DNA of 64,000 nucleotides from Terriglobales bacterium (lineage in GTDB: Bacteria > Acidobacteriota > Terriglobia > Terriglobales > Acidobacteriaceae), in assembly GCA_035573675.1 (NCBI GenBank), contig DATMAB010000010.1, positions 62,001-126,000 of the forward strand, read 5' to 3'. Below, piece by piece: positions 1-64,000 of the stretch. The notes under the pieces are model-generated. The model was not told where the DNA came from. It ran no database searches and saw nothing but the letters and a program-made list of their open reading frames with translations. The first letter of the stretch is position 1; every line of letters begins with the position of its first letter. The translations under genes were made by a program, and so were the position numbers.

Positions 1-300
1 CTGGTTCTCGAGAGCACCTTCGTCTCCGGCCGGCGCATGCTGGCGCGCCATCCTATCTTCCCCATCGATCGTTACCGCAGCATCGACCGGCTGCGCCACG
101 TGCGTTGTCCGGTGTTCGTCATTCACGGCACGAAGGACTCCACCATCCCGTTCGAGCATGGCCAGACCCTCTTCGAGACCGCCAACCCGCCGAAGCGCTC
201 CTGGTGGGTCGAAGGTGCCGGGCACAACGACCTGTTCTTCGTCGCCGGCGCGGAGTACTTCCGTCGCCTGCGCGACTTTGCTGCCTCGCTCTGCACCTAG
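1..300 (+). CDS. Alpha/beta hydrolase, C-terminal fragment
   Basis: The reading frame is open from the first base of the window and stops at 298-300, so the N-terminus and nucleophile lie upstream. The visible 99 residues carry the second half of a serine-hydrolase fold. An LxES-like stretch at the left edge is followed by HGTKDSTIP, whose Asp (about residue 46) is the expected catalytic acid, and by GAGHNDL, whose His (about residue 75) is the expected catalytic base. This spacing matches BEM46/ABHD17-like peptidase-type hydrolases, which lack a lid in this section. The substrate cannot be told. The gene is complete at its 3' end, and the short gap that follows holds a TTGGCTCTTGG-type repeat. 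Confidence 0.75.
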   Translation: MVLESTFVSGRRMLARHPIFPIDRYRSIDRLRHVRCPVFVIHGTKDSTIPFEHGQTLFETANPPKRSWWVEGAGHNDLFFVAGAEYFRRLRDFAASLCT

Positions 301-443
301 CTTCCCGCACTTGGCTCTTGGACATTGGCCCTTGGCGGATGGGCCTGCTGAGTGCTTCTTCTGGTTCTCAACCGTTGACCCTCCCTGCCCGGAACGCGAT
401 AATCGTCCCGCCTGGCATCCGCAATTCATCGAGGTGTATCTCC

Positions 444-647
444 GTGGAGAACGCACAGAAGCCTGCCTCCGCTCCGGATTCGCTGGAGGAAGTGGGCCGC
501 AAGGTGGGCCGCGAACTGGGCGAGATCGTCAACTATCTCAACAACGAGGTGGTGCCCAAGGTTCGGACGCAGTCCAGCCAGGGTCTGCGCACGGCGGCAC
601 AGAAACTTCTCGAGTTGGCCGACTACATGGATCGCAACCGCCGCTGA
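444..647 (+). CDS. Small helical conserved protein (67 aa)
   Basis: A 67-residue acidic/basic helical protein beginning with GTG at 444, preceded by a GAGG-type ribosome site at 431-434. It has no membrane segment or cysteine. The pattern of charged and hydrophobic residues (EEVGRKVGRELGEIVNYLN, then KLLELADYMDR) suggests one long amphipathic helix or coiled coil. Its stop codon TGA at 645-647 overlaps the proposed CTG start of the following RlpA-like lipoprotein, so the two are probably translationally coupled. No family is recognised. A role beside the envelope lipoprotein is an inference from position only. Confidence 0.6.
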   Translation: MENAQKPASAPDSLEEVGRKVGRELGEIVNYLNNEVVPKVRTQSSQGLRTAAQKLLELADYMDRNRR

Positions 648-1345
648 ACCGCCGTCTGGTTGCGGCCCTGCTGCTTGCCGCCACCCTTCTGCTGGCCGGC
701 TGCGGCGCCAAGCGCACCACGCGCGCCCCGGTTCCGCCGCCCCCGCCGGCATCCTCGTCCTCGTCTGCGACGATCACCGTTCCCAAGGACGCAAAACCCA
801 TCTACGTGGAGACCGGCCTTGCGAGCTGGTACGGAGGTCCGTATCACAACCGCCGCGCGTCGGACGGCTCCGTCTATGACATGCATGCCGCTACCGCCGC
901 GCATCGCACGTTGCCGCTGGGCAGCATCGTGCGCGTCACCAATCTCGAGACGCGCCGCTCCACCCTGGTGCGCATCACCGACCGCGGGCCGTTTGTCGAG
1001 CGCCGCATCATCGATCTCTCGCTCGCCGCCGCCAAGGAAGTCGACGTCTACCGGCCCGGCGTCGCCCCGGTGAAGGTCGAGGTCCTGCAGACGCCGTCCC
1101 CGCTGTTCAAGGGCGGCCGCTGGGCGGTGCAGATCGGCGCCTTCGACGATGAAGACGGCGCCGTCAAGCTCAAGGACAAGCTCGCCCGCCGCTATCCCGA
1201 CTCGCGCGTCCTGGCCTTCGTCAGCCCGGTCGGAAAATGGTGGGTCCGCGTGCGCGTCCCCGACGACGACCGCAAGCAGGCTCTCGAGGTCGCCCACCAC
1301 GCTCAGCCCTCCCAGGGACAGACCTTCCTGGTGCGTTTGGATTAG
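644..1345 (+). CDS. rlpA: RlpA-like septal ring lipoprotein with SPOR domain
   Basis: A 233-residue lipoprotein. The N-terminus (Asn-Arg-Arg, then a long Leu/Ala stretch ending LLLAGC) is a type II signal peptide with Cys20 as the lipidated residue. A Pro/Ser-rich linker (about 30-42) leads to a double-psi beta-barrel domain (about 56-150) with the family motifs GLASWYG and TDRGPF, and then to a C-terminal SPOR domain (about 160-232, WAVQIGAF). RlpA proteins are outer-membrane lytic transglycosylases acting on denuded peptidoglycan at division sites. No ATG or GTG is available before the signal peptide. The best start is CTG 644, overlapping the upstream stop (CTGA); CTG 656 is an alternative. 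The start is inferred, the function is well supported. Confidence 0.85.
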   Translation: MNRRLVAALLLAATLLLAGCGAKRTTRAPVPPPPPASSSSSATITVPKDAKPIYVETGLASWYGGPYHNRRASDGSVYDMHAATAAHRTLPLGSIVRVTNLETRRSTLVRITDRGPFVERRIIDLSLAAAKEVDVYRPGVAPVKVEVLQTPSPLFKGGRWAVQIGAFDDEDGAVKLKDKLARRYPDSRVLAFVSPVGKWWVRVRVPDDDRKQALEVAHHAQPSQGQTFLVRLD

Positions 1346-1446
1346 TTCAGTTCTTCTCAGTTCTCAGTTCTCAGTTGACGAACTGGCTGTATCCTTCTGG
1401 TTTCGGGAACTCGATGCTGACTGAGAACTGGGAACTGAGAACTTCC
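1346..1446. repeat. Inverted AGTTCTCAGT repeat ahead of HIT gene
   Basis: The whole gap between rlpA and the HIT gene is a hairpin. The left arm (about 1348-1376) is a run of CAGTTCTCAGTTCT units. The right arm (about 1419-1444) is the complementary GAACTGAGAACT run. The right arm ends two bases before the HIT start codon and covers its ribosome-binding region. Related CAGTTCTCAGT arrays occur at 13830-13866 and 14357-14413. Confidence 0.8.
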
Positions 1447-1788
1447 ATGTCCGACTGTCTTTTCTGCAGAATCATCGCCGGCCAGATTCCCTCGAAGAAG
1501 GTGTACGAGGACCAGCACGTCTATGCCTTCGAGGACATCAATCCGCAGGCGCCTACGCACGTGCTCGTCGTGCCCAAGAAGCACATCCGGGGGTTGAAAG
1601 AAGCGCAGCCCGAGGACGCCGAGCTGCTGGGACGCTGTGACCTCGCCGCCGCCCACATCGCGCGCCAGCGCCAGATCGAAGACGGCTACCGCACCGTGTA
1701 CAACGTCGGACCGCGTGCCGGTCAGTCCGTCTTCCACCTGCACTTGCATCTGCTCGGAGGCCGCGGCTTGCACTGGCCTCCGGGTTGA
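1447..1788 (+). CDS. HIT family (histidine triad, HINT-like) protein
   Basis: 113 residues, the normal length for a HINT-type nucleotide hydrolase. The start MSDCLFCRIIAG is the classic family N-terminus, with Cys4, Cys7 and His46 as likely zinc ligands. The catalytic histidine triad FHLHLHLLGG lies at about residues 96-105. HINT proteins cleave the P-N bond of AMP-amino compounds. A cytoplasmic role is expected, with no signal peptide. The ATG at 1447 sits directly behind a long inverted repeat, so its ribosome site (GAGAAC) lies inside a possible hairpin. The family assignment is secure, the physiological substrate unknown. Confidence 0.92.
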   Translation: MSDCLFCRIIAGQIPSKKVYEDQHVYAFEDINPQAPTHVLVVPKKHIRGLKEAQPEDAELLGRCDLAAAHIARQRQIEDGYRTVYNVGPRAGQSVFHLHLHLLGGRGLHWPPG

Positions 1789-1870
1789 GCCGTCTAGCGG
1801 GCCTGAGTGAGTCCATGCGGCGGACGAGCGGGAGCCCGTCGGCGTGTATAGCGATGATCAGCGGGAACGT

Positions 1871-1922
1871 GGGCTGCCCCACCCTTGTCGCGACTGGGCT
1901 TGGAGCGACAGGGTGGGAACGG
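1871..1922. repeat. GACAGGGTGGG palindrome (family F), possible terminator
   Basis: GCCCCACCCTTGTCGC (from 1875) faces GCGACAGGGTGGG (to about 1917), giving a strong GC stem in the gap between convergent genes. A near-identical copy is at 7971-8013. It could act as a bidirectional terminator for the HIT gene and for the minus-strand gene ending at 1925, although there is no clear T-tract. Confidence 0.7.
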
Positions 1923-1924
1923 CG

Positions 1925-2545
1925 CTAGTCGAAGCTCTGCTCTTCCGGCGCTCCGTGCCGCCGGAGCAACTGCGGCAGGTTCTGCGAGAACGCTGAGCGC
2001 GGCATCACTGCGTCGCATCCCGCTTGTTGCGCCTTCAGCTTCAGGTCGCCCTGCACGTGCGAAAGGAAGCCGATCACCGACGTCCCTTTCAGCTTCGACT
2101 TCAGCTTGGGAATGGTGGAAAGCGGCTTGGCCGCCACGCTGTTCAGGTCCAGGATGATCAGCGACGGCGTCTCGGCGCCGTTGCTCTGCACCCGCTCCAG
2201 CAGCTCCTTGTCGCTCTTGACGAAGTCCACCTTCACGTTCAGCTTGCGCGCCGTCTCCTGCACCTTGGCGATGAAGAACAGGTCGTCGATGGCCGCCACG
2301 ATCCGCGTCGGCGCATCGGCGGGCAGCGCCAGCGGTTCCACCGCCGGTTCCTGGTGGAAGCGCTGCGGCTGATAGCCGCCGCGGAAGCGGTGGCTGTTGC
2401 CCTGCCCTTGTGGGTTGCGGTAGCTGTGGTCCATGGGACCGGTGAAGGCTGCCGGGCGTTGATGTCCGCCCTGTCCCGGACGCCCGCCCCGGCGACGCCG
2501 CCGGTTGCGCCCCGGACGCGATGGTTGATTCGGTCCGTGTTGCAT
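1925..2545 (-). CDS. Receiver-like protein with basic RG-rich N-terminus
   Basis: 206 residues. About the first 70 are disordered and rich in Arg, Gly, Gln and Pro (for example RPGRNRRRRRGGRPGQGG), like an RNA- or nucleic-acid-binding tail. Residues of about 82-195 look like a response-regulator receiver fold: RIVAAIDDLFF, then SLIILDLNS with the Asp at the phospho-acceptor position, then VIGFLSHV, then AGCDAVMPRSAF. The usual acidic pair is only partly kept and the lysine of the last strand is replaced (MPRS), so a pseudo-receiver is possible. ATG 2545 is chosen over the adjacent GTG 2548. A long leader with a candidate promoter lies upstream. The function is not known. Confidence 0.7.
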   Translation of the reverse strand: MQHGPNQPSRPGRNRRRRRGGRPGQGGHQRPAAFTGPMDHSYRNPQGQGNSHRFRGGYQPQRFHQEPAVEPLALPADAPTRIVAAIDDLFFIAKVQETARKLNVKVDFVKSDKELLERVQSNGAETPSLIILDLNSVAAKPLSTIPKLKSKLKGTSVIGFLSHVQGDLKLKAQQAGCDAVMPRSAFSQNLPQLLRRHGAPEEQSFD

Positions 2546-2802
2546 CACACTCTCTGGTTGGTCTTCGGTTGGGCCGGCGTCCCAGGCGCCGGCTGGCTGT
2601 GTCGGTACGTTCCGCCTCGTGGCGTTACGCAGGCTGTGTTCGCGGAAACCCTCGAATACCGGGGGAACTCACCTGTTTCCGTCCGGAGCATTTCCGCTCC
2701 GGTCTGGATGTCGCTCGTTGATTCTCTCGTCCGTCTGCGCGCTGTTGCCGTGTGGCGCGGAGTGCCGTCGGGCGCGCCCGGCTGACCGTGAGGACAATCC
2801 TG

Positions 2803-2831
2803 ATACTACCCTCACCCCGCCCCGAGCGCAA
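2803..2831 (-). promoter_or_regulatory. Candidate sigma-70 promoter for receiver-like gene
   Basis: Read on the minus strand, TTGCGC (2831-2826) and TAGTAT (2808-2803) are separated by exactly 17 bases, each matching four of six consensus positions. It would give a leader of about 250 bases before the start codon at 2545. Consensus matching only. Confidence 0.35.
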
Positions 2832-2941
2832 GCCCTCCTCCAAGAGATGCAAACCGCCACTAAAAAGATGACCGAGTTCCCTTCCGGACCGGCCTCACTC
2901 GGTACTCGCGACTCACAACCAGCCGCTCAAAGAAAAAGGCC

Positions 2942-2985
2942 GTGCCCCACGTTCGCGTCGTGCTTTTCGGCGCGTCCGTGGGAAG
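2942..2985. repeat. GTGCCCCA(C/T)GT palindrome (family G)
   Basis: An imperfect palindrome, GTGCCCCACGTTCGCG facing CGCGTCCGTGGG, with a TCGTGCTTTTCGG centre. It belongs to the same family as copies at 7919-7963, 25919-25963 and 26597-26640. Confidence 0.7.
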
Positions 2986-3018
2986 CGAAAAACGCAGCGG
3001 ATCCGCAACTCGGTACTC

Positions 3019-3047
3019 CAAGAAAATAGGGCGCCCGCCGGCGCCCT
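3019..3047 (-). terminator. Rho-independent terminator-like hairpin
   Basis: On the minus strand, AGGGCGCC, a four-base loop and GGCGCCCT form a perfect 8-bp stem, followed directly by ATTTTCTT. It would end transcription coming from the VOC and secreted-protein genes, or from a small RNA in 3048-3339. Confidence 0.5.
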
Positions 3048-3339
3048 GTCGAGGGATACAACGGAGGCGCGCCGCAATCCCGGGCGGAGCGAAGGGTCTC
3101 TCGCCCGCGGTCGCGCCTCCCTTATCTGTTTTGACTGTTTACTGCTGCAATCCACGCACCGAACCCGCCACCACGCGTCACCAACAACTTACGTTGCCTT
3201 TTGTGACCAGCGCGTCCACTTCTGCGGAAGCGTCACAGCGCACGGTACGCAATTTCATACGACCTTGTCCCGCACGGCGACGGACGCGAGGTTCATGGAT
3301 TCAGTGATTCCATGAATCCATCCACCGGTCCGCAACGGC

Positions 3340-3816
3340 CTACTTGGTCGCTTGGGCAAACATCTGCTCCATCCGCCGCTGCATCTCTTCCGGCGAGACG
3401 TCTTCCTTGTGCGTCGCCAGCGCCCAGTTGTGCCCGAACGGATCCACCAGCTTGCCGAAGCGGTCGCCCCAGAACATGTCCTCGGGTGGCATCACCGCCT
3501 TGGCTCCGGCCTTCACGGCGTTGGCGAAGGTCTTGTCCACGTCCTCCACGTACAGGAAGACGCTGACCGGAGACCCCTTCAGCGCCTCCGGCGACACTGC
3601 TCCCTGCTGCGGGTTCTCGTCGCTCAGCATCAGTACCGAATCGCCGATGTCGATCTCGGCATGCGCGATCGAGCCGCCCGGTCCGTCCATCCGCAGCCGC
3701 TCCTTCGCGCCGAACGCACGCTGGTAGTAATCGATTGCTTTCGCTGCGCCGCGCACCACCAGGTACGGCGTGATGCTGTGGTAGCCATCGGGAATCGCTT
3801 TTACTTTGCCTGCCAT
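3340..3816 (-). CDS. VOC family protein (PhnB-like)
   Basis: 158 residues with a single PhnB-type glyoxalase/bleomycin-resistance fold. It has the start AIPDGYHSITPYLVV, the paired beta-alpha-beta-beta-beta modules, and the closing FGKLVDPFGHNWALATH typical of this group. The C-terminal tail (EEMQRRMEQMF) is helical. The characteristic metal-binding residues of catalytic VOC enzymes are only partly kept, as is usual in PhnB-like proteins, whose function is generally undefined. ATG 3816 follows a good AAGGAG site that overlaps the stop codon region of the upstream secreted-protein gene (stop at 3821), so the pair is probably one transcript with coupled translation. Confidence 0.9.
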   Translation of the reverse strand: MAGKVKAIPDGYHSITPYLVVRGAAKAIDYYQRAFGAKERLRMDGPGGSIAHAEIDIGDSVLMLSDENPQQGAVSPEALKGSPVSVFLYVEDVDKTFANAVKAGAKAVMPPEDMFWGDRFGKLVDPFGHNWALATHKEDVSPEEMQRRMEQMFAQATK

Positions 3817-3820
3817 GAGT

Positions 3821-4621
3821 TCATTCTCCTTGAAAGTTGGATTGCGTATTTCCTATCGGATGCGACAAGCGAATCAGCCGCTTCGATTTTTCCGGGGCCG
3901 AACCGGACTCGCCCGCATTGCCACAACTAGTGGCAGAGCCGCCGCTTGCTCCACCGTTGCTCTGACTCTCCCCGGCTCTACTCCCAGCCTCTTCCACCGG
4001 CACTGGCACGATGATCAGCGCTCCCGGCTTGCCTTCGTCGAGCACGAAGGCCGGCGCTCCCGGCCCCGCCTTCGCCCCGATATCCGCATTGGTCAGATAC
4101 GGCGCGTAGAACATCAGGTGCGGACGATACGGGAGCACGGTCTTGCCCTCTTCGTCGATGGGCAGCAGGTTCTCCTTCGACAGCATGTACACGATCCCCG
4201 GTCGCCGCGGCGCGCGGAACCTCCCGCTGGCGTAACCCTCAGCCACCGCCTGCTCGATTTCCTTGCGGTTCTTCCCCTGCATGCGCAATTCGGCTTCGTA
4301 GAACGCAACCGGCAGGCGCGTCTCGCTGCCCTCGGCGTCGTAGCATTCGGGCTCCTGGCTTCCCGGCACCGAGCGCCCCACGAAGCAGTGGAAGCCGTTC
4401 TTGCTCTCGCGGATCTTCACGTACCCGTTCTTCTCCAGCACGTACACGCCGGCTTCTTCCGCGAAGTGCGCCGGACCCGCGCTCAGCGCCAGCGCCACTT
4501 CCCGCTCCCGCGGCATCAGTTCCGGCTTCCAGCCCGCCTGCGCCTGCGACGTCGCCAGCGACGCAAACAGTAGTGTCGCCACCATCTCGACCGCGATTCC
4601 TCTCCCACGCTCGCTTTTCAT
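3821..4621 (-). CDS. Secreted protein of unknown function
   Basis: 266 residues with a cleavable signal peptide (hydrophobic about 10-25, cleavage near AQAG). The body is rich in charged residues and has two cysteines (in FHCFVG and PECYD) that could pair. The Ser/Gly-rich tail (about 215-250) looks disordered. No enzyme motif is recognised. The stop codon overlaps the ribosome-binding site of the downstream VOC gene, suggesting co-expression. Upstream lies a GCTGAGTGCTGA-type tandem repeat. I recognise no named family. An envelope or periplasmic role is inferred only from the signal peptide. Confidence 0.65.
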   Translation of the reverse strand: MKSERGRGIAVEMVATLLFASLATSQAQAGWKPELMPREREVALALSAGPAHFAEEAGVYVLEKNGYVKIRESKNGFHCFVGRSVPGSQEPECYDAEGSETRLPVAFYEAELRMQGKNRKEIEQAVAEGYASGRFRAPRRPGIVYMLSKENLLPIDEEGKTVLPYRPHLMFYAPYLTNADIGAKAGPGAPAFVLDEGKPGALIIVPVPVEEAGSRAGESQSNGGASGGSATSCGNAGESGSAPEKSKRLIRLSHPIGNTQSNFQGE

Positions 4622-4629
4622 TGCTCCGC

Positions 4630-4771
4630 TCCGCTTGCTGACGGCTGAGTGCTGACTGCTGAATGCTGTACCTGCATCGTTCCCCCACTCCCCGGCTAAG
4701 TGCCAATTGCTAAGTGCCGAGTGCCTATCGCTGATGCTTATCGCTTATCGCTGATTGCTTATTGCACATCG
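4630..4771. repeat. GCTGAGTGCTGA / CTAAGTGCC / CTTATCGCT tandem units
   Basis: Degenerate 7-10-base units fill the gap: TGCTGACGGCTGAGTGCTGA, then CTAAGTGCC twice, then GCTTATCGCT units. There is no long inverted arm. This is the same style of text-like repeat seen in most gaps of the window. Confidence 0.65.
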
Positions 4772-5122
4772 TCATCGCGCCTGCGCTACCGGCCTTCCGA
4801 ACTTCTGCGTCGCGAATCCCACGATCAGTCCCAGCAGCGCTCCGGGCAGCATGATGTCCCAGAACAGCGTGGCCTCGGCCGTCAGCGCCACCAGGTAGCT
4901 GAACACCACGCCCACGGTCAGCCCGCTCACGATCCCCAGCGGCAGCGAGTTCATCCGGCGCGCCACCAGGCCGATGATCGTGCCGCTCACGAAGCCTTTC
5001 AGCGTCGAGTACAGGATCACCGTAGCCATCACCGGCGCCAGTTCCGGGTACAGATACCCCGAGAGCCCGTCCAGCAGCCCCAGCACCCCGCCCAAAAGCA
5101 GGCCCAGCAGCGGCCGGGACAT
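4772..5122 (-). CDS. Small integral membrane protein, paralogue 1
   Basis: 116 residues with about four hydrophobic segments and Gly-rich packing motifs (LLLGGVLGLLDG, IIGLVARRMNSLPLGI, LPGALLGLIVGFATQKFGR). It is a close paralogue of the next gene at 5459-5815: both share the STLKG, NSL.LGI, the LPG..(V/L)GL.VG(F/Y)ATQK(F/Y)GR signature and the same length. The start ATG 5122 is chosen because AGGAGG lies seven bases upstream; an earlier ATG at 5140 lacks such a site. No transport or enzyme motif is seen. The function is unknown. Confidence 0.75.
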   Translation of the reverse strand: MSRPLLGLLLGGVLGLLDGLSGYLYPELAPVMATVILYSTLKGFVSGTIIGLVARRMNSLPLGIVSGLTVGVVFSYLVALTAEATLFWDIMLPGALLGLIVGFATQKFGRPVAQAR

Positions 5123-5249
5123 GGCTCGCCTCCTGTTCATCGCACCTTCATCCTTCCCTTAACCGCTCTCACAGGTTCCTTTAACCCGTTCTGCAGATTG
5201 CCACTCCCCCAAGCCGCTCGAGCGCTGATGCGGTAATTGTCCTGGCACG

Positions 5250-5338
5250 GTCGCAGCCCCGAAGGGGCGACAAATCCGTAGCCCAGGGTGGAGAGCGTAA
5301 GGGAGCCCAGCGACCGCGCGCTCGGAACCCTGGGTAAA
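5250..5338. repeat. AGCCCCGAAGGGGC stem and CCCAGGGT...ACCCTGGG repeat (family J)
   Basis: Two adjacent palindromes lie in the gap between the paralogous membrane genes. One is a GCCCCGAAGGGGC stem near 5255. The other is GTAGCCCAGGGTGGAG from about 5278, answered by GGAACCCTGGGT ending at about 5336. The remaining gap sequence (5123-5249 and 5339-5458) holds nothing I can identify. Confidence 0.65.
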
Positions 5339-5458
5339 CCTCCAATCGATTCCGCGCCCGACCGAGCCGGAGGTCGCCGCCGCGACCGCAGGCGGAAGGA
5401 GGGCGCACCAAAAAGCGGCTTCACTTCGCAGTTCGCAGCTCGCCAGATCGCAGATGCC

Positions 5459-5815
5459 CTACGCCGTCCTCGCGCTTCGCCCGTACTTCTGCGTCGCGTA
5501 TCCCACCAGCAAGCCGACGATGGTCCCGGGCAACATAATCTCGAAGTAGTAATGCTTCCCGCTCGGATCCGGCATCGCCGCCACCGCGTACGCCAGCAGC
5601 AATCCCACCGTGCCGCCGAACAGGATTCCCAGAGCCAGCGAATTTACCTTGCGCGCGAAGAACCCGATGAGCACGCCCGCGATGACGCCCTTCAGGGTGG
5701 AAAAGACGACGATCATCACAATCTGGTCCCGCACTTCCGGCGTGAACCACGCCGTCAGCCCGTCGATGGCCCCCAGCACCGCGCCCAGGATTACCCCCAG
5801 CAGCACCTTGTTCAT
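5459..5815 (-). CDS. Small integral membrane protein, paralogue 2
   Basis: 118 residues, about four predicted membrane helices, and a clear paralogue of the protein encoded at 4772-5122, with the same order of motifs (GA(V/I)DGL, FSTLKGV, ARKVNSLALGILFGG, MLPGTIVGLLVGYATQKYGR). ATG 5815 is preceded by a strong AAGGAGGAGAC site; the in-frame extension upstream is rejected. The two copies are separated by a repeat-filled gap rather than arranged as a tight operon. The MPDPSGKHYYFE loop is the largest difference between the two. The function is unknown. Confidence 0.75.
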   Translation of the reverse strand: MNKVLLGVILGAVLGAIDGLTAWFTPEVRDQIVMIVVFSTLKGVIAGVLIGFFARKVNSLALGILFGGTVGLLLAYAVAAMPDPSGKHYYFEIMLPGTIVGLLVGYATQKYGRSARTA

Positions 5816-5906
5816 GTCTCCTCCTTGGACCTCCCGCCCCTCGCAACTCGTACTCCCCACTCGCTCCTCTATTCACCCCTACCGCTGGATTCCTTTAGCC
5901 GCGCCT

Positions 5907-5968
5907 CCTGCACTTTGCACTTTGCACTTTGCCTTTTGCATTTTGCATTTTGCATTCTGCACTCGGCG
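5907..5968. repeat. TTTGCACTTTGCA / TTTTGCA tandem array
   Basis: About seven units of 8-9 bases (GCACTTT, then GCATTTT) lie between the membrane gene and the kinase gene. The units drift by single bases. Confidence 0.75.
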
Positions 5969-5986
5969 CTCTCGGCAGTGCGAATG

Positions 5987-7048
5987 CTATCGTCTCGTCC
6001 ACACGATCAGCGCCACGCGCATCACCAGGTACGCCACCACCAGCAGGATGGCGACCTTATGACGCGCGAACAGCCGCGCTGCCCGCTCCGCCAGCGACTC
6101 GCGATGCGCTTCCACCGGCAGCCCGTCGCGGTAGCGGGCCACCTCCGCGCCCAGTTCTTTCGCCGTGGGATAGCGTGCCGCCGGGTCCGCCGCCATGGCC
6201 TTGGCGCAGATCGCCGCCAGCGCCCGCGGCATCGATCCTGAAGCCGACGGCGCACGCGCCGTCTCTCCCCCCGTTCCCAGGGTCGTGGCTTCCGGCGGCG
6301 CATGTCCGGTCAGCAGGAACCGCAGGATGGCGCCCAGCGCGAACACATCCGCGCGCGCATCCACCTGCGCGCTCTCGCCCCGCGCCTGTTCCGGGGCCAT
6401 GTAGCCCGGCGTGCCCAGCACCATGCCGTGACCCGTCTGCTCGGCGGAAGCAGTCCGCAACTGCGGCCCCGCGACGGTTACGGCTTCCGCGTCGGCCGCC
6501 TCGCGCAGAGCCTGTCTTGAGGCGACAGCGGAAAGAATCTTGGCCACGCCCCAGTCCATCACCAGCACCTCGCCGAAGGGACCCACCATGACGTTCTCCG
6601 GCTTCAGGTCGCGATGCACCACGCCGCGGTCGTGCGCGAACGCGGCCGCGTCGCAGATGCGCTCGAAGATGCGCAGCCGCTCCGGCAGCGAAGTGGCCCC
6701 CGTCGCCCAGCGGTCCAGCCGCGGCCCTTCGACATATTTCATGGTGTAGAACACGCGCCCGTCCGGCAGCGTGCCCACGTCGTGCACCGGCACGATCCCG
6801 GGATGCTCGAGCTGCGCCAGGATCTTCGCCTCCCGCAGCAGCCGCGCCGCCAGTCCTCCGGAAGAATCCGGCAGCCGCAGCACCTTCAGCGCGATTCTCC
6901 GGTCGAGTGCCGTATCTGTCGCCAGGTACACCGTGCCCATGCCGCCCGCGCCCAGCCGCTCCACCAGCCGGTAACGAGTGCCGGAAAGATCGGGTTCGTC
7001 GGCGGCGGCGCGCAGCCGGTCGAGCGCCCGGTCGGAAAGCCAGCTCAC
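5987..7048 (-). CDS. Membrane-anchored Ser/Thr protein kinase (PknB type)
   Basis: 353 residues. The Hanks-type kinase domain spans about 27-290, with the Gly-rich loop GAGGMG (33-38), VAIK-type lysine 55, catalytic HRDLKPEN (145-152), metal motif DWG (165-167, with Trp in place of Phe, as in many bacterial kinases) and the activation-segment end GTPGYMAPEQA. A single membrane helix lies at the extreme C-terminus (about 328-349), with only a few basic residues after it, so there is no extracellular sensor domain. GTG 7048 overlaps the stop of the upstream sigma factor (GTGA), giving translational coupling. It probably phosphorylates the co-encoded sigma factor or its targets. Confidence 0.9.
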   Translation of the reverse strand: MSWLSDRALDRLRAAADEPDLSGTRYRLVERLGAGGMGTVYLATDTALDRRIALKVLRLPDSSGGLAARLLREAKILAQLEHPGIVPVHDVGTLPDGRVFYTMKYVEGPRLDRWATGATSLPERLRIFERICDAAAFAHDRGVVHRDLKPENVMVGPFGEVLVMDWGVAKILSAVASRQALREAADAEAVTVAGPQLRTASAEQTGHGMVLGTPGYMAPEQARGESAQVDARADVFALGAILRFLLTGHAPPEATTLGTGGETARAPSASGSMPRALAAICAKAMAADPAARYPTAKELGAEVARYRDGLPVEAHRESLAERAARLFARHKVAILLVVAYLVMRVALIVWTRR

Positions 7049-7788
7049 GAGCCCTCCACGCCCAACAGCGCCCGCGCCTCGCGCCGGAACTCGTCCTCGC
7101 CGGCCGTCATCTCTCGCAATTTCTCCAGCACGATCCTCCGGAACTCGCGCCGCGCCCACGCCAGGTAGTTGGTCACGTCCGTGGTCGCGAGGTCCATCTC
7201 GCGCGCCAGTTGTTCGTACGTAGGACGCCGCTCGCCCGCGTCGTCCATGTCATAGCGCTCGAAAAGCCGGAAGTGGACCATCTTGCCCCGCGCCTCGCAC
7301 TCCTTCTTTAACCCTTCGATGGCCAGTTCAAACAGGCTGCGCACCCATTCCCGCTCAAAAAAGTCTTCCGCCGCGGCCGGCGCCGCGCGGCCCAGTTCGC
7401 TTTCAGCCGCGTCGAAATCCAGCGACATCATCACCGCATCGCCGCCGCGCTTCAGTCGCCGCGCCGCCCGGTCCGCGTTCTGCACCACTCCGTCCACGCA
7501 CACCCGCAGAAACGTCCGCAGCCGGCCCTTCGCCGGATCGTAAGTCTCAAGGAAGTCCTTCTCGATCAGCCGCGCGAAGAACTCCTGCGTCAGGTCCTTG
7601 GCGTCTTCATTGGATCTGTTCCACTGCACCCGGATGTACTTGTACACCGGCTTCCAGTAAGCCGCGATCAGCGTCTCGAGAGCCCGCTGCCGCTCCGCCG
7701 GATCGTCCGAGCGCGCGGCCTCGATCGCCGACCACCGCGTCTGGGGAAACCGCGCACTCCCCCCGCCTATGGAGGTGTCGTCACCCAT
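7045..7788 (-). CDS. ECF-type RNA polymerase sigma factor, kinase-linked family
   Basis: 247 residues. The start has the FPQTRWSAI motif typical of the ECF groups found next to Ser/Thr kinases in Acidobacteriota and Planctomycetes. Region 2 is about 35-105 (EDAKDLTQEFFARLIEKDFL). The spacer is about 110-155. Region 4 is about 165-230, with a helix-turn-helix (TYEQLAREMDLATTDVTNY). There is no zinc-finger anti-sigma gene beside it. Instead its stop codon overlaps the start of a Ser/Thr kinase, the arrangement known for kinase-controlled ECF factors. The pair is probably one signalling operon. Confidence 0.9.
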   Translation of the reverse strand: MGDDTSIGGGSARFPQTRWSAIEAARSDDPAERQRALETLIAAYWKPVYKYIRVQWNRSNEDAKDLTQEFFARLIEKDFLETYDPAKGRLRTFLRVCVDGVVQNADRAARRLKRGGDAVMMSLDFDAAESELGRAAPAAAEDFFEREWVRSLFELAIEGLKKECEARGKMVHFRLFERYDMDDAGERRPTYEQLAREMDLATTDVTNYLAWARREFRRIVLEKLREMTAGEDEFRREARALLGVEGS

Positions 7789-7918
7789 GAAGGACTCGCC
7801 GGGGGAGTGTAAGTCGTGGAGGACCGCAGCAACAAGCTCAGGTCAAGTCGAGGGTACTGGGATGATTCACTTCAATGATTCAATGAATCAATGACTCAAT
7901 GACTCAATCCCCATGACG

Positions 7919-7963
7919 GTGCCCCATGTCTGCGCCGTGCCTTTCGGCGCAGACGTGGGGATA
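7919..7963. repeat. GTGCCCCATGTCTGCGC palindrome (family G)
   Basis: GTGCCCCATGTCTGCGCC faces GGCGCAGACGTGGGG around a GTGCCTTTC centre, an almost perfect stem. Other copies are at 2942, 25919 and 26597. Confidence 0.8.
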
Positions 7964-7970
7964 ACGGGCC

Positions 7971-8013
7971 GCCCCCACCCCTGTCGCTCCCGCTTTTGGA
8001 GCGACAGGGTGGG
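7971..8013. repeat. CCCACCCCTGTCGCTCC palindrome (family F)
   Basis: CCCACCCCTGTCGCTCC faces GGAGCGACAGGGTGGG with a CGCTTTT loop, a near-perfect 16-bp stem. The other copy in this window is at 1871-1922. Confidence 0.8.
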
Positions 8014-8121
8014 ACGCATTTCAATGGTTCCATGACCCATTGATTCAATCCCCGGGCATCCCTTCCCTCTTCTCCCTCATCCATGCCACTATCAGCGCCA
8101 CACTTCCCGCGGAGGCCTTTG

Positions 8122-9624
8122 GTGAGAGTCCTCCTCCTCTCCATGCCGGACTCCTTCGAGCACATGCCCTCGCTCGTCATCCGCATGCCCAACGGCGCGC
8201 TCACGTCGCTCGCCGGCAACGTGGATTCGCGCCACCAGGTCGCCGTCGCCGACCTTATCCTCGTGCAGAAGACCGTCCGCGCGACGGTCGAGCGCCTCGT
8301 TCGCGAGCTTCAGCCCGATATCGTCGGCCTCTCCATCATGACCTTCCAGCGCCGGACGGCATTCCGCATCATGGAGCTGGTCCGCGCGCTGCGACCCGAA
8401 GCGCGAATCGTCGTCGGCGGCTACGATCCCAGTCTCGCGCCCGAAGCCTACGTCGCAAGCGGCCTCGCCGACTTCATCGTCCGCGGCGAAGGCGAGCTGA
8501 CGTTCTCTCAACTGCTGCGCTCACTGGAACAATCTCCTGCGAGCAGCGACGGTCTGAGCGACATCCCCGGCCTCACCTGGCGCCGAGGCTCGGAATGGCG
8601 TGAGAATCCGCCGCGCCCCGTCCACGACCTCGAGAGCGGCCTCATCCGCCTGCCCAACCGCGCCGCCCGCGTGCTCACCGGCTACACCATGCTCGGCCGG
8701 CCGGTGGATGTGGTCGAAACCTCGCGCGGCTGCACTTACGATTGTTCTTTCTGCTCCATCATTGAGATGCGCGGCCGCAACTTCCACACCTACTCCTTCG
8801 ACCGCGTCCTGGCCGATATCTCGGACGCCCGCGCCCACGGCGCCCGCGTCATCTTTCTCGTCGACGACAACATCACCCTCAACGTCCGCCGCTTCGAAGC
8901 CCTCTGCCGGGCGCTGATTGATTCCGGCCTCAACCGTCTCGACTACATTGTGCAGGCCATGACCTCGGCCATCGCCGCCCACGGCGAGACCCTTGCTCCG
9001 CTCATGCGCCGCGCCGGTTTCCGCTACGTTTTCCTCGGCATCGAGAACATCCTTGAATCCGACCTCGCCTTCCTGCGCGCTGACTCGAAGAACGCGCTGC
9101 GCGAAAAAGGCCGCACCGCGGGCAACGCCACCCTGCGCGCCACCGACTGCCTGCATCGCCACCGCATGTACGTGGTCGGCGGGCTCATCGTTGGCAATCC
9201 TGACGACACCGCCGAATCCGTCGAAGCCAACCTCGCCTTCGCCCGTCGGCATATCGACTGGCCCTACATCCAGCACCCCACGCCTTATCCCCGCACTCCC
9301 ATGACCAAAGACTTTCGCGCCGCAGGCCTGATCACCAACGACCGCCTCGAGGAGTACGACGGTACCACGGCCGTCGTGCGCACCCGCCACCTCCCTGCGG
9401 ACGAAGTCGAGTACCGCCGCTGGCGCGCCGAACGCTGGATGAAAGTTCGCCACCTGCCCTCTGTTTTCCGCCAGAATCCTTGGTTCGTCCTCACCCACGG
9501 CCCGCGCATGCTCGCCCACACCTTCCGCGGTTCCACCCTGCGCTCGCTTCTCGGCCTCGAAAGCCCGCGCAAATCCTTCGAGCGCTACCGCGCCCTGCGC
9601 GCCGCCGAGCGCATCTACCTCTGA
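8122..9624 (+). CDS. B12-binding radical SAM protein
   Basis: 500 residues. Residues about 1-140 form a cobalamin-binding-like Rossmann domain (VGLSIMTFQRR, RIVVGGYDPS, FIVRGEGELTF). A radical SAM core follows from about 195, with the cluster motif CTYDCSFC (Cys204, Cys208, Cys211) and an aromatic/SAM-binding barrel to about 400. The C-terminal tail is helical. It resembles the methyltransferase/cyclase class of B12-radical SAM enzymes used in hopanoid or secondary metabolism, but the substrate cannot be assigned. GTG 8122 is chosen because GGAGG lies six bases before it; an upstream ATG at 8083 has no such site. The gene stands alone, followed by tRNA-Val. Confidence 0.88.
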   Translation: MRVLLLSMPDSFEHMPSLVIRMPNGALTSLAGNVDSRHQVAVADLILVQKTVRATVERLVRELQPDIVGLSIMTFQRRTAFRIMELVRALRPEARIVVGGYDPSLAPEAYVASGLADFIVRGEGELTFSQLLRSLEQSPASSDGLSDIPGLTWRRGSEWRENPPRPVHDLESGLIRLPNRAARVLTGYTMLGRPVDVVETSRGCTYDCSFCSIIEMRGRNFHTYSFDRVLADISDARAHGARVIFLVDDNITLNVRRFEALCRALIDSGLNRLDYIVQAMTSAIAAHGETLAPLMRRAGFRYVFLGIENILESDLAFLRADSKNALREKGRTAGNATLRATDCLHRHRMYVVGGLIVGNPDDTAESVEANLAFARRHIDWPYIQHPTPYPRTPMTKDFRAAGLITNDRLEEYDGTTAVVRTRHLPADEVEYRRWRAERWMKVRHLPSVFRQNPWFVLTHGPRMLAHTFRGSTLRSLLGLESPRKSFERYRALRAAERIYL

Positions 9625-9667
9625 TTTCTGCTCATCGCGCCCTTCTGCTAAAATAGCCCTCTCTCGT

Positions 9668-9742
9668 GGGCGCTTAACTCAGCGGTAGAGTGCCATCTTC
9701 ACACGGTGGAAGTCGAAGGTTCGAATCCTTCAGCGCCCACCA
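9668..9742 (+). tRNA. tRNA-Val (anticodon CAC)
   Basis: A full cloverleaf. The acceptor GGGCGCT pairs with AGCGCCC, with discriminator A and an encoded CCA. The D-arm is ACTC..GAGT. The anticodon stem CCATC/GGTGG holds loop TTCACAC, which gives CAC. The T-arm is GAAGG/CCTTC with TTCGAAT. Confidence 0.97.
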
Positions 9743-9871
9743 TTGCAGGTCTGATCGCGACCGCCTGACCGCCACCATCACCGCCCACAACCAAGAGCAG
9801 CGCTGCGCGGCACGGGGCGCGCGGCAGGTCAGCCAAAGCGCGGATACGACCCAACGACGACCACTCACGAG

Positions 9872-10675
9872 ATGATGGGCATTGATCGGTCTGTGGGATC
9901 CGATCAAGGACGCGCCTTGCATGTAGAATCCGTTGCAGAGCGCATGGCGAAGGAGCCCGAATCCGGGGCGGAGCAAACGTCGCAACTTTTTGAAGGCGCG
10001 CGGGTTAACAGGACCGTGGGCAGTGTTGCGCTCCACCGTGAGGCGATGGGCACCGCGGCGCGGCAGGAAGAAGCCGGCGACGGATTCCTGGGAGGTCCGC
10101 TCGACCTGCTGAGCGACGCCGAGGTGATGCTGCGCGTGGCCGCGGGCGACGACGCCGCCTTCGACCACCTGGTGGAGAAGTTCCGCCGTCCCATCGTGGG
10201 CTTCATGTATCGCATGGTGCACAACCAGGCGGTAGCGGAAGAGCTGGCGCAGGAAGCGTTCCTGCGGGTGTATCGCTCGCGCAAGAGTTATCGCGCGGAG
10301 GCGCGGTTCACCACCTGGCTCTACCGCATCGCGACGAACCTGGCGGTGAACTACGCACGGGATACGCGCAACGAGCGCGCGCAGGCCACGACCAGCCTGG
10401 ATGAACCGCCTGCGGAAGGCGAGAGACCACTGGATGTGGCCGACGGCGCACCCACGGCCGAGCAACTATTGCTGGCAAAGGAGCGGCGGGAGGCCATCCG
10501 CCGGCGCGTGGAAGCGCTGCCGGAGCGGCAGCGCCTCGCGGTGCTGCTGCACAAGTACCAGGGAATGGACTACCGGGAGATCGGCGAAGTGATGAAGCTG
10601 AGCGAGTCGGCGACCAAGTCGCTGTTGTTCCGCGCCTATGAGTCGCTGCGGGAGAGTTTGAAGGAGTTCCTATGA
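9872..10675 (+). CDS. ECF RNA polymerase sigma factor (RpoE-like)
   Basis: 267 residues from the first ATG. Region 2 (about 95-165) carries the core-binding DHLVEKFRRPIVGFMYRMV and ELAQEAFLRVYRS. Region 4 (about 205-262) has LPERQRLAVLLHKYQGMDYREI and the recognition helix SESATKSLLFRAYE. The first 85 or so residues are poorly conserved in character and the true start may be a later ATG (for example about residue 59). The stop overlaps the start of the anti-sigma gene (ATGA at 10672-10675), so the two are translated together. It is likely envelope-stress or extracytoplasmic signalling, typical for this arrangement. Confidence 0.9.
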   Translation: MMGIDRSVGSDQGRALHVESVAERMAKEPESGAEQTSQLFEGARVNRTVGSVALHREAMGTAARQEEAGDGFLGGPLDLLSDAEVMLRVAAGDDAAFDHLVEKFRRPIVGFMYRMVHNQAVAEELAQEAFLRVYRSRKSYRAEARFTTWLYRIATNLAVNYARDTRNERAQATTSLDEPPAEGERPLDVADGAPTAEQLLLAKERREAIRRRVEALPERQRLAVLLHKYQGMDYREIGEVMKLSESATKSLLFRAYESLRESLKEFL

Positions 10676-11166
10676 AGTGCGAACAGTTGCGGGAGGAGTT
10701 GCTGGACCTGGCCGCGGGGCGCGCCACGGCGCCGGCGGAGGCGCAGGCGCATCTGGAGGCGTGCGAGAAATGCGCGCGTGAGCTGGCCTCGCTGCGGCAG
10801 ACCATGAACCTGCTCGATGAGTGGCAGGCGCCCGAGCCTTCTCCCTACTTCGACCAGCGGCTGAAGGCGCGCGTGCGCGAGGAAGGGGCGAGCGCGGCGC
10901 CGGGGTGGCTGGAATGGCTGCGCAGGCCGGCGTTGGTGGCCGTCTTCGCCGGGCTGGTGGTGGCGGCGGTGTTCCTGTTCCGCCAGGCCCAGCCTCCGGA
11001 ACGGCTGGTCGAGACCGCAGCGACGACGACGCCTGTGGTGGCAGTTCACGCGCAGCCCGGTACGGCGGTGAGCGACCTCGAGAACCTGGACAGCAACCAG
11101 GACCTGTACGCGAACTTCGATTGGCTGGATGAGTTGGAGGAACAGGCGCAGCCAGCGGAGAACTAG
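10672..11166 (+). CDS. Anti-sigma factor with zinc-binding HC2-type domain
   Basis: 164 residues. The N-terminal domain has the anti-sigma zinc finger HLEACEKC (His28, Cys31, Cys34; Cys3 may contribute). A membrane helix lies at about 87-103 (PALVAVFAGLVVAAVFLF), followed by a short periplasmic acidic tail. It starts within the stop codon of the preceding ECF sigma factor, the standard operon form for a membrane anti-sigma that holds its sigma inactive until a signal is received. The C-terminal region ends in acidic and Gln-rich residues with no sensor motif. Confidence 0.88.
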   Translation: MKCEQLREELLDLAAGRATAPAEAQAHLEACEKCARELASLRQTMNLLDEWQAPEPSPYFDQRLKARVREEGASAAPGWLEWLRRPALVAVFAGLVVAAVFLFRQAQPPERLVETAATTTPVVAVHAQPGTAVSDLENLDSNQDLYANFDWLDELEEQAQPAEN

Positions 11167-11260
11167 CCGGCGGCTGGCGGGAGGCAGGCGGCGATCCGGC
11201 AGGAAGGCAGCGCGCGAAGCGCGCGGCAGAGATTAGCCCAGCCCGTCAAGGTGGAGCACA

Positions 11261-12067
11261 ATGCCAGCCCGCGGAGCGGGCGGCACGCCTTCAGCGGATG
11301 AAAAGGGTTTGAAATCGACGAAGGACAATTCGTTGGGTGCCGCCCCTACGGGGCTCGGTCATTCCCGGCAACGTTCCCAGCACTTCCGTGCTGGGCTAAC
11401 GAATGCCGCCCTGACGGGCTGGGATGTAAGAGCGCTCCACATCTTCGTTGTTGTCCTCGCGCTTGCTGCGCTTTTGGCTGCGCCTGCCTGGGCGCAGGAA
11501 GCGGAGACGACTCCGCCCCGCGCCCAAAGCCAGGAAAAAGACAAGGACTACGAGCGCAATCGGGAATGGAAGAAGGGCAAGGGCGGTTCCGGACGTCACT
11601 GGTCACGGCGCGGGCCGGGGCCGCATGCGGGCGACTGGCTGCGCCGCTACAAGGACCTGCCGCCGGCGGAGCAGGACCGCGCGCTGTCCGCCGATCCTGA
11701 GTTCCAGAGGCTGCCGGCGGAGAAGCAGCAGCGCCTGCGCCGGCGCCTGGAGGACTTCCGCAGCCTGCCTCCGGAACAGCAGCAGAGGATTCTCGAGCGC
11801 ATGGAGCGCTGGGAGCACCTGACGCCGGAACAGCAGCAGCGCCTGCGCGGGATGCATCGGCGCATGAAGCAGCTTCCGCCGGAGCGCCGCCAGGCGATGC
11901 GGAGCGCGCTGGAACATCTGCGAAGCCTGCCCCCCGAGGAGCGCGAGCGCGCGCTCAACTCCGAGCGCTTCCGCCAGAAATTCAGCGAAGATGAGCGGGA
12001 GATGTTGAGGACGTTGTCAGAGATTGGTCCGCCGACACGAGGGCCGGTGCCTGCGCCGCAGGATTGA
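11261..12067 (+). CDS. DUF3106 secreted protein
   Basis: 268 residues from ATG 11261, preceded by GGTGGAG. The C-terminal two-thirds is a chain of short helical units, LPPEQQQRILERM and similar (LPAEKQQRL, LTPEQQQRL, LPPERRQAM, LPPEERERA), the hallmark of DUF3106. A hydrophobic signal segment ends in PAWAQ at about residue 78. The 57 residues before it are translated intergenic repeat (GGGGCTCGGTC, CCGTGCTGGGC, ACGGGCTGGG), and no standard start codon lies just before the signal segment. So a repeat may have displaced the original start, giving either a long leader or a non-standard start. It is probably part of the sigma/anti-sigma operon. Confidence 0.75.
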   Translation: MPARGAGGTPSADEKGLKSTKDNSLGAAPTGLGHSRQRSQHFRAGLTNAALTGWDVRALHIFVVVLALAALLAAPAWAQEAETTPPRAQSQEKDKDYERNREWKKGKGGSGRHWSRRGPGPHAGDWLRRYKDLPPAEQDRALSADPEFQRLPAEKQQRLRRRLEDFRSLPPEQQQRILERMERWEHLTPEQQQRLRGMHRRMKQLPPERRQAMRSALEHLRSLPPEERERALNSERFRQKFSEDEREMLRTLSEIGPPTRGPVPAPQD

Positions 12068-12156
12068 AAATCGTTTTCACTGCAGAGAACGCAGAGAGGC
12101 GCTCAGGATGACGGCAAGAAGAAGAGTGCTGTCGTGTGCAGTCCGAAACGTCAACT

Positions 12157-12762
12157 TCACCGCGAGGCGGTGCGCAGCAAGCGATCGAACAGCGGCAGGA
12201 AGATGCTGAAGTCCTGATCGGGGTGCTGGTGGTGGGCGAGGTGGCGGGTGCGGGCTGTGCGCAATGACGCCGGGAGCCAGCCGCCCATGTGGAAGCGCCA
12301 GTGGATCTGCTCGGTCACGATGAAGTAGAGGCTGAAGGCCACCAGCATGCCCGGGGCGAAGCCAGCGTGAAGGAAGAAGCCGGCCTGAGAAAAGACGAGG
12401 CGGTCGAGCAGGACCACCGGAACGCCGTTGACCACGAACATGGCCACCACGAAGATGGCGCGGCCGCCCAGGTTGACGTAGAGCGGCTCCTCGGGCTTGC
12501 CCAGCGAGCGGTGATGCAGCATGTGGCCTTCGCCGGGATAGCTCCCCGCCCAGTGCAGCAGCCAGCGGTGCAGGGCGTACTCGAAGAAGTTGGCCCATAA
12601 GAACCCGGCGGCGAGACCCGCGAGCCACATGGCTGGTGTTGGCGGCGCGAGGTATGCCAGGAGCGCCGCGGGGCCGCATCCACAGAGGGCGGCGACGACG
12701 GCGTTGCGCCGGTTGATGGCCTGGCCGCGGCGGAGGGCGAGGGGATCGGGAGTGGGGGGCAT
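12157..12762 (-). CDS. Fatty acid hydroxylase / sterol desaturase superfamily membrane protein
   Basis: 201 residues, four predicted membrane helices, and the histidine clusters of the non-haem di-iron hydroxylase superfamily: HRWLLH (65-70), H..LHH (80-84) and a C-terminal HLAHHQHPDQDF. The pattern HxxxxH, HxxHH, HxxHH matches the fatty-acid hydroxylase/carotenoid hydroxylase branch. The likely reaction is O2-dependent hydroxylation of a lipid in the inner membrane. The start is uncertain: ATG 12762 and TTG 12780 are both possible and neither has a strong ribosome site. The gene converges on the DUF3106 gene across a short gap containing a CGCTCAGGATGACGG repeat. Confidence 0.85.
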   Translation of the reverse strand: MPPTPDPLALRRGQAINRRNAVVAALCGCGPAALLAYLAPPTPAMWLAGLAAGFLWANFFEYALHRWLLHWAGSYPGEGHMLHHRSLGKPEEPLYVNLGGRAIFVVAMFVVNGVPVVLLDRLVFSQAGFFLHAGFAPGMLVAFSLYFIVTEQIHWRFHMGGWLPASLRTARTRHLAHHQHPDQDFSIFLPLFDRLLRTASR

Positions 12763-13229
12763 TCCTGCAGCGTGTAGCAAAGTCTTCTCGCGAGTATGGA
12801 GGGCTGCCCTCAGGGGCTAAAGCCCGTGTAGTTGTAAGACCCGGAACGGCACGGCTGAAGCCGTGCCCCTCCGAAACCAATTTCTGGGGAGATTCTAGCG
12901 CTGGTGCTCAGTACCGAGTACCTAGTACCGAGTACCGAGTTGACGGCTGGCCGTGCGAACTCGGTTCACAAGCATCCTTGAGTTTCGAGCTTCGAGTTTC
13001 AAGTTTCGTGCTCTAAAGAGCAACGACAACTGCGAGATCCTTCGACTCGCGCCGCGACCGCGCCAACATCGGCGCGGCTCAAAGGCGTTCGCGGCGCTCG
13101 CTCAGGATGACAGAATCAATTGGTTGCGTTTTCGGCACGCCTGAAGGCGTGCCCTGTTACGAAGACAGGACCTCTTATGCAATCCTCCCTCGACTTGGCT
13201 GGGGAGAGGTTCCGGCCTGCTCCAGCCAC
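12763..13229. other. 467-base repeat-dense gap between two minus-strand genes
   Basis: Coding sequence is not supported. The content in order is: a GGGGCTAAAGCCC plus GGCACGGCTGAAGCCGTGCCC double stem (12812-12869); ACCGAGTACCTAGTACC units (12906-12942); GAGTTTCGAGCTTCGAGTTTC units (12976-13013); an ATCCTTCGACTCG...CGCTCAGGATGAC inverted pair (about 13035-13110); and GGCACGCCTGAAGGCGTGCC (13133-13152). Confidence 0.7.
12812..12869. repeat. GGCTAAAGCC + GGCACGGCTGAAGCCGTGCC double palindrome (family H)
   Basis: Two small stems are joined by a GTAGTTGTAAGACCCGGAAC spacer. A second copy with the same order of elements is at 16599-16656, and single stems are at 13133-13152 and 14421-14440. Confidence 0.75.
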
Positions 13230-13766
13230 TCATTCCTCCGGTTGCCACAGTTCGATGGGATTTCCTTCCGGGTCATGCAGGCGGGCGAACCGGCCAATCC
13301 CGGGATAAGTCTCGGGGGCCTTGACCTCGATGCCTGCGCCACGCAACTGGGCAACCATCCTGTCGAGATCGCGGACGCGGAAGTTCACCATCCACATTTT
13401 GCTGGGGTCGCCGAAATAATCGGTCGTCTCCGGGAAAGGAGAAAACACGGTCATTCCGGCCTCCTGCTTCCACACCGAGCCTTCGGGGCTGGTGGGCGAG
13501 GGGTTGATGCCCAGGTGCTGCTCGTACCAGCGCGCCAGGGCTTTGGGATCGCGCGCCCGGAAGAACAGCCCTCCGATACCTGTGACTTTTTCCATTTCCG
13601 CTCCTTTCGCGAGCCCCGGGCCGGCGGCGGCTACCGCCGGGGATGAAGATACCGTTGGCGGCGCAGCGGTCTGCGACGCCCGGGCGAGCCGATTGCCGCT
13701 CAGGACGAAGCTCGACCCGAACGTGAAGGACATCATGCGCAGCAGTTGGCGCCTTGGAATTGCCAT
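13230..13766 (-). CDS. VOC family protein with possible Tat-type leader
   Basis: 178 residues from ATG 13766. Residues 58-178 are a single-domain VOC (glyoxalase-like) protein beginning MEKVTGIGGLFFRARD and ending HDPEGNPIELWQP, a complete protein in other bacteria. The first 57 residues start MAIPRRQLLRMMSF, a twin-arginine-like leader, followed by an Ala/Pro/Ser-rich linker. Both ATG 13766 (GGAGGAGG five bases upstream) and ATG 13595 (AAAGGAGC upstream) have good ribosome sites, so exported and cytoplasmic forms from one gene are possible. The substrate is unknown; the VOC fold commonly binds a divalent metal. Confidence 0.85.
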   Translation of the reverse strand: MAIPRRQLLRMMSFTFGSSFVLSGNRLARASQTAAPPTVSSSPAVAAAGPGLAKGAEMEKVTGIGGLFFRARDPKALARWYEQHLGINPSPTSPEGSVWKQEAGMTVFSPFPETTDYFGDPSKMWMVNFRVRDLDRMVAQLRGAGIEVKAPETYPGIGRFARLHDPEGNPIELWQPEE

Positions 13767-13829
13767 CCCACCCTCCTCCGAGACGACCGGATTACCATAC
13801 CTGCGCGAACGGGTCCTGGGAAGCGGGCA

Positions 13830-13866
13830 GTTCTCAGTTCTCAGTTCTCAGTTCTCAGTACCCAGT
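13830..13866. repeat. CAGTTCTCAGTTCTCAGT array
   Basis: Four units of AGTTCTC followed by AGTACCCAGT, at the 3' side of the PD-(D/E)XK gene. Same unit as at 1346-1446 and 14357-14413. Confidence 0.75.
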
Positions 13867-13888
13867 GGCAGCTCTCCGCGGCTCGCTA

Positions 13889-14308
13889 TTAGCCGGAAGC
13901 CGAAAAGAGGAGGTGCCAGGCTTCGCGGAAGGGCTCGAAGCGGCCGGGGCGCTGGCGGGTGGGTGCGGGATGGAGTGAGATGGTGTGGACGGCGCGGAGC
14001 ACGGGAGAGGGGATGAGGTACCAGATGTCTTCGGGGATGATGTAGGCGGCGAGGAAGTCGATGTCGCGGGGCGTGTAGGGGAACCGGCTGCCGGAGCCGG
14101 CGGCCACGCAAAGGTGATACGCATTGCGCGGCGAGGGGCGGGAGACGGATTTGACCTGGACGCGGGAGAGGAGGCCGCCGGAGTCGACGATGAAGTCGTA
14201 GCGGGCATTGTCGCCCCAGGGCTGTGAAACGACCAGTCCAAGGGAGACGGCGCGCAGGAGGAAGAGAGTTTCGGCGGCTTCGCCCTGGCGTTTGGCGGTA
14301 GAAAACAT
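13889..14308 (-). CDS. PD-(D/E)XK endonuclease-like protein (PDDEXK_5 type)
   Basis: 139 residues. The opening STAKRQGEAAETLFLLRA, followed by GDNARYDFIVDSG and LLSRVQVKS, is the catalytic layout of the group I intron-associated PD-(D/E)XK family (Glu in helix 1, Asp of YDFIVD, Gln-x-Lys of VQVKS). IDFLAAYIIPEDIWYLIP is the conserved second half. Such proteins occur as free-standing genes in many Acidobacteriota, usually without an intron, and none is seen here. The biological role is therefore unclear: restriction, repair or a domesticated mobile endonuclease. It lies between two AGTTCTCAGT repeat arrays, which fits mobility but does not prove it. Confidence 0.8.
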   Translation of the reverse strand: MFSTAKRQGEAAETLFLLRAVSLGLVVSQPWGDNARYDFIVDSGGLLSRVQVKSVSRPSPRNAYHLCVAAGSGSRFPYTPRDIDFLAAYIIPEDIWYLIPSPVLRAVHTISLHPAPTRQRPGRFEPFREAWHLLFSASG

Positions 14309-14356
14309 GCTCTTGGCCGTTGGCTATTGGCTCCTGGCTTCTTTCGCCCCTCCAGT

Positions 14357-14516
14357 GCTTAGTTCTCAGTTCTCGGTTCTCAGTTCTCAGTACCTAGTTA
14401 CTCAGTACCCAGTAGCCAGACTGAAGCCGTGCCCTGATACGAACCCAGCATTCCTCGGCGAGCTCGGCGGGCTCGGAAGTGAGAGAGGCAGTTTCGAGTT
14501 TCGAGTTTCAAGTCTA
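14357..14516. repeat. AGTTCTCAGT array, GAAGCCGTGCCC stem and TTTCGAGTTTC units
   Basis: Three repeat types fill the gap upstream of the PD-(D/E)XK gene: AGTTCTCAGTTCTCGGTTC (14357-14413), ACTGAAGCCGTGCCC (14421-14435), and GTTTCGAGTTTCGAGTTTC (14491-14512), ending at the stop of proline dehydrogenase. Confidence 0.75.
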
Positions 14517-15431
14517 GCGGAAGAGGTTCTTGAGGATGAAGAAGACGTTGGCCGGGCGTTCGGCGAGGCGGCGCATGAAATACGGGTACCACTCGGTGCC
14601 GAAGGGGATATAGACGCGCATGCGCCAGCCCTGGCGCACCAGGTCCTGTTGCAAGTCGCGGCGGATGCCGTAGAGCATCTGGAACTCGAAGGCGTCGGGC
14701 GGAACCTTTTCGGCGCGGGCGAAGGCGATGGTGGCGGCGATCATCTTCGGGTCGTGAGTGGCGATGCCGTGGTAGACGCCGCTCTTGAGCAGCAGCTTCA
14801 TCAGGGCGACGAAGTTGGCATCGACGTCGGATTTCTTCTGAAACGCGATCTCCGGCGGCTCCTGGTAGGCGCCTTTGCACAGGCGGATGCGGATGCGCTC
14901 GGCGCAGAGTTCCTCGACGTCTTTCCGCGAACGATACAGATACGACTGGATGACAGCGCCGATGATGCCGGCGTTCTGCGGGTGGCGATGCAGGTGGCGG
15001 ACGAAGTCGAGGGTGCGCTGGGTGTAGGGCGAGCCTTCCATATCCACACGCACGAAGCTGCGCAGGCGCGCGGCGTGGGCGACAAGGTCGGAGACCAGGG
15101 TGTGGGCGAGCGATTCATCGACGTCCAGGCCCATGTGGGTGAGCTTGAGGCTGATGTTGGCGTCGAGCGAGCGGGCGGCGATGTGGTCGAGGAGCTGGTG
15201 GTAGAGCGCGGCGCTGCGGCGGGCCTCCTCGGCGTTGGTGACGTTCTCGCCCAGATTGTCGATGGAGACCGACATGCCGGACTGGTTGACGGCACGGGTG
15301 GCGGCGAGCACTTCCTCGAGCGTCTCGCCGGCGACGAAGCGGCGGGAGACGCGGCGGCCGGCGGGAGAGCGCTCGGCAAAGGCGCGCAGGGAGCGGCTCT
15401 CAGAAAGACGGATGAACAGCGCCCTCAGCAA
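14514..15431 (-). CDS. Proline dehydrogenase (monofunctional)
   Basis: 305 residues, the usual length of a free-standing bacterial ProDH. It has the FAD-binding TIM-barrel signatures NVTNAEEARRSAALY, SLKLTHMGLD, VRVDMEGSPYT, LCKGAYQEP and a C-terminal YIPFGTEWYPYFMRRLAERP. The Arg/Arg of YFMRRLAERP is the substrate-carboxylate site of the family. The enzyme oxidises L-proline to pyrroline-5-carboxylate and passes electrons to the respiratory chain at the inner membrane. The partner P5C dehydrogenase is not adjacent; the aldehyde dehydrogenase at 24462 is of a different subfamily. The gene is flanked by repeats and appears monocistronic. Confidence 0.95.
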   Translation of the reverse strand: MLRALFIRLSESRSLRAFAERSPAGRRVSRRFVAGETLEEVLAATRAVNQSGMSVSIDNLGENVTNAEEARRSAALYHQLLDHIAARSLDANISLKLTHMGLDVDESLAHTLVSDLVAHAARLRSFVRVDMEGSPYTQRTLDFVRHLHRHPQNAGIIGAVIQSYLYRSRKDVEELCAERIRIRLCKGAYQEPPEIAFQKKSDVDANFVALMKLLLKSGVYHGIATHDPKMIAATIAFARAEKVPPDAFEFQMLYGIRRDLQQDLVRQGWRMRVYIPFGTEWYPYFMRRLAERPANVFFILKNLFR

Positions 15432-15491
15432 GCGGCACCCGCGCGGTGAGATGGCGTGCGACGCGGCGACATGCGGAGCGATGGTTGTAAC

Positions 15492-15540
15492 ACAACAGTG
15501 GTCAGTTGTCAGTGGTCAGTGGTCAGTGGTCAGTGTGGCA
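15492..15540. repeat. AGTGGTCAGT array
   Basis: Five units of AGTGGTCAGT or AGTTGTCAGT lie between the proline dehydrogenase and thioredoxin reductase genes. The same unit occurs at 20042-20078 and 48913-48951. Confidence 0.8.
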
Positions 15541-15547
15541 GGGTGGA

Positions 15548-16474
15548 TCAGTGGCCCTCGGCTTCGAGGAATTTTTCGGCTTCCATGGCGGCCATGCAGC
15601 CGGTACCCGCAGCGGTGATGGCCTGGCGGTAGCGGCGGTCCATGACGTCGCCCGAGGCGAAGACGCCGGGGACGCGGGTGAAGACGTAGTCCCGGGTGAT
15701 GAGGTAGCCCTCGGAATCCATGTCGAGCTGGCCCGCGAACATTTTGGCGTTGGGGATGTGGCCGATGCCGAGGAAGAGCGCGCTGGTGGGAAAGTCCCAG
15801 GTCTGGTTGGTCTTGAGGTTGCGCAGCTTGACGGCGGTGACTTCTTTCCTGCCGACGTCATAGACGTCTTCGACCACGACGGGGGTGAGGAACTTGATCT
15901 TCTGGTTGGCGCGGGCGCGGTCGAGCATGATCTTGGAGGCGCGGAATTCGTCGCGGCGATGCACGATAGTGACTTCGGTGGCGAAGCGGGTGAGGAAGAG
16001 CGCTTCCTCCATGGCGGAGTCGCCGCCGCCGACCACAACCACGGGCTTGCCGGAGAAGAAGAAGCCATCGCAAGTGGCGCAGGAGGAGACGCCGTGTCCG
16101 ATGAGCGCCTGCTCGTTGGGCAGTCCGAGCCAGCGGGCTGAAGCCCCGCTGGCGATGATGAGCGTCTTGGACTCCAGCGTCTCCTTGCCGAGGTTGAGCT
16201 TGAAGGGACGGCGGCTGAGATCGGCGCTGACCAGGTGGCCGGAGCGGTACTCGGCGCCGAAACGCGCGGCCTGCTTCTTCATGTTTTCGATGAGTTCGGG
16301 GCCCTGGATGCCGTCGGGGAAGCCGGGGAAATTTTCCACCAGGGTGGTGAGCGAGAGCTGGCCGCCGGGCTCGTGGCCCTCGATGACCAGAGGTTTGAGG
16401 TTGGCGCGCGCGGCGTAGAGCGCGGCCGTGTGTCCGGAACATCCGGAGCCGAGAACCACGACATTGTGAATCAA
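15548..16474 (-). CDS. trxB: Thioredoxin reductase
   Basis: 308 residues. The N-terminal FAD motif is GSGCSG (9-14). The redox-active pair is SCATCDG (Cys132, Cys135). The NADPH motif VVVGGGDSAMEEA follows, and the C-terminal FAD-closing motif GVFASGDVMDRRYRQA completes the family order. It reduces thioredoxin with NADPH in the cytoplasm. TTG 16474 is chosen as start because it is preceded by GGAG eight bases away and gives the standard N-terminus; the upstream in-frame extension is repeat sequence. The FAD loop GCSG in place of the common GPAG is a mild variation. Confidence 0.95.
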   Translation of the reverse strand: MIHNVVVLGSGCSGHTAALYAARANLKPLVIEGHEPGGQLSLTTLVENFPGFPDGIQGPELIENMKKQAARFGAEYRSGHLVSADLSRRPFKLNLGKETLESKTLIIASGASARWLGLPNEQALIGHGVSSCATCDGFFFSGKPVVVVGGGDSAMEEALFLTRFATEVTIVHRRDEFRASKIMLDRARANQKIKFLTPVVVEDVYDVGRKEVTAVKLRNLKTNQTWDFPTSALFLGIGHIPNAKMFAGQLDMDSEGYLITRDYVFTRVPGVFASGDVMDRRYRQAITAAGTGCMAAMEAEKFLEAEGH

Positions 16475-16690
16475 GCTTCTAGCTCCTAGCTGCCAGCCAC
16501 TAGTTCTTAGCCAGCCGTTGTTAGATGGCGAGACTGACTCGCTTGATTCAGGCGAGTGTAGCACCAGTGCTCTTTCAAAATGTCTGCCGGTTCTCCTGAG
16601 GGGCCAAAGCCCTTGTAGGGAAGGAAAGCCGGAACGGCGCGGCTGAAGGCGCGCCCTTTCAAGACAGATTTCAACCGAGGTGAACCACTT
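16475..16690. repeat. AGCTCCTAGCTGCCAGCC units and second family H double palindrome
   Basis: Just upstream of trxB are CTAGCTCCTAGCTGCC units. At 16599-16656, GGGGCCAAAGCCC and GGCGCGGCTGAAGGCGCGCCC repeat the double-stem element seen at 12812-12869. Confidence 0.7.
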
Positions 16691-17368
16691 TCAGGGATTG
16701 TTGGGTTTCGGCGGAGAAGGCGCAGGTTTGGCGGGTGCAGACTTCCGGGCGCCGACGCCCAGACGAGAGAGGTCGCCGGGCACGGTGGAGCGCACGCGCA
16801 AGATGGCGCGGTAGCGGGCCATGATGTCCGAGGCCTGGCGGAAGAGCGGTTCGAAGCCGGACTGGTCGGCCTTCGGGCAGCGGGCGAGAGCGACCGAAGG
16901 CTTGCCGAAGCGCTCGATCTTGACGTGGTTGGCGGGCGTGTTGAGGGCGAGGACGGAAGCGATGTCGGCCGAGGCGCTGACCGTATCCTGAATGGAAAGC
17001 ATGAGGACGTCTTTGGGATCGCGCAGGCGGAAGACCAGCGTCTCGGCAATGCTGTTGTCGTCCACACTGATGGAGTACTGCACGCTGGAGAGCAGGCCCT
17101 CGGGGATCTCGCGGCGGATGCGGACCCAGTTGGAAACGGGAGCGTCGGGCATGGTGGAGCGGCCGCGGGCGACCTCGAAGTCGGCGGCGAAGCGGACACG
17201 CTCAGGAATGGCGGCGAGCGCCGCGGCCAACGCCTGCTTTTCGTCGGGCGAGGGAGCGCAGACGTTAAGGTACGTGACGCGGACTTCAGGCTTGGCGGCA
17301 GGTTCCTGGGCCAAGGCCAGAAGCGAAGCGAGAACAAAGGCCGGCAGCGAAAGGCGCACGAAGGTCAT
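16691..17368 (-). CDS. Secreted protein of unknown function (225 aa)
   Basis: 225 residues with a signal peptide (hydrophobic about 4-20, cleavage near ALAQ). The mature part looks globular, mixed alpha/beta, and ends in a Pro/Ala/Lys-rich tail (APAKPAPSPPKP). Two cysteines (NVCAPS, ARCPKA) may pair in the periplasm. No catalytic motif is recognisable, and I cannot assign it to a named family. It lies between the trxB gene and a divergent 66-residue gene, with a TTGGCTGTCGGTTCCTGGCTCC repeat in the divergent gap. Coding status is supported by codon bias and the signal peptide. Confidence 0.65.
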   Translation of the reverse strand: MTFVRLSLPAFVLASLLALAQEPAAKPEVRVTYLNVCAPSPDEKQALAAALAAIPERVRFAADFEVARGRSTMPDAPVSNWVRIRREIPEGLLSSVQYSISVDDNSIAETLVFRLRDPKDVLMLSIQDTVSASADIASVLALNTPANHVKIERFGKPSVALARCPKADQSGFEPLFRQASDIMARYRAILRVRSTVPGDLSRLGVGARKSAPAKPAPSPPKPNNP

Positions 17369-17386
17369 TCTAACGTAGAGGCGGTG

Positions 17387-17430
17387 GTTGGCTGTCGGTT
17401 CCTGGCTCCTGGCCGTTGGCTCTTGGCTAG
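17387..17430. repeat. TTGGCTC/TTCCTGGCTCC text-like repeat
   Basis: GGTTGGCTGTCGGTTCCTGG, CTCCTGGCCGTTGGCTCTTGGC: four drifting TGGCTG/TGGCTC units in the divergent gap. Similar units occur at 309-339 and 14320-14342. Confidence 0.6.
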
Positions 17431-17439
17431 AATGCGGAC

Positions 17440-17640
17440 ATGGCTAACCTGACCCTGGTGTACGGCATGCGGCTGCTGCCGTCGGACGATATCGCGGAAG
17501 TGGGAGAAGCGCCGGTGAAACTGAAGAGCGGGCGCGAGGCGCGCATCACCATGCACATCCTGGAAGGCAGCAAGGAAGATATCGAGAAGCAGTTGCGGGC
17601 GAGCGTGGAGGCGTTTTTCGATTTTTATCCGGAAATCTAG
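17440..17640 (+). CDS. Small conserved protein (66 aa)
   Basis: 66 residues. MANLTLVYGMRLLPSDDI is followed by KLKSGREARITMHILEGSKEDIEKQLRA and an aromatic end (FFDFYPEI). It reads as a compact beta-beta-alpha protein with normal codon use. No signal peptide, cysteine or known motif is present. It is transcribed divergently from the secreted protein at 16691 and is followed by a repeat-bearing gap (17641-17852) that holds an ATTCTTCGCTCGGGTTTCCC unit and a CGCTCAGGATGACGG unit. The function is unknown. Confidence 0.6.
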   Translation: MANLTLVYGMRLLPSDDIAEVGEAPVKLKSGREARITMHILEGSKEDIEKQLRASVEAFFDFYPEI

Positions 17641-17821
17641 CGGATGCGGCGCGCTTCCCGCTCTGCGCTTTCCGCTGTCGGCTTGGCCTTCGGAACAGCA
17701 AGCCCGAGATTCTTCGCTCGGGTTTCCCGCGCTGGAAAGTGCGCGCGGTAGCCCTCCCCCGCTCAGGATGACGGCGGCATGGGGAGAGGTCGAGTGCGAG
17801 TGGCGTGCTCAGCACCGCGCA

Positions 17822-17827
17822 TATAAT
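17822..17827 (+). promoter_or_regulatory. Candidate -10 box for the phosphatase gene
   Basis: A perfect TATAAT lies 26 bases before the chosen GTG start at 17853. No good -35 box is seen at the right distance. It argues that the upstream ATG at 17805 is not the real start. Confidence 0.4.
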
Positions 17828-17852
17828 CAAGGCTCGCGACTCCGGTCCCGCC

Positions 17853-20045
17853 GTGAGACTTTACCGATTTCTGCGTCGCAAGCTCGGGCAGGCGGCTCCC
17901 ACCAGCCTGCTGGGGCAGCTTGCGCTCTACCTGCTGGCGGTGGACCTGGCGCTGATGGTGGTGCGCGGGGTGTGGCTGCTGGCGAAGCCCGGGCCGGGAG
18001 CCGGCGGGAACCTTTCCGACTGGATCACTTTTTTCAACGTAGTGCTGGCGGGGATGTACGGCCTGCTGCTGGTGGGCTGGGTGCGGCGGGTGCTGCTGTG
18101 GCGGCTGCGCAACCGGCTGATCGTGACCTACTTTCTTGTGGGCGTGGTGCCGGCGGTGCTGCTGGTGGCCATGGCGCTGGTTTCGTTCTACATCTTCGCG
18201 GGACAGTTCGCGACCTTCCTGGTGACCTCCGATCTGCAGGCGGAAGTGAAGGCACTGCAATCGGCCAATGCGAGCCGGGCGTCGGCGCTGGCGGGCAGCC
18301 TGCGGCGCGGGCGCGGGACGAGCGCGTCGGTGACGGAGAGCCGGGAACTGGAGATCGGCCTGCCGGTTTCGTCGAAGACGCAGGTGGTGGCGTGGTACCG
18401 GGGACGTCCGTTCGTGTTGCAGGGCGAGCCGGGAACACAAGCGTTGGCGGCGCCGGCGTGGCTCAAGGACAACTTCAGCGGGGTAGCCCTGGACGAAGGC
18501 GGGCTGTACTTGCGCGCCGCCACCTCAGTGAACGTGGGCTCGGAGCGGATGACCGTGCTCAGCAGCACGCCGCTGGACCGGGAAGTGGTGGAGCGCGTCG
18601 CGGCGGGCCTGGGCCGCACGACCTTCTACGTCACGAGCGGAGAGTTCAGCGTGGGCTCCGATTTTGAACCCGCGCAGGAGGGCGAACGTCCGCTGGTGCA
18701 ACTCGAGAACCGGCCGGAAGGAACCGAGCGGCCCGGGTTGCGGGTGCGGCGGAGGACGTCGCAGCCGGCTCCGGGACAATCGAGCTTGAACGTAGAGGGC
18801 GGGCGCTTGCCGCCGGCGACGCGCTGGCTGGACCGGCCAGTGACCTTCGGCGCCATCTTCATGTATGCGGACTGGAAAACGGGCGAGGAGGCGGCCAGCC
18901 TGTTCACGGTGCGGACGCGTCCCTCGGCGCTGTATGCCCGGCTGTTCGGGACGTTCGGGGCGTGGGCGGGAGCGTGGGCGGCCGTGCTGGTAGCGCTGGC
19001 CGTGTTCCTGGCCATCATCGCGCTGGTGGCGGTGGCGGTAGCCATCGGGCTGACGCGCACGGTCACCAGATCGGTGCATTCGCTGTACGAGGCCACGCAG
19101 CACATCAACCGCGGCGACCTGAGCTACCGCATCGCGGTGCGGCAGAAGGACCAGTTGGCGGAGCTGGAATCGTCGTTCAACTCCATGAGCGCATCGCTCC
19201 AGCGGCTGCTGGTGGAAGAGAAGGAAAAGAACCGCCTGCAGAGCGAGCTGGCCATCGCCCAAGAGGTGCAGAACCAGCTTTTTCCGCGCGAATTCCCGTC
19301 AACGCCGGGTCTGGAGGTGCACGGTGTGTGCCAGCCAGCCCGGATCGTGAGCGGCGACTACTATGACTTTCTGGTTGCCGGCGATGACCGACTGGGGATC
19401 GCACTGGGCGACATCAGCGGCAAGGGGATTTCGGCCGCGCTGCTGATGGCGACGCTGCACTCGGCGGTGCGGGCGTTCCAGATCGGCAGCGTGATGGAGA
19501 GGGCTGGAGTAGCCGCAGTTCACGGGCGCGGTGCCGGCGGTTCGCTGGCGGTGGCCTCGGTGAACGGCGCCATGTCGCCGGCACATTTGCTCAAAGTGCT
19601 GAACCATCACTTGTACCGCAGCACGACGCCGGAGAAGTATGCGACGCTTTTCCTGAGCTTTTACGACGGCGCGTCGCGGACGCTGCATTATTCGAACGCG
19701 GGACATCTGCCGCCCATCGTGCTGCGCGCCAACGGAGAACTAGAGCGATTGTGCGAAGGCGGCACGGTGCTGGGAATGTTCGACGACCTGAGCTTCGAGG
19801 AGGCCCGGTGCGAACTGCGTCCGGGGGACATTTTCCTGGCTTTCAGCGACGGCATCACCGAGCCGGAGAACGAGTTCGGTGAGTTCGGGGAGGCGCGCCT
19901 GATCGATCTGGTGCTGGAGAACCGCCATCTGCCGCTGCCACAAATCACCGAAGCCGTGGTGGGGGCTGTGAGAGACTGGATCGGCGGGGTGGAACAGCCG
20001 GACGACATCACGCTGGTGCTGGCGCGGGGGAAAGGGAGTGGCTAG
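17853..20045 (+). CDS. Membrane SpoIIE/RsbU-type PP2C phosphatase with HAMP domain
   Basis: 730 residues. Two or three membrane helices lie at about 20-115 (LALYLLAVDLALMVV, FLVGVVPAVLLVAMAL). An extracytoplasmic region of about 125-360 follows, then another membrane helix (about 370-405), a HAMP linker (about 405-460), a short coiled coil, and a C-terminal SpoIIE phosphatase domain (about 480-728) with SGDYYDF, LGDISGKGISAALLM, YSNAGHLPP and FSDGITEPEN. The acidic metal ligands (SGD, GDISG, SDG, PDD) are all present, so it should be active. It is likely to regulate an anti-anti-sigma partner, though none is encoded nearby. GTG 17853 is preferred because TATAAT lies between it and the earlier ATG. 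Confidence 0.9.
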   Translation: MRLYRFLRRKLGQAAPTSLLGQLALYLLAVDLALMVVRGVWLLAKPGPGAGGNLSDWITFFNVVLAGMYGLLLVGWVRRVLLWRLRNRLIVTYFLVGVVPAVLLVAMALVSFYIFAGQFATFLVTSDLQAEVKALQSANASRASALAGSLRRGRGTSASVTESRELEIGLPVSSKTQVVAWYRGRPFVLQGEPGTQALAAPAWLKDNFSGVALDEGGLYLRAATSVNVGSERMTVLSSTPLDREVVERVAAGLGRTTFYVTSGEFSVGSDFEPAQEGERPLVQLENRPEGTERPGLRVRRRTSQPAPGQSSLNVEGGRLPPATRWLDRPVTFGAIFMYADWKTGEEAASLFTVRTRPSALYARLFGTFGAWAGAWAAVLVALAVFLAIIALVAVAVAIGLTRTVTRSVHSLYEATQHINRGDLSYRIAVRQKDQLAELESSFNSMSASLQRLLVEEKEKNRLQSELAIAQEVQNQLFPREFPSTPGLEVHGVCQPARIVSGDYYDFLVAGDDRLGIALGDISGKGISAALLMATLHSAVRAFQIGSVMERAGVAAVHGRGAGGSLAVASVNGAMSPAHLLKVLNHHLYRSTTPEKYATLFLSFYDGASRTLHYSNAGHLPPIVLRANGELERLCEGGTVLGMFDDLSFEEARCELRPGDIFLAFSDGITEPENEFGEFGEARLIDLVLENRHLPLPQITEAVVGAVRDWIGGVEQPDDITLVLARGKGSG

Positions 20046-20078
20046 TGGTCAGTCGTCAGTGGCCAGTGGTCAGCTAGT
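20042..20078. repeat. AGTGGTCAGTCGTCAGT array
   Basis: Four AGTGGTCAGT/AGTGGCCAGT units directly at the stop codon of the phosphatase gene. Confidence 0.75.
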
Positions 20079-20149
20079 CTGGCGCGCATGCAGGCAACTC
20101 GACGTTGCGGGCGGTCATCTTTCGGTAGGATGTGGTGAAGGGAGGAATC

Positions 20150-20857
20150 ATGCATCGATCCTTGGCGTGGGTCCTGGTGGTGGTCATGGCGGCGGTACCG
20201 GCGCTGGCCGGCGATAAAGAGAATGAGCGGCTGGAGAATGCGGGCCAGGTAATGAAGGAGATCCTCAATATCCCAGACAACATTCCGCAGGACCTGCTGG
20301 ACAAGGCGGAGTGCATCATCGTACTGCCGGGCGTGAAAAAGTTCGCCATCGGGATCGGGGGCAGCTACGGGCGAGGAGCGATGGTCTGCCGCGGCGGGGC
20401 GAACTTCACCGGGCCGTGGGGCGCACCCGCCATGTTCCGGCTGGAGGGCGGCAACATCGGTCTGCAACTGGGCGGCCAGGAAACCGATTTCGTGCTGCTG
20501 GTGATGAACCCGCGGGGGGCGCGGTCGGTCATGGGCAGCAAGGTAAAGCTGGGAGCCGATGCGGCGGCGGCGGCCGGTCCCAAGGGCCGCACGGCGACGG
20601 CGGCGACGGACGTGGTGATGCGGGCGGAGATCCTCTCCTATTCGCGCTCGCGGGGACTGTTTGCGGGGGTTTCGCTCGAGGGCTCAACGCTGCGACAGGA
20701 CAACGGTCCGAACAAGAGTCTTTACGGGCGGGAGATCAGCGCGCGCGAGATCCTGCGGGAGGGGAAAGTGGGCGTGCCGTCAGCCGGACAGGCGCTGGTT
20801 TCGCTGCTGAACTCGAAGACACCCAAGAATCTTTCCGACCCGAAGTCGCTGGAGTAG
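20150..20857 (+). CDS. SYLF (YSC84-like) lipid-binding secreted protein
   Basis: 235 residues with a signal peptide (about 1-20, ending ALAGD). The mature part is a SYLF domain: LDKAECIIVLPGVKKFAIGIGGSYGRGAMVCR, then GNIGLQLGGQETDFVLLVMN, then LFAGVSLEGSTLRQD. This order is diagnostic for the YSC84 family, which binds phosphoinositides or lipids in eukaryotes and has an undefined envelope role in bacteria. ATG 20150 has a GGGAGGA site just upstream. It is expected in the periplasm. The next gene starts about 170 bases later, so it may or may not be co-transcribed. Confidence 0.9.
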   Translation: MHRSLAWVLVVVMAAVPALAGDKENERLENAGQVMKEILNIPDNIPQDLLDKAECIIVLPGVKKFAIGIGGSYGRGAMVCRGGANFTGPWGAPAMFRLEGGNIGLQLGGQETDFVLLVMNPRGARSVMGSKVKLGADAAAAAGPKGRTATAATDVVMRAEILSYSRSRGLFAGVSLEGSTLRQDNGPNKSLYGREISAREILREGKVGVPSAGQALVSLLNSKTPKNLSDPKSLE

Positions 20858-21030
20858 GTGCGGCAGGGCCAACGAACGAAGGTGAGGGCGGCGAGACGAG
20901 TCCGCCCTTTTCATTTTCTCCTGCGACTGATCTAGAATCGCGGCCATCTCCAGCCGCGGCCCACCGGCGTGCCAGCGCACCTACCCGGTCGAAGGCCCGT
21001 TTCGGCGGCGCGCGCGAGAAGGAGTTCGCC

Positions 21031-22017
21031 ATGTTCCAGACAAGTCTGTTGCGGCTGGCGGCGAGCCTGGCGTTGCTGCTCCTGACGGTCGGCTCCTGCA
21101 GCCGTTCCCCTCACGACTCCGACGAGATGTACTACCTGGTAACGGCCAACAAGAAGGTGGGCTACTGGCAGGAGGCGCGGGCCGGGTTCGAGGATGCCGC
21201 CCGGCAACTCAAGGTGCGGGCGGACTTCGTCGGCCCGGATACCTACGACCCGAAGGCGCAGCAGGAGGAGTTCCACAAGATCGTGCAGAAGAAGCCGACG
21301 GGCATCCTAGTGTCGGCCGCCGACCCCAAGCTGATGAGGCCGGAGATCGATGCGGCAGTCGCGGCCGGCATTAACGTCCTCACAGTGGACGCGGACGTCC
21401 CGGAGAGCAAGCGCTTGTTGTTCATCGGCACCAACAACTATGAGGCCGGCAAGCTGGGCGGCGAGGTGCTGGTCAAAGCGCTGGGCGGCAAGGGCAACGT
21501 GGTGGTGTTCACCATGCCCGGGCAAGCCAATCTGCGGGAGCGCCTGAACGGATACCGTTCGGTGCTGGAAGCGCATCCGAAGATCAAGATCGTGGAAGTC
21601 GTGGACATTCAGGGGACTCCGACCCTGGCCTTCGACCGCGCCAAGGAAATCGTGGAAAAGTCCAAAGACGAGGTGCAGGCGTTCGTCTGCCTGGAAGCGC
21701 TGGCCGGCAAAGAGGTAGCGGAGGTGCTCGACCGCCATGACGCGCGGGACAAGGTGGTGGTGGCCATGGACGCGGATGAGGGAACGCTGGACTGGATCGG
21801 GAAAGGCGTGATTCTCGCCACCATCGCGCAAAAGCCCTACACCATGGGCTTCAGCGGACTGAAAATGCTCGACGAGCTGTACCACAAGAAATCCGGTGCG
21901 GCGGGTGAAGGCGCCCGCGCCGAAGTGCCGCAGTTCGTCGATACCGGAACCATGCTGGTGGACAAGTCCAACCTGGACGCCTTTCGCAAGTCGCTGGCCG
22001 GGAGCGCCGGCAAGTAG
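21031..22017 (+). CDS. Periplasmic sugar-type binding lipoprotein (RbsB-like)
   Basis: 328 residues. Its lipoprotein signal peptide ends TVGSC with Cys23 as the anchor. The rest is a type I periplasmic binding protein: a YLVTANKKVGYWQEARAG start, PTGILVSAADP, GINVLTVDADVP, RLLFIGTNNYEAGKLGGEVL and a hinge with AKEIVEK..EVQAFVCLEAL. This matches ribose/xylose-type ABC receptor proteins. No ATPase or permease gene is adjacent. Instead an MFS transporter starts four bases after the stop, so this is an orphan binding lipoprotein that may act as a sensor or cooperate with the MFS protein. ATG 21031 follows AAGGAG. Confidence 0.9.
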   Translation: MFQTSLLRLAASLALLLLTVGSCSRSPHDSDEMYYLVTANKKVGYWQEARAGFEDAARQLKVRADFVGPDTYDPKAQQEEFHKIVQKKPTGILVSAADPKLMRPEIDAAVAAGINVLTVDADVPESKRLLFIGTNNYEAGKLGGEVLVKALGGKGNVVVFTMPGQANLRERLNGYRSVLEAHPKIKIVEVVDIQGTPTLAFDRAKEIVEKSKDEVQAFVCLEALAGKEVAEVLDRHDARDKVVVAMDADEGTLDWIGKGVILATIAQKPYTMGFSGLKMLDELYHKKSGAAGEGARAEVPQFVDTGTMLVDKSNLDAFRKSLAGSAGK

Positions 22018-22021
22018 GCCC

Positions 22022-23281
22022 GTGGCTGCCGCCGACCGCTCGCTGGATTCCCTGAGCCGCTGGAAACTGCTGCTGCTTCTGTGCGCGGCCGACTTCATGG
22101 CCTACGTGGCCATCTTCTCCGTACCGCCGGTGCTCGGCGAGGTGGCGCGGCATTTCGGCGTGGACTACGAACGCGCCGGCCTGATGATGACCGCCTACTC
22201 GGTGGTGCGCACGGCGGGCAGTTTGGCCGCGGGCATCTACAGCGACCGCTTCGGGGTGAAGCGGTTCGTGCTGGCGGGGTTGGGCCTGGTGGCCACGGCG
22301 GGATATTTCTCCGCTCATGCGCCGAGTTTCGGGTGGCTGCTGGGGTGCCGCGTGCTGATCGGGATGGGCGCGACCATGGTGTTCATTCCCGGCCTGGCGG
22401 CGGCCATTCATCTGTTGCCGCGGGAGCGGGTGAACCTGGCCAGCGGATCGTTCCTGAGCTCGCTCTACCTGGGAATGTCTGTGGCGTTGCTGGCCACGCC
22501 GATCCTGGCAGCGCGCATGGGCTGGCCGCGCGCCTTCGAACTCTACGCCGCGGTCACGGTGGCCGTGGGCGTGCTGTTCCTGCTGCTGACGCGCGGCGAG
22601 AGCCTGCGGAACGCGCCGGACGCCGCGGTCAACGGGTCACCGCGTTCGTCGGTTCGGACGCTGGCGGGGAAGGCGTTGCTGCTGGCTTCCGGCGTCTACT
22701 TTTTGTTCCTGTTCCAAACCTACGGGCTGCTGACCTGGCTGCCGGAGTATCTGAAAGTGGTGCGGCAGTACACGCCGCCGGAAGTGGGCTCGGTTTCGAT
22801 GCTGCTGGGCGTGGTGCTGATCCCGGGTTCGGTGTTCGCGGGCTGGCTGAGCGACCGCGTGGGCGCGTGGGGCGTGGCGGTGGCCGGATCGCTGATCTGC
22901 GCCGTGTGTCCCGTGCTGTTGGTCATGTTTCCGGCGATGACCATCGGGCAGGTTTCGGCAGTGGTCTTCTGGAAAGCGGTGGGGACGAGCATGATCGCCG
23001 TGCCGCTGGCCGGGCTGCTGGCGCACCTGGTGCCGGCTTCCGACAGCGGCAAAGCCGTGGGCCTGGCGCACACGGCGGGCTATGCCGGATCGATCGTGTC
23101 AACTTACCTGGGCGGATACCTGCTGAACCGCTTCGGGAACTACGACTGGTCGTTCGGCATCTTCGCGGTTTCCATGATCGTCAACGTGGGGCTGCTGACG
23201 CTGCTGCGAGGACCGTTCCGCAGCGCGCGGGCGGCCCTCCACGGCGCTGCAAAAAGAGAAGCAGCGCCGGCGCGGGCGTAG
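22022..23281 (+). CDS. MFS transporter
   Basis: 419 residues with about 12 membrane helices. The MFS signature between helices 2 and 3 is GIYSDRFGVKRFV, repeated in modified form in the second half as GWLSDRVGAWGV. The long central loop (about residues 198-215) is short of charged motifs. It belongs to the sugar/organic-acid-type branch by general appearance; the substrate is unknown. GTG 22022 begins four bases after the stop codon of the binding lipoprotein, so the two genes are almost certainly co-translated. A repeat-like GAGGCGCCGCCGCGTCC lies after the stop and recurs after the next gene (23751-23767). Confidence 0.9.
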   Translation: MAAADRSLDSLSRWKLLLLLCAADFMAYVAIFSVPPVLGEVARHFGVDYERAGLMMTAYSVVRTAGSLAAGIYSDRFGVKRFVLAGLGLVATAGYFSAHAPSFGWLLGCRVLIGMGATMVFIPGLAAAIHLLPRERVNLASGSFLSSLYLGMSVALLATPILAARMGWPRAFELYAAVTVAVGVLFLLLTRGESLRNAPDAAVNGSPRSSVRTLAGKALLLASGVYFLFLFQTYGLLTWLPEYLKVVRQYTPPEVGSVSMLLGVVLIPGSVFAGWLSDRVGAWGVAVAGSLICAVCPVLLVMFPAMTIGQVSAVVFWKAVGTSMIAVPLAGLLAHLVPASDSGKAVGLAHTAGYAGSIVSTYLGGYLLNRFGNYDWSFGIFAVSMIVNVGLLTLLRGPFRSARAALHGAAKREAAPARA

Positions 23282-23312
23282 AGGCGCCGCCGCGTCCTGT
23301 AGGGAGGTATGC

Positions 23313-23750
23313 ATGGGCATGACAGAACAGGAGATGATCGCCTTGTGGGAAGAGCATATCGGGGCTGAATTCGAGCGCAAGGATGTGGAGGCCGCCATGG
23401 CCACCATGACCGACGATCCGTTCGTGATCAACGTTGCGGTGGGGTCTGGAGGCCGTGGGCGCGAAAGCGTGCGGCGTTTCTACAGCGAGCAGTTCCTGCC
23501 GTCACTGCCAGCCGACAACGAGGTCCGAGTGGTGCGGCGAATCGTGGGGAAGAACGCGCTGGTGGACGAAGTCCGACACGCGTTCACTCACGACCGGAGG
23601 ATGGAATGGCTCCTGCCCGGGGTGGCACCGACTGGACGGCGCATCGACATCGAGGTCGTAGCCATCATCCTGTTCGATCAAGGAAAGATCGCAGGGGAGC
23701 GCATCTACTGGGACCATGCCACCGTGCTGCGCCAAGCGGGGCTGCTGTAG
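23313..23750 (+). CDS. SnoaL/NTF2-like protein
   Basis: 145 residues forming a cone-shaped NTF2/SnoaL fold. Opening helices WEEHIGAEFERKDVEAAMATM are followed by DDPFVINV, RRFYSEQFLPSL, and long strands with LVDEVRHAFTHDRRMEWLLPGV and GKIAGERIYWDHATVLRQAGLL. This is the pattern of polyketide-cyclase-like or ketosteroid-isomerase-like proteins of undefined substrate. An upstream GGGAGGT site supports an initiation region here (an overlapping ATG at 23308 is out of frame). It is probably part of the same transcript as the MFS transporter. Confidence 0.82.
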   Translation: MGMTEQEMIALWEEHIGAEFERKDVEAAMATMTDDPFVINVAVGSGGRGRESVRRFYSEQFLPSLPADNEVRVVRRIVGKNALVDEVRHAFTHDRRMEWLLPGVAPTGRRIDIEVVAIILFDQGKIAGERIYWDHATVLRQAGLL

Positions 23751-23799
23751 AGGCGCCGCCGCGTCCCTTGTGGAGCGCGGGTCAGTGGTGCGGGGCGGT

Positions 23800-24264
23800 C
23801 TAGAGAAAGCCGCGGAGCTGCTCTTCTTCGAGCGCGACGTGGCCGGCCAGGTTGCGGGCCACCTGCCACCCCTGCTCGCGGACGCTGGCGACGATATCCG
23901 GCAGTTCCTCTTCAGTGGCGCCGCGCAACTGCTCGAGGGCACTGCGAAAGTCGCGCAGTTCGCCGCGCAGTTGTTGGTGCTGGCCGACCATCTCGCGGGC
24001 GAAGTCCGCCAGTTCGGGACTGATGGCCGACACTTCCTCCTGCAGCCAGATCTCTTCGCGCGAGAAGTGGTCGGGAATGGTCTCGCAGAGACGGACACCG
24101 TAGCGATAGAGATCGCCGGTATCGCTGAGCTGCGCGAAACCCTGGCCGTAGCGTTCCAGGCTGTCGAGGGCATAGGCCAGTTCGGCCAGGTCGGCCATCA
24201 CCGATTCGTGGTCATCGTGGACGCGCTCGCATTCCACCCAAAAGTTCATTCTTGATGTCGTCAT
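23800..24264 (-). CDS. Hemerythrin-like HHE domain protein
   Basis: 154 residues in one four-helix hemerythrin domain. Likely di-iron ligands are H19 (HDDHE), H66 and E70 (HFSREE), H96 (QHQQL), and H142 and E146 (HVALEEE). Such proteins bind O2, NO or iron in the cytoplasm. It is transcribed divergently from the aldehyde dehydrogenase; the 197-base gap between them holds two GTGA-N6-TCAC sites, so an FNR/CRP-family regulator probably controls one or both genes. ATG 24264 is chosen; a second ATG six codons in is possible. Confidence 0.88.
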   Translation of the reverse strand: MTTSRMNFWVECERVHDDHESVMADLAELAYALDSLERYGQGFAQLSDTGDLYRYGVRLCETIPDHFSREEIWLQEEVSAISPELADFAREMVGQHQQLRGELRDFRSALEQLRGATEEELPDIVASVREQGWQVARNLAGHVALEEEQLRGFL

Positions 24265-24338
24265 GCCCGCCTCGCTTGCGAGTCCACACTCCCCGGTGAA
24301 CTCCGCTGAAGGGTAGCCGGACGGGCCTGCACCGGGCG

Positions 24339-24352
24339 GTGACGAGGGTCAC
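24339..24352. promoter_or_regulatory. Crp/Fnr-like operator, site 1
   Basis: GTGA-CGAGGG-TCAC, a perfect GTGA-N6-TCAC dyad. Its centre is 22 bases (two helical turns) from site 2. It lies in the divergent gap between the hemerythrin and aldehyde dehydrogenase genes. Confidence 0.6.
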
Positions 24353-24360
24353 GCGCCGAA

Positions 24361-24374
24361 GTGACAGGCATCAC
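24361..24374. promoter_or_regulatory. Crp/Fnr-like operator, site 2
   Basis: GTGA-CAGGCA-TCAC. It lies upstream of a candidate promoter at 24386-24415, so it would sit near position -55 of the aldehyde dehydrogenase transcript. Confidence 0.6.
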
Positions 24375-24385
24375 GTCCTCCCGAC

Positions 24386-24415
24386 TTGCGGGACGCCGGA
24401 ACGAAGCCCTACCAT
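24386..24415 (+). promoter_or_regulatory. Candidate promoter for aldehyde dehydrogenase gene
   Basis: TTGCGG and TACCAT, spaced 18 bases, each four of six consensus positions. Weak by itself, but well placed after the two dyads. Confidence 0.35.
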
Positions 24416-24461
24416 TGGCCGACGACAGACGGACGGCAGCGTCAGACCAGGAGAACCAGCC

Positions 24462-25910
24462 ATGCAGTTGGCAGAGCACAAGCTATTCATTGCCGGTGAA
24501 TGGGTGGCGTCGACCGGCGGGGTCCTTTTTCAGGACATCAACCCGGCGACCGGCGAGGTGATCGGGACCATCCACCAGGCCACCGGGGAGGACGTGGAGC
24601 GCGCCATCAGGGCGGCGTATGAGGCGCGAGCGCTGTGGGCGGCAACTACAGCGGCGCAACGCGAGCGCGTCCTGCTGAAGGCAGCGGACATCGCCGAGGC
24701 GCAAACCGAGGGCCTGGTCGACCTGCTGATGACAGAGACGGGCGCCGCCTTCGGCTTTGCGCACTTCCAAGTTCACCTGGTGACCGACTTTTTGCGCGCC
24801 ATGGCGGGCGAGTGCCGGCGCATCACGGGCGAGACCATGCCTATGCTGCAACCGGGACAGTTCTCGTTCTCGGTGCGGCGGCCGCTGGGCGTGGTAGCGG
24901 GGATAGGGCCGTTCAACGCCGCCATGTTCCTCCCGCTAAAGAAAGTGGCCATGGCGCTGGCTGCGGGGAACACGTTCGTGCTGAAGCCCTCGGAGGAAAC
25001 ACCCATCGTGGGGCTGAAGATCGCCGAAATCTTCGCGGCGGCAGGATTGCCTCCGGGCGTTCTGAACGTGCTCTCCGGGCCCGGACCGGACATCGTACGG
25101 CAGCTCATCGCCGACCCGCGCGTGAAGTTGATCACATTCACGGGGTCGGACAAGGTGGGACGCATCCTGGCCGCCGAGGCGGCAAAGTACTTCAAGCGCT
25201 TCGTGATGGAACTGGGCGGCAAGAACCCGTTCATCGTGCTGAAAGACGCCGATATCGACTACGCCGTCGATTGCGCCGCCTTCGGCATCTACATCCACCA
25301 GGGACAGGTGTGCATGGCCAGCTCGCGCATCATCGTGGAAGACCCGGTATATGACGAGTTCTGCAGGAAGTTCGTGGCCAAGACGAAGACGGTGAAGGTG
25401 GGTGATCCGCGCGATCCGGCGACGGTGATCGGACCTATCATCCGCAAGTCACATTGCGCCTTCGTGGACGGCCACATCGAAGACGCGGTGGCCAAGGGGG
25501 CGAAGCTGCTGACCGGCGGCACGCACGACGGCCCGTTCTACCAGCCCACAGTCCTGGCGGAAGTGACTCCCAAGATGAAGGTCTACCACGAAGAGACGTT
25601 CGCGCCGGTGACTTCGATCATCCGGGTGCGGGATGCGCAGCACGCCCTGGAAGTGGCCAACGACACCAGCTACGGGCTTTCCTCCTCGGTGATGACGCGC
25701 GACATCGACATGGCGCTGAAGTTCGCCGAGCGGCTGGAGGCAGGGATGGTCCACATCAATGACTGCACCCTTCACGACGAACCCACGGCGCCGTTCGGGG
25801 GCGTGAAAAACAGCGGCTTCGGGCGGGAGAACGGCCGCTGCGGCATCGAGGAGATGACGGAAGTGAAGTGGATCACTATCCAGCAGGGGAAGCGGCCGTT
25901 TCCGTTCTAG
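24462..25910 (+). CDS. Aldehyde dehydrogenase (vanillin/benzaldehyde dehydrogenase-like)
   Basis: 482 residues, the standard ALDH length. The NAD site has FTGSDKVG (226-233), the general base is Glu250 in VMELGGKNP, and the nucleophile is Cys284 in HQGQVCMASSR. The overall pattern (ETGAAFGFAHFQVHLVTDFLR, EMTEVKWITIQ) is closest to aromatic aldehyde dehydrogenases such as vanillin or benzaldehyde dehydrogenase. It would oxidise an aldehyde to the acid with NAD(P)+. ATG 24462 follows an AGGAG-type site. It could supply the aldehyde step for the catabolic island that begins 0.8 kb downstream, but its own promoter with two Crp/Fnr-like sites suggests separate control. Confidence 0.9.
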   Translation: MQLAEHKLFIAGEWVASTGGVLFQDINPATGEVIGTIHQATGEDVERAIRAAYEARALWAATTAAQRERVLLKAADIAEAQTEGLVDLLMTETGAAFGFAHFQVHLVTDFLRAMAGECRRITGETMPMLQPGQFSFSVRRPLGVVAGIGPFNAAMFLPLKKVAMALAAGNTFVLKPSEETPIVGLKIAEIFAAAGLPPGVLNVLSGPGPDIVRQLIADPRVKLITFTGSDKVGRILAAEAAKYFKRFVMELGGKNPFIVLKDADIDYAVDCAAFGIYIHQGQVCMASSRIIVEDPVYDEFCRKFVAKTKTVKVGDPRDPATVIGPIIRKSHCAFVDGHIEDAVAKGAKLLTGGTHDGPFYQPTVLAEVTPKMKVYHEETFAPVTSIIRVRDAQHALEVANDTSYGLSSSVMTRDIDMALKFAERLEAGMVHINDCTLHDEPTAPFGGVKNSGFGRENGRCGIEEMTEVKWITIQQGKRPFPF

Positions 25911-25918
25911 GGCAGGTC

Positions 25919-25963
25919 GTCCCACGTTTGCGCCGAACAGCATGGCGCAAACATGGGGCACCC
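25919..25963. repeat. Family G palindrome, left flank of DUF4256 gene
   Basis: CGTCCCACGTTTGCGCC faces GGCGCAAACATGGGGCACC. The same family copy lies on the other side of the gene at 26597-26640, in the same orientation. Confidence 0.75.
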
Positions 25964-26014
25964 TCGGCTGTTTGGCCAACGCTGGTTTTGAATTTCCCGA
26001 GTCCACGTAAGACT

Positions 26015-26575
26015 ATGCCCAACGCAACGCTTTCAAAACAGCAACGAGAAGAACTGCTCAAAGCACTAAGCGCCCGTTTCGAGAAGAACATGAACCGGCA
26101 TAAAGGTCTTGAGTGGGCCAAAGTACAAGCAAAGTTGGAAGCGAATGCTGAAAAGCTGTGGTCCCTCAATGAAATGGAAAGGACGGGCGGCGAACCGGAT
26201 GTTGTTGGTCATGACAAGAAGACCGGCGAATACATTTTTTATGACTGTTCAGCGGAAAGTCCCAAGGACCGCAGGAGTGTTTGCTATGACCGTGAAGCGC
26301 TGGAGTCAAGGAAAGAGCACAAGCCAAAGAACAGCGCTGTGGATATGGCAGAGGCGATGGGCATTGAGCTGCTGACGGAAGGGCAATATCGAGAGCTGCA
26401 GAAACTAGGAAACTTCGACACGAAGACGTCGAGCTGGGTGAAGACACCGGCTGGGATCCGAAAACTCGGCGGCGCCCTGTTTTGTGATCGCCGCTACCAC
26501 ACTGTTTTCCTGTATCACAACGGTGCGGATTCCTACTATGCGGCGAGGGGGTTCCGTGGCTGGCTAGCGGTCTAA
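26015..26575 (+). CDS. DUF4256 family protein
   Basis: 186 residues. The near-invariant DUF4256 stretches are all visible: LLKALSARFEKNMNRHKGLEW, EKLWSLNEMERTGGEPDVV, EYIFYDCSAESPKDRRSVCYDREALE, GIELLTEGQYRELQ, GALFCDRRY and a closing ADSYYAARGFRGW. The function of the family is not known. Base composition is visibly lower in GC and codon choice (many AAA, GAA, ATT) differs from the neighbours. The gene is bracketed by two copies of the family G palindrome, so horizontal transfer or cassette-like movement is likely. ATG 26015 is used; no strong ribosome site precedes it. Confidence 0.9.
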   Translation: MPNATLSKQQREELLKALSARFEKNMNRHKGLEWAKVQAKLEANAEKLWSLNEMERTGGEPDVVGHDKKTGEYIFYDCSAESPKDRRSVCYDREALESRKEHKPKNSAVDMAEAMGIELLTEGQYRELQKLGNFDTKTSSWVKTPAGIRKLGGALFCDRRYHTVFLYHNGADSYYAARGFRGWLAV

Positions 26576-26596
26576 GGCCCCGTGGTTGTTCGTTCT

Positions 26597-26640
26597 CCCG
26601 TGTCTCCGCGGAAAAACACCGCGTAGACATGGGGCACCGT
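26597..26640. repeat. Family G palindrome, right flank of DUF4256 gene
   Basis: CCCGTGTCTCCGCGG faces CCGCGTAGACATGGGGCACC with an AAAAACA centre. It shares ACATGGGGCACC with the left copy and its reverse complement matches the 7919 copy. Confidence 0.7.
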
Positions 26641-26729
26641 CGCGGTCTAAGGCTGTTGCCCAGAAACGAACCAGAGCGCGGGCAGGATGCCCGCGCGACA
26701 GCCAGCGAGACTCCGGCGCTACAGTGGCG

Positions 26730-27455
26730 CTAGTCGCGCCCGGCCTCGATGAGTTTTTCCGCCAGACCCTTGGGGTTGGTGAAGATCACTTCATGGCTGC
26801 CGGGCATCTGCACCAGGCGGCAGAGTCCCAGGCGGCTGGACATGCGCGGATGCCAGCCCCATTCGCCGGGAGGAAGGGCGATGTCCTCGGTGCAGTTGAG
26901 GTAGCTGCGCGGAATCTCGAGCGAATAGAACTTCTTCATGTCCAGCTTGTCCTGGAAGGGCTGGTAGGGCTCGGGTGAAAGGGATTCGTAGGCGGACTTG
27001 GCGAGGGCGAGGTCGGCGTCGTTGATGAAAGCCTCGCGCCAGATGGGAAAGGGCGCCATGACGGTGTGGTCGGCAGATTCCCGGGCGAGCCGGTCGAACA
27101 ACTCACGATAGTAGGGCGGAATCTCATCGAGCAAACAGTTGCCGTCCTGGAGCACGAAGGCGTTCCAGAAGACCAGCCGGCGAATGCGCTCCGGCATGAC
27201 TTCGGCGACCTTGGCGATGATGGTGCCGCCGAAGCTGTGTCCCACCAGGACGAAGTCGCGCACGTCATTGCTCACAATGTAGTCGACGATGGACTGTGTG
27301 CACTGCGCGTGGTTGACGGCCTTGTTGCTGCCTTTGCCGTGCCCCGCGATGGTGGGCGTGAAGGCGGTGTGCCCCGCAGCCTTCAAGTGCTGGGTGGTCT
27401 GGCTCCAAGCACTGCCGCTGTGCCATGAGCCGTGAATCAGGACGAATTTCGCCAT
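26730..27455 (-). CDS. Alpha/beta hydrolase (methylesterase/hydroxynitrile-lyase-like)
   Basis: 241 residues. FVLIHGSWHSGSAW starts the fold, followed by the nucleophile elbow GHSFGG (Ser about 91) and a C-terminal MPGSHEVIFTNP with the catalytic His (about 223). An Asp in the later strands (NCTEDIALPP) is the likely acid. The size and the opening HGSWHSGSAW resemble plant-type methylesterase/hydroxynitrile lyase relatives and N-formylmaleamate deformylases. It is the first gene (3' end) of the minus-strand catabolic block, immediately downstream of an isochorismatase-family gene, a pairing also seen in N-heteroaromatic degradation. The substrate is inferred only from context. Confidence 0.88.
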   Translation of the reverse strand: MAKFVLIHGSWHSGSAWSQTTQHLKAAGHTAFTPTIAGHGKGSNKAVNHAQCTQSIVDYIVSNDVRDFVLVGHSFGGTIIAKVAEVMPERIRRLVFWNAFVLQDGNCLLDEIPPYYRELFDRLARESADHTVMAPFPIWREAFINDADLALAKSAYESLSPEPYQPFQDKLDMKKFYSLEIPRSYLNCTEDIALPPGEWGWHPRMSSRLGLCRLVQMPGSHEVIFTNPKGLAEKLIEAGRD

Positions 27456-27495
27456 CTGCCAACTCCTGTGGAGGTCACGCGGTCATGGATGTCAC

Positions 27496-28170
27496 TCAAC
27501 GTTGAGCGTCGCGGTGGGAGGATTGTGCGGTAGCACCAGCCATCGCTCCTTCCATCTCCGCCAGAAGCTGGTCGGTGGTCATCACGCGGCCGAAGAGCAG
27601 CTCGATGTTGCGCAGCGTAGCCTCGTGCATGGTTGCGTCAAAGGTGGCGTTCGCGTCGCTGGGGAAGGCCACCTGGTAGTCGCGCATGAACGCGGAGCGC
27701 GCGGTGGATTCGCAGCAGGCGTTGGTCGCTGTCCCGGTGATGATCACGGTGTCGATGTTGTGGTAGCGAAGGATGGCGTCCAGATCGGTCTCGAAGAAGG
27801 CATCGAACTTGTGCTTCACGATGCGGTACTCGTGCGCGCCCTCCTGCGGCTGGAGCATGTCGGGGTACATCTCGAAGCTGGGCTCGCCGCTCCACAGCAC
27901 CCGCTGTTCCTGAATAATGGGGAACTTGCGCAGCATCAAGCCGCCGTAGGGTGGCCGGTGGTCGGACTGCGTCCAGACGATGGGCATCCGCTGTTCCCGG
28001 GCGAAGCGGATCAGGCGCTCCAGGCGCGGCAGCATGGCGCGCGCTCTGGGCGTTTCGAAGGGAGCGCCCTCGGCGACGAAGGCATTCTGCATGTCAATGA
28101 CGATGAGGGCGGTTCGCCGGGGATCGACGGTGAAGAAATCGCTTCCGGAGGCTTTCAGATTGGACGACAT
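27496..28170 (-). CDS. Isochorismatase-family cysteine hydrolase (amidohydrolase)
   Basis: 224 residues. Catalytic residues of the cysteine-hydrolase group are present: Asp26 (VIDMQNAF), Lys119 (VKHKFDAF) and Cys152 (ATNACCEST). These are the triad of nicotinamidase, maleamate amidase, N-carbamoylsarcosine amidase and peroxyureidoacrylate/ureidoacrylate amidohydrolase. There is no second, aryl-carrier domain, so it is not an EntB-type isochorismatase. It lies between a nitrilase-like gene and an alpha/beta hydrolase on the same strand. An amide-to-acid step late in degradation of a nitrogen heterocycle would fit. ATG 28170 is used; the longer upstream frame overlaps the nitrilase gene. Confidence 0.9.
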   Translation of the reverse strand: MSSNLKASGSDFFTVDPRRTALIVIDMQNAFVAEGAPFETPRARAMLPRLERLIRFAREQRMPIVWTQSDHRPPYGGLMLRKFPIIQEQRVLWSGEPSFEMYPDMLQPQEGAHEYRIVKHKFDAFFETDLDAILRYHNIDTVIITGTATNACCESTARSAFMRDYQVAFPSDANATFDATMHEATLRNIELLFGRVMTTDQLLAEMEGAMAGATAQSSHRDAQR

Positions 28171-28214
28171 GGCGTGGTTCCCTTCCCGACCCGGAGGTCC
28201 GGCTGACGCAGCGC

Positions 28215-29282
28215 TCAGCGGCCGGGTTTCTTCCAGATACCGCGGTCGTGCATGAGACGGATCTGGCGCTTGATGACCCTGGAGCGGTACTCGGCATGCT
28301 TCATCGGTTCCCGCTTGAGGTACAGGTTCTTGGGGTAAATGGGTTTCTCGTACACGATCTGGTAAAGCTCCGTGCGCAAGTCCTTCAGCCAGTTGTCCCA
28401 TTGGGCGCGGGCGCGATGGTCGCGCAGGGCCTCGATGTCGATGACCCCGGCCACGTAGGTGGAGCAGCCGCTGTATTCCTGCCGGCCCACGATCTGTCCC
28501 TTGTAGTTGAAGATGAACGAGCGGCCGCCGAAGGTGTCGATCGCGGTGGTGCTGTCCGGAAACAGATAGTACGTGCCCAGGTTGGGAGCTACGACATAGA
28601 AATTGTTGTCCAGGGCGCGGGCGCGACTCTGAATCTCGAAAAATTCGTTTCCCGTGCCGGGGTGGGGATAGGAGGCGCGATAGACGACTTCGGCGCCGTT
28701 CAGCGCCAAGGCGCGGGCGTTCTCCGGATACGACCCCTCGTTGGCCATCATGATGCCCAGGCGGCCGATCTCGGTATCCACTACCGGCCAGAAGGCGTCG
28801 AGATTGCGGCCGTACTTTTCAATCCACCAGTCGTACACATCATGCGGACAGACGGAATGCTCGACCGGAAACAGCGGCGAGACCTTGTAATGCTTGAGGA
28901 TGACTTTCCCGCGCGGGTTGATGACGAAGCCGACATTGAAGAAGCGGTCTTTCAGCTCCGGGTGGCGGGCCTTGGCCTGCGCCATGATGAAGGCGTTGTA
29001 TTCACGCGCGATCTTGCCCAGTTCCTCGGTTTCTTCGCCGGGGATGTCGATGGCGCATTTGCGGGCGAACTCGACGTGGTCGAGGTCGAGGACCTCGTCG
29101 TTGAAGGCCTGCAACGCGCCTTCCGGCAGCGCAATGAGACGCACGGGGATGTCGAGCGCCGAGAGCCAACTGGCAGCCTTCACCAGATGCTTGATGTGCT
29201 CGAGGTTGATCCTGATGTCCTTGCGGCTGCGGATGCCGCGCACGGTGGGGATGAGTCCGACTGCCGTATAGGGCTTGATCAT
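28215..29282 (-). CDS. Nitrilase-superfamily protein lacking the catalytic cysteine
   Basis: 355 residues, full length, with the carbon-nitrogen hydrolase fold. Glu54 (LPEGALQAF) and Lys133 (HYKVSP) of the Glu-Lys-Cys triad are present, but the cysteine position in the segment GIMMANEGSYPE is Ala180, encoded by GCC. In its paralogue at 41027-42151 the same place reads IICMEGSYPE. The rest is highly similar (PGEETE, EIGR, NGAE, SYP, ARALDN, TAIDTFGG). The sequence is not otherwise decayed. It is probably a pseudo-enzyme or uses another residue. ATG 29282 follows AGGAAA. It lies between an isochorismatase-family gene and a TonB-dependent receptor gene on the same strand. Confidence 0.88.
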   Translation of the reverse strand: MIKPYTAVGLIPTVRGIRSRKDIRINLEHIKHLVKAASWLSALDIPVRLIALPEGALQAFNDEVLDLDHVEFARKCAIDIPGEETEELGKIAREYNAFIMAQAKARHPELKDRFFNVGFVINPRGKVILKHYKVSPLFPVEHSVCPHDVYDWWIEKYGRNLDAFWPVVDTEIGRLGIMMANEGSYPENARALALNGAEVVYRASYPHPGTGNEFFEIQSRARALDNNFYVVAPNLGTYYLFPDSTTAIDTFGGRSFIFNYKGQIVGRQEYSGCSTYVAGVIDIEALRDHRARAQWDNWLKDLRTELYQIVYEKPIYPKNLYLKREPMKHAEYRSRVIKRQIRLMHDRGIWKKPGR

Positions 29283-29381
29283 GATTTTCCTGAACAGTGC
29301 CGGGCTAACTGCGGCCGGCCAATTTGGGCTTGACCCGGCCGGGAGAAGCAACTCTCCCGGCCGACCGTCCGAATCCATCCG

Positions 29382-32300
29382 CTAGAAGCTCAAGCGGAAG
29401 GATAACTGGATCTGGCGCGCCGGCGCCGCGAACTTGGGCGACCCAAAGCCAGCGGGCGTGGTGATGCCATCGCCGAATTCCCGGGGAACCGGCGTGACGA
29501 AATCGGGCGCCCCATACACGTGGTTGACGTCCTGCACGTTGACGATGTTGAACAGGTTGAAGAACTCCACGCTGAAGTCGCCGCGGATCCGCTCGCTGAA
29601 GGGGATGCCGCGCTGGACGCGAAGGTCCAGGTTGAAGTAGGGATCTCCCTTGTAGGTGTTGCGGCCGATGGTCCCGACGCGATCGGAGAACGGGAACAAA
29701 TCGCCGTTGGTGTCGAAACCGGCGTTGATGGTGAAGTAGCGGGCGCTCTGTGCGCTCATCAGGATGGAGGACTTGAAATCGCGCAACACGCGCGGCCACT
29801 GCCTGGGCGACTCGCCGAGCACGGCCACCGTGACGCGATGGCGGATGTCGTTATCGCCGATGGCGCGGTCCAGGTCGTGCCGCAGGTAGTTTTCCGGCAC
29901 GTTGGGCAGGTTGATGGTGGTGGAGATGTCGATGGACTTGGAGTAGGTGTAGTTGGCCAGGATGCTGTAGTGGTTGGCAAAGTTCTTGCGCAGGCTGGCC
30001 GTGCCCGCGTGGTAGATGGAGAATCCCACCGGGTGCACGTACAGCGTAAAGCCAAAACTGGGATCCGCCGGACAGAAGGTCTCCTTGCCGAGCGGCGTGG
30101 GAGCCACGGAACCCGCCGGCGCACAGGGCAGAGGCAGTCCCGTGATGGGGTCGCGTCCATTGGGATTCGGCAGTCCGTTCACGCTGTCGTAGACCGGCAA
30201 CTGCAGCGCGTGGATGTACTGATACCCGGCAGAAACGAACCAGTTCTTGCCCAGCTCATGTTCCAGTTCCAAGCTGGCCAGTTGCGAATAGGCGTTGGGG
30301 AAGTCCCGCTTGGCGTAGCCCAGCGGAAACTGGAGCGGGAAGGGACCGATGGGCGTGGGGTAAGCTCCGGTGGTTGCAAAATTGAAGAAGGCGGAAGGGC
30401 CGGGAAAGATACCCGACGGCAGCCCCACAGCCCCGGAAGCGCCGAATCCGATCAGAGTGTTATTAGGATCGGAGAATTCAGGAAGTAGGGGAGGGCCGAA
30501 CGGACCGACGTTGGTGTCCAGCATATACGTGAACTCCGAAGCGCCGATCCAGCTCACCAGGATGTCGCTGTAGACGAAAGGGGCGTTGAAGAGCCCATAG
30601 CCGCCGCGCAAGACGTCCTTGCCTCCCCGGAACGAGTAGGCAAACGACACGCGCGGCTGGAAGTTGTTGTAATCGGTGGTGTGGAACCTGCCCGGGCTCA
30701 CCAGGTCGGGGCCGGTGGTCTTGGTATCGACTGCGGAAGGCAGGACATCGACGTCGTAGCGAAGGCCGAAGGTCAGGCTCAGGTTGGGCTTCACACGCCA
30801 CTGGTCCTGCACGTAGAGCGAGTAGAGCTTGTGAACGTAGCTGACGCGCGTGCTGGCGTCGAAGATGGGCGCCGCCGGGCCGGTGAACAGGTCGCTGAAG
30901 AACGGAGCAGTGCGCGCGGGGATGGGCTGGCCGAAGAATTCACGCGGTTCCAGGAACAGAAAGACCTCTTCGATGGGCTGCGTGACCCCGGGACGGCACC
31001 CGGAAATAGGCACGCCAAAGAAGCCGTCGGGGCAGAAGACTCCGAATCCCGGGGTGAACAGCGGCACCTGCGTGTTGGTCCACACGGGGTGGATTTCGCC
31101 GCCGAATCTCACCGTGTGCTTGCCGTGAGTCCAGGTGACATTCTCGGCGAACTGCACCCGCTGCTCGCGGTAGAAACGGACGCTGCCCACGAATCCGCCA
31201 CCGGAGAGCAGATTGGGAATACTGATGGCGGGCTCGAGCCCCGCGCCCTTGGGGATGAGGTCGAAGGTGCGGCGGCCGTACTGTAACAGCGTGCTGCTGG
31301 TCCACTCCGGCGAAAAGACGTGAACCAGGTTGGTGTACACCGTCTGGTCGCGCACCGGATTGTCCCGGTAGGAAGAAGGCAGGCCTTCGCCCGGAGGTGC
31401 GCCGCGCACGTTCTCCTTGCGGGTGTCGTTGAACAGGTAGCCGATGTTCCAAAACGTGCGTTCGCTCAAGACGTTGTTGATCTTGATGAAGAATTTATCG
31501 TAGTTGTCCACGGAGAGGATGGAGCCCAGCGTCTCCGGCTGCAGGCCGAAGAACTGCTTGGTTCCGTTGATGCTGAGGCAGGCGGGATTGAAGGTTCCGG
31601 GCGGCGGCAACACCGGGCACGTCGCCGGATTCGGGTTGATGGTGTTCAGGATGAAGCTGGAATAGATGGGCGACTCAGCCCGCCGCTGGCCTTCATACCC
31701 GGCGAAGAAGAAGTTCTTCTCCTTGCGCAGCGGGCCACCCAGCGTGCCTCCGAACTGATTAAAACGCAGGGTGGTGAATCCGGGCGCGGAGAGCAGGTTG
31801 TTGGCGTTGAGCGCGTCGTTGCGAAAATACTCGTACAAAGTGCCGTGCAGGTCGTTGGTGCCGGACTTGGTGATGGTGTTGACTACCGAACCCAGGCTGC
31901 GTCCGGTATCGGCGTTATAGGGGCTTTCCACCACGCGGAACTCCTGCACCCAGTCCTGCGACGGGCTGACGCGCTGCACGCCGGAGATGCTGGTGGTGTA
32001 GTCCAGGCCGTCGAGGGCGAAGAAGGAGGTATGGCTCTCGCGCGTGCCTCCGAAGCTCAGCTTCAGGACGGTCTCGGTGAAAGGAGATTGGGCGCCGACC
32101 GCCGTGCTGCGGCCGACCGCCACCGACGGGGTGAGCAGCACGAAGTCGATGAAGTCGCGCCCGGAGATAGGCAGGTCGGCGATCTTGCGCGACTCGATGA
32201 CCTGGCTGACATCGGATTTTTCCGGATCGATGGCCTGGGCGGTTTCCTGCACCTCGACTTCCTGGCGCACTTCAATCCCCAACCGGACCGTCAAGGTCGC

Positions 32301-32594
32301 GGTCTGGCCGACCGAAAGCTGCACGGGAACGGTGCGGGCAGTGAAGGTCTTGGCCTCGGCGGTCAGTTCATAGCTGCCTGCGGGTACGCCAGCAATTACC
32401 GCCAGACCGTTGGCGTCGGTGACGGCAGTTCGCCGAGCGCCGGTTTCCGTGTTCTTCAGTGTGACGTTAGCGCCGGGAACCACCGCGCCGGTGGAATCGT
32501 CTACCGTCAACTTCAAGGTCGCCAACTGTTGCCCGAAGGCGCTGACTGCAAGCAACAACACTGTGCAAGCGACTGCCCAACCGCGTCGAAGCAT
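29382..32594 (-). CDS. Oar-like TonB-dependent outer-membrane receptor 1
   Basis: 1070 residues. It has a signal peptide (about 1-21, ending FGQQ), a carboxypeptidase-regulatory (CarboxypepD_reg) beta-sandwich at about 23-105, a plug domain at about 115-240 (ADLPISGRDFIDFVLLTP, VVNTITKSGTNDLHG), and a long beta-barrel ending RQIQLSFRLSF with the C-terminal aromatic. This is the large Oar/TonB type that is multiplied in Acidobacteriota and thought to import oligomers or bulky organic compounds. It has a close paralogue at 36471-39596 sharing the VLPPPGTFNPAC.SINGTK and DALNANN segments. The genes on both sides encode candidate catabolic enzymes, so uptake of the substrate is a likely job. ATG 32594 is chosen for the signal peptide. 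Confidence 0.93.
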   Translation of the reverse strand: MLRRGWAVACTVLLLAVSAFGQQLATLKLTVDDSTGAVVPGANVTLKNTETGARRTAVTDANGLAVIAGVPAGSYELTAEAKTFTARTVPVQLSVGQTATLTVRLGIEVRQEVEVQETAQAIDPEKSDVSQVIESRKIADLPISGRDFIDFVLLTPSVAVGRSTAVGAQSPFTETVLKLSFGGTRESHTSFFALDGLDYTTSISGVQRVSPSQDWVQEFRVVESPYNADTGRSLGSVVNTITKSGTNDLHGTLYEYFRNDALNANNLLSAPGFTTLRFNQFGGTLGGPLRKEKNFFFAGYEGQRRAESPIYSSFILNTINPNPATCPVLPPPGTFNPACLSINGTKQFFGLQPETLGSILSVDNYDKFFIKINNVLSERTFWNIGYLFNDTRKENVRGAPPGEGLPSSYRDNPVRDQTVYTNLVHVFSPEWTSSTLLQYGRRTFDLIPKGAGLEPAISIPNLLSGGGFVGSVRFYREQRVQFAENVTWTHGKHTVRFGGEIHPVWTNTQVPLFTPGFGVFCPDGFFGVPISGCRPGVTQPIEEVFLFLEPREFFGQPIPARTAPFFSDLFTGPAAPIFDASTRVSYVHKLYSLYVQDQWRVKPNLSLTFGLRYDVDVLPSAVDTKTTGPDLVSPGRFHTTDYNNFQPRVSFAYSFRGGKDVLRGGYGLFNAPFVYSDILVSWIGASEFTYMLDTNVGPFGPPLLPEFSDPNNTLIGFGASGAVGLPSGIFPGPSAFFNFATTGAYPTPIGPFPLQFPLGYAKRDFPNAYSQLASLELEHELGKNWFVSAGYQYIHALQLPVYDSVNGLPNPNGRDPITGLPLPCAPAGSVAPTPLGKETFCPADPSFGFTLYVHPVGFSIYHAGTASLRKNFANHYSILANYTYSKSIDISTTINLPNVPENYLRHDLDRAIGDNDIRHRVTVAVLGESPRQWPRVLRDFKSSILMSAQSARYFTINAGFDTNGDLFPFSDRVGTIGRNTYKGDPYFNLDLRVQRGIPFSERIRGDFSVEFFNLFNIVNVQDVNHVYGAPDFVTPVPREFGDGITTPAGFGSPKFAAPARQIQLSFRLSF

Positions 32595-32718
32595 GGCCCT
32601 AGTCCCCCTGTGCAAGGCCGGAAGTCTGTCACTAAGGCTCGTGCAAATCAAGCGGAATCTTACGTTTAGCGGATGATGCCTCGAGGTCGACGCGAATCGG
32701 CGAAATGCCTGAAGCCGA

Positions 32719-35046
32719 TCAGAGCTTTCCCAGGCCGGCCAGGATCTTTTCCGGCGTGATGGGCAGGTCGCGCACGCGCACACCCACAGCGTCGTAGATG
32801 GCGTTGGCGATGGCGGGCGCGGGAACGATGAGACAGGATTCCGCCAACGACTTGGCGCCGAACGGACCTGTGGGCTCATTCGATTCTACGAAGATGCTTT
32901 CGATCTTCGGCGGCATCTCCATCGCTGTGGGCATCTTGTAGCTCAGGAAGTCGGCAGCCAGGCAGGCTCCATTGGAGTGATCAAAGGTCAGATTCTCCAT
33001 CAGTGCGTAGCCCAGCCCTTGCTGGAAGCCGCCCTCGACCTGGCCCTCGGCACCGGCGGGATGAATCACACGTCCGATGTCGTGAGCGAACACCACGCGC
33101 AGCACCTTGACCTCGCCGGTTTCCGTGTCGACCTCGACTTCGACGAACTCGGCCGTGGCCGGAGAAGGATTGGACGCCGGGGCCAGCGAGGCCATCCCCA
33201 TGATGGTGCCCTTCTGCTCGAGCGACGTCTTGCTCATGCCGTCGGGGACCATCTGGATGTACGGGGATTCCGCCTGCTTCACGACGCTCGCGATGGGAAC
33301 GGAGCGGTCAGGAGATGCTTTGACCCGTACGCAGCCGTCGGCGGTTTCCAGGTCCTCCGGCGCGGCCTGGAGCATGGGTGCGGCGACCGCCAGCAGCCGC
33401 TTCTTCGCAGCAGCGGCGGCGGCCCGGACGGCGTTCCCGGAAGAATAGGTCACGCGGCTGGCGTGGCTGGGAGCGTCAAAGGGCACGGTCTCCGTGTCGG
33501 CGTAGGTGACGCGCACGGCCTCGACGGGAACTCCCAGTTCCTCGGCAGCAATCTGGCCCAACACCGTGTTCTGCCCGCAGCCCATGTCGATGGTCGCGGT
33601 GGATAGATCGACGCTGCCATCGACGTTGAGCTTGAGAATGGCCCCGGAATGCTCATAGATATCCGGGAATCCCACGCAACCGCTTACCCAAAGCGGCTGG
33701 CAGGCGAAGCCGACGCCGCGGCGTTTAGTTCCATTGGAGCGGTGGGTGGGCCGGTCGTGCCAGCCGATCCTGGCTGCGCCCTGCTGCAGGCAGTCCGCGA
33801 GCCGATAGGTCGAAAGCTTGAACGAGGGCTCGAACGGGTGTGGCTCGCCTTCCTTGTGCGCGTTCTTCAGTCGGAACTCGATGGGGTCGAGCTTGAGTTG
33901 ATGGCAAATCTCATCGATCTGCGACTCCATGGCAAAGGCCGCCTGGGGAGCGCCGTAGCCGCGGAAGCCGCCGCCGATCATGTTGTTGGTATAGACCGAG
34001 CAGCCCTCCCACTTCTGGTTGGGGCAACGATAGGGCAGCAGGAACCCGTAGAAGCCATGCACCATCAGGACCACGGCGCCATGCGTAGCGTGCGATCCCG
34101 TATCCAGGATGCTCCGCGCATAGCGAGCGGTGAATGTGCCGTCTTTCTTAACCCCAGTCTTCAGGTGGATCTTGATGGGATTGCGCGCGGTGGTGATGAA
34201 GTCTTCGTAGCGGGTGTGCTCGGCGCGCACGGGGCGGCCGGTCTTCCGGCTGAGCAGCGCGCAGATGGGCTCGATGAAGCCCATGTCGAGCTTGCCGCCG
34301 AATCCGCCGCCGATGTACGGCGGTTTCACCACTTTCACCTTGCCCACCGGGATGCCGAGAGCAAAGGCCAGCTTCTCACGCAAGCCGAAAAGGTGCTGCG
34401 TGGAGGACCAGACGGTCAGGTTCCCGTGCACGTCGCTGTCTACGATGCAGACGCGGGGTTCCATGTAGCAGGTGTGCACGCGCTGTGTCTGGTACGTGTT
34501 TTCGAAGATGAAGTCGGCTTCAGCAAAGCCCTTCTCCAGATCGCCGAAAGTGAACGAAGGGTTGAGGGCGATGTTGTTGGGGGCATGTTCGTGGATCTGC
34601 GGAGCGCCGGGCTTCATGGCCTCCTCAGGATCGAAGACGGCGGGAAGCTGCTGGTACTCGACGTGAATCAGCTCGGTGGCCCTTTCCGCAATCTCCGGCC
34701 GGGTGGCGGCGACCGCCGCAACCGGCTCGCCGGCGAAGCGCACCGTGTCGCTCAGGATCAGCATGTCGCGCACCATGCTGCGGGCCTCGCTGGGAGCGAA
34801 ATAGACCGGGTGGAACTTGATCTTGGGCACTTCGGACGGAACCAGCACGGCCTTCACGCCGGGCAGCCGCTCGGCCTCGGAGGTGTCGATGCGCAGGATG
34901 CGGGCATGCGGGTAGGGGCTGCGCAGCACCTTGGCATGCAGCATGCCAGGCAGGCGAAGGTTGACGACATAGCCCTTGCCGCCCGTGACCTTGTCGTAGG
35001 CATCGGGCTTGGGAACGGTCTTCCCAACCGCGCGTAACGTGGACAT
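32719..35046 (-). CDS. Xanthine dehydrogenase-family molybdenum hydroxylase, large subunit
   Basis: 775 residues. It opens with VGKTVPKPDAYDKVTGGKGYVVNLRLPGMLHAKVLRSPYPHA, typical of the Mo-binding subunit, and continues with PYIGGGFGGKLD, GGGFRGYGAPQ, MGCGQNTVLGQIAAEELGV, AHDIGRVIHPAGAEGQVEGG and, near the C-terminus, GAKSLAES with the catalytic Glu. It is a hydroxylase that adds oxygen from water to an aromatic or N-heterocyclic carbon. The small (35061) and FAD-type (35541) subunits follow on the same strand, the usual three-gene set. ATG 35046 follows AGGAA. No maturation chaperone is adjacent. Confidence 0.93.
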   Translation of the reverse strand: MSTLRAVGKTVPKPDAYDKVTGGKGYVVNLRLPGMLHAKVLRSPYPHARILRIDTSEAERLPGVKAVLVPSEVPKIKFHPVYFAPSEARSMVRDMLILSDTVRFAGEPVAAVAATRPEIAERATELIHVEYQQLPAVFDPEEAMKPGAPQIHEHAPNNIALNPSFTFGDLEKGFAEADFIFENTYQTQRVHTCYMEPRVCIVDSDVHGNLTVWSSTQHLFGLREKLAFALGIPVGKVKVVKPPYIGGGFGGKLDMGFIEPICALLSRKTGRPVRAEHTRYEDFITTARNPIKIHLKTGVKKDGTFTARYARSILDTGSHATHGAVVLMVHGFYGFLLPYRCPNQKWEGCSVYTNNMIGGGFRGYGAPQAAFAMESQIDEICHQLKLDPIEFRLKNAHKEGEPHPFEPSFKLSTYRLADCLQQGAARIGWHDRPTHRSNGTKRRGVGFACQPLWVSGCVGFPDIYEHSGAILKLNVDGSVDLSTATIDMGCGQNTVLGQIAAEELGVPVEAVRVTYADTETVPFDAPSHASRVTYSSGNAVRAAAAAAKKRLLAVAAPMLQAAPEDLETADGCVRVKASPDRSVPIASVVKQAESPYIQMVPDGMSKTSLEQKGTIMGMASLAPASNPSPATAEFVEVEVDTETGEVKVLRVVFAHDIGRVIHPAGAEGQVEGGFQQGLGYALMENLTFDHSNGACLAADFLSYKMPTAMEMPPKIESIFVESNEPTGPFGAKSLAESCLIVPAPAIANAIYDAVGVRVRDLPITPEKILAGLGKL

Positions 35047-35060
35047 GGTTCCTGCCTTTT

Positions 35061-35525
35061 TCAACGGTGGGACGCAGTCATACGGACTGCGTCCACGATC
35101 TTCTGGTAGCCGGTACAGCGGCACAGATTGCCGGCGATCCCCTCGCGAATCTCCTCATCGCTGGGCGAAGCGCATTCCGACAAGAAGGCCTTGGCCGCGA
35201 GAATCATTCCGCAGGTGCAGTAGCCGCACTGCACGGCGCCGGTGTGTACGAACGCTTCCTGCAAGGGGTCGAGTTTGCCGTCGGTCTCCAGTCCTTCGAT
35301 GGTGGTGATGCTCTTGCCTTGGGCCGACATGGCAAAGAGCATGCAGGAATACGCGGCGCGGCCATCGACCAGCACCGTGCAGCAGCCGCAGCCACCGGTG
35401 TCGCACCCTTTCTTGGCGCCCATCAGGCCCAGCTCTTCGCGCAGCACGTGAAGGAGCGTGTCCTGCGGCTCGGCCATCACCTCGTGAGTCTCGCCGTTGA
35501 CGGCAAGGCGGATGACTTGCTTCAT
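35061..35525 (-). CDS. Molybdenum hydroxylase 2Fe-2S subunit
   Basis: 154 residues. The plant-type [2Fe-2S] cluster motif has Cys41, Cys46, Cys49 and Cys61 (GCDTGGCGCCT...SC). The second all-alpha domain has the C-x2-C...C-x-C set Cys100, Cys103, Cys135 and Cys137 (QCGYCTCG, NLCRCTGY). Both are standard for the small subunit of xanthine dehydrogenase-family hydroxylases. It passes electrons from the Mo centre to FAD. It lies between the large and FAD-subunit genes in one operon; the 14-base gap to the large-subunit start is short. Confidence 0.95.
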   Translation of the reverse strand: MKQVIRLAVNGETHEVMAEPQDTLLHVLREELGLMGAKKGCDTGGCGCCTVLVDGRAAYSCMLFAMSAQGKSITTIEGLETDGKLDPLQEAFVHTGAVQCGYCTCGMILAAKAFLSECASPSDEEIREGIAGNLCRCTGYQKIVDAVRMTASHR

Positions 35526-35540
35526 CGTCCTCTCCCCAAC

Positions 35541-36428
35541 TCAGTCGCGTCGGGCCTGGAGCCGGTCCAGTGCGCGAGCCAACGTTCTGCGTACGAAAAC
35601 CTTGGCGAGCGCCGCGCGATACTTCGCCGACGCCCGATGATCGGAAACGGGGTGGACGTCCGCCGTCACTTTCTCGGCGGCTTCTTCCACCAGCCCCGGA
35701 GTAATGCGCTTCCCTGCCAGAACCGTTTCGCAAGAGACCGCCCGGACCGGGGCCTTGCCCACGCCGCCGCCTGCGATCACGCGTGCATCCCGGCACGTCC
35801 CGGTCTGGTCGACCGTAAGACGCACCGCCACGTTGAGCAAAGCCAGATCGTTGGCGTTGGTTTCCAGCTTGAGGAAAGCGCTGGCCGACCCGGGCGGATG
35901 CTTGGGGATCCGCGCCTCGACCAGCAGCTCGTCGTGCCGCAGCGCGCTCTCGAAGTAGTCCACAAAGAATTCGTGCAACGAAATCTCCCTGCCGCCGCGT
36001 GGACCAAGCACGTGGACGGAAGCATCGAGCGCCATCAGCGCCACCGGCAAGTCGAACAGAGGCGACGCTGCGGCCAGACATCCGCCCACTGTTGCCATGT
36101 TGCGGATCTGCGCCGGGGGATAGCGCAGCGCATCTGCGATTGCCGCAAGCGCCGTGCTCTGCTGAACCGGAGCGGCGTCCGTAAGGGCGGCGAGCGTGGT
36201 GGCCGAACCGATCACCAACCCGCTCTGCTCCGCCTTGACATAAGCAAGGTGGGCGCCCTGCAGGTCGATCAGGGCGTCCAGCCGCAGGCCCAGACCACGG
36301 GCGGCGATGCCGTGAAGGAACGTCCCGCCACCCAGCAGGCGCGCGCTGCTGCCGTATTGGGCCAGCAGCGCCACCACTTCACCCGGGTTTGTCGGCCTGA
36401 AGTATTGTTTGACCTCAGTGAACGCCAT
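35541..36428 (-). CDS. Molybdenum hydroxylase FAD-binding subunit
   Basis: 295 residues, the CoxM-type medium subunit. The opening is YFRPTNPGEVVALLAQYGSSARLLGGGT. GSATTLAALTDAA is the flavin-binding region, and NMATVGGCLAAASP holds the second FAD motif. The C-terminal third carries the CO-dehydrogenase flavoprotein fold (RVIAGGGVGKAPVRA). It carries FAD and passes electrons to an external acceptor. It is the first gene of the three-gene hydroxylase set on this strand, with the second receptor gene ending 43 bases upstream. Confidence 0.93.
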   Translation of the reverse strand: MAFTEVKQYFRPTNPGEVVALLAQYGSSARLLGGGTFLHGIAARGLGLRLDALIDLQGAHLAYVKAEQSGLVIGSATTLAALTDAAPVQQSTALAAIADALRYPPAQIRNMATVGGCLAAASPLFDLPVALMALDASVHVLGPRGGREISLHEFFVDYFESALRHDELLVEARIPKHPPGSASAFLKLETNANDLALLNVAVRLTVDQTGTCRDARVIAGGGVGKAPVRAVSCETVLAGKRITPGLVEEAAEKVTADVHPVSDHRASAKYRAALAKVFVRRTLARALDRLQARRD

Positions 36429-36470
36429 TCCATCCTCCGCTGGAACCGGGCGGCCACACAGGCCGCCACA

Positions 36471-39400
36471 CTAAAACGTCAGCCGAACGGAAAACTGCAA
36501 CTGCCGGGCATCGGCAATGCTGCGAGGCTGCCCGAAGCCAGGGTTAGCACCGACCACGCCGTCGCCGTACCGGCGCGGTTCCGGCCCGATCAGGTCTGGC
36601 GCGCCGTAAATGTTGTTCACGTCCAGGACGTTCGCCCGGTTGAAGAGGTTGAAGACCTCGAAGCTGAAGTTCAGGTGTGCTTCGCTGTTCGAGACGGTGA
36701 AGGGGATGTCGCGCTGCACGCGCAGGTCGATGTTGTGGAACACGTCGCCCTGGTACGTGTTGCGTCCCAGCAGGCCGACGCGATCGGTGAACGGGAAGCC
36801 GTCACCATTGACGTCAAAGCCGACCTGGACCGCCTGGTAGCGCGGTGTCTGAAGGGTCGTCGTGAGCCCCAAGGTCCAGTTCTTTGCCAGCCAGTGACGG
36901 AAGGGTGAATCCGCCAGTCCGGTAAGGACGAAGCGGTGCGCCACGTGATTGTCGGAAACCGCACGCTCCAGATCCTTGCGCAGGTAATTCTCGGCCCCGG
37001 TGGCGTACTGGATGGTGGTCTGATTGTCGATCGACTTGGACCAGGTGTAGTTGGCGGTGAAGTTGAAGTGGTGGCTGAAGCGCTTGTTCACGGTGATGAA
37101 CCCGGCGTGATAGATGGAGTAGCCGGCCGGTTCGTCCAGGAAAGCGAAGCCGAAGTTGGGATCGGCGAGCGCCAGCCTTTGTTTGCCGTTGGGCAGGAAG
37201 CCGTCGGGGCGGACGTTGGTCTGGCACCCACAGTAGTGGATCTTGAGGGCGTGGATGAAGGAGTAGCCCGCCGAAATCTGCACGTCCTTGCCCAGCTGCC
37301 GTTCGATCTGCAGGCTGGCGTTCTCCGCGTAGGGATTGGGGAAATCGCGGGTGGTGAACCCGTGCGAGAATCCGATGAGTTGCGAGGGATCGGGGTATGT
37401 GCCCGTGGCCGTGAAGTTCGCAAAGGCCACGCCTGCGGTAAAGGGTCCGGGCACCACGCCGACCGGGCCAAAGAAGGCCAGGCCCACCAGGGTTTCGGTC
37501 GGATTCACAAAGGCCCCCACGAAGGGATTGTTCATGTAGCCGTTTACCGGACCGAAGGCGGTGGTCGTCCCTACCAGCTCGCTCCAGTTGAAGGGACCGG
37601 TGTAGATGCCGAAGCCGCCGCGAATGACGGTCTTCTCATCCGGGGAATACGCGAAGCCGACCCGGGGCTGGAAGTTGTTGCGGTCGGGCTGGTACCAGTC
37701 GCGCTCGTGGAAGGGCCGGGTTTCATTGTCATAGCGCAGCCCAAACGTCAGCGTCAGTCGCGAGCCGATGCGCCACTTGTCCTGGATGTACAGGGCATAC
37801 ACCTGCCGGGTGAAGTCGGCGGAGGAGGCGGCGTCGAACTCATCGAACATGGTGGGCGGCAGCAGGCTGGATTCCCAGTCGGTGCCGCGGGGGATCAGCG
37901 GCTGGCCCCAGAGCGAGCGGGGCATGCCGAAGTAGAACACCAGGGCGGTCGGCCCCAGCGCTGAGAAGTCGCCGCAGCCGAACACGTTGGGCGTGCCGAA
38001 GTAGCTGTCCGGGCAGAACGCGGCCACCCCGGGCGTGAACATCGGCGACTTGGTGGTGTTCCAGATGTTGTGGAACTCGCCGCCGAACTTGAGCGTGTGG
38101 TTACCGAACGTGTAAGTGACGTTCTGTCCCACCTGCAAGCGGTTCTCGCGGTAGAACGTGAAACTGCCTACCGGGCCGCCGGACTGCGCCAGATTGACCA
38201 GCGCCATGAACGGCTCCCGGCCGGCTCCTACGGGATCGAGATGGAAGGTGCGACGCGCAAACTGGACCACCGTGTCCCCGGCAACCTGAGGCGAGAAGGT
38301 GTGGATGAGGTTGGCCGCGACCGACTGATCACGAATGGGATTGGAGCGGAAGCTGCTCGGTAATCCCAGTCCCGGCGGAGCCCCGGGGGTGTCCTCGTTG
38401 CGCTCGTCGGAGAACAGGTAGCGCGTGGTCAGCATGGTGCTGCCCGAGAACTGGTGGTCCACCTTGCCGATGAACTTGTCGTAATCGTTCACGATCAGGA
38501 CCGAAGCCAGGTTCTCCGGCTGCAGCCCGAAGAAGTTTTTCGTGCCGTTAATGCTGATGCATGCCGGATTGAACGTCCCGGGCGGGGGCAGAACCGGGCA
38601 TGTGGCCGGGTTCGGGTCAATCGTGGCCAGGATGAAGCTCGAATAGATGGGCGACTGCCCGCGGCGTTGTCCTTCGTATCCGGTGAAGAAGAAGGTCTTC
38701 TCCTTTGCGATCGGCCCGCCCAGGTTTGCGCCAAACTGGTTCAGCCGCAGCACGTTCGACGTAGCCAGGGGGTTATTGGCGTTCAGAGCGCCGTTGCGGA
38801 AGAATTCGTAGATGCCGCCGTGAAAGTTGTTGGTGCCGGACTTGGTCACGGTGTTGACGATGCCGCCCAGAGTGCGGCCGACGTCGGATTCGTAGCTCCC
38901 GCTGACCACGCGAAACTCCTGCACCCAATCCTGCGCGGGTGAGGCGCGCTGCAGGCCGGAAAGGCCGGTGGTGTAGTCCACGCCGTCCAGGGAAATGAAC
39001 ACGGAGTGAGTCTCGCGCACGCCGCCGAAGCTCAACTTGGGGGTCTGCTCGGTGAACGGCGCCTGGCTTCCCACCGAGGTGCTGTTGCCCAAGGTGACTT
39101 CGGGCGTGAGCATCACGAAGTCGATGAAGTTGCGTCCCTTGATGGGCAGGTTGTGGATCTGTCGTTCCGTTAGCACCTCGCTCACTTCGGCCTTGTAGGT
39201 GCTGACGCCTTCCTCCGTCGCCGAAACGGTGACTTCCTGTGCCGTTTCCACGAACATGGTCATAGCAATGGAAGCGCTTTGACCGACTTCGAGACGAAGA
39301 GTTCGGGCCGCCGGCTTGAAGCGCTCAGCCTCGACCCGCAGTTCGTACTCTCCCGGCGGCAGATTGACGATCTGGGCGAACCCGTGCGAGTCGGCTGTCG

Positions 39401-39596
39401 CTTCGCGCTGCAACCCGGTTGCGGTGCTCTTCAGGATGATCTTCGCCTGGGGAATCATCGCCCCGGTCTGATCCTGGACGGAAATGGAAGCGCTGGCCAG
39501 CGTCTGCGCCTTGGCTGCAGAGGCGAACAGGCACAAGCAAACCGCGAGAGCCAGTGCGGCCGCCGCGCGATGTGTATTTCTGGGTCCACTTGTCAT
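36471..39596 (-). CDS. Oar-like TonB-dependent outer-membrane receptor 2
   Basis: 1041 residues. The layout is the same as in the receptor at 29382: signal peptide (about 1-30, ending AKAQ), carboxypeptidase-regulatory domain at about 33-115, plug (HNLPIKGRNFIDFVMLTPEV, GIVNTVTKSGTNNFHGG) and barrel ending RQLQFSVRLTF. Long segments are shared with receptor 1 (for example VLPPPGTFNPAC, INGTK.FFGLQPE, YSSFIL), so the pair arose by duplication. The two bracket the molybdenum hydroxylase operon. ATG 39596 gives an exact signal peptide. It probably recognises the same or a related compound. Confidence 0.93.
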   Translation of the reverse strand: MTSGPRNTHRAAAALALAVCLCLFASAAKAQTLASASISVQDQTGAMIPQAKIILKSTATGLQREATADSHGFAQIVNLPPGEYELRVEAERFKPAARTLRLEVGQSASIAMTMFVETAQEVTVSATEEGVSTYKAEVSEVLTERQIHNLPIKGRNFIDFVMLTPEVTLGNSTSVGSQAPFTEQTPKLSFGGVRETHSVFISLDGVDYTTGLSGLQRASPAQDWVQEFRVVSGSYESDVGRTLGGIVNTVTKSGTNNFHGGIYEFFRNGALNANNPLATSNVLRLNQFGANLGGPIAKEKTFFFTGYEGQRRGQSPIYSSFILATIDPNPATCPVLPPPGTFNPACISINGTKNFFGLQPENLASVLIVNDYDKFIGKVDHQFSGSTMLTTRYLFSDERNEDTPGAPPGLGLPSSFRSNPIRDQSVAANLIHTFSPQVAGDTVVQFARRTFHLDPVGAGREPFMALVNLAQSGGPVGSFTFYRENRLQVGQNVTYTFGNHTLKFGGEFHNIWNTTKSPMFTPGVAAFCPDSYFGTPNVFGCGDFSALGPTALVFYFGMPRSLWGQPLIPRGTDWESSLLPPTMFDEFDAASSADFTRQVYALYIQDKWRIGSRLTLTFGLRYDNETRPFHERDWYQPDRNNFQPRVGFAYSPDEKTVIRGGFGIYTGPFNWSELVGTTTAFGPVNGYMNNPFVGAFVNPTETLVGLAFFGPVGVVPGPFTAGVAFANFTATGTYPDPSQLIGFSHGFTTRDFPNPYAENASLQIERQLGKDVQISAGYSFIHALKIHYCGCQTNVRPDGFLPNGKQRLALADPNFGFAFLDEPAGYSIYHAGFITVNKRFSHHFNFTANYTWSKSIDNQTTIQYATGAENYLRKDLERAVSDNHVAHRFVLTGLADSPFRHWLAKNWTLGLTTTLQTPRYQAVQVGFDVNGDGFPFTDRVGLLGRNTYQGDVFHNIDLRVQRDIPFTVSNSEAHLNFSFEVFNLFNRANVLDVNNIYGAPDLIGPEPRRYGDGVVGANPGFGQPRSIADARQLQFSVRLTF

Positions 39597-39832
39597 GATT
39601 CTCTCCCTGAAAAAAGGGGGAGCCGAACCATCCCCCGGTTTTCGGAAGCATGGCCGCGGTCCACAGGCAAGTCTGTGACCTGGAGCACATTGAAGTGTGA
39701 CGCCCGCGGAGTTGGAGCCTGGCGGACCGCGGCATCATTCTGGGGCGTAGGCGCGTGTGTCGAAGAAGGGCTGCAGCCCGGTCGCAACGCCAGGGCCGGC
39801 CGGTCAATCCGTAAGCTGGAGCGTGGCTGCCG

Positions 39833-40948
39833 TCAAGCGGAGCGGCGGGTCAGGTCTTCCAGTGCGGTTTCGACGCTCTGGCGGCTTACGCCATGTTGCT
39901 CTGCGATCTCGTCCAGGCGATCGCGCGGAGTCTTCTCAAGCGCGCTGCCCGCAAGGTCCTCCAGGCGGAGCGGGGCGCCGAGATACTGCAGACGCACGAT
40001 GTCCGGGCGGGCGTAGTGCCCCACCGTGTCGATGATCGCTTTCCACACCTTGATCATGTCGGCGCGGCATTCGGCGTAAAGGATGGTGTCGCCGGCGGTG
40101 GGCGGAACCAGCGGGATGCCGAGCGGCGCGACGATCTGGCTGCCACCCTGCGCGTAATCGACGTTCAGGGTGGCGCGCAGAGGAAAGTCGGCAGGGACGT
40201 CGGAAGGCGTGAGGTAGCCGCAGGCAGAAAGAACAAATGCGCCGGCCTCGAGTGCGTGCGCCCGCGTCAGCGTGTGTCCCCAGAATGATGTGCCCTCGGC
40301 GTCCGCCTCTTCCAGCTTGGGTCCGCTATGGAGCGCGAACGCGCCGGGGAAAACGGCGACGTGGAAGTCCTCGCCCTGCTCGATCATGCGGGCGCGGATG
40401 AGGGTCATGAGATGCTCGCCGCAGATCAGGCCTCCGATGCGGCCGATATCGGTCTCATAGGTGACCAGGTCGCTGCCGTCGCCATTGCCCCACACGGCGC
40501 GCTCCACGAAGGTGGGCATGGTCTTGCGATGGCGTCCCAGGACTTTCCCCGAGCGGTCCAGGAATAGGAGGGTGTTGTAGATGGTGTGCACGCCGCGGCG
40601 GGGATCCATCTCATTGCATCCGATGACGACGTATGCGTTGGCTTTGGCCGCGGCTGCGCCCAGGCGCTCCGTGTCCTCGCTGGGGATAAGCAGCGCGTTG
40701 TCGTAGAAGCGGACCCGGACGGGCACCCACTCCCGCAGGTTGGATTCCCAGCCCTCGCCCCAGTAGGGATAGCCGGCAAGCCAGGTCTCAGTGAAAACGA
40801 TCAGCTCGGCGCCCTGCCGTGCCGCCTCCGCAATCTTCTGGCAGGCGCGTTCCACGCTGCGCTCGCGGTCGAGGTACACAGGCGGCGTCTGCACCACCGC
40901 TACCTTCACTAGTTCCCTGCCGCCCAGGACCTTCTGGCTCGGTCGCAT
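39833..40948 (-). CDS. Nitrilase (aliphatic/aryl-acetonitrilase type)
   Basis: 371 residues. The triad is complete: Glu54 (FTETWLAGYP), Lys142 (RHRKTMPT) and Cys176 (GGLICGEHL). WLAGYPYW and the aspartate/arginine-rich surface loops match true nitrilases rather than amidases. It would convert a nitrile to acid plus ammonia. A C-terminal extra of about 30 residues (RDRLDEIAEQHGVSRQSVETAL) looks like a helix-turn-helix-type segment and is unusual for nitrilases. ATG 40948 follows GAGGAG eight bases upstream; a GTG at residue 14 is an alternative. It shares low similarity with the other two nitrilase-like proteins in the island, so it is not a recent copy. Confidence 0.9.
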   Translation of the reverse strand: MRPSQKVLGGRELVKVAVVQTPPVYLDRERSVERACQKIAEAARQGAELIVFTETWLAGYPYWGEGWESNLREWVPVRVRFYDNALLIPSEDTERLGAAAAKANAYVVIGCNEMDPRRGVHTIYNTLLFLDRSGKVLGRHRKTMPTFVERAVWGNGDGSDLVTYETDIGRIGGLICGEHLMTLIRARMIEQGEDFHVAVFPGAFALHSGPKLEEADAEGTSFWGHTLTRAHALEAGAFVLSACGYLTPSDVPADFPLRATLNVDYAQGGSQIVAPLGIPLVPPTAGDTILYAECRADMIKVWKAIIDTVGHYARPDIVRLQYLGAPLRLEDLAGSALEKTPRDRLDEIAEQHGVSRQSVETALEDLTRRSA

Positions 40949-41026
40949 TTGGTTAACTCCTCATTCCGTTTGGCTCCGCAGGAAAAAACGGGGCGCTCCG
41001 AATCACCCTGGCGCGCCCCGTTCGTT

Positions 41027-42151
41027 CTACCCCCGAGTCAGGATTTTCTCCGGCATCGGCTCCTCGGTCTTCTCGGTTGGCTCCGTTGCCTTCGGGGTGG
41101 GACGCCGCCACGTCCCGCGCTCGACCATACGCTCGATCTGCCGGCGGACGATCTCGTCGTTCGCCGCGTGCCGGCGCGGAGGCTCATCGAGACACAGGTT
41201 CTTCGGATAGACCGGCTGGTCGTAGATCAGCCGGTATTGCTCGGTGCGCAGGTCCTTCATCCAGTTGCCCCACAGGGACCGTGTACGGTACTGGCGCAGG
41301 GCCTCGATGTCGATGATCCCTCCGGCATAGGAGGAACCCGAGCCGTACTTGTGTTCGGACACGATCCGGCCCTGGTAGTCGACGATCATGGACGCGCCGC
41401 CGAAGGTGTCGATGGCCGTCTCCGACTCCTGGGTCAGGTAGTAGCAGGCGACGTTAGGAGCGATCACATAGCAGGTATTGTCCAGCGCGCGGGCGCGGTT
41501 CTGGATCTCCCACAGGCCGTTGGCCACGTAGGGCTCGGGATAGCTGGGCCGGTAGATGATCTCGGCGCCGTTCATGGCCAGGCCGCGCGCCGTCTCCGGA
41601 TACGAGCCTTCCATGCAGATGATGGTTCCGATGCGACCGATCTCGGTGTCGCAGACTGGGTAGAACGCGTCCAGGTTCTCCCCGTAGAGTTCCACCCAGC
41701 GGTCCCACACGTCATGCGGCACGGTGGAGTGCTCGCGCGCGAACACCTGCAGCTTGTAGTGCTTGTGGATCACGTTGCCGCGCGGGTCGATGATGAACGC
41801 GCAGTTGAAGAAGCGCTCCGGAAACTCCGGATGCTTCACTTTGGCCTGGGCGATGATGTAAGCGTCATGCTGCCGCGCCTTGCGGCCCAGGAATTCCGTC
41901 TCCTCCCCCGGAATGTCGAGCGCCATCTCCTGCACGTACTTGCGATGGTCCCAGTCGAAGACCTCGTCGGTGAAACCCTGCAGAGAGCCCTCCGGGATGG
42001 CGATCAACCGCACCGGGAGATCTATGGCGCTCAGCCATACCGACGCGTCAATCAGATCGGAAATGTGCTTCAGGTTGGTGATGACTTCGGAGCGCTTCCT
42101 GCAACCCCGCATGGTCGGCTGCAGGGCCAGGGCCATGTATTGCTCTACCAT
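41027..42151 (-). CDS. Nitrilase/amidase-superfamily hydrolase (intact triad)
   Basis: 374 residues. The triad is Glu54 (IPEGSLQGF), Lys133 (HKHYKL) and Cys179 (TIICMEGSYPE). It is a close paralogue of the protein at 28215-29282, where the same cysteine is replaced by alanine. The segment SYPEPYVANGLWEIQNRARALDN is shared almost residue for residue. Such enzymes cleave C-N bonds of nitriles, amides or N-carbamoyl compounds. The tail after about 340 is Pro/Lys/Glu-rich. ATG 42151 follows AAGGAGG at five bases. It stands upstream of the arylacetonitrilase-type gene on the same strand. Confidence 0.9.
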   Translation of the reverse strand: MVEQYMALALQPTMRGCRKRSEVITNLKHISDLIDASVWLSAIDLPVRLIAIPEGSLQGFTDEVFDWDHRKYVQEMALDIPGEETEFLGRKARQHDAYIIAQAKVKHPEFPERFFNCAFIIDPRGNVIHKHYKLQVFAREHSTVPHDVWDRWVELYGENLDAFYPVCDTEIGRIGTIICMEGSYPETARGLAMNGAEIIYRPSYPEPYVANGLWEIQNRARALDNTCYVIAPNVACYYLTQESETAIDTFGGASMIVDYQGRIVSEHKYGSGSSYAGGIIDIEALRQYRTRSLWGNWMKDLRTEQYRLIYDQPVYPKNLCLDEPPRRHAANDEIVRRQIERMVERGTWRRPTPKATEPTEKTEEPMPEKILTRG

Positions 42152-42279
42152 ATCCACCTCCTTGGTCGTGACCGAGTTGATTCGCTGATACGACGCAACG
42201 GCGATTCCTGGAGTCGAGAAGAGTTCCGGGAGATGCTCATTCCATACCTGGCGGCGGCCGCTGTCAACTCGTCAGGCGG

Positions 42280-43518
42280 CTAGGCGACTGAGGCCTCCTT
42301 CTGCAGCCGCTGGATGAGCAAATCAGCTTCCGCAGCACTGAACCACCATGGGCTGTAATCCGGCGGGTTGTTAAACCCGTTGGCAATGCGGCTGGCCAGG
42401 GCGGGAATCTGGCTGGCGGCGCCCATCAGTTGCAGGATCTGGGGCTCCGGCGGCACCAGCAGTGAGTTCGTCCAGCGCACCACCCACTGCGCGTAATCCC
42501 AGAAGGCATCGAAAGTGCCCTGCATCCAGGCGGCATCGAACGGCTTCGAGCCGCGCTCCAGGATGCGATCCATGTACACCTTGGCCGCCTTGCTGGCGGT
42601 GTTCGAGCCCTGGCCGGTGATAGGGTCGTTGAGCACCACGACATCCGCCATCCCAAGCGCCAGGCCACCGCCGGGTAGCTTGCAGATGGGCTTGCGAACG
42701 GTTGGGGCGAAGCGACCCACCAGGATTCCCATTTCGTCGGTGAGCTCGATATTGCGGCAGCGCTCGGCTTCCCAGGGCAGAAACTTCGCCAAAATCTCCC
42801 TGCTGCGGGCCAGGTGCTGCTGCGGCGTCTTGACGTCTTGCCAGCAGTCCATGGGCCCGCCGACCACGCCTTCGAACACCATGATCTCGCACTCGCCGTT
42901 GAGCGTGAGAGCGGGGAAAACAAAATATTCGCCGACGCCGGGGATCAGGCTGAATGCCACCGCCGTGTAGGGCGTGCGCGGCACCATGTTCTTTACATAT
43001 GTGAGCGCCAGAGCCCGCATGGGCGTGGAGTAAGGGGAACGTGAGTCGTCGCGCTCGAACATCCGGGCGATCTCTCCCTTACCGGCGGCCACCAGTACAA
43101 GGTCGTGGGTACGGGCATATTCGTCCAGGTGTTCGGGGCCGGCGTCCTCGATCAGCACCCTGCCGCCGCGACGGGCAAACTCTTCCATCCATCCTGCGAA
43201 CTTCACGCGCTGGTCGACGGACTGGCCGTAATGGTCGAGCCGGGCTTCCCAGAACAGAGCGCGGCTGCCATCGGGGCCGGGAATGGAAAAGGCAATCCCT
43301 TCCGTGATGGGACATTGTTTTTCCCAGAAGTTGATGCCGAGGTCGCGTTCGTTCTGCAGCGAATCGTGGAACATGAACTGGCTGGAGGTCACGCGGCCGG
43401 CACGGATCTGCTCGGGCGTCCGGTTCGAAACCACGGTGACGTCGTAGTCGCGCTGCTGGAGTCCCAGCGCCAACTGCAGGCCGGACTGTCCAGCGCCGAC
43501 AATGGCAATCTTCCTCAT
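42280..43518 (-). CDS. Styrene/indole monooxygenase-type FAD oxygenase (StyA-like) 1
   Basis: 412 residues. The FAD-binding start is KIAIVGAGQSGLQLALGL, GAGQSG at 8-13. It shares the StyA pattern (FEGVVGGPMDC, VVVLNDPITGQGSNTASKAAKVYMD, and a C-terminal WTN.LL.PPEP). StyA enzymes use FADH2 from a separate reductase to epoxidise a vinyl or indole double bond. No reductase gene stands directly beside this copy, but the neighbouring divergent gene has a reductase fused to a second StyA-like part. It is transcribed divergently from that gene across a 191-base gap that carries a CGAATCG dyad. Confidence 0.9.
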   Translation of the reverse strand: MRKIAIVGAGQSGLQLALGLQQRDYDVTVVSNRTPEQIRAGRVTSSQFMFHDSLQNERDLGINFWEKQCPITEGIAFSIPGPDGSRALFWEARLDHYGQSVDQRVKFAGWMEEFARRGGRVLIEDAGPEHLDEYARTHDLVLVAAGKGEIARMFERDDSRSPYSTPMRALALTYVKNMVPRTPYTAVAFSLIPGVGEYFVFPALTLNGECEIMVFEGVVGGPMDCWQDVKTPQQHLARSREILAKFLPWEAERCRNIELTDEMGILVGRFAPTVRKPICKLPGGGLALGMADVVVLNDPITGQGSNTASKAAKVYMDRILERGSKPFDAAWMQGTFDAFWDYAQWVVRWTNSLLVPPEPQILQLMGAASQIPALASRIANGFNNPPDYSPWWFSAAEADLLIQRLQKEASVA

Positions 43519-43551
43519 GGAAAAGTTTTTCTCCCCTGCTTCCTGGAGCTG

Positions 43552-43575
43552 CGAATCGTTCGGTCCGGCGATTCG
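43552..43575. promoter_or_regulatory. Inverted repeat in divergent monooxygenase gap
   Basis: CGAATCG, ten bases, CGATTCG: a perfect 7-bp dyad between the two divergent monooxygenase genes. The size fits an operator. No regulator gene is adjacent. Confidence 0.4.
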
Positions 43576-43709
43576 TCCGCGGAGCCGGCGTCGATGGGGT
43601 GCCCACTATACCCGAGAGCCGCGCTGATTTCATCCCTCGTCGGATGTTCCCTTGTCCCTCCCCAACCTGCGTGATAGGTTTGCATGCTTCGTTCCAGGGC
43701 CCCGGTGGA

Positions 43710-45434
43710 ATGAAACGCATCGCCATCATTGGCGCCGGCCAGTCCGGCCTGCAGTTGGGCCTCGGCCTGCTGGCCAGCGGCTATCAGGTCACCCTCTATT
43801 CCGGCCGCTCGGCGGCGGAAATCCACGACGGGCCGGTCATGTCCAGCCAGTGCATGTTCGATTCCGCCCTGGAAGCCGAGCGCGCCCTGGGCCTGAACTT
43901 CTGGGAGGAGAAGTGTCCCCGCGTGGAGGGTATGGGATTCGCCGTGCCCGACGGCCTGGGCGGCAAGGTAGTCGATTGGGCCGCACGGCTGGATGATTAC
44001 GCCCAGTCCGTGGACCTGCGCCTGAAGGTGTCGCACTGGATGACCGAGTTCGAGCGCCGCGGCGGCGAACTGCACATCAAGGAAGCCGACCTCGACGACT
44101 TGGAACACTGTGCGCGCGATCACGACCTGGTGATCGTGGCCGCCGGCAAGGGCGCCATCGGGCAACTTTTCGAACGCGACGCCGAGCGCTCCCCGTATGA
44201 CAAGCCGCAGCGCGCTCTGGCGCTCACCTATGTGCGCAACATGGTTCCGCGCCAGCCCTTCAGCCTGGTTTCCTTCAACCTGATCCCGCAGGTCGGCGAG
44301 TACTTCGCGTTTCCCGCTCTTACCACCAGCGGATCCTGCGACATCATGACCTTCGAGGGCGTGGTCGGCGGGCCGATGGATTGTTGGCACGACGTCCAGA
44401 CACCGGAGCAGCACCTAGCCCGCAGCAAGCAGATCCTGGAACGCTGGCTTCCCTGGGAAGCGGAGCGCTGCCGGGAGATCGAACTCACGGACCCGAACGG
44501 CGTCCTGACCGGCCGCTTTGCGCCCGTAGTTCGCAAGCCGGTGGCCAGGCTTCCTTCCGGGCGCTACGTGCTGGGCATGGCGGACACCGTGGTGTTGAAC
44601 GATCCCATCACGGGGCAAGGCTCGAACAACGCCGCCAAGTGCGCGGAATCCTATCTGGAGAGCATCCTGGAACGCGGCCAGCGCCCGCCCGATCCCGAGT
44701 GGATGCAGCAGACCTTCGACCGCTACTGGACGGGTTACGCAAAGTGGGTAACCGAGTGGACCAACCTCATGCTGAATCCACCGGCGCACGTGATGAAGAT
44801 CCTGGCGGCCTGCGGCAGGATCACGGCGGTGGCGCGGGCGTTCGTGAACGGCTTCGACGATCCGCGGACTTTCTTTCCCTGGTTTATGGAAGCCGCGGAA
44901 GCGGAGAAATTCATTCAGCAGGAAGCCAAGGCGGTGGCCGACCGCTTCGATCGGCGCGATTACCGGCGAGCTCTGGGCCAGTTCGCCACCGGAGTCACCG
45001 TGGTCACAGCCTGCACGCCGGACGGCCGCCGCGTGGGCATTACCGTGAACTCGTTTTCTTCGGTCTCGCTCGACCCGCCGCTCATCTTGTGGAGCGTGGC
45101 ACGGAATGCGGGCAGCTTCCAGGATTTCTGCAGTGCGACCCACTTCGCGGTCAACGTGCTCGAGGCGCGTCAGCATCATCTTTCCCGCCAGTTCTCCACC
45201 CCGATGGCCGACAAGTTCGCCGGCGTGGAGTGCTCGGAAGGCAGGGCGGGCTGTCCGCTGCTGAGCGGCGCGGTGGCCTACTTCGTCTGCCGCAAAGTGA
45301 GGCAGTATGACGGCGGCGACCACGTCATCCTGCTGGGCGAGGTGGAGGAATACAAGTACCAGGAAGGCGAACCGCTGGTGTTTCACTCCGGCCGGTATCG
45401 CGTGGCAACCCGCCACCCTGATATTCCAGATTAG
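43710..45434 (+). CDS. Self-sufficient styrene-monooxygenase-type fusion (StyA2B-like)
   Basis: 574 residues. Residues 1-405 are a StyA-type FAD monooxygenase (RIAIIGAGQSGLQLGLGL at 3-20, FEGVVGGPMDCW, VVLNDPITGQGSNNAAK). Residues of about 416-574 are a flavin reductase of the FMN-binding split-barrel type (RRALGQFATGVTVVTA, NSFSSVSLDPPLILWSV, FAVNVLEARQHHLSRQF, GDHVILLGEVEE). The reductase part makes reduced FAD and the oxygenase part uses it, in one chain. Such fusions are known from actinobacterial styrene/indole epoxidation (StyA2B). ATG 43710 is preceded by GGTGGA. The oxygenase halves of this protein and of its neighbour at 42280 are closely related. Confidence 0.93.
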   Translation: MKRIAIIGAGQSGLQLGLGLLASGYQVTLYSGRSAAEIHDGPVMSSQCMFDSALEAERALGLNFWEEKCPRVEGMGFAVPDGLGGKVVDWAARLDDYAQSVDLRLKVSHWMTEFERRGGELHIKEADLDDLEHCARDHDLVIVAAGKGAIGQLFERDAERSPYDKPQRALALTYVRNMVPRQPFSLVSFNLIPQVGEYFAFPALTTSGSCDIMTFEGVVGGPMDCWHDVQTPEQHLARSKQILERWLPWEAERCREIELTDPNGVLTGRFAPVVRKPVARLPSGRYVLGMADTVVLNDPITGQGSNNAAKCAESYLESILERGQRPPDPEWMQQTFDRYWTGYAKWVTEWTNLMLNPPAHVMKILAACGRITAVARAFVNGFDDPRTFFPWFMEAAEAEKFIQQEAKAVADRFDRRDYRRALGQFATGVTVVTACTPDGRRVGITVNSFSSVSLDPPLILWSVARNAGSFQDFCSATHFAVNVLEARQHHLSRQFSTPMADKFAGVECSEGRAGCPLLSGAVAYFVCRKVRQYDGGDHVILLGEVEEYKYQEGEPLVFHSGRYRVATRHPDIPD

Positions 45435-45451
45435 GGGAGACCTTCGTCATC

Positions 45452-46534
45452 GTGGGATCGAACGGACTGGGAGTTTTCCTGGAGGCTCTGCCCCTGGGCG
45501 AGGTCCGGCGTTTTGCCCGCCTCGCCGATGCGTGCGGCTGGCAGAACGCGTGGTTTCCGGAAATCACGTTCGGCGACGCCTTCGTGCCGGCTGCTGCAGC
45601 GGCGCTGGAAACCAGTCGCCTCTGCCTCGCGACCGGCGTCGTCGGTATCTGGAGCCGTTCTCCCGTCGCCATGGCCTTGACGGCGGCGAGCCTCAGCCAG
45701 CTCTGCCCCGGACGCATGATTCTGGGGCTGGGATTGCAAGCCCGCTCTTACGTCGAGGACTGGCATGGCGCCCGCTACGCCAAGACCCTTACGGCCATGC
45801 GCGAATATGTGACCATCCTGCGGCGTATCCTCGGGGGGGAATCTGTCACCTTCGAAGGCGAGGTGTTCCGGGTCAGGAACTTCCAGCTCCAGGTGCTGCC
45901 TCCCGACCCGCCCGTCCCCATTTACCTGGCCGCCATCGGGCCCAAGATGGCCCACCTGGCAGGCGAGATGGCCGATGGCATCCTGGGTTATTTCTATTCG
46001 CTGCCGTACCTGAGTAACGTGGTGGTGCCGAATATCCGTGCGGGCGCGGCGCGGGCCGGACGTTCACTCGACCATTTCGATATTGCCTGCGGCCTGCCCG
46101 CCATCGTCAGCCGCGACGACCGCGCTCTCGAGCAGATCAAGGGACAGGTGCTGATGTTCGCCACCGCCGGCGGCTCTTCACCTTATTACGCCGAGAGCTT
46201 TGTGCAGGCCGGTTACGGCAACCAGGTCCGCCAGATCCAGGACCTCGCCGCCCGCGGCGAACTGAAGCGAGCGCTGCGCGTCGTAACCGACGACATGGCC
46301 GCGGCCTTCACCCTGGCAGGCACGCCGGAGTACGTGCGTCGACGCATTGCCGAGTATCGCGCCGCCGGCGCGACCACGGTGGTGCTTAATCCTTCTCCGC
46401 CGGACGTCTATTTCCCGCTTTTTCAGGGACACTTCCCGGATGGCGCGGAAATGCCGCCGTTCTCTTTTCCGGCTTACCTGAAAGTGATCGGCGACGCGAT
46501 TGAGCTGATGGGAGGTGAATCACCGGGGCGATGA
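45452..46534 (+). CDS. LLM-class flavin-dependent oxidoreductase
   Basis: 360 residues with a luciferase-like TIM-barrel: LGVFLEALPLGEVRRFARLADACGW, ATGVVGIWSRSPVAMALTAASL, PGRMILGLGLQARS, LPPDPPVPIYLAAIGPKMAHLAGEMADG. These segments match F420- or FMN-dependent enzymes of the bacterial luciferase superfamily, such as methylene-tetrahydromethanopterin reductase relatives. The cofactor choice cannot be told. GTG 45452 is the start. It begins 17 bases after the fusion monooxygenase and its stop overlaps the start of the next flavoprotein (ATGA at 46531-46534), so this is a translated operon. Confidence 0.88.
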   Translation: MGSNGLGVFLEALPLGEVRRFARLADACGWQNAWFPEITFGDAFVPAAAAALETSRLCLATGVVGIWSRSPVAMALTAASLSQLCPGRMILGLGLQARSYVEDWHGARYAKTLTAMREYVTILRRILGGESVTFEGEVFRVRNFQLQVLPPDPPVPIYLAAIGPKMAHLAGEMADGILGYFYSLPYLSNVVVPNIRAGAARAGRSLDHFDIACGLPAIVSRDDRALEQIKGQVLMFATAGGSSPYYAESFVQAGYGNQVRQIQDLAARGELKRALRVVTDDMAAAFTLAGTPEYVRRRIAEYRAAGATTVVLNPSPPDVYFPLFQGHFPDGAEMPPFSFPAYLKVIGDAIELMGGESPGR

Positions 46535-47973
46535 GAAAGGTAGCCATCATTGGAGCCGGTCAGGCGGGCCTGCTGATTGCGCACGCGCTGCGACGGCACG
46601 GGTATGACGTCAGCCTCTTCTCCGACAAGACCCCGGACGACTTCCTGAATCGCAGCCGGCCCACGGGCACGGCGGCGCGTTTCGATATGTCGCTGGAGTG
46701 GGAGCGTGAGCTCGGCATGAACCACTGGGACCACCTGGCGCCCAAAGGCGAAGGCGTGCACCTGACGTTCGTTCCCGGCGCGCTGGGCAACGTGCTGCTC
46801 ACGCTGATGGGACGGCTGACCCGTCCTTTCCTCGCCATCGACCTGCGCTTGCAGAGCGCGCGCTGGATCGAGGACCTGAAGAAGATCGGCGGCAAGGTGA
46901 CGGTCGAGGACGTGACTATCCCCCGCCTGGAGGAGATTGCCGCTGCGCACGACCTGACTATCGTGGCCGCCGGCCGCGGCCCGGTCATGAAGCTGTTTGC
47001 GCGCGACGAGCGCCGCAGCACCTACACCAAGCCGCCGCGGTTCCTCGCCATGGTCAACGTGGTCGGCATCCCCATGTACCGTGACTATTGTCCGTTCCTG
47101 CCGGTGAAGTTCAACTTCTTCGGACGATACGGCGAGTGCTTCTGGGTCCCCTGGTTCCACAAGGACGGCCATCAGGCCTGGAGCTGTGTGTTCGAAGCCA
47201 AAGAGGGCGGTCCCATGGACCAGTTTCGCGGCGCCAAGACCGGCGCCGAAGCTCTGGCCATTGCCAAGAAAGTTACGCGCGAGATGGTGACCTGGGACGC
47301 GGAGTGGCTCAAGAACGCCGAGCTGGCCGATGAGAACTCTTGGCTGGTAGGAAGCTTCGTGCCCGAAGTGCGCAAGGTCGTGGGCGTCCTGCCCTCCGGC
47401 CGTGCCGTGATTGCGGTGGGCGACACGGCGCACTCGCTCGACCCCATTGGCGGGCAGGGCGCCAACAACGGCAACAAGATGGCGCGCAACCTGGTGCAGT
47501 GCATCCTGGAGCGCCAGGACCAACCCTTCGACGTGCCCTGGATGGAGAGCACCTTCGAGCGCTTCTGGGCGCGGCACCGCTTCATCGACTTGTTCAACAA
47601 CACGCTGCTCGAACCGCTGACCGACCCCGGCAAGGAGCTGCTGATCGCTCAGTATGGTTCCAGTGGGCTGCTCGACGATGCCAGTGGCTGTCAGGCCATC
47701 GCCAATGCCTTCGTCGAGAACTTTAATGACCCCGCTTACATCACCGAAGCCTTTCACGACATGGCCGAGGTGCGCGCGCTGATCCGGAGGCTCACCGGCC
47801 GGCACTGGCTGTGGTCGGCCCTGCGGGGAAGGACTAAGATTGCCGTCGCGCAGGCGCGCCAGGCCATGGGACTGCCTTCCGGACATCCCGGCACCGAGCC
47901 GGTGCCGCCGGGACGTCGCTTCTGGGAGACCGGGAACGAACCGCAGGCGCCGCAAGCGGCCGCTGGCGCCTGA
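46531..47973 (+). CDS. Styrene/indole monooxygenase-type FAD oxygenase (StyA-like) 3
   Basis: 480 residues, longer than the other two copies because of a C-terminal helical and Pro-rich extension (after about 415). The FAD motif GAGQAGLLIAHAL is at 8-20, and VAVGDTAHSLDPIGGQGANNGNKMA is the second flavin-binding region. It is more distant from the two other StyA-like proteins, which share longer blocks. The start overlaps the LLM-class gene stop (ATGA). It may use reduced flavin made by the reductase half of the fusion protein, and it could act at a different ring position. No reductase domain is present in this copy. Confidence 0.88.
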   Translation: MRKVAIIGAGQAGLLIAHALRRHGYDVSLFSDKTPDDFLNRSRPTGTAARFDMSLEWERELGMNHWDHLAPKGEGVHLTFVPGALGNVLLTLMGRLTRPFLAIDLRLQSARWIEDLKKIGGKVTVEDVTIPRLEEIAAAHDLTIVAAGRGPVMKLFARDERRSTYTKPPRFLAMVNVVGIPMYRDYCPFLPVKFNFFGRYGECFWVPWFHKDGHQAWSCVFEAKEGGPMDQFRGAKTGAEALAIAKKVTREMVTWDAEWLKNAELADENSWLVGSFVPEVRKVVGVLPSGRAVIAVGDTAHSLDPIGGQGANNGNKMARNLVQCILERQDQPFDVPWMESTFERFWARHRFIDLFNNTLLEPLTDPGKELLIAQYGSSGLLDDASGCQAIANAFVENFNDPAYITEAFHDMAEVRALIRRLTGRHWLWSALRGRTKIAVAQARQAMGLPSGHPGTEPVPPGRRFWETGNEPQAPQAAAGA

Positions 47974-48003
47974 GATCACAAGACCACAAGGGAGACGCCA
48001 AGC

Positions 48004-48792
48004 ATGCAGGGACTCAAGGGCAAGGTTGCGATCGTCACCGGCGGCAGCACGCTGCTGGGTCAGGGAGTAGTGCGCGGGTTCGTCCGCGAAGGAGCGAAGG
48101 TGACGGTGGCGGACGTGGATGCCAAGGGCGGCCAGGCCATCGCCGCCGAGTTGGGCGAGAGCGTACTGTTCGTCCCCACCGATCTGCGCAACGACCAGCA
48201 GGTCGCCGCTTGCGTGGAACGCACCGTCCAGAAGTTCGGCGGCGTGGACTTCCTCATCAACCTGGCCTGCGTCTACACCGACGATGGCTTCGGCACCAGC
48301 CGCGAGAAATGGCTGGACGCGTTCAACGTGAACGTAGTTGGCGGCATCATCATGGCGCAGGCCTGCCGTCCGCACATGGTCAAGCGCGGCGGAGGCGCCA
48401 TCATCAACTTCGGCAGCGTCAGCGGCAAGATCGCCCAGCCCGGCCGCGCGGTCTACCCGGTCACCAAGGCGGCCATGATCCAGCTCACGCGCAACCAGGC
48501 GCTGGAGCTCGCCGCGGACAAGATCCGCGTCAACTCCGTTTCCCCGGGATGGATCTGGTGCCGCCTGATGAACGATTGGACCCACGGCGACCGCGACCTG
48601 ACCAACCAGGTGGGCGGCCGCTTCCACGCGCTCAGCCGCGTGGGCGATCCTGAAGAGGTCGCTCAGGCCGTGCTCTTCCTCTGCTCCGACGGTGCTTCCT
48701 TCATCACCGGGACCGACCTCGCCGTGGATGGCGGCTACACCGCCATCGGCCCGGAAGGAAAGGTCAACGCCATCCCAGAACTGATCCGATAG
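48004..48792 (+). CDS. Short-chain dehydrogenase/reductase (SDR)
   Basis: 262 residues, classical SDR. The cofactor motif is TGGSTLLGQG at about 12-21, with Asp (VADVDAKG) suggesting NAD+ preference. The catalytic Ser-Tyr-Lys is in FGSVSGKIAQPGRAVYPVTKAA (Tyr and Lys spaced YxxxK). The usual NNAG segment is NLAC, a small departure. It would oxidise an alcohol or cis-diol produced by the upstream monooxygenases. GGGAG lies ahead of ATG 48004. It is the last plus-strand gene of the island; a tRNA-Glu gene follows on the other strand. Confidence 0.92.
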   Translation: MQGLKGKVAIVTGGSTLLGQGVVRGFVREGAKVTVADVDAKGGQAIAAELGESVLFVPTDLRNDQQVAACVERTVQKFGGVDFLINLACVYTDDGFGTSREKWLDAFNVNVVGGIIMAQACRPHMVKRGGGAIINFGSVSGKIAQPGRAVYPVTKAAMIQLTRNQALELAADKIRVNSVSPGWIWCRLMNDWTHGDRDLTNQVGGRFHALSRVGDPEEVAQAVLFLCSDGASFITGTDLAVDGGYTAIGPEGKVNAIPELIR

Positions 48793-48833
48793 GAATGGGG
48801 AAATCCAGCAGAGTGAAAACTGAATGAGACCGT

Positions 48834-48908
48834 TGGTAGCGCTACCGGGAATCGAACCCGGGTTTGGAGATTGAGAATCTCCCGTCCTAACCCCTAGACG
48901 ATAGCGCC
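48834..48908 (-). tRNA. tRNA-Glu (anticodon CTC)
   Basis: A full cloverleaf on the minus strand. The acceptor GGCGCTA pairs with TAGCGCT (first pair G-U), with discriminator A and an encoded CCA. The anticodon stem GGAGA/TCTCC holds loop TTCTCAA, giving CTC. The T-arm is CCGGG TTCGATT CCCGG. The gene borders the catabolic island and could serve as an attachment site, but no repeated end is seen on the far side. Confidence 0.97.
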
Positions 48909-48912
48909 TTAG

Positions 48913-48951
48913 AAGCAGTTGTCAGTGGCCAGTGGTCAGTTGCCAGTAAAG
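48913..48951. repeat. AGTTGTCAGTGGCCAGTGGTCAGT array
   Basis: Four units of AGT(T/G)G(T/C)CAGT directly upstream of the tRNA-Glu gene. Same family as 15492 and 20042. Confidence 0.75.
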
Positions 48952-48989
48952 GAACGAACCCAGGGCGCAGAAAAATTATAACAAACCAG

Positions 48990-49682
48990 TCAGTCGCCGG
49001 CTGCTTGGGCCCGGCTGGGCTCGATCACCCCAGGCAGCCGAACGTCGTCATTCTCGTAGATGGCGTCCGAGTGAGCTACCGGATCGTCCTCGGCGAAATG
49101 CACGCGTTGCGCCGGGAAATAGATGCGCCGGTAGTCGCGCGCGATCTCCTCCGGCGGCAAGCCCTCCTGGTTGCGCGCCAGGGCGCGGGCAAGCGCGGTT
49201 TGGAATGAGCACTCCACCCAATAGCGCAGGTCATAGAGCTCTCGGAATTCCCGCTTGAGCACGAAAATGCCCTCGAGCAGGATGGCATCGACTTCGCGGA
49301 AGTCATAGGTGTAGTCGTAATAGCGGTCGCGGGCGATCTCGATGAGCCGCGTGGAGAGGTGAATCGAGCGCGCGGCGCGCAAAGGCTCGATCAACAGGCG
49401 GAAGAAGTCGTCCCAGCGGAAAGTATTGCGATAGAAGTGGCCGCCCGGATCGCTCTCGCTGAAGCGGACCGTCTGCGGCAGATGCCACGGGTCGATGTTG
49501 ATGACGGCCGGGTTGATGCCGCGGGCCGTCAGTTCTTCCGCCAGCCGCGCGGCGACGTAGCCCTTGCCGGAGGAATCGATACCGCTGATGGCCACCAGTA
49601 CAGCGCGCTGGCCACGTAGTCCCGCCACGCGTTTCTCAACAGGACCGACCAGATCACTCAGGTTGCGGGTGCGAAAGGGCAT
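48990..49682 (-). CDS. Uridine kinase-like P-loop kinase
   Basis: 230 residues. Walker A is GIDSSGKG (34-41). The uridine kinase/phosphoribulokinase layout follows: VINIDPWHLPQTVRF, FRWDDFFRLLIEPLR, DAILLEGIFVL (Walker B and lid) and R..R..YFPAQRVHF. The substrate could be uridine/cytidine or a related small molecule; pantothenate or phosphoribulose are less likely by length. It is encoded next to two PPK2-type kinases on the same strand, so a nucleotide-salvage block is plausible. The N-terminal 25 residues are additional to the core. Confidence 0.82.
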   Translation of the reverse strand: MPFRTRNLSDLVGPVEKRVAGLRGQRAVLVAISGIDSSGKGYVAARLAEELTARGINPAVINIDPWHLPQTVRFSESDPGGHFYRNTFRWDDFFRLLIEPLRAARSIHLSTRLIEIARDRYYDYTYDFREVDAILLEGIFVLKREFRELYDLRYWVECSFQTALARALARNQEGLPPEEIARDYRRIYFPAQRVHFAEDDPVAHSDAIYENDDVRLPGVIEPSRAQAAGD

Positions 49683-49783
49683 GCCACCGCTGAGATGAGC
49701 GGAGCAGATGGAAGTTTCGCAACGCGGAAGACCCGGGCCCTTCGTCAGCCGTGGCGGACTCAGATGTCCTGAAAGCTAGCGGG

Positions 49784-50491
49784 TCAGTTCAGCCGCTTCT
49801 CGATGGCATTCACGATGGTGCGCAGCACCTTCACGCGCGCCCAATATTTGTTATTGCCCTCCACCGCCGTCCACGGCGCGTAGGACGTGGAGGTATGCAG
49901 CAGCATGTCCTCGACCGCGCCATAGTACTCGTCCCACTTGGCGCGGTTGCGCCAGTCCTCATCGGTGAGCTTGTAGGAACGGTAGGGGTCGAGCTCGCGG
50001 CTCTTGAAGCGCCGGTACTGCTCGTCCTTGCTGATGTGCACCCAGAACTTGCAGATGACCATGCCGAAGGAATTCTGATGGGCCTCGAACTCGTTGATCT
50101 CGGCGAAGGCGCGGCGCCACTCGTCTTCCGAGCAGAACCCCTCGACCCGTTCCACCAGGACGCGGCCGTAATAGCTGCGGTCGAAAATGGCCAGGTGCCC
50201 GGTGCGCGGCAGCTTGCGCCAGAAGCGCCACAGGTAATGATGGGTGCGCTCCTCGCCGTGCGGTGCGGCATAGGCGGAAACGGTGAAGCCGCGCGGGTCG
50301 AGCGTCTCCGTGACGCGCTTGATGGCGCCGCCCTTGCCGGCCGCGTCCCAGCCCTCGAACAAGCACAACACCGGCACCTGCTGCTTGAACATCTCGAAAT
50401 GCAGCTCGCGCAGACGCACTTGCAGCTTGCCCAGTTGCTCGTCGTACTGCTTGTCGTTCAGCTTCTTGTTCAGGTCCAGTTTCTCCAGCAT
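49784..50491 (-). CDS. ppk2: Polyphosphate kinase 2 (PPK2)
   Basis: 235 residues. Walker A is EGWDAAGKGG (about 46-55), and the family motif FDRSYYGRV (103-111) includes the catalytic Asp-Arg. HISKDEQYRRF and DEDWRNRAKWDEYYGAVEDML complete the PPK2 pattern. PPK2 enzymes transfer phosphate from polyphosphate to nucleoside mono- or diphosphates. A tandem paralogue follows upstream at 50518-51366. The short 26-base gap between them suggests an operon. Confidence 0.93.
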   Translation of the reverse strand: MLEKLDLNKKLNDKQYDEQLGKLQVRLRELHFEMFKQQVPVLCLFEGWDAAGKGGAIKRVTETLDPRGFTVSAYAAPHGEERTHHYLWRFWRKLPRTGHLAIFDRSYYGRVLVERVEGFCSEDEWRRAFAEINEFEAHQNSFGMVICKFWVHISKDEQYRRFKSRELDPYRSYKLTDEDWRNRAKWDEYYGAVEDMLLHTSTSYAPWTAVEGNNKYWARVKVLRTIVNAIEKRLN

Positions 50492-50517
50492 GGTCGCCTC
50501 GTTCGGGGTGGCAATCC

Positions 50518-51366
50518 CTAGGCAGGGATGGCTTCGGTGGTCTTGCGTTCCTCTTCGCGGGCGCGCTCGGCATCGCGGGCGGCGCGGGCTTCGCGCGCCT
50601 GCTTGCCGGCCGCGCGCGCGGCAGCCGTGCGCGACACCAGCTCTGGATGCTCGCGGCGGCGCTTCAGCGCATCTTCAATACGCGACACCAGCGTCTCAAA
50701 GACCCGCACCCGCGCCCAGCGCGAGTCGTTGGCCTCGATCACCGTCCAGGGCGCATGCGCAGTGTTGGTCTTGGCCAGCATCTCTTCCACCGCCTTCAGC
50801 CAGCGGTTGTATTGCTTGTGGTGCCGCTTGTACTCCTTGGTGATCTTCCAGCGCAGCAGCGGATCCTTCAGGGCGTCTGCGAAGCGCTTCTTTTGTTCTT
50901 TCTTGGAGATGTGCATCCAGAGCTTGATCAGCACCTGGCCGTCGTCGGTGAGCCAGCGCTCGAACTCGTTGATCTGTTCGTAGGCGGCGCGCCACAGCTT
51001 CTTCTTCACCAGCTTGTCGCAACGCTCCACCAGCACGCGTCCGTACCAGGAATGGTCGAACACGGCCATCTCGCCGTCGTTGGGCAGCGCCACCTGGTAG
51101 CGCCACAGGAAGTGATAGCGCTGCTCGAGCGGCGACGGCGGCGAGCCGGGATGCACCCGGAACAGACGCGGGTCCAGCCGCTCGGTCAGCTTCTTGATCA
51201 CCTGGCCCTTGCCGGCTGTGTCCCAGCCTTCCAGGCAGATGATCACCGGCAGTTCCGCCTTCTGGGCGGCGTATTGCAGCCCGCGCAGTTTCTCCTGCAG
51301 CTCCTTCATGGCCTTGGAGTAGGCGGGCTTGGAAAGCTTCTTTTTCAGGTCCAGGGTTTCCAGCAT
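50518..51366 (-). CDS. Polyphosphate kinase 2-like protein, tandem paralogue
   Basis: 282 residues. It is colinear with the neighbouring PPK2 for the first 230 residues: Walker A EGWDTAGKGQ, then FDHSWYGRV in place of FDRSYYGRV, HISKKEQKKRF, APWTVIEANDSRWARV. The Arg-to-His change in the family motif and the very basic, Ala-rich C-terminal tail (about 240-282, Arg/Lys/Ala/Glu-rich) set it apart. It could have another substrate preference or a regulatory role. It is the first gene of the pair, and the divergent gap to imuA lies upstream. Confidence 0.9.
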   Translation of the reverse strand: MLETLDLKKKLSKPAYSKAMKELQEKLRGLQYAAQKAELPVIICLEGWDTAGKGQVIKKLTERLDPRLFRVHPGSPPSPLEQRYHFLWRYQVALPNDGEMAVFDHSWYGRVLVERCDKLVKKKLWRAAYEQINEFERWLTDDGQVLIKLWMHISKKEQKKRFADALKDPLLRWKITKEYKRHHKQYNRWLKAVEEMLAKTNTAHAPWTVIEANDSRWARVRVFETLVSRIEDALKRRREHPELVSRTAAARAAGKQAREARAARDAERAREEERKTTEAIPA

Positions 51367-51496
51367 GGCGCCTCCCGGGAATGAATCCTCAAGGTTTACC
51401 GCCCAGTAACAAATGAAGCCTGGCTGTGGGGGAAGAGGGTCGATTTTGTATCACGGCGCGCGCTATTTTGCACGTCTTTTTTGCTCCAAAAAGGGC

Positions 51497-51526
51497 TTGA
51501 CAAGCCTCTCCGAGGGAGAGCAAAAT
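51497..51526 (+). promoter_or_regulatory. Candidate promoter of imuA-imuB-dnaE2 with operator in spacer
   Basis: TTGACA (51497-51502) and CAAAAT (51521-51526) are spaced 18 bases. Inside the spacer, CTCTCC-GAG-GGAGAG (51506-51520) is a perfect 6-3-6 dyad. A repressor bound there would block the promoter, as LexA does on mutasome operons in other phyla. The LexA motif of this phylum is not known to me. Confidence 0.55.
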
Positions 51527-51601
51527 GTCCTTCGCTTGGCGAATAAAAAGCGAAAGTAAGCGCTTCTCCGCGATCCTTTCCGCTTCTTGCATAAGGACTC
51601 C

Positions 51602-52450
51602 ATGAACGCCGCTGCGCTCCGCTCTTATCTTTCTTCCGAGGGAAAGCTGGGCCCGGGAAGCCTGATTCCCTTCCCTCAACTGGCTGAGCGAACAGGCCCG
51701 GAAAACGTGCCTACCGGGGTGGCGGAAATCGACGCCCTCACCGGCGGCCTACCGCGTGGGTCGCTGACAGAGATTTGCGGCCCAGCCTCCTCCGGCCGCA
51801 CCAGCTTGCTGCTCTCCGTGATGGCGGTGGCCGCTGCCCGGGGTGAAGTCTGCGCCCTGGTGGACACCTGCGACGCCTTCGACCCCGAGTCCGCAATAGC
51901 CGCGGGCATGGATTTGCAGAAACTGCTGTGGGTAAGGTGCGGGAAAGCAGAAAGAGGATGCGCGCCTTTCGCGCACCGGCGCGAATCGGCGCGCCTAAAT
52001 CCTTCGCTCGGGATGAAACAAAAGCCCCTCGCTCAGGATGACCCCTTGAGAAGAGTGGAGCAGGCTCTGCGCGCCGCCGACCTGCTGCTGAGCGCGGGCG
52101 GGTTCGGACTGGTGGTGCTCGACTTGGGCGACGTGCCGCACCGCATCGCGCGCCGTGTGCCGCTCACCACCTGGTTCCGTTTCCGCCGGGCGGTCGAGCA
52201 CACGCCTGCGGTCCTGGTCGTCCTGGAGCAGGAACCTTGTGCGGGAAGCTGCTCGTCCCTGGTGCTGCGGCTGGAACCGGCGGGCGCGCGCTGTGTCCCG
52301 CAAGCGGACAAGCCGGCGCCGCCGCATGCCCGCCTGCTCGACGGGCTGGAGATTGCCGCCCAAGTCGTGCGTTCGCGGGTCCCGCCCGCGCGCCCGGCCC
52401 GCCCGGCCGCAACCCGGTTCTGCGCGCAGGCGAAATGGAGGATTGCGTAA
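51602..52450 (+). CDS. imuA: ImuA-like RecA-fold mutasome protein with in-frame repeat insertion
   Basis: 282 residues. A RecA-like fold starts with PTGVAEIDALTGGLPRGSLTEICGP, with P-loop GPASSGRT (60-67). ALVDTCDAFDP and GFGLVVLDLGDVPHRIARRVPLTTWFRFRRAVEHTPAVLVV are conserved. Residues of about 114-147 (GKAERGCAPFA, MKQKPLAQDD) are translated intergenic repeat (AATCCTTCGCTCGGGATGA and CCCCTCGCTCAGGATGACC), placed between LLWVRC and RVEQALRAADLLL where related proteins are continuous. The frame stays open. ImuA supports the ImuB/DnaE2 translesion complex after DNA damage. ATG 51602 follows AAGGA. It is the first gene of the mutasome operon. Confidence 0.88.
   Translation: MNAAALRSYLSSEGKLGPGSLIPFPQLAERTGPENVPTGVAEIDALTGGLPRGSLTEICGPASSGRTSLLLSVMAVAAARGEVCALVDTCDAFDPESAIAAGMDLQKLLWVRCGKAERGCAPFAHRRESARLNPSLGMKQKPLAQDDPLRRVEQALRAADLLLSAGGFGLVVLDLGDVPHRIARRVPLTTWFRFRRAVEHTPAVLVVLEQEPCAGSCSSLVLRLEPAGARCVPQADKPAPPHARLLDGLEIAAQVVRSRVPPARPARPAATRFCAQAKWRIA
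51941..52042 (+). repeat. Palindromic repeat inside imuA
   Basis: The segment coding for residues 114-147 contains GCGCGCCTTTCGCGCACCGG, GCGCGAATCGGCGCGC and the AATCCTTCGCTC...CTCGCTCAGGATGAC pair. The last element occurs in non-coding DNA at 13035-13110 and in part at 12094 and 17752. Confidence 0.7.
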
Positions 52451-52680
52451 GAAGGATTGGCGTGTTGAAGGATTGACGAATTGCGCCTGCACGTCCTGGC
52501 CGACAGGAGCACGAATGGAAGCCGTGCTGCAGAGCCACTGCCGGCCAGGAGGGAGCTTCCTCCCTGAGGAGATTCGTCAATTCCTCAATCCGCCAATCGG
52601 CCAGAGGCATTTCGTGATTTGGTGATCTGGTGATTGGGCGATTTGAAAATCACTCAATTACCAAATTTCCAAATCACCCA
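52451..52680. repeat. Two hairpin repeats in the imuA-imuB gap
   Basis: The first has left arm AAGGATTGGCGTGTTGAAGG (from 52451) against CTCAATCCGCCAATC (to about 52598), with inner ATTGACGAATT facing ATTCGTCAAT. The second has GATTTGGTGATCTGGTGATT (52617-52646) against ACCAAATTTCCAAATCACCC (52660-52679), ending on the base before the imuB start codon. Confidence 0.8.
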
Positions 52681-54357
52681 ATGACTTGTGCCTGCCTTTA
52701 CGTTCCCGACTTCCCCGTGGCCGCGGTCGCCCGCAGCGAGCCCGAACTGTGCAGCCGGCCGGCGGCGGTGCTGGAGGGTGCGCCGCCGCTGCTCACGGTA
52801 ACCGCCGCGAACGGGAAGGCGCGTACCGCCGGCGTGGCGGCTGGCATGAACGAGCTTGAGGCCCGGGCACGCTGCCCACAACTCGTAAGCCGCAAGCGTT
52901 CGCTCGAGCAGGAAAAGACCGCCAGCGCGGCCCTGTTCGATTGTGCATGCGGCTTTTCTCCGCGGGTCGAGGCCACGGCTCCGGAAGCGGTGGTCCTGGA
53001 TATCTCCGGCCTGGAACGGCTGTTCGGTCCGCCCGCCATGCTGGCGCGCCGCTTGGCGTGCCGCGCCCGCGAGCTCGGCCTGGAAGCGCGTGTCGCCGTG
53101 GCCGCCAATCCCGATGCCGCGCTTCATGCCGCGCGCGGTTTCTCCGGCGTAACCGTCATTCCCCCAGGTCAGGAGGCGGAACGGTTGGGAGGATTGCCGC
53201 TCGAGGTGCTGGCGCCGCCTCCCGAAATCCTGGAGACGCTCGACCGCTGGGGCATACGCACCTTGCGCGCCCTGGCCGCGCTGCCGGAGGTTTCCGTGGT
53301 CGAGCGCCTGGGCCAGGCAGGACTGCATCTGCAGAAGCTGGCTCGCGGGGCAGCGTCGCGCCCGCTGGTTCCCGCCGAGCCCGTGCTGCGCTTCGAAGAG
53401 ACTTTCGAACTGGAGTCGCCGCTGGCGCTGCTGGAGCCTCTGGCGTTCGTGCTGAGCCGTCTGCTGGAGCAGCTTTGCGGCCGCCTGGCTTGGCGCGCCC
53501 TGGCCACCCACGAGCTGCGTTTGCGCTGTGAGCTGGAGGAGATTGCCGAATTGCCGAATTGCGGAATTGCCGAATTGAAAGCCGATCCGGGCGGTGCGAA
53601 GCCAGATTCCGCAATTCCGCAGTTCCGCAGTTCCGCAATCTCCTCCAACGGCCGGCATTTCTATGAGCGTACGCTCCGCTTGCCCGTGCCCATGCTCGAC
53701 CCCGGTCTCTTCCTTAAGCTGTGGCGTCTGGAGCTGGCGGCGCACCCGCCGCCGGCCCCGGTGATCAAGGTCACGCTGGCGGCCGAGCCGGTGAAGCCGC
53801 GGGTGGCGCAGAGCGGGCTTTTCCAGCCGCTGGCGCCCCAGCCGGAAAAGCTCGAGCTGGTGCTGGCCCGCCTGGCCGCGCGCGCCGGCGAAGACTCGGT
53901 CGGCTCGCCCGAGATCGAAGACACGCATCGGCCACAAGCCTTCCGCATGGGACGGTTCCAGCCAAGAGAACCGATTGCTGAATTGCCGGACTACGGAATT
54001 GCCGGATTGAAAGACGGTCACGGAACGGCGCAGCCCAATTCGTCAATTCGAAAATTCCGCAATTCGACAATTTCTCACCGTCCCCTTCTGGCCCTTCGCC
54101 TGTTCCGTCCGCCGCGCGCCGCCACCGTCGAAATTCGCCGCGGACGCCCGGCACGCATTTACTCCTCCGGTGCGCGTGGGGATGTGCTCTGGCTGGCGGG
54201 GCCATGGCGCTCCTCCGGCGACTGGTGGAGCGAGCCCGCCTGGACGCGCGATGAGTGGGACGTTGCCGTGCGCAACGGCGGCTCGGGCGTCGCGCTCTAC
54301 CGCCTGGTGCGCGAAGGCCAGGGTGACAAGTGGTTTGTCGAAGGCGAGTACGACTAG
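52681..54357 (+). CDS. imuB: ImuB-like Y-family polymerase homologue with two in-frame insertions
   Basis: 558 residues. The start CLYVPDFPVAAVARS and the VVLDISGLERLFGPP segment show an ImuB protein that lacks the catalytic acidic residues of active Y-family polymerases (no SIDE motif). It normally works as an adaptor between the clamp and DnaE2. Two insertions interrupt it: residues about 285-322 (IAELPNCGIAEL) and about 431-466 (LPDYGIAGLKDG). Both are translated AATTGCCGAATT-type palindromes that leave the frame open, and conserved sequence resumes on each side (ELEEIA / FYERTLRLPVP; FQPREP / LLALRLFRPPRAA). The C-terminus has the usual WWSEPAWTRDEWDVAV...LYRLVREG. ATG 52681 stands at the end of a hairpin. 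Confidence 0.88.
   Translation: MTCACLYVPDFPVAAVARSEPELCSRPAAVLEGAPPLLTVTAANGKARTAGVAAGMNELEARARCPQLVSRKRSLEQEKTASAALFDCACGFSPRVEATAPEAVVLDISGLERLFGPPAMLARRLACRARELGLEARVAVAANPDAALHAARGFSGVTVIPPGQEAERLGGLPLEVLAPPPEILETLDRWGIRTLRALAALPEVSVVERLGQAGLHLQKLARGAASRPLVPAEPVLRFEETFELESPLALLEPLAFVLSRLLEQLCGRLAWRALATHELRLRCELEEIAELPNCGIAELKADPGGAKPDSAIPQFRSSAISSNGRHFYERTLRLPVPMLDPGLFLKLWRLELAAHPPPAPVIKVTLAAEPVKPRVAQSGLFQPLAPQPEKLELVLARLAARAGEDSVGSPEIEDTHRPQAFRMGRFQPREPIAELPDYGIAGLKDGHGTAQPNSSIRKFRNSTISHRPLLALRLFRPPRAATVEIRRGRPARIYSSGARGDVLWLAGPWRSSGDWWSEPAWTRDEWDVAVRNGGSGVALYRLVREGQGDKWFVEGEYD
53534..53647 (+). repeat. 114-base palindromic insertion 1 in imuB
   Basis: Ends TGGAGGAGATTGC (53534-53546) and GCAATCTCCTCCA (53635-53647) are a perfect 13-bp inverted pair. 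The interior is AATTGCCGAATTGCGG units on the left and CAGTTCCGCAGTTCCGC on the right. The length, 114 bases, equals 38 codons. Confidence 0.85.
53973..54080 (+). repeat. Palindromic insertion 2 in imuB
   Basis: The left arm GATTGCTGAATTGCCGG... (53973-54009) opposes CAATTCGTCAATTCG...CAATTTC (54036-54074). Same AATTGC unit as insertion 1. It codes for about residues 431-466. Confidence 0.8.
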
Positions 54358-54453
54358 CGAATTGGTAATTGAGAAATTTGGTAATTAGGTAATTGACAAT
54401 CTTCCGTCGCGTAGCCTTTCAACTACTCAATTACCAAATCACCAAATTACCCA
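54358..54453. repeat. Hairpin in the imuB-dnaE2 gap
   Basis: GAATTGGTAATTGAGAAATT and TTGGTAATTAGGTAATTGAC on the left face CAACTACTCAATTACC, AAATCACCAAATTACCC on the right. The whole intergenic gap is this element, ending on the base before ATG 54454. Confidence 0.8.
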
Positions 54454-57400
54454 ATGTACGTCGAGCTCCACGCCCGCTCCGCCTTCAGCTTCCTCGAGGG
54501 CGCTTCCCTGCCCGAGGAGCTGGCTCAGCGCTGTGTGGAGCTCGGCCTTCCCGCCATGGCGCTCCTCGATCGCGACGGCGTCTACGGCGCTCCCCGCTTC
54601 CACCTGACGGCGAAGAAAGCAGGCGTCCGCGCGCACATCGGCGCGGAAGTTACGGTAAGGACTTTTTCACCACAGAGACACGGAGGCACAGAGAAAGAAG
54701 GACCGAACTTGCCGCAGATGAACACGGATGAACACGGATTTGTTCTCAATCAAATCCGGGTTGATCCGTGGCCATCCGTGGCCGCTTTCAAAGCTTTCTC
54801 CGTGTCTCCGTGTCTCCGTGGTGAATTCCGTCTTCCTCTGCTGGCCGCCTCCCGCGCCGGTTATCAGAACCTCTGCCGCCTGATCACGCGCATGAAGCTG
54901 CGCGCCCAAAAAAACGAAGCCGCCGCCACCGAGGACGACCTCGCCCCGCACGCCGCCGGGCTCATTTGTCTGACCGGCGGCGAGGAAGGCCCGCTCGCGT
55001 CCGCCCTCGCACGCGGCGGCATGGAGGAAGCCCGGCGCACGCTCGGCTGCCTGCTCGGCATCTATGGCCGCTCGAACGTGTACGTGGAATTGCAGCGCCA
55101 CTTCGACCGCGCCGGCGAAGCGCGCAACCGGGCGGCGGTCCAGCTTGCCCGCAGCCTGGGTTTGCCACTGCTGGCTACCAACGGCGTCGGGTATGCGCAG
55201 CCGGAACAGCGTGAAGTGCTGGATGTGCTCACTTCGATCCGCCATCACCGCACGCTCTCCACCGCCGGCCGCTTGCTGGCGCGCAACTCCGAGCGGCATC
55301 TGAAATCCGCGGAGGAGATGACGCGTCTCTTCGCCGATCTCCCGCAAGCCATCGCTGCGACCCGCGAGCTTTCTTCACGCCTGGAGTTCACGCTCAACGA
55401 CCTGGGCTACCGCTTTCCGCGCTACCCGGTGCCGCCCGGCGAGACCATGAATTCCTTCCTGCGCGCCCGCACCGAAGAAGGTGCGCGCGCACGCTATCGT
55501 CCGTATCACGCACGCGCCCGCCGCCAGATCGAGCGCGAACTGGCGCTGATCGAAAAGCTCGACCTCGCCGGATACTTCCTCATCGTCTGGGACCTGGTCC
55601 GCTACTGCCGCGAGCAGGGCATCCTGGTGCAGGGGCGGGGCTCGGCGGCCAACAGCGCCGTTTGCTATTCGCTGGGTATCACCGCCGTGGATCCCGTGGG
55701 CATGGATCTGCTCTTCGAGCGCTTTCTTTCCGAGGAACGCGGGGAATGGCCGGACATCGACCTCGACCTGCCCAGCGGCGACGCCCGCGAGCGCGTCATC
55801 CAGTATCTCTACCGGCGCTACGGCGAGCGCGGCGCTGCCATGACCGCCAACGTCATCACCTATCGCGGGCGTTCGGCGGCGCGTGAGGTGGGCAAAGCCC
55901 TGGGTTTCGATCCGCCCACGCTCGACCGCCTGGCCCGCCTCACCGACGCCTGGGAATACAAGGACCCAGCTGACACTGCCGAGCGCCGTTTCCGCGACGC
56001 CGGCATCGACCTGGCGCATCCGCGCATGAAGAAGTTCTTCCAACTCTTCCAGGGCGTGCTCGATCTGCCGCGGCATCTCGGCCAGCACTCCGGCGGCATG
56101 GTCATTTGCGAGGGCGAACTGGACGCGGTGGTTCCGCTCGAGCCCGCCACCATGCCCGGCCGCGTCGTGGTGCAATGGGACAAGGAAGACTGCGCCGACC
56201 TGGGCATCATCAAAGTGGACCTGCTCGGCCTGGGCATGATGGCCGCGCTGGGCGACGCCCTCACTCTCATCCGCGAAGGCCACGGCGAGGAAGTGGACCT
56301 GGCGCACCTGCCGTCGGACGATCCCGCCGTCTACGCCGCCCTCCAGCAGGCCGATACCGTGGGCATGTTCCAGGTGGAGAGCCGCGCGCAGATGTCCTGC
56401 CTGCCGCGCCTGCGTCCCAGGAAGTTCTACGACATCGTGGTGGAAGTGGCCCTCATCCGCCCCGGGCCCATCGTCGGCCGCATGGTGCATCCCTACCTCA
56501 AGCGCCGCCAGGGACGCGAGCCGGTGGAATATCCCCATGCTTCGCTCGAACCGGTGCTGGCGCGCACCCTGGGTGTGCCCATCTTCCAGGAACAACTGCT
56601 GCGCATGGCCATGATCGCCGCCGGCTTCACTGGAGGCGAAGCCGAAGAGCTGCGGCGCGCCCTGGGCTTCAAGCGTTCGGTGGCGCGCATGCGTGAGATC
56701 GAGGTCAAGCTGCGCCGCGGCATGGAGCGCAACGGCATCACCGGCGCCGCCCAAGACCAGATCGTGCAGTCCATTTCCTCGTTCGCGCTCTACGGCTTCC
56801 CGGAATCGCACGCGGCCAGCTTTGCGCTTCTCGCCTATGCCAGCGCCTGGATCAAGTGCCATTACCCGGCAGCGTTCCTGGCCGCGCTGCTCAACAACCA
56901 GCCCATGGGCTTCTACCATCCGGCGACGCTGGTGAAGGACGCGCAGCGGCACGGCGTGCGCGTCCTGCCCGCCGACGTCACCCGCTCGGACTGGCTGTGC
57001 ACGTTAGAAGCGGTTGCCCGTTGCCGGCTGCCAGTTGCCAGTAGAAACCATGACAACTCGCAACTTGAAACTCGAAACTCGAAACTCGCCGTCCGCCTCG
57101 GCCTCTGCTACGTCAAAGGCCTGCGCCGCGAGGCCGCTCAAGCCCTGCTGCGCGAGCGCGCTCGCGCGCCGTTCGGTTCCGTGGACGACCTGGCCGCCCG
57201 CGTCCCCGAACTGCGCCGGGATGAGCTGGTGACGCTGGCCGAGATCGGAGCGCTGAATTCAGTTTCTAGTTTCCAGTTTCCTGTTTCCAGGAGAAACCAT
57301 GACAACTCGAAACTTGAAACTGGAAACTCGAAACTGGTTTTCCACCGTCGCGATGCGCTCTGGCAGGTGGAGCGCGCCGTGCGCCGTGCCGGCCCGCTGC

Positions 57401-57861
57401 TGGAGGGGATTCGCGAAGCCGAAGCCCGCTCGCCGCTCGCGCCCATGAACCACGAAGAGCGCCTGGTCGCCGACTTCCGCGGCACCGGGCTGACCGTCGG
57501 CAAACACCCCATGGCCTATCGCCGCGAGGTGCTGGACCTGATGGGCGTACGCCGTGCGGTTGACCTTCCGCGCACGCCGCCCGGCCGGCCGGTGCGCATC
57601 GCTGGGTGCGTAATCGCCCGCCAGCGTCCGGGCACGGCCCGCGGTTTCCTGTTCTTGAGCCTCGAAGACGAAACCGGCATCGCCAACGCCATCGTCACGC
57701 CCGACATCTTCAACCGCCACCGCCTGCTGCTGGTGAGCGAATCGTTCCTGATCATCGAAGGCGTGCTGCAGAACCAGGACAACGTCATCTCGGTGAAGGC
57801 CGAACGCGTGTTGCCGCTTTCCGTCACCCGCGCCCCCACGCGTTCGCATGATTTCCACTAA
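54454..57861 (+). CDS. dnaE2: Error-prone DNA polymerase DnaE2 with three in-frame repeat insertions
   Basis: 1135 residues. An N-terminal PHP domain (YVELHARSAFSFLEGAS) leads to the polymerase core: GRGSAANSAVCYSLGIT, catalytic PDIDLDLPSGDARE at about 432-445, VEVALIRPGPIVGRMVHPYL. A C-terminal OB fold closes the protein (VRIAGCVIARQRPGTARGF). It carries three insertions that consist of intergenic-type repeat: about residues 71-124 (QRHGGTEKEG, MNTDEHGFVLN), about 852-878 and about 936-961. The last two both read RNHDNS.LET.NSKL. Conserved sequence resumes on both sides of each. DnaE2 performs translesion synthesis in the mutasome. The start ATG 54454 follows a hairpin with no separate ribosome site visible. 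Confidence 0.92.
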   Translation: MYVELHARSAFSFLEGASLPEELAQRCVELGLPAMALLDRDGVYGAPRFHLTAKKAGVRAHIGAEVTVRTFSPQRHGGTEKEGPNLPQMNTDEHGFVLNQIRVDPWPSVAAFKAFSVSPCLRGEFRLPLLAASRAGYQNLCRLITRMKLRAQKNEAAATEDDLAPHAAGLICLTGGEEGPLASALARGGMEEARRTLGCLLGIYGRSNVYVELQRHFDRAGEARNRAAVQLARSLGLPLLATNGVGYAQPEQREVLDVLTSIRHHRTLSTAGRLLARNSERHLKSAEEMTRLFADLPQAIAATRELSSRLEFTLNDLGYRFPRYPVPPGETMNSFLRARTEEGARARYRPYHARARRQIERELALIEKLDLAGYFLIVWDLVRYCREQGILVQGRGSAANSAVCYSLGITAVDPVGMDLLFERFLSEERGEWPDIDLDLPSGDARERVIQYLYRRYGERGAAMTANVITYRGRSAAREVGKALGFDPPTLDRLARLTDAWEYKDPADTAERRFRDAGIDLAHPRMKKFFQLFQGVLDLPRHLGQHSGGMVICEGELDAVVPLEPATMPGRVVVQWDKEDCADLGIIKVDLLGLGMMAALGDALTLIREGHGEEVDLAHLPSDDPAVYAALQQADTVGMFQVESRAQMSCLPRLRPRKFYDIVVEVALIRPGPIVGRMVHPYLKRRQGREPVEYPHASLEPVLARTLGVPIFQEQLLRMAMIAAGFTGGEAEELRRALGFKRSVARMREIEVKLRRGMERNGITGAAQDQIVQSISSFALYGFPESHAASFALLAYASAWIKCHYPAAFLAALLNNQPMGFYHPATLVKDAQRHGVRVLPADVTRSDWLCTLEAVARCRLPVASRNHDNSQLETRNSKLAVRLGLCYVKGLRREAAQALLRERARAPFGSVDDLAARVPELRRDELVTLAEIGALNSVSSFQFPVSRRNHDNSKLETGNSKLVFHRRDALWQVERAVRRAGPLLEGIREAEARSPLAPMNHEERLVADFRGTGLTVGKHPMAYRREVLDLMGVRRAVDLPRTPPGRPVRIAGCVIARQRPGTARGFLFLSLEDETGIANAIVTPDIFNRHRLLLVSESFLIIEGVLQNQDNVISVKAERVLPLSVTRAPTRSHDFH
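54666..54825 (+). repeat. 160-base nested palindrome in dnaE2 (insertion A)
   Basis: Arms 54666-54697 and 54794-54825 match at 29 of 32 positions (TTCACCACAGAGACACGG against its complement). An inner pair, GATGAACACGGATGAACACGG against CCGTGGCCATCCGTGG, lies between. It is read through as coding sequence. Confidence 0.9.
57008..57086 (+). repeat. Text-like repeat insertion B in dnaE2
   Basis: GTTGCCCGTTGCCGGCTGCC, then AGAAACCATGACAACTCG and GAAACTCGAAACTCG units. The last 44 bases (57043-57086) match insertion C at 42 of 44 positions. Confidence 0.88.
57260..57337 (+). repeat. Text-like hairpin insertion C in dnaE2
   Basis: CAGTTTCTAGTTTCCAGTTT (57260-57279) faces GAAACTGGAAACTCGAAACTG. 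The core AGAAACCATGACAACTCG is shared with insertion B, 249 bases upstream, in the same reading frame. Confidence 0.88.
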
Positions 57862-57968
57862 GCGAAGCGTGAAAAGTCCGTGGCCCGCCGTGAATTCCAC
57901 AGGTTTTTGCGATACAGTAGATTGTCGCTCCGCTGCACGCGGATCTCGCCGACAAAGGAGGACTTGTT

Positions 57969-58205
57969 ATGGCTGCAACCCCTCGCAAGAGCAGCGGTTC
58001 CACCGGCCGCTCGGCCAAGCCGCCGAAGTCGGCCCAGTCCGAACCCGGCCACGCCACCTCCGTGCTCAACGGCCTGGAGGAGGAGATCCGTCAGCGTGCT
58101 TACGAACTCTACGTCGAACGCGGCTACGAGGACGGGCACGATACCGAAGACTGGCTGCGCGCCGAATCCGAAGTGCTCTCCCGCCACGGGCTTCGCACCG
58201 CCTGA
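57969..58205 (+). CDS. DUF2934 protein
   Basis: 78 residues. The C-terminal half is the DUF2934 signature EEIRQRAYELYVERGYEDGH, then EDWLRAESEVL. The N-terminal 30 are basic, Ser/Pro/Lys-rich and disordered. The function is unknown; the family is frequent in Acidobacteriota and Proteobacteria. Cytoplasmic by composition. Its start is preceded by AAAGGAGG. It lies between dnaE2 and the cytochrome c maturation genes, with a short gap on each side. Confidence 0.9.
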   Translation: MAATPRKSSGSTGRSAKPPKSAQSEPGHATSVLNGLEEEIRQRAYELYVERGYEDGHDTEDWLRAESEVLSRHGLRTA

Positions 58206-58235
58206 GCCCCGGGCGGTTCCCCTCGTGCACCGGGC

Positions 58236-58249
58236 GTGACGTATGTCAC
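58236..58249. promoter_or_regulatory. Crp/Fnr-like operator ahead of ccm cluster
   Basis: GTGA-CGTATG-TCAC, the same perfect dyad type as at 24339 and 24361. It lies 95 bases before the ccmF start in the gap after DUF2934. A redox-responsive Crp/Fnr-family regulator would fit cytochrome c maturation. Confidence 0.6.
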
Positions 58250-58343
58250 ATCCTGCCGTGCCTCCCTGTGTAAGGATGATTCCTGGCTGATGGGGTTTGC
58301 CTAACTCCTTTCGGTTTGAAAGAATTAGACGCCCCTCCTGGAT

Positions 58344-60383
58344 ATGGCTGCCTTCGGTAGTTACGCGCTCCTGCTCGCCCTGGCTCTGAGCGTCTATGGC
58401 TTCGTCGCGGGCCTGGTGGCCCTGGTCTCCGGCGCTTCGGAGCGACTCGGCGAAACTGCGCGCCGTGCCGGCATCGCCTTGTTCGTCGCCGTTTCCGGTG
58501 CCGCAATGGCCCTGGTCGTCTCCGCCTTTCTGGATGACTTTTCCATCTCCTACATTTCCCGGCACAGCAACCGCGACCTCGGGCCCGCGTACAAGTTCGC
58601 CGTCCTCTGGTCGGGACAGGAAGGCTCGCTCTTGTTCTGGGCCTGGCTGCTGGCTGGGTTCGGCCTGCTGGTCCGCGTGCGCCACCATGTGGATACGCGC
58701 CTGACGGCCTACGCTTCCGTCATCCTGGCGGGCGTGGAGGTGTTCTTCCTCCTCCTGGTCAACTTTGCCGCCCATCCCTTCGCGCTGCTGCAGGGCAACA
58801 TCCCCACGGACGGCAACGGCCTGAACCCGCTGCTGCAGTATCCGGAGATGGTCATCCACCCGCCCATGCTCTATTTGGGCTACGTGGGCTTCACCGTCCC
58901 GTTCGCCTTCGCGCTGGGCGCGCTCATCATGCGCTACCCCGGCGAAAAGTGGATTCACATCACGCGCCGCTGGACCATGGTGACCTGGTGCTTCCTCACT
59001 ATCGGCATCTTCCTCGGCGGGCACTGGGCCTACTCCGTGCTGGGCTGGGGAGGCTATTGGGGCTGGGACCCGGTCGAGAACGCTTCCCTTATGCCCTGGC
59101 TCACCGGCACCGCCTTCCTGCACTCGGTGATGATGCAGGAGAAGCGCGGCATGCTGAAGGTGTGGAACATGTGGCTGATCTTCGCCACCTTCCTGCTTTC
59201 TATCCTGGGCACGTTCCTCACCCGCAGCGGCGTGGTCAGTTCGGTACATGCCTTTGCCCAGTCTTCCATCGGAACCTGGTTCTTGGTGTTCTTGGCCATC
59301 AGCTTCTCCGTCTGCCTCTTCTTCTTCCTGCGCAATCGTGATCACCTGAAAAGCGAGAACCGGCTGGAGTCGCTGCTCTCGCGTGAGTCCAGCTTCCTGT
59401 TCAACAACCTGGTCTTTCTGCTGGCCTGCTTCGCGGTGCTGTGGGGCACTCTGTTCCCCATCCTCTCCGAGTGGGTGCAGGGCACCAAGATCACCGTCGG
59501 CCCGCCGTTCTTCAATCGCATACTCGTTCCGGTCGGTTTGTTCCTGCTGGTGCTGACGGGCGTAGGCCCATTGCTCGCCTGGCGGCGTACTTCCTGGGAG
59601 AGCCTGAAGCGCAGCTTCGGCATCCCGGCTCTAATGGCCGCGCTCACCGTGGTCGTGCTCATCGTCGGTGGCATGCGTCCCTGGCAGGACGCATCGGTCG
59701 CGTACTCGGTCATGGCCATTGCGCTTTCGGTGCTGGTCACGCTCACGATCGCCACGGAGTTCGTGCGCGGCGGGCGCGTCATTTCCGGTCATACCGGCCA
59801 GAACCTGCTGGCCTCGATGGTCCAGCTCACCCGCCGTAACACGCGCCGCTACGGCGGCTACATCGTGCACTTCGGCATCGTGGTCCTCTTCGTGGGCTTC
59901 GCCGGCAACGCCTTCAACCGCGACGTCGAGCAGGAACTGGGCTTCGGCGACTCCATGACCATCGGTCCCTACACCCTGGTGAGCAAGGCGTACACGCAGG
60001 ATGACAACGCCAACGCTTTCCGCGACCTTGCCATCCTCGACGTCTACAAGAACGGCCGCTTCCTCGCCACCATGTATCCGGAGCGCCGCTTCTACAAGGC
60101 CAGCCAGCAGACCGCCACCATCGTGGCCAACCGCTCCACTCTCAGGGAAGACCTGTATCTGGTTTACGCCGGCAAGAATGAGGAGACCGATCGGCCCATC
60201 ATCAAGGCTCACCTGAACCCCCTGGTCATGTGGGTGTGGATCGGTGTGGGCATCGTCGTCCTGGGAACTCTGATCGCTATGCTGCCCAACCTGCAGCCCG
60301 CCGCGGCCGTCGCAAAAGCTCGCGCCGCCGAGCCGCGCGCCGCTGCGGCCAAGGAATCTGCGCCCGTGGAGGTCGGCGACTGA
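58344..60383 (+). CDS. ccmF: Cytochrome c maturation haem lyase subunit CcmF
   Basis: 679 residues with about 14 membrane helices. The haem-handling Trp-rich motif is GWGGYWGWDPVENASL, and further family segments are SGQEGSLLFWAW, NPLLQYPEMVIHPPMLYLGYVG and GTFLTRSGVVSSVHAF. A C-terminal periplasmic region and last helix (VMWVWIGVGIVVLGTL) are followed by an Ala/Glu-rich tail. It attaches haem to apocytochrome c on the periplasmic side, with CcmH. The ccmH start follows its stop directly (TGAATG). ATG 58344 is used. Confidence 0.95.
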   Translation: MAAFGSYALLLALALSVYGFVAGLVALVSGASERLGETARRAGIALFVAVSGAAMALVVSAFLDDFSISYISRHSNRDLGPAYKFAVLWSGQEGSLLFWAWLLAGFGLLVRVRHHVDTRLTAYASVILAGVEVFFLLLVNFAAHPFALLQGNIPTDGNGLNPLLQYPEMVIHPPMLYLGYVGFTVPFAFALGALIMRYPGEKWIHITRRWTMVTWCFLTIGIFLGGHWAYSVLGWGGYWGWDPVENASLMPWLTGTAFLHSVMMQEKRGMLKVWNMWLIFATFLLSILGTFLTRSGVVSSVHAFAQSSIGTWFLVFLAISFSVCLFFFLRNRDHLKSENRLESLLSRESSFLFNNLVFLLACFAVLWGTLFPILSEWVQGTKITVGPPFFNRILVPVGLFLLVLTGVGPLLAWRRTSWESLKRSFGIPALMAALTVVVLIVGGMRPWQDASVAYSVMAIALSVLVTLTIATEFVRGGRVISGHTGQNLLASMVQLTRRNTRRYGGYIVHFGIVVLFVGFAGNAFNRDVEQELGFGDSMTIGPYTLVSKAYTQDDNANAFRDLAILDVYKNGRFLATMYPERRFYKASQQTATIVANRSTLREDLYLVYAGKNEETDRPIIKAHLNPLVMWVWIGVGIVVLGTLIAMLPNLQPAAAVAKARAAEPRAAAAKESAPVEVGD

Positions 60384-60893
60384 ATGAAGTTCGTATTTCG
60401 ATTCCGAGCGAAGCGAGGAATCCCTGCTCGCAGCAAGACGACGCGCGTCCTCCGCGTGCTGGCAGTCCTCGTTCTTGCGCTTCTCACCCTCGGCGCCGGC
60501 GACACCACCGCCCGCTACCAGGAACTGGGCAATTCGCTGATGTGCACCTGCGGATGCCGCCAGATCCTGCTGCAGTGCAACCACGTGGGCTGCTCGGCCT
60601 CCGATCGCATGACCAAGGAACTGCAGGTGGCGCTGACGCGCGGCGATTCTGACGACCTCATCCGCCAGGCCTTCATCCAGAAATACGGCGAAACCGTGCT
60701 GGCGGCGCCCGAAGCCAAGGGCTTTAATCTGGTCGCCTGGATCATGCCCGCAGTGACGTTCCTGTTCGGTACGCTGCTGGTGGTCTGGGTGGTGCAGCGC
60801 TGGCGCATGCACGCCGCCACAGCCGGCGTTCCGCTCGCCTCCCCGACCCTCGACGCCTATCGCGAACGCGCCCGCCGGGAGACGGAGCTATGA
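60384..60893 (+). CDS. ccmH: Cytochrome c maturation protein CcmH (repeat-bearing N-terminus)
   Basis: 169 residues. A signal/anchor segment lies at about 20-38. The family redox region is LGNSLMCTCGCRQILLQCNHVGCS: the usual LRCxxCQ is CTCGC here, with further Cys, a variation seen in some phyla. LIRQAFIQKYGETVLAAPEAKGFNLVAWIMP is the conserved remainder, and a second membrane helix is at about 110-130. Residues of about 6-13 (FRAKRGIP) are coded by the intergenic-type palindrome GATTCC-GAGCGAAGCGA-GGAATC (60400-60422). It reduces the apocytochrome CXXCH thiols and works with CcmF. Confidence 0.9.
   Translation: MKFVFRFRAKRGIPARSKTTRVLRVLAVLVLALLTLGAGDTTARYQELGNSLMCTCGCRQILLQCNHVGCSASDRMTKELQVALTRGDSDDLIRQAFIQKYGETVLAAPEAKGFNLVAWIMPAVTFLFGTLLVVWVVQRWRMHAATAGVPLASPTLDAYRERARRETEL
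60400..60422 (+). repeat. GATTCC-GAGCGAAGCGA-GGAATC palindrome in ccmH start (family I)
   Basis: A six-base inverted pair around a GAGCGAAGCGA centre, read as coding sequence. This is another repeat of the intergenic type lying inside a gene. Confidence 0.6.
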
Positions 60894-61177
60894 TCGCCGC
60901 CGCCTGCATCCTGTTCACTGTGCTGGTGCTGGTCTATGTCTTCTATGTGCGCGAGCCCGAGTACGCCACCCCGGAGAAGACCCGCCTCGCCTATCTTCTC
61001 GAGCGCAAGGACGTGGTCTACGAGAACCTCCGCGACCTCAATTTCGAGTTCAAAGCCGGCAAGTTCCCCGAGCGCGACTACTTCGCCATGCGCGATGCGC
61101 TGGAAGCTGAAGCCGCCCAGGTCCTCGCCGAGATAGACGACATCGAACGCTCCCAGATGCAAGGAGCCCACGCGTGA
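60890..61177 (+). CDS. Small membrane-anchored protein, CcmI-like N-terminal part
   Basis: 95 residues. An N-terminal membrane helix (about 3-20, ACILFTVLVLVYVFYV) leads to a soluble helical part, LEKxxV-type KDVVYENLRDLNFEFKAGKFPERDYFAMRDALEAEAAQVLAEID. The pattern L..K..VY.NL.DL.FE...GK....DY...R..LE.EA matches the N-terminal region of CcmI-type subunits, without the TPR part. Its start overlaps the ccmH stop (ATGA at 60890-60893). It is probably part of the haem lyase complex, but the family assignment is by pattern only. Confidence 0.75.
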   Translation: MIAAACILFTVLVLVYVFYVREPEYATPEKTRLAYLLERKDVVYENLRDLNFEFKAGKFPERDYFAMRDALEAEAAQVLAEIDDIERSQMQGAHA

Positions 61178-61322
61178 TGGTTGCACCCCAACCCTGCGGC
61201 GTCATCCAGAGCGAAGAAGGGCCCGCGGTCCTCGCTCTCCCACAAGCGCGGCAAACCCGAGTCGAGGGACCTGGGGTCATGGTTTCTCCATTTTCATTTT
61301 GCATTCTTCATTTTCCAATCTC

Positions 61323-62603
61323 ATGAACTTCCATCGCCGAATCGCACTCGTCGCTCTCCTCGTCCTTCCCCTCTCGGCCCTTGGCCAGTCGCTCGCCGGC
61401 ACGGTCCGCAACTTGACCACCGGCAAACCCCAGGCCCGAGCCGAAGTTGTGCTCCTGCGAATGGATCAGGGCATGGACGAAGAGGCGCGTACTCAGGCCG
61501 ACGCCCAGGGCCGTTTTTCCTTCAAGCTGGCTGACGCCGCTGTGCCCCACATGGTGCGCGTCAACCACCAGGACGTGAACTACTTTCGCCAGGCGCCGCC
61601 GGGCACCGAGTCCGTCGAAGTGGAAGTTTACGACGCGGCAGCCAGGGTCGAGGGCATCCGCGGCATCGTCAACGTCCTCCGCTACCAGGCCGACGCCTCC
61701 GGGCTGCAGGTGACCGAGGTCTACGGTATCAAGAACGAATCCAGCCCGCCGCGCACCTGGATGGACAAACGCACGCTCCAAATCTACCTGCCCGCCGGAG
61801 CCCAGATTGACAGCGCGCTCGTCGCCGGACCCGGCGGCCTGCCGGTGAATTCTTCGCCCGTGCCCATGGACGACAAGGGGCACTACGGCTTCGTCTTTCC
61901 TATCCGCCCGGGCGAAACCCGCTTCCAGCTCTCCTACCGGCTGCCTTACAGCGGACATCTCGACTTCAAGCCGCGGCTCACCTTGCCGGTCGAGCACCTG
62001 GTAGTGATGCATCCCACTTCCATGCAGTTCACGCCCGCGCCCGGTTCCGCCGGCTTTGAGCAGAACATGGAGGACCAGGGTGCGCTCATCCACGTGGCCA
62101 CTACGGTTGCGCCCGGAAGCGAACCGGCGTATCGCATCGCGGGCACCGGCACCATGCCGGAGATCGCTTCGAGTGCCGGAGGCTCGGGCGGTGCAGCCTC
62201 TGCCGCTGCCGAGGGCCAGCGTCAGGGTCCGGGCGGCGGCCTCGGCCCGCCTTCTGAGGGCCCCAACCCGCTGCAAGGTCAGATGGGGTGGATCCTCGGC
62301 GGCTTTGCCGTGTTGCTCACGTTCGGCGCCATCATGATGATGCGCCGCCCGCGCCTCGCTCCCGCCCCGGGCGGCGGTTCTGCCGTCGCCGTCCCGCGAC
62401 CGTCGGCAGCGGGCGCTACGGCTGCCTTGCCCTCCGCTCCCACGCGTTCTGCGTTGTTGCTCGACGCCCTGAAAGAAGAGCTCTTCGCCCTCGAAGTCGA
62501 CCGCCAGCAGGGCCGTCTCTCCCCCGAGGAGTACGAGAAAACCAAGGCCGCCCTCGACCTCACCCTGGCGCGCGCTCTAAGTCGAACGAAAAAAGCCGGT
62601 TAG
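61323..62603 (+). CDS. Membrane protein with carboxypeptidase-regulatory-like extracytoplasmic part
   Basis: 426 residues. After the signal peptide (about 1-21, ending ALGQ) comes a beta-sandwich domain, about 22-110, of the carboxypeptidase-regulatory type (LAGTVRNLTTGKPQARAEVVLL). A second beta-rich region of about 115-260 follows, then a Gly/Ala/Pro linker, one membrane helix (about 322-340, MGWILGGFAVLLTFGAIMM), and a cytoplasmic tail ending in two helices (LLLDALKEELFALEVDRQQG, LSPEEYEKTKAAL). It is adjacent to the ccm genes, so a role in envelope assembly or cytochrome c maturation is possible but not shown by any motif. The gap to the gene before it is 145 bases. Confidence 0.75.
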   Translation: MNFHRRIALVALLVLPLSALGQSLAGTVRNLTTGKPQARAEVVLLRMDQGMDEEARTQADAQGRFSFKLADAAVPHMVRVNHQDVNYFRQAPPGTESVEVEVYDAAARVEGIRGIVNVLRYQADASGLQVTEVYGIKNESSPPRTWMDKRTLQIYLPAGAQIDSALVAGPGGLPVNSSPVPMDDKGHYGFVFPIRPGETRFQLSYRLPYSGHLDFKPRLTLPVEHLVVMHPTSMQFTPAPGSAGFEQNMEDQGALIHVATTVAPGSEPAYRIAGTGTMPEIASSAGGSGGAASAAAEGQRQGPGGGLGPPSEGPNPLQGQMGWILGGFAVLLTFGAIMMMRRPRLAPAPGGGSAVAVPRPSAAGATAALPSAPTRSALLLDALKEELFALEVDRQQGRLSPEEYEKTKAALDLTLARALSRTKKAG

Positions 62604-62792
62604 CTTCCGGAACCACAGCCTCGCAACTTCGTACTTATTAGTGGATTTGTTTGACTCGGAGGAAGGAGGAAATTCCGGTACCGTCCCTGATCCCGGCCCG
62701 AGGGGGAAACACTGGGTACTGGGTACTCGCAACTCGGTACTCGCCACTCCTCACCGGCATCTAATGTTGTGATGTGAGGCACGAAAGGAGCT

Positions 62793-63647
62793 ATGGGAAA
62801 CACTTTCAAGACCGCATTCCTTCTCACCGCGATGACCCTTCTGCTGGTGTCGCTCGGGCGCGCCTTCGGCGGCCAGAGCGGCATGGTGCTGGCGCTGGGG
62901 CTGGCCGTGGTGATGAACTTTGTCGCCTACTTTTTTTCCGACAAGCTGGCATTGGCAGCCTATCGCGCGCAACCTGTCACGCGCGAGCAGTTGCCGCAGG
63001 TCTATGACATCGTCGAGCGCCTGACGCAGCGCATGGGCATGCCCATGCCTAAGCTGTATGTCATCCCCACAGATTCACCAAATGCGTTTGCCACAGGCCG
63101 CAACCCGCAGCACGCGTCCGTGGCCGTCACCATGGGGATTCTCAAGCTGCTGAGCAACGAGGAACTGGAAGGCGTGCTGGCGCACGAGCTGGGCCATGTG
63201 CGCAACCGCGACATCCTCATCAGCTCGATTGCCGCTACCCTCGCCGGGGCTATCACCTGGCTGGCCGAGATCGGCCGCTTCGGCTTGATCTTCGGCGGCT
63301 ACAGCCGCGACGACCGCGATCGCGGTGGCGGTATCGGGGCGCTGCTCATGCTGCTTCTCGCGCCGCTGGCGGCCATGCTCATCCAGTTCGCCGTCTCGCG
63401 CTCGCGCGAGTACGCCGCCGACGCCACCGGAGCCGAACTGACCGGCAATCCCTATGGCCTGGCCCGCGCCCTGGAAAAGCTGGACGCTTACTCCAAGCGC
63501 CTGCCTATGGCGGCTTCACCCTCCAGCGCGCACCTGTTCATCGTGCAGCCGCTGACCGGCGCCGACTTTGCCAGCCTGTTCTCCACCCACCCGCCCATCC
63601 CCAAGCGCATCGAGCGCCTGATTGGGCGGCCGGGGGGCAGCGTCTGA
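62793..63647 (+). CDS. htpX: HtpX-type zinc metalloprotease
   Basis: 284 residues. Zinc motif HELGH is at 131-135, with the third ligand Glu in SREYAADATGAEL (about 207). Two N-terminal membrane helices lie at about 7-25 and 30-50, with a second pair at about 145-165 and 183-203. SPNAFATGRNP and LFSTHPPIPKRIERL are diagnostic for HtpX. It degrades misfolded membrane proteins at the inner membrane. ATG 62793 is preceded by AAAGGAG. The upstream gap has ACTGGGTACTCGCAACTCGG-type repeat and no clear stress-promoter match. Confidence 0.95.
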   Translation: MGNTFKTAFLLTAMTLLLVSLGRAFGGQSGMVLALGLAVVMNFVAYFFSDKLALAAYRAQPVTREQLPQVYDIVERLTQRMGMPMPKLYVIPTDSPNAFATGRNPQHASVAVTMGILKLLSNEELEGVLAHELGHVRNRDILISSIAATLAGAITWLAEIGRFGLIFGGYSRDDRDRGGGIGALLMLLLAPLAAMLIQFAVSRSREYAADATGAELTGNPYGLARALEKLDAYSKRLPMAASPSSAHLFIVQPLTGADFASLFSTHPPIPKRIERLIGRPGGSV

Positions 63648-63672
63648 TAGATTCTGACTGATGCTGTCTCGT

Positions 63673-63696
63673 AGAGACGCAGCTTGCTGCGTCTCT
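63673..63696. terminator. Hairpin after htpX
   Basis: AGAGACGCAGC, a two-base loop and GCTGCGTCTCT: a perfect 11-bp stem 26 bases after the htpX stop. There is only a weak T-tract (CTGATCGGTTT). A terminator is likely, a simple repeat is possible. Confidence 0.5.
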
Positions 63697-63794
63697 CTGA
63701 TCGGTTTGACAGCCTCGCTGGCCTCACCGAAAATAGAAGTGTTGTTCCTGCCATGAGACGAGTCCGCCACCGGCGGACGCCCCGTCTCCGATGT

Positions 63795-63881
63795 GCCGAA
63801 GTGGCGGAATTGGCAGACGCGCATGGTTCAGGTCCATGTGCCCGCAAGGGCGTGGGGGTTCGAGTCCCTTCTTCGGCACCA
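63795..63881 (+). tRNA. tRNA-Leu (anticodon CAG)
   Basis: A class II tRNA, 87 bases. The acceptor GCCGAAG pairs with CTTCGGC, with discriminator A and an encoded CCA. The anticodon stem CATGG/CCATG holds loop TTCAGGT, giving CAG. The long variable arm is TGCCCGCAAGGGCGT, and the T-arm GGGGG TTCGAGT CCCTT includes a G-U pair. Confidence 0.95.
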
Positions 63882-63937
63882 GCACTCAGCTTCCAGCTTT
63901 CAATCCCCCGCATATGGCCTGGTTAGTGTTGGAGGGC

Positions 63938-64000
63938 TTACCGCCTTCCGCCTTTGGCCCAGCGCTCGGCGCGCTCCAGGGGGATGACGACGGCGAAGCG
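63938..64000 (-). CDS. C-terminal end of a minus-strand gene
   Basis: The last 20 codons of a frame that enters from the right edge and stops at 63938-63940 (TAA read on the minus strand). The visible peptide, RFAVVIPLERAERWAKGGRR, ends in a basic tail. Too short to name. Confidence 0.4.
   Translation of the reverse strand, partial: RFAVVIPLERAERWAKGGRR

Follow-up and report, generated by a model that had tools for sequence, protein, structure and literature searches.

The gene island at positions 26730-48792 of the window, the whole 64,000-nucleotide stretch of Terriglobales DNA that we analysed, most likely enables the oxidation of indole or a close relative. To judge from sequence, two of its three StyA-type oxygenases are an E2-type indole-monooxygenase pair, StyA1/StyA2B, one of them fused to a flavin reductase, and the island appears to match the iif/ind indole pathway in its first half, with no cyclase or AraC gene found in it. 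If true, uncultured Acidobacteriota would own a form of indole catabolism that the usual iif/ind markers, these same two genes, would miss. The island also encodes a nitrilase homologue, NIT1, and as this protein is Cys-less, strikingly conserved and often found near a tryptophan-synthase gene in other phyla, it may play a new part in the chemistry of indole.

Searches with Pfam and NCBIfam profiles recovered every gene family claimed for this region by the initial annotation: an alpha/beta hydrolase, an isochorismatase-fold protein, three CN_hydrolase (nitrilase superfamily) proteins, the large, FeS and FAD subunits of a Mo hydroxylase, two OMP_b-brl_4 (Oar-like) receptors, three StyA-type proteins, an LLM flavoprotein and an SDR. 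Unnoticed at that stage were the flavin-reductase domain fused to the oxygenase at 43710-45434, the replacement of Cys by Ala in the first nitrilase, and the arrangement of the genes as two divergent blocks flanking 43519-43709. The genes are as follows:

26730..27455, minus strand: alpha/beta hydrolase (Pfam); seen in the window genome and one relative of the same genus only
27496..28170, minus strand: isochorismatase-fold amidohydrolase, RutB/biuret-hydrolase-like; start placed at the Met before the domain; 6/11 island genomes
28215..29282, minus strand: NIT1, nitrilase/amidase fold by sequence and fold comparison, Ala at the catalytic Cys position
29382..32879, minus strand: OAR1, TonB-dependent Oar-like receptor (OMP_b-brl_4, 1e-97); true start probably near 32600, where the alignment of relatives begins
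32719..35124, minus strand: MoL, large Mo-cofactor subunit of the Mo hydroxylase; XdhA/4-hydroxybenzoyl-CoA-reductase-like, below the curated cut-offs shown
35061..35525, minus strand: MoS, [2Fe-2S] subunit of the Mo hydroxylase (Pfam, NCBIfam)
35541..36428, minus strand: MoM, FAD subunit of the Mo hydroxylase (Pfam, NCBIfam)
36471..39596, minus strand: OAR2, second Oar-like receptor (Pfam), heading the Mo-hydroxylase block
39833..40948, minus strand: NIT2, true nitrilase branch, closest solved structure NitA 6zby; 5/11 island genomes
41027..42157, minus strand: NIT3, Cys-bearing paralogue of NIT1 (57%), formamidase/amidase-like; 6/11 island genomes
42280..43518, minus strand: StyA1-type indole monooxygenase, divergent from StyA2B
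43710..45434, plus strand: StyA2B-type fusion of an indole-monooxygenase domain (Smoa_sbd) and a flavin-reductase domain (Flavin_Reduct)
45452..46534, plus strand: LLM-class flavoprotein, TIGR03841-like below cut-off; seen at this place only in the window genus
46531..47973, plus strand: third, divergent StyA-type oxygenase, 38% identical to StyA2B; 3/11 island genomes
48004..48792, plus strand: SDR, by sequence identity a relative of the IifB-type SDR beside indole monooxygenases

A core of StyA1, the SDR, a flavin reductase, one Oar receptor and NIT1 recurs in 11 Terriglobia genomes from at least two families, in rearranged gene order; StyA1 is present in all 11, OAR1 and NIT1 in 10 each and the SDR in nine, with the missing cases falling at contig edges. 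Among the 399 genomes of the class that were searched, StyA1, OAR1 and NIT1 share one locus in 8/8 of those carrying NIT1, and another genome of the genus (G001) retains the entire island, its proteins 75-93% identical; from these two observations we take the gene set to be beyond chance. Around this core the gene content varies, the Mo hydroxylase, the LLM flavoprotein, the third oxygenase, the alpha/beta hydrolase and the other amidohydrolases being seen in some island genomes and not in others. The unity assumed by the initial annotation holds for the core, which stays together in relatives, and only in part for the rest, which is partly scattered: the Mo-hydroxylase block occurs in three of the 11 island genomes, with the order OAR2-MoM-MoS-MoL identical in one of them (G078), and the LLM and alpha/beta hydrolase genes in two each. 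This variation, with the last two genes confined to one genus, is what could be said for a mere collection of unrelated genes that share no function, a scenario we regard as highly improbable; it is already contradicted for the core by its recurrence, and dN/dS relative to G001 is 0.05-0.15 across all 15 genes. An integrative island targeted to a tRNA would be expected to carry, at its far boundary, a direct repeat matching the 3′ end of that tRNA; no such repeat was found, the window containing the tRNA-Glu copy alone when up to three mismatches were allowed.

The assignment to indole comes from the oxygenases and the SDR. StyA1 scored 566 bits against 7z4x, which we take to be a Variovorax-type indole monooxygenase, versus 141 bits against the styrene monooxygenase StyA (3ihm), and it is 71-91% identical across the 10 other island genomes; StyA2B scored 652 versus 122 bits against the same two structures and is 66% identical to a Variovorax fusion. 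The two genes show the E2-type arrangement, a single oxygenase neighbouring an oxygenase-reductase fusion. In Variovorax, Azospirillum and Burkholderia an SDR gene lies immediately upstream of the oxygenase, and the island SDR matches its product at 61%, 55% and 55% identity, respectively; in one island genome (G005) an Azospirillum-type FAD oxidoreductase (51%) adjoins StyA2B. By sequence, then, the iif/ind set is represented by a StyA-type indole oxygenase, a flavin reductase fused within StyA2B, and an IifB-type SDR. The proposal of a catabolic island for a nitrogen-containing aromatic compound is upheld as regards an N-heteroaromatic, and the StyA1 score and the SDR matches point to indole and away from nicotinate or quinoline. 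One may postulate that the substrate is instead styrene-like, an aryl sulfide or another N-heteroaromatic, with the likeness to indole enzymes a mere family resemblance: StyA-type enzymes also carry out styrene epoxidation and sulfide oxidation, VpStyA1/VpStyA2B are named as an aryl alkyl sulfoxidase (both PMC6017014), and neither a Mo hydroxylase nor a true nitrilase has a role in the indole pathway as outlined in PMC6221969. We consider this alternative unlikely, if deserving of attention; the oxygenase is accompanied by an SDR akin to that of such clusters in other phyla, a styrene oxide isomerase was not recognised among the island genes scanned, and the Mo block is limited to a minority of island genomes.

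The later steps are less evident. An IifA-type protein is described as a PF04199 cyclase (PMC9871250), and queries with the Azospirillum cyclase and AraC protein at 1e-8 detected no such cyclase in the window or the Terriglobia island stretches, and no AraC-type regulator in the latter. PF04199 proteins 27-41% identical to the Azospirillum cyclase are encoded outside the island in 7/11 island genomes, so the last pathway step may be supplied in trans; none was found in the other four, one of which is 65% complete. An intradiol dioxygenase, which bears on the fate of anthranilate, the product formed from indole by the iif/ind cluster, was not found in 8/11 island genomes, the window genome among them.

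NIT1, whose likely start is the Met at 29282 (the longest open reading frame begins at 29378), has the nitrilase fold (VIA-align Z of 31.3 and rmsd of 2.5 over 270 residues against 5g3o_F); its identity to the best-matching solved amidases and formamidases is 19-25%. Alignments place an intact Cys-Glu-Lys triad in NIT2 and NIT3; in NIT1, Glu and Lys are kept and Cys is Ala, and on this basis the protein cannot use the textbook Cys mechanism. The "deformylase-type" logic of the initial annotation is weakened because this best-conserved protein of the island core lacks the catalytic nucleophile. Ala occupies the position in 80/80 fetched relatives (69-90% identical, from several phyla), Glu, Lys and a second Glu are kept in 50/50 rows checked, and a tree of 50 rows divides the Ala from the Cys forms by a single split (support 100/99). 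Purifying selection is strong (dN/dS = 0.053), and in 10/10 locus pairs compared NIT1 is more conserved between phyla than its TrpB2-like neighbour. Plasmid relatives carry the annotation "nitrilase-related carbon-nitrogen hydrolase".

Outside the islands the most frequent neighbour of NIT1 is this TrpB2-like tryptophan-synthase gene (a representative scored 471 bits against 6hul), found within 8 kb in 33/65 non-island loci versus 0/15 island loci; no protein in the 11 island genomes exceeded the TrpB-like cut-off. In Alphaproteobacteria the two genes directly adjoin, lying 15-57 bp apart in eight of the nine loci with a TrpB2-like gene; the association was seen in 1/11 loci of Chloroflexota/Dormibacterota and 1/4 of Gammaproteobacteria, where many contigs are short. 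OAR1 adjoins NIT1 in 15/80 loci, once as a short fragment. A Tsukamurella relative (62%) lies within an Azospirillum-like ind/iif-like cluster of SDR, FAD oxidoreductase, cyclase and AraC genes, and haloarchaeal relatives (53-55%) lacked indole-related neighbours in the two annotated stretches seen.

We infer that NIT1 acts on indole or its direct precursor, and its ties to two unrelated indole-consuming systems make the function directly testable. One explanation, which we offer tentatively and rate below even chances, is that NIT1 founded a widespread nitrilase-fold branch that gave up Cys catalysis and, either through a novel reaction or as a partner in the manner of TrpA, would supply indole from an imported precursor to TrpB2 for tryptophan in Rokubacteriota and Alphaproteobacteria and to an indole monooxygenase in Terriglobia, such that tryptophan salvage and catabolism share one entry protein. 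Somewhat less probable is a non-catalytic role as a pseudo-amidase, in which NIT1 would bind indole or else serve TrpB2 and the oxygenase as a scaffold or activator, much as TrpB is activated by TrpA; the single change on the tree, the strong purifying selection, the close spacing to TrpB2-like genes in Alphaproteobacteria and a solved amidase structure in which Cys is likewise changed to Ala and whose title indicates retained amide binding (6ypa) are consistent with it, yet the conserved Glu, Lys and second Glu would be superfluous in a protein that acted purely as a scaffold, and TrpB2 on the one hand and StyA with the SDR on the other are partners from unrelated families. That NIT1 substitutes for IifA as the ring-opening or last enzyme, converting 3-hydroxyindolin-2-one or isatin to anthranilate or isatinate, seems quite unlikely: the island does lack the ind/iif cyclase, PF04199 was not found anywhere in four of the 11 island genomes, and the paralogue NIT3 retains Cys and is amidase-like, but the Tsukamurella stretch carries both the cyclase and a NIT1 relative, and ring opening beside TrpB2 makes little sense.

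On balance we lean, with some reserve, towards the island as a Terriglobia variant of the iif/ind upper pathway in which NIT1 acts on the shared metabolite. The sequences themselves establish the genes, their resemblance to indole-monooxygenase clusters, their recurrence and the Cys-less NIT1. By analogy with characterised relatives, the TonB-dependent Oar-like receptors would admit the substrate through the outer membrane, StyA1/StyA2B with its own fused flavin-reductase domain would oxidise indole or a near derivative at the C2-C3 bond, and the SDR would convert the dihydrodiol to 3-hydroxyindolin-2-one. NIT1 may release or present indole or an indole-like nucleophile via Glu-Lys acid-base chemistry, without a Cys acyl-enzyme, and in Rokubacteriota and Alphaproteobacteria a close relative of it may serve a tryptophan synthase of the TrpB2 type. 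Where present, NIT3, NIT2 and the isochorismatase-fold enzyme could act on the oxidised ring, opening or trimming it, or take nitrile or amide side-chain derivatives.

Among known systems, the nicotinate and Rut pyrimidine pathways have superfamilies in common with the island (Mo hydroxylase for the former; isochorismatase fold, LLM and flavin reductase for the latter), but no island member passed a pathway-specific model of either: the isochorismatase scored 95 bits where the RutB cut-off is 378, and against the nicotinate Mo hydroxylase and maleamate amidase models the best matches were XdhA-, 4-hydroxybenzoyl-CoA-reductase- and RutB-like, all below cut-off (NCBIfam, whose coverage of the nicotinate steps is assumed). 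For the set as a whole, our findings agree with the claim that the combination occurs in no known pathway, but its first half resembles a known one: the iif/ind cluster of Acinetobacter, Cupriavidus and Providencia, as described in PMC6221969 and PMC9871250, likewise has a StyA-type oxygenase, a flavin reductase and an SDR, and the island differs in that its reductase is fused, its oxygenase doubled, and Oar receptors, proteins of amidase fold and a Mo hydroxylase are added. With the E2-type StyA1/StyA2B (IndA1/IndA2B) of Variovorax and Rhodococcus it shares the stand-alone oxygenase and the oxygenase-reductase fusion; here, however, the two genes are divergently transcribed and surrounded by amidohydrolases. 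The TrpB2 tryptophan synthases (6hul, 4qys, 6hte), typical neighbours of NIT1 elsewhere, are absent from the island. NIT1 itself shares its fold and Glu-Lys-Glu with the AmiF-type amidase/formamidase branch (2dyu, 2e2k, 5g3o), except that Ala replaces the catalytic Cys in all NIT1-clade relatives seen. The vanin/biotinidase Cys-to-Ser variants reported in PMC5541922 are likewise a nitrilase-domain family with a naturally changed nucleophile position; there the residue is Ser, still a possible nucleophile, with several origins, whereas in NIT1 it is Ala and one change suffices.

The island occupies positions 26730-48792 of the window, on contig C10 of a 3.16-Mb genome in 28 contigs, and consists of 15 genes arranged as two divergent blocks, listed here with the minus-strand block from the centre outwards.

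42280-43518, minus: StyA1, flavin oxygenase
41027-42157, minus: NIT3, nitrilase-fold protein with the catalytic Cys
39833-40948, minus: NIT2, nitrilase-fold protein with the catalytic Cys
36471-39596, minus: OAR2, Oar-like receptor
32719-36428, minus: Mo hydroxylase (FAD, FeS and Mo subunits; the Mo block)
29382-32879, minus: OAR1, Oar-like receptor
28215-29282, minus: NIT1, nitrilase-fold protein with Ala for the catalytic Cys
outward of NIT1, minus: isochorismatase-fold protein, then alpha/beta hydrolase
43710-45434, plus: StyA2B, oxygenase/flavin-reductase fusion
following StyA2B, plus: LLM protein, then third StyA-type protein
48004-48792, plus: SDR

The initial annotation had the gene list right, with all families present in this interval; absent from it were the fusion of StyA2B to a flavin reductase and the missing catalytic Cys of NIT1. 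Two minus-strand ORFs (43515-44414 and 44415-45416) matched no family and were discarded as shadows of StyA2B. Between 26 and 32 kb the GC content is 60-62%, and elsewhere in the island it is 63-65%; this is only a slight dip from the 63-68% outside. A tRNA-Glu gene (48834-48908) lies 42 bp past the last island gene; an integrated element at this site was considered and rejected, as the window holds no direct repeat of the tRNA end, and no integrase was found among the window ORFs scanned with Pfam. To the right of the island (51587-54357) stand a RecA-fold gene and an IMS polymerase-family gene, presumably ImuA-like and ImuB-like, which may form a mutagenesis cassette.

A search of 100 relatives for StyA1 or StyA2B at ≥56% identity gave nine genomes; NIT1, which 8 of the 399 class members searched carry (threshold 1e-60), added G280 and G360 for a total of 11 island genomes. 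StyA1, OAR1 and NIT1 share a single locus in all eight of these NIT1 genomes; by sequence-record annotation, island loci are mostly from Acidobacteriota, several of them Terriglobia, and the window probably belongs there too. Counts over the 11 genomes are lower bounds, given incomplete contigs or stretches in G042, G048, G053, G059 and G360: StyA1 occurs in 11, OAR1 and NIT1 in 10 each (the G053 contig ends there), the SDR in nine (in G048 and G059 the contig starts with StyA1), and a flavin-reductase domain at the locus in eight (on another contig in G059; G042 and G048 contigs incomplete). G078 and G280 carry a stand-alone flavin reductase in place of the StyA2B fusion of the other genomes. 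The remaining genes are sparser, with NIT3 and the isochorismatase in six genomes each, NIT2 in five, the third StyA and the Mo block with OAR2 in three each, and the LLM and alpha/beta hydrolase genes in two each. These counts indicate a conserved core with added modules; when the same gene set was sought in other genomes, the core (StyA1, the SDR, a flavin reductase, OAR1, NIT1) recurred, and the Mo block, LLM and alpha/beta hydrolase proved variable. The Mo hydroxylase and the third oxygenase are accessory. In G005, an FAD oxidoreductase gene (L023:11695-13254) lies beside StyA2B, its product 51% identical to that of an Azospirillum indole-type cluster.

When NIT1 is aligned to Helicobacter pylori formamidase, Ala falls at the nucleophile position, where NIT3 has Cys. 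The same Ala is present in all 80 relatives examined, the best 80 of 195 found in one genome collection, all metagenome-assembled and 69-90% identical, from Acidobacteriota, Rokubacteriota, Methylomirabilota, Chloroflexota, Dormibacterota, Proteobacteria and Actinomycetota. Six genomes (G005, G042, G048, G059, G086 and G360) appear to be in both this set and the 11 island genomes. Mean column identity over a 34-row alignment is 80%, and Glu54, Lys133, Glu141 and Ala180 are invariant. The best structural model (mean pLDDT 83.5, pTM 0.87; the other four 55-73) predicts an amidase/formamidase fold (Z 31.3, rmsd 2.5 over 270 residues). A tree was drawn from 50 of 105 distinct sequences, the 105 being what remained once identical copies and any match shorter than 250 residues had been removed. 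Ala (33) and Cys (17) rows are split by one change with support of 100/99 under a midpoint root only. All 50 rows retain the Glu, Lys and Glu residues; deep placement is uncertain owing to long branches, such as that of Flammeovirga among the Ala rows. From the superfamily, we infer that Cys is the ancestral state.

NIT1 has a dN/dS of 0.053 against the congeneric genome G001, the second lowest of the 15 island genes (range 0.051-0.154), and across the 15 island loci, leaving out the genus itself, its identity is 81-90%, against 71-80% for StyA1, 68-78% for StyA2B, 64-70% for the SDR and 55-65% for OAR1. Together these values show that NIT1 is not a decaying gene. NIT1 of G280 (L159:1625-2688) matches as two overlapping pieces (75 and 80% identity), perhaps through a frameshift or assembly error. 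In a phylum-wide sample, 5 of 396 genomes matched NIT1 at 1e-100, Ala-type only in the window genome and G575, and no match was found in phages. The open-licence literature yielded nothing joining the nitrilase superfamily with pseudoenzymes or nitrilase with a missing catalytic cysteine, nothing joining the superfamily, catalytic cysteine and tryptophan synthase, and nothing joining styrene monooxygenase, nitrilase and isochorismatase; among the matching papers listed (12 of 48), none concerns a natural Cys-less nitrilase, judged by titles and the start of abstracts. Natural Cys-to-Ser forms are reported in a vanin-like family (PMC5541922, excerpt).

Outside the islands, the commonest neighbour family of NIT1 is a TrpB2-like gene, whose representative (L091) scores 760 bits against a TrpB-like model (cut-off 366) and 471 bits against TrpB2 6hul. 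Neighbour families were six-frame ORFs clustered at ≥40% identity, with antisense ORFs ignored; members were assigned by clustering with L091, and only cluster representatives were scanned with Pfam and NCBIfam. The gene lies within 8 kb of NIT1 at 33 of 65 non-island loci versus 0 of 15 island loci, two of the latter (L077, L086) being short contigs on which nothing but OAR1 sequence accompanies NIT1. By clade, labelled by hand from sequence-record names, the counts are Rokubacteriota 18/28, Methylomirabilota 1/1, other Acidobacteriota 2/2, Chloroflexota/Dormibacterota 1/11, Alphaproteobacteria 9/12, Gammaproteobacteria 1/4 and others 1/7; the 33 are not independent, as 18 are Rokubacteriota and seven are related marine Alphaproteobacteria. 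In eight of nine alphaproteobacterial loci the gap from TrpB2-like ORF to NIT1 match is 15-57 bp, uncertain by a few bases, and in the ninth the two overlap by 22 bp; ORF and match touch or overlap in L124 and L126. TrpB2 precedes NIT1 in L120 and L125 and follows it in L127-L133, which argues against one frozen arrangement, and several Rokubacteriota loci have ABC-transporter genes between the two. No protein in the 11 island genomes passed the TrpB-like cut-off.

A Tsukamurella plasmid carries a NIT1 relative at 62% identity in a stretch that also matches the Azospirillum set (SDR 53%, FAD oxidoreductase 43%, cyclase 52%, AraC 36%), with no StyA-type gene found in it; this is a third link of NIT1 to indole-type systems. 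Counting against an indole link, no indole-related neighbours were found in two annotated stretches of haloarchaeal plasmids, which (L052, L053, L168) encode Ala-type relatives at 53-55% identity. Also counting against it, five Chloroflexota/Dormibacterota loci (L094, L101, L107, L114, L123) have a Mo-hydroxylase large-subunit gene in place of TrpB2; in four of these loci that gene is on the opposite strand, its start ~1.1 kb away from that of the NIT1 match. Other associations were also observed: eight Rokubacteriota loci (L080, L081, L083, L085, L087, L095, L103, L119) hold an MtaA/CmuA-like methyltransferase (URO-D) and an F420-type LLM gene, and an aldehyde dehydrogenase gene adjoins NIT1 in L137, L140, L142, L145, L146, L148 and L149 (Hyphomicrobiales/Afipia, Rhodocyclaceae, Gammaproteobacteria).

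The oxygenases themselves point to indole. StyA1 and StyA2B score 566 and 652 bits against 7z4x, versus 141 and 122 against styrene monooxygenase 3ihm; 7z4x is named 'Putative dehydrogenase/oxygenase subunit' in the PDB, and we take it to be the Variovorax indole monooxygenase VpIndA1. Compared with the SDR encoded immediately before the oxygenase in other phyla, that of the island shows 61% identity for Variovorax and 55% for both Azospirillum and Burkholderia. In excerpts of the literature, a Rhodococcus StyA1/StyA2B system is classified as an indole monooxygenase (PMC13101518), and VpStyA1 and VpStyA2B form indigo, the pair being named an aryl alkyl sulfoxidase in the title (PMC6017014). 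The initial proposal of an island for a nitrogen-containing aromatic is narrowed to an indole-type upper pathway; nicotinate, quinoline and pyrimidine (Rut) readings were rejected, none of them passing a pathway-specific model. We lean slightly towards reading the island as such an indole-type upper pathway.

By analogy with relatives, substrate would enter through the Oar-type receptors and be oxidised at C2-C3 by StyA1/StyA2B, then dehydrogenated by the SDR; amide or nitrile chemistry may be the task of NIT3, NIT2 and the isochorismatase-fold enzyme. NIT1 might make, pass on or sense indole, a placement suggested by its standing with both indole-oxidising and indole-to-tryptophan enzymes, and it is the part of the island most worth pursuing. 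Candidate ring-cleavage genes in the 11 island genomes, namely Rieske oxygenases (11/11, uninformative), an intradiol dioxygenase (3/11) and partial matches to Tsukamurella salicylyl-CoA 5-hydroxylase (4/11), were none of them linked to the island. A tryptophanase/tyrosine phenol-lyase homologue matched at full length in five of these genomes and as fragments in a sixth; none passed the tryptophanase equivalog cut-off, and those of two relatives score ambiguously between both enzymes. The homologue in the window genome (G000:C6:27603-28934) could make indole.

In the iif pathway, IifC/IifD give indole-2,3-dihydrodiol, the SDR IifB gives 3-hydroxyindolin-2-one and IifA gives anthranilate (PMC6221969, excerpt), and a comparable cluster comprises a PF04199 cyclase, SDR, StyA, flavin reductase and AraC (PMC9871250, excerpt), the cyclase of which we infer to be IifA. 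Sequence search of the island found neither an iif/ind-type cyclase nor an AraC gene. PF04199 proteins occur outside the island locus in 7 of the 11 island genomes; a search of the other four, G048, G078, G280 and G360 (the last only 65% complete), turned up none. As neither the cyclase nor the AraC regulator of iif/ind clusters was found in it, the island is not counted among them; its oxygenase/SDR half resembles theirs.
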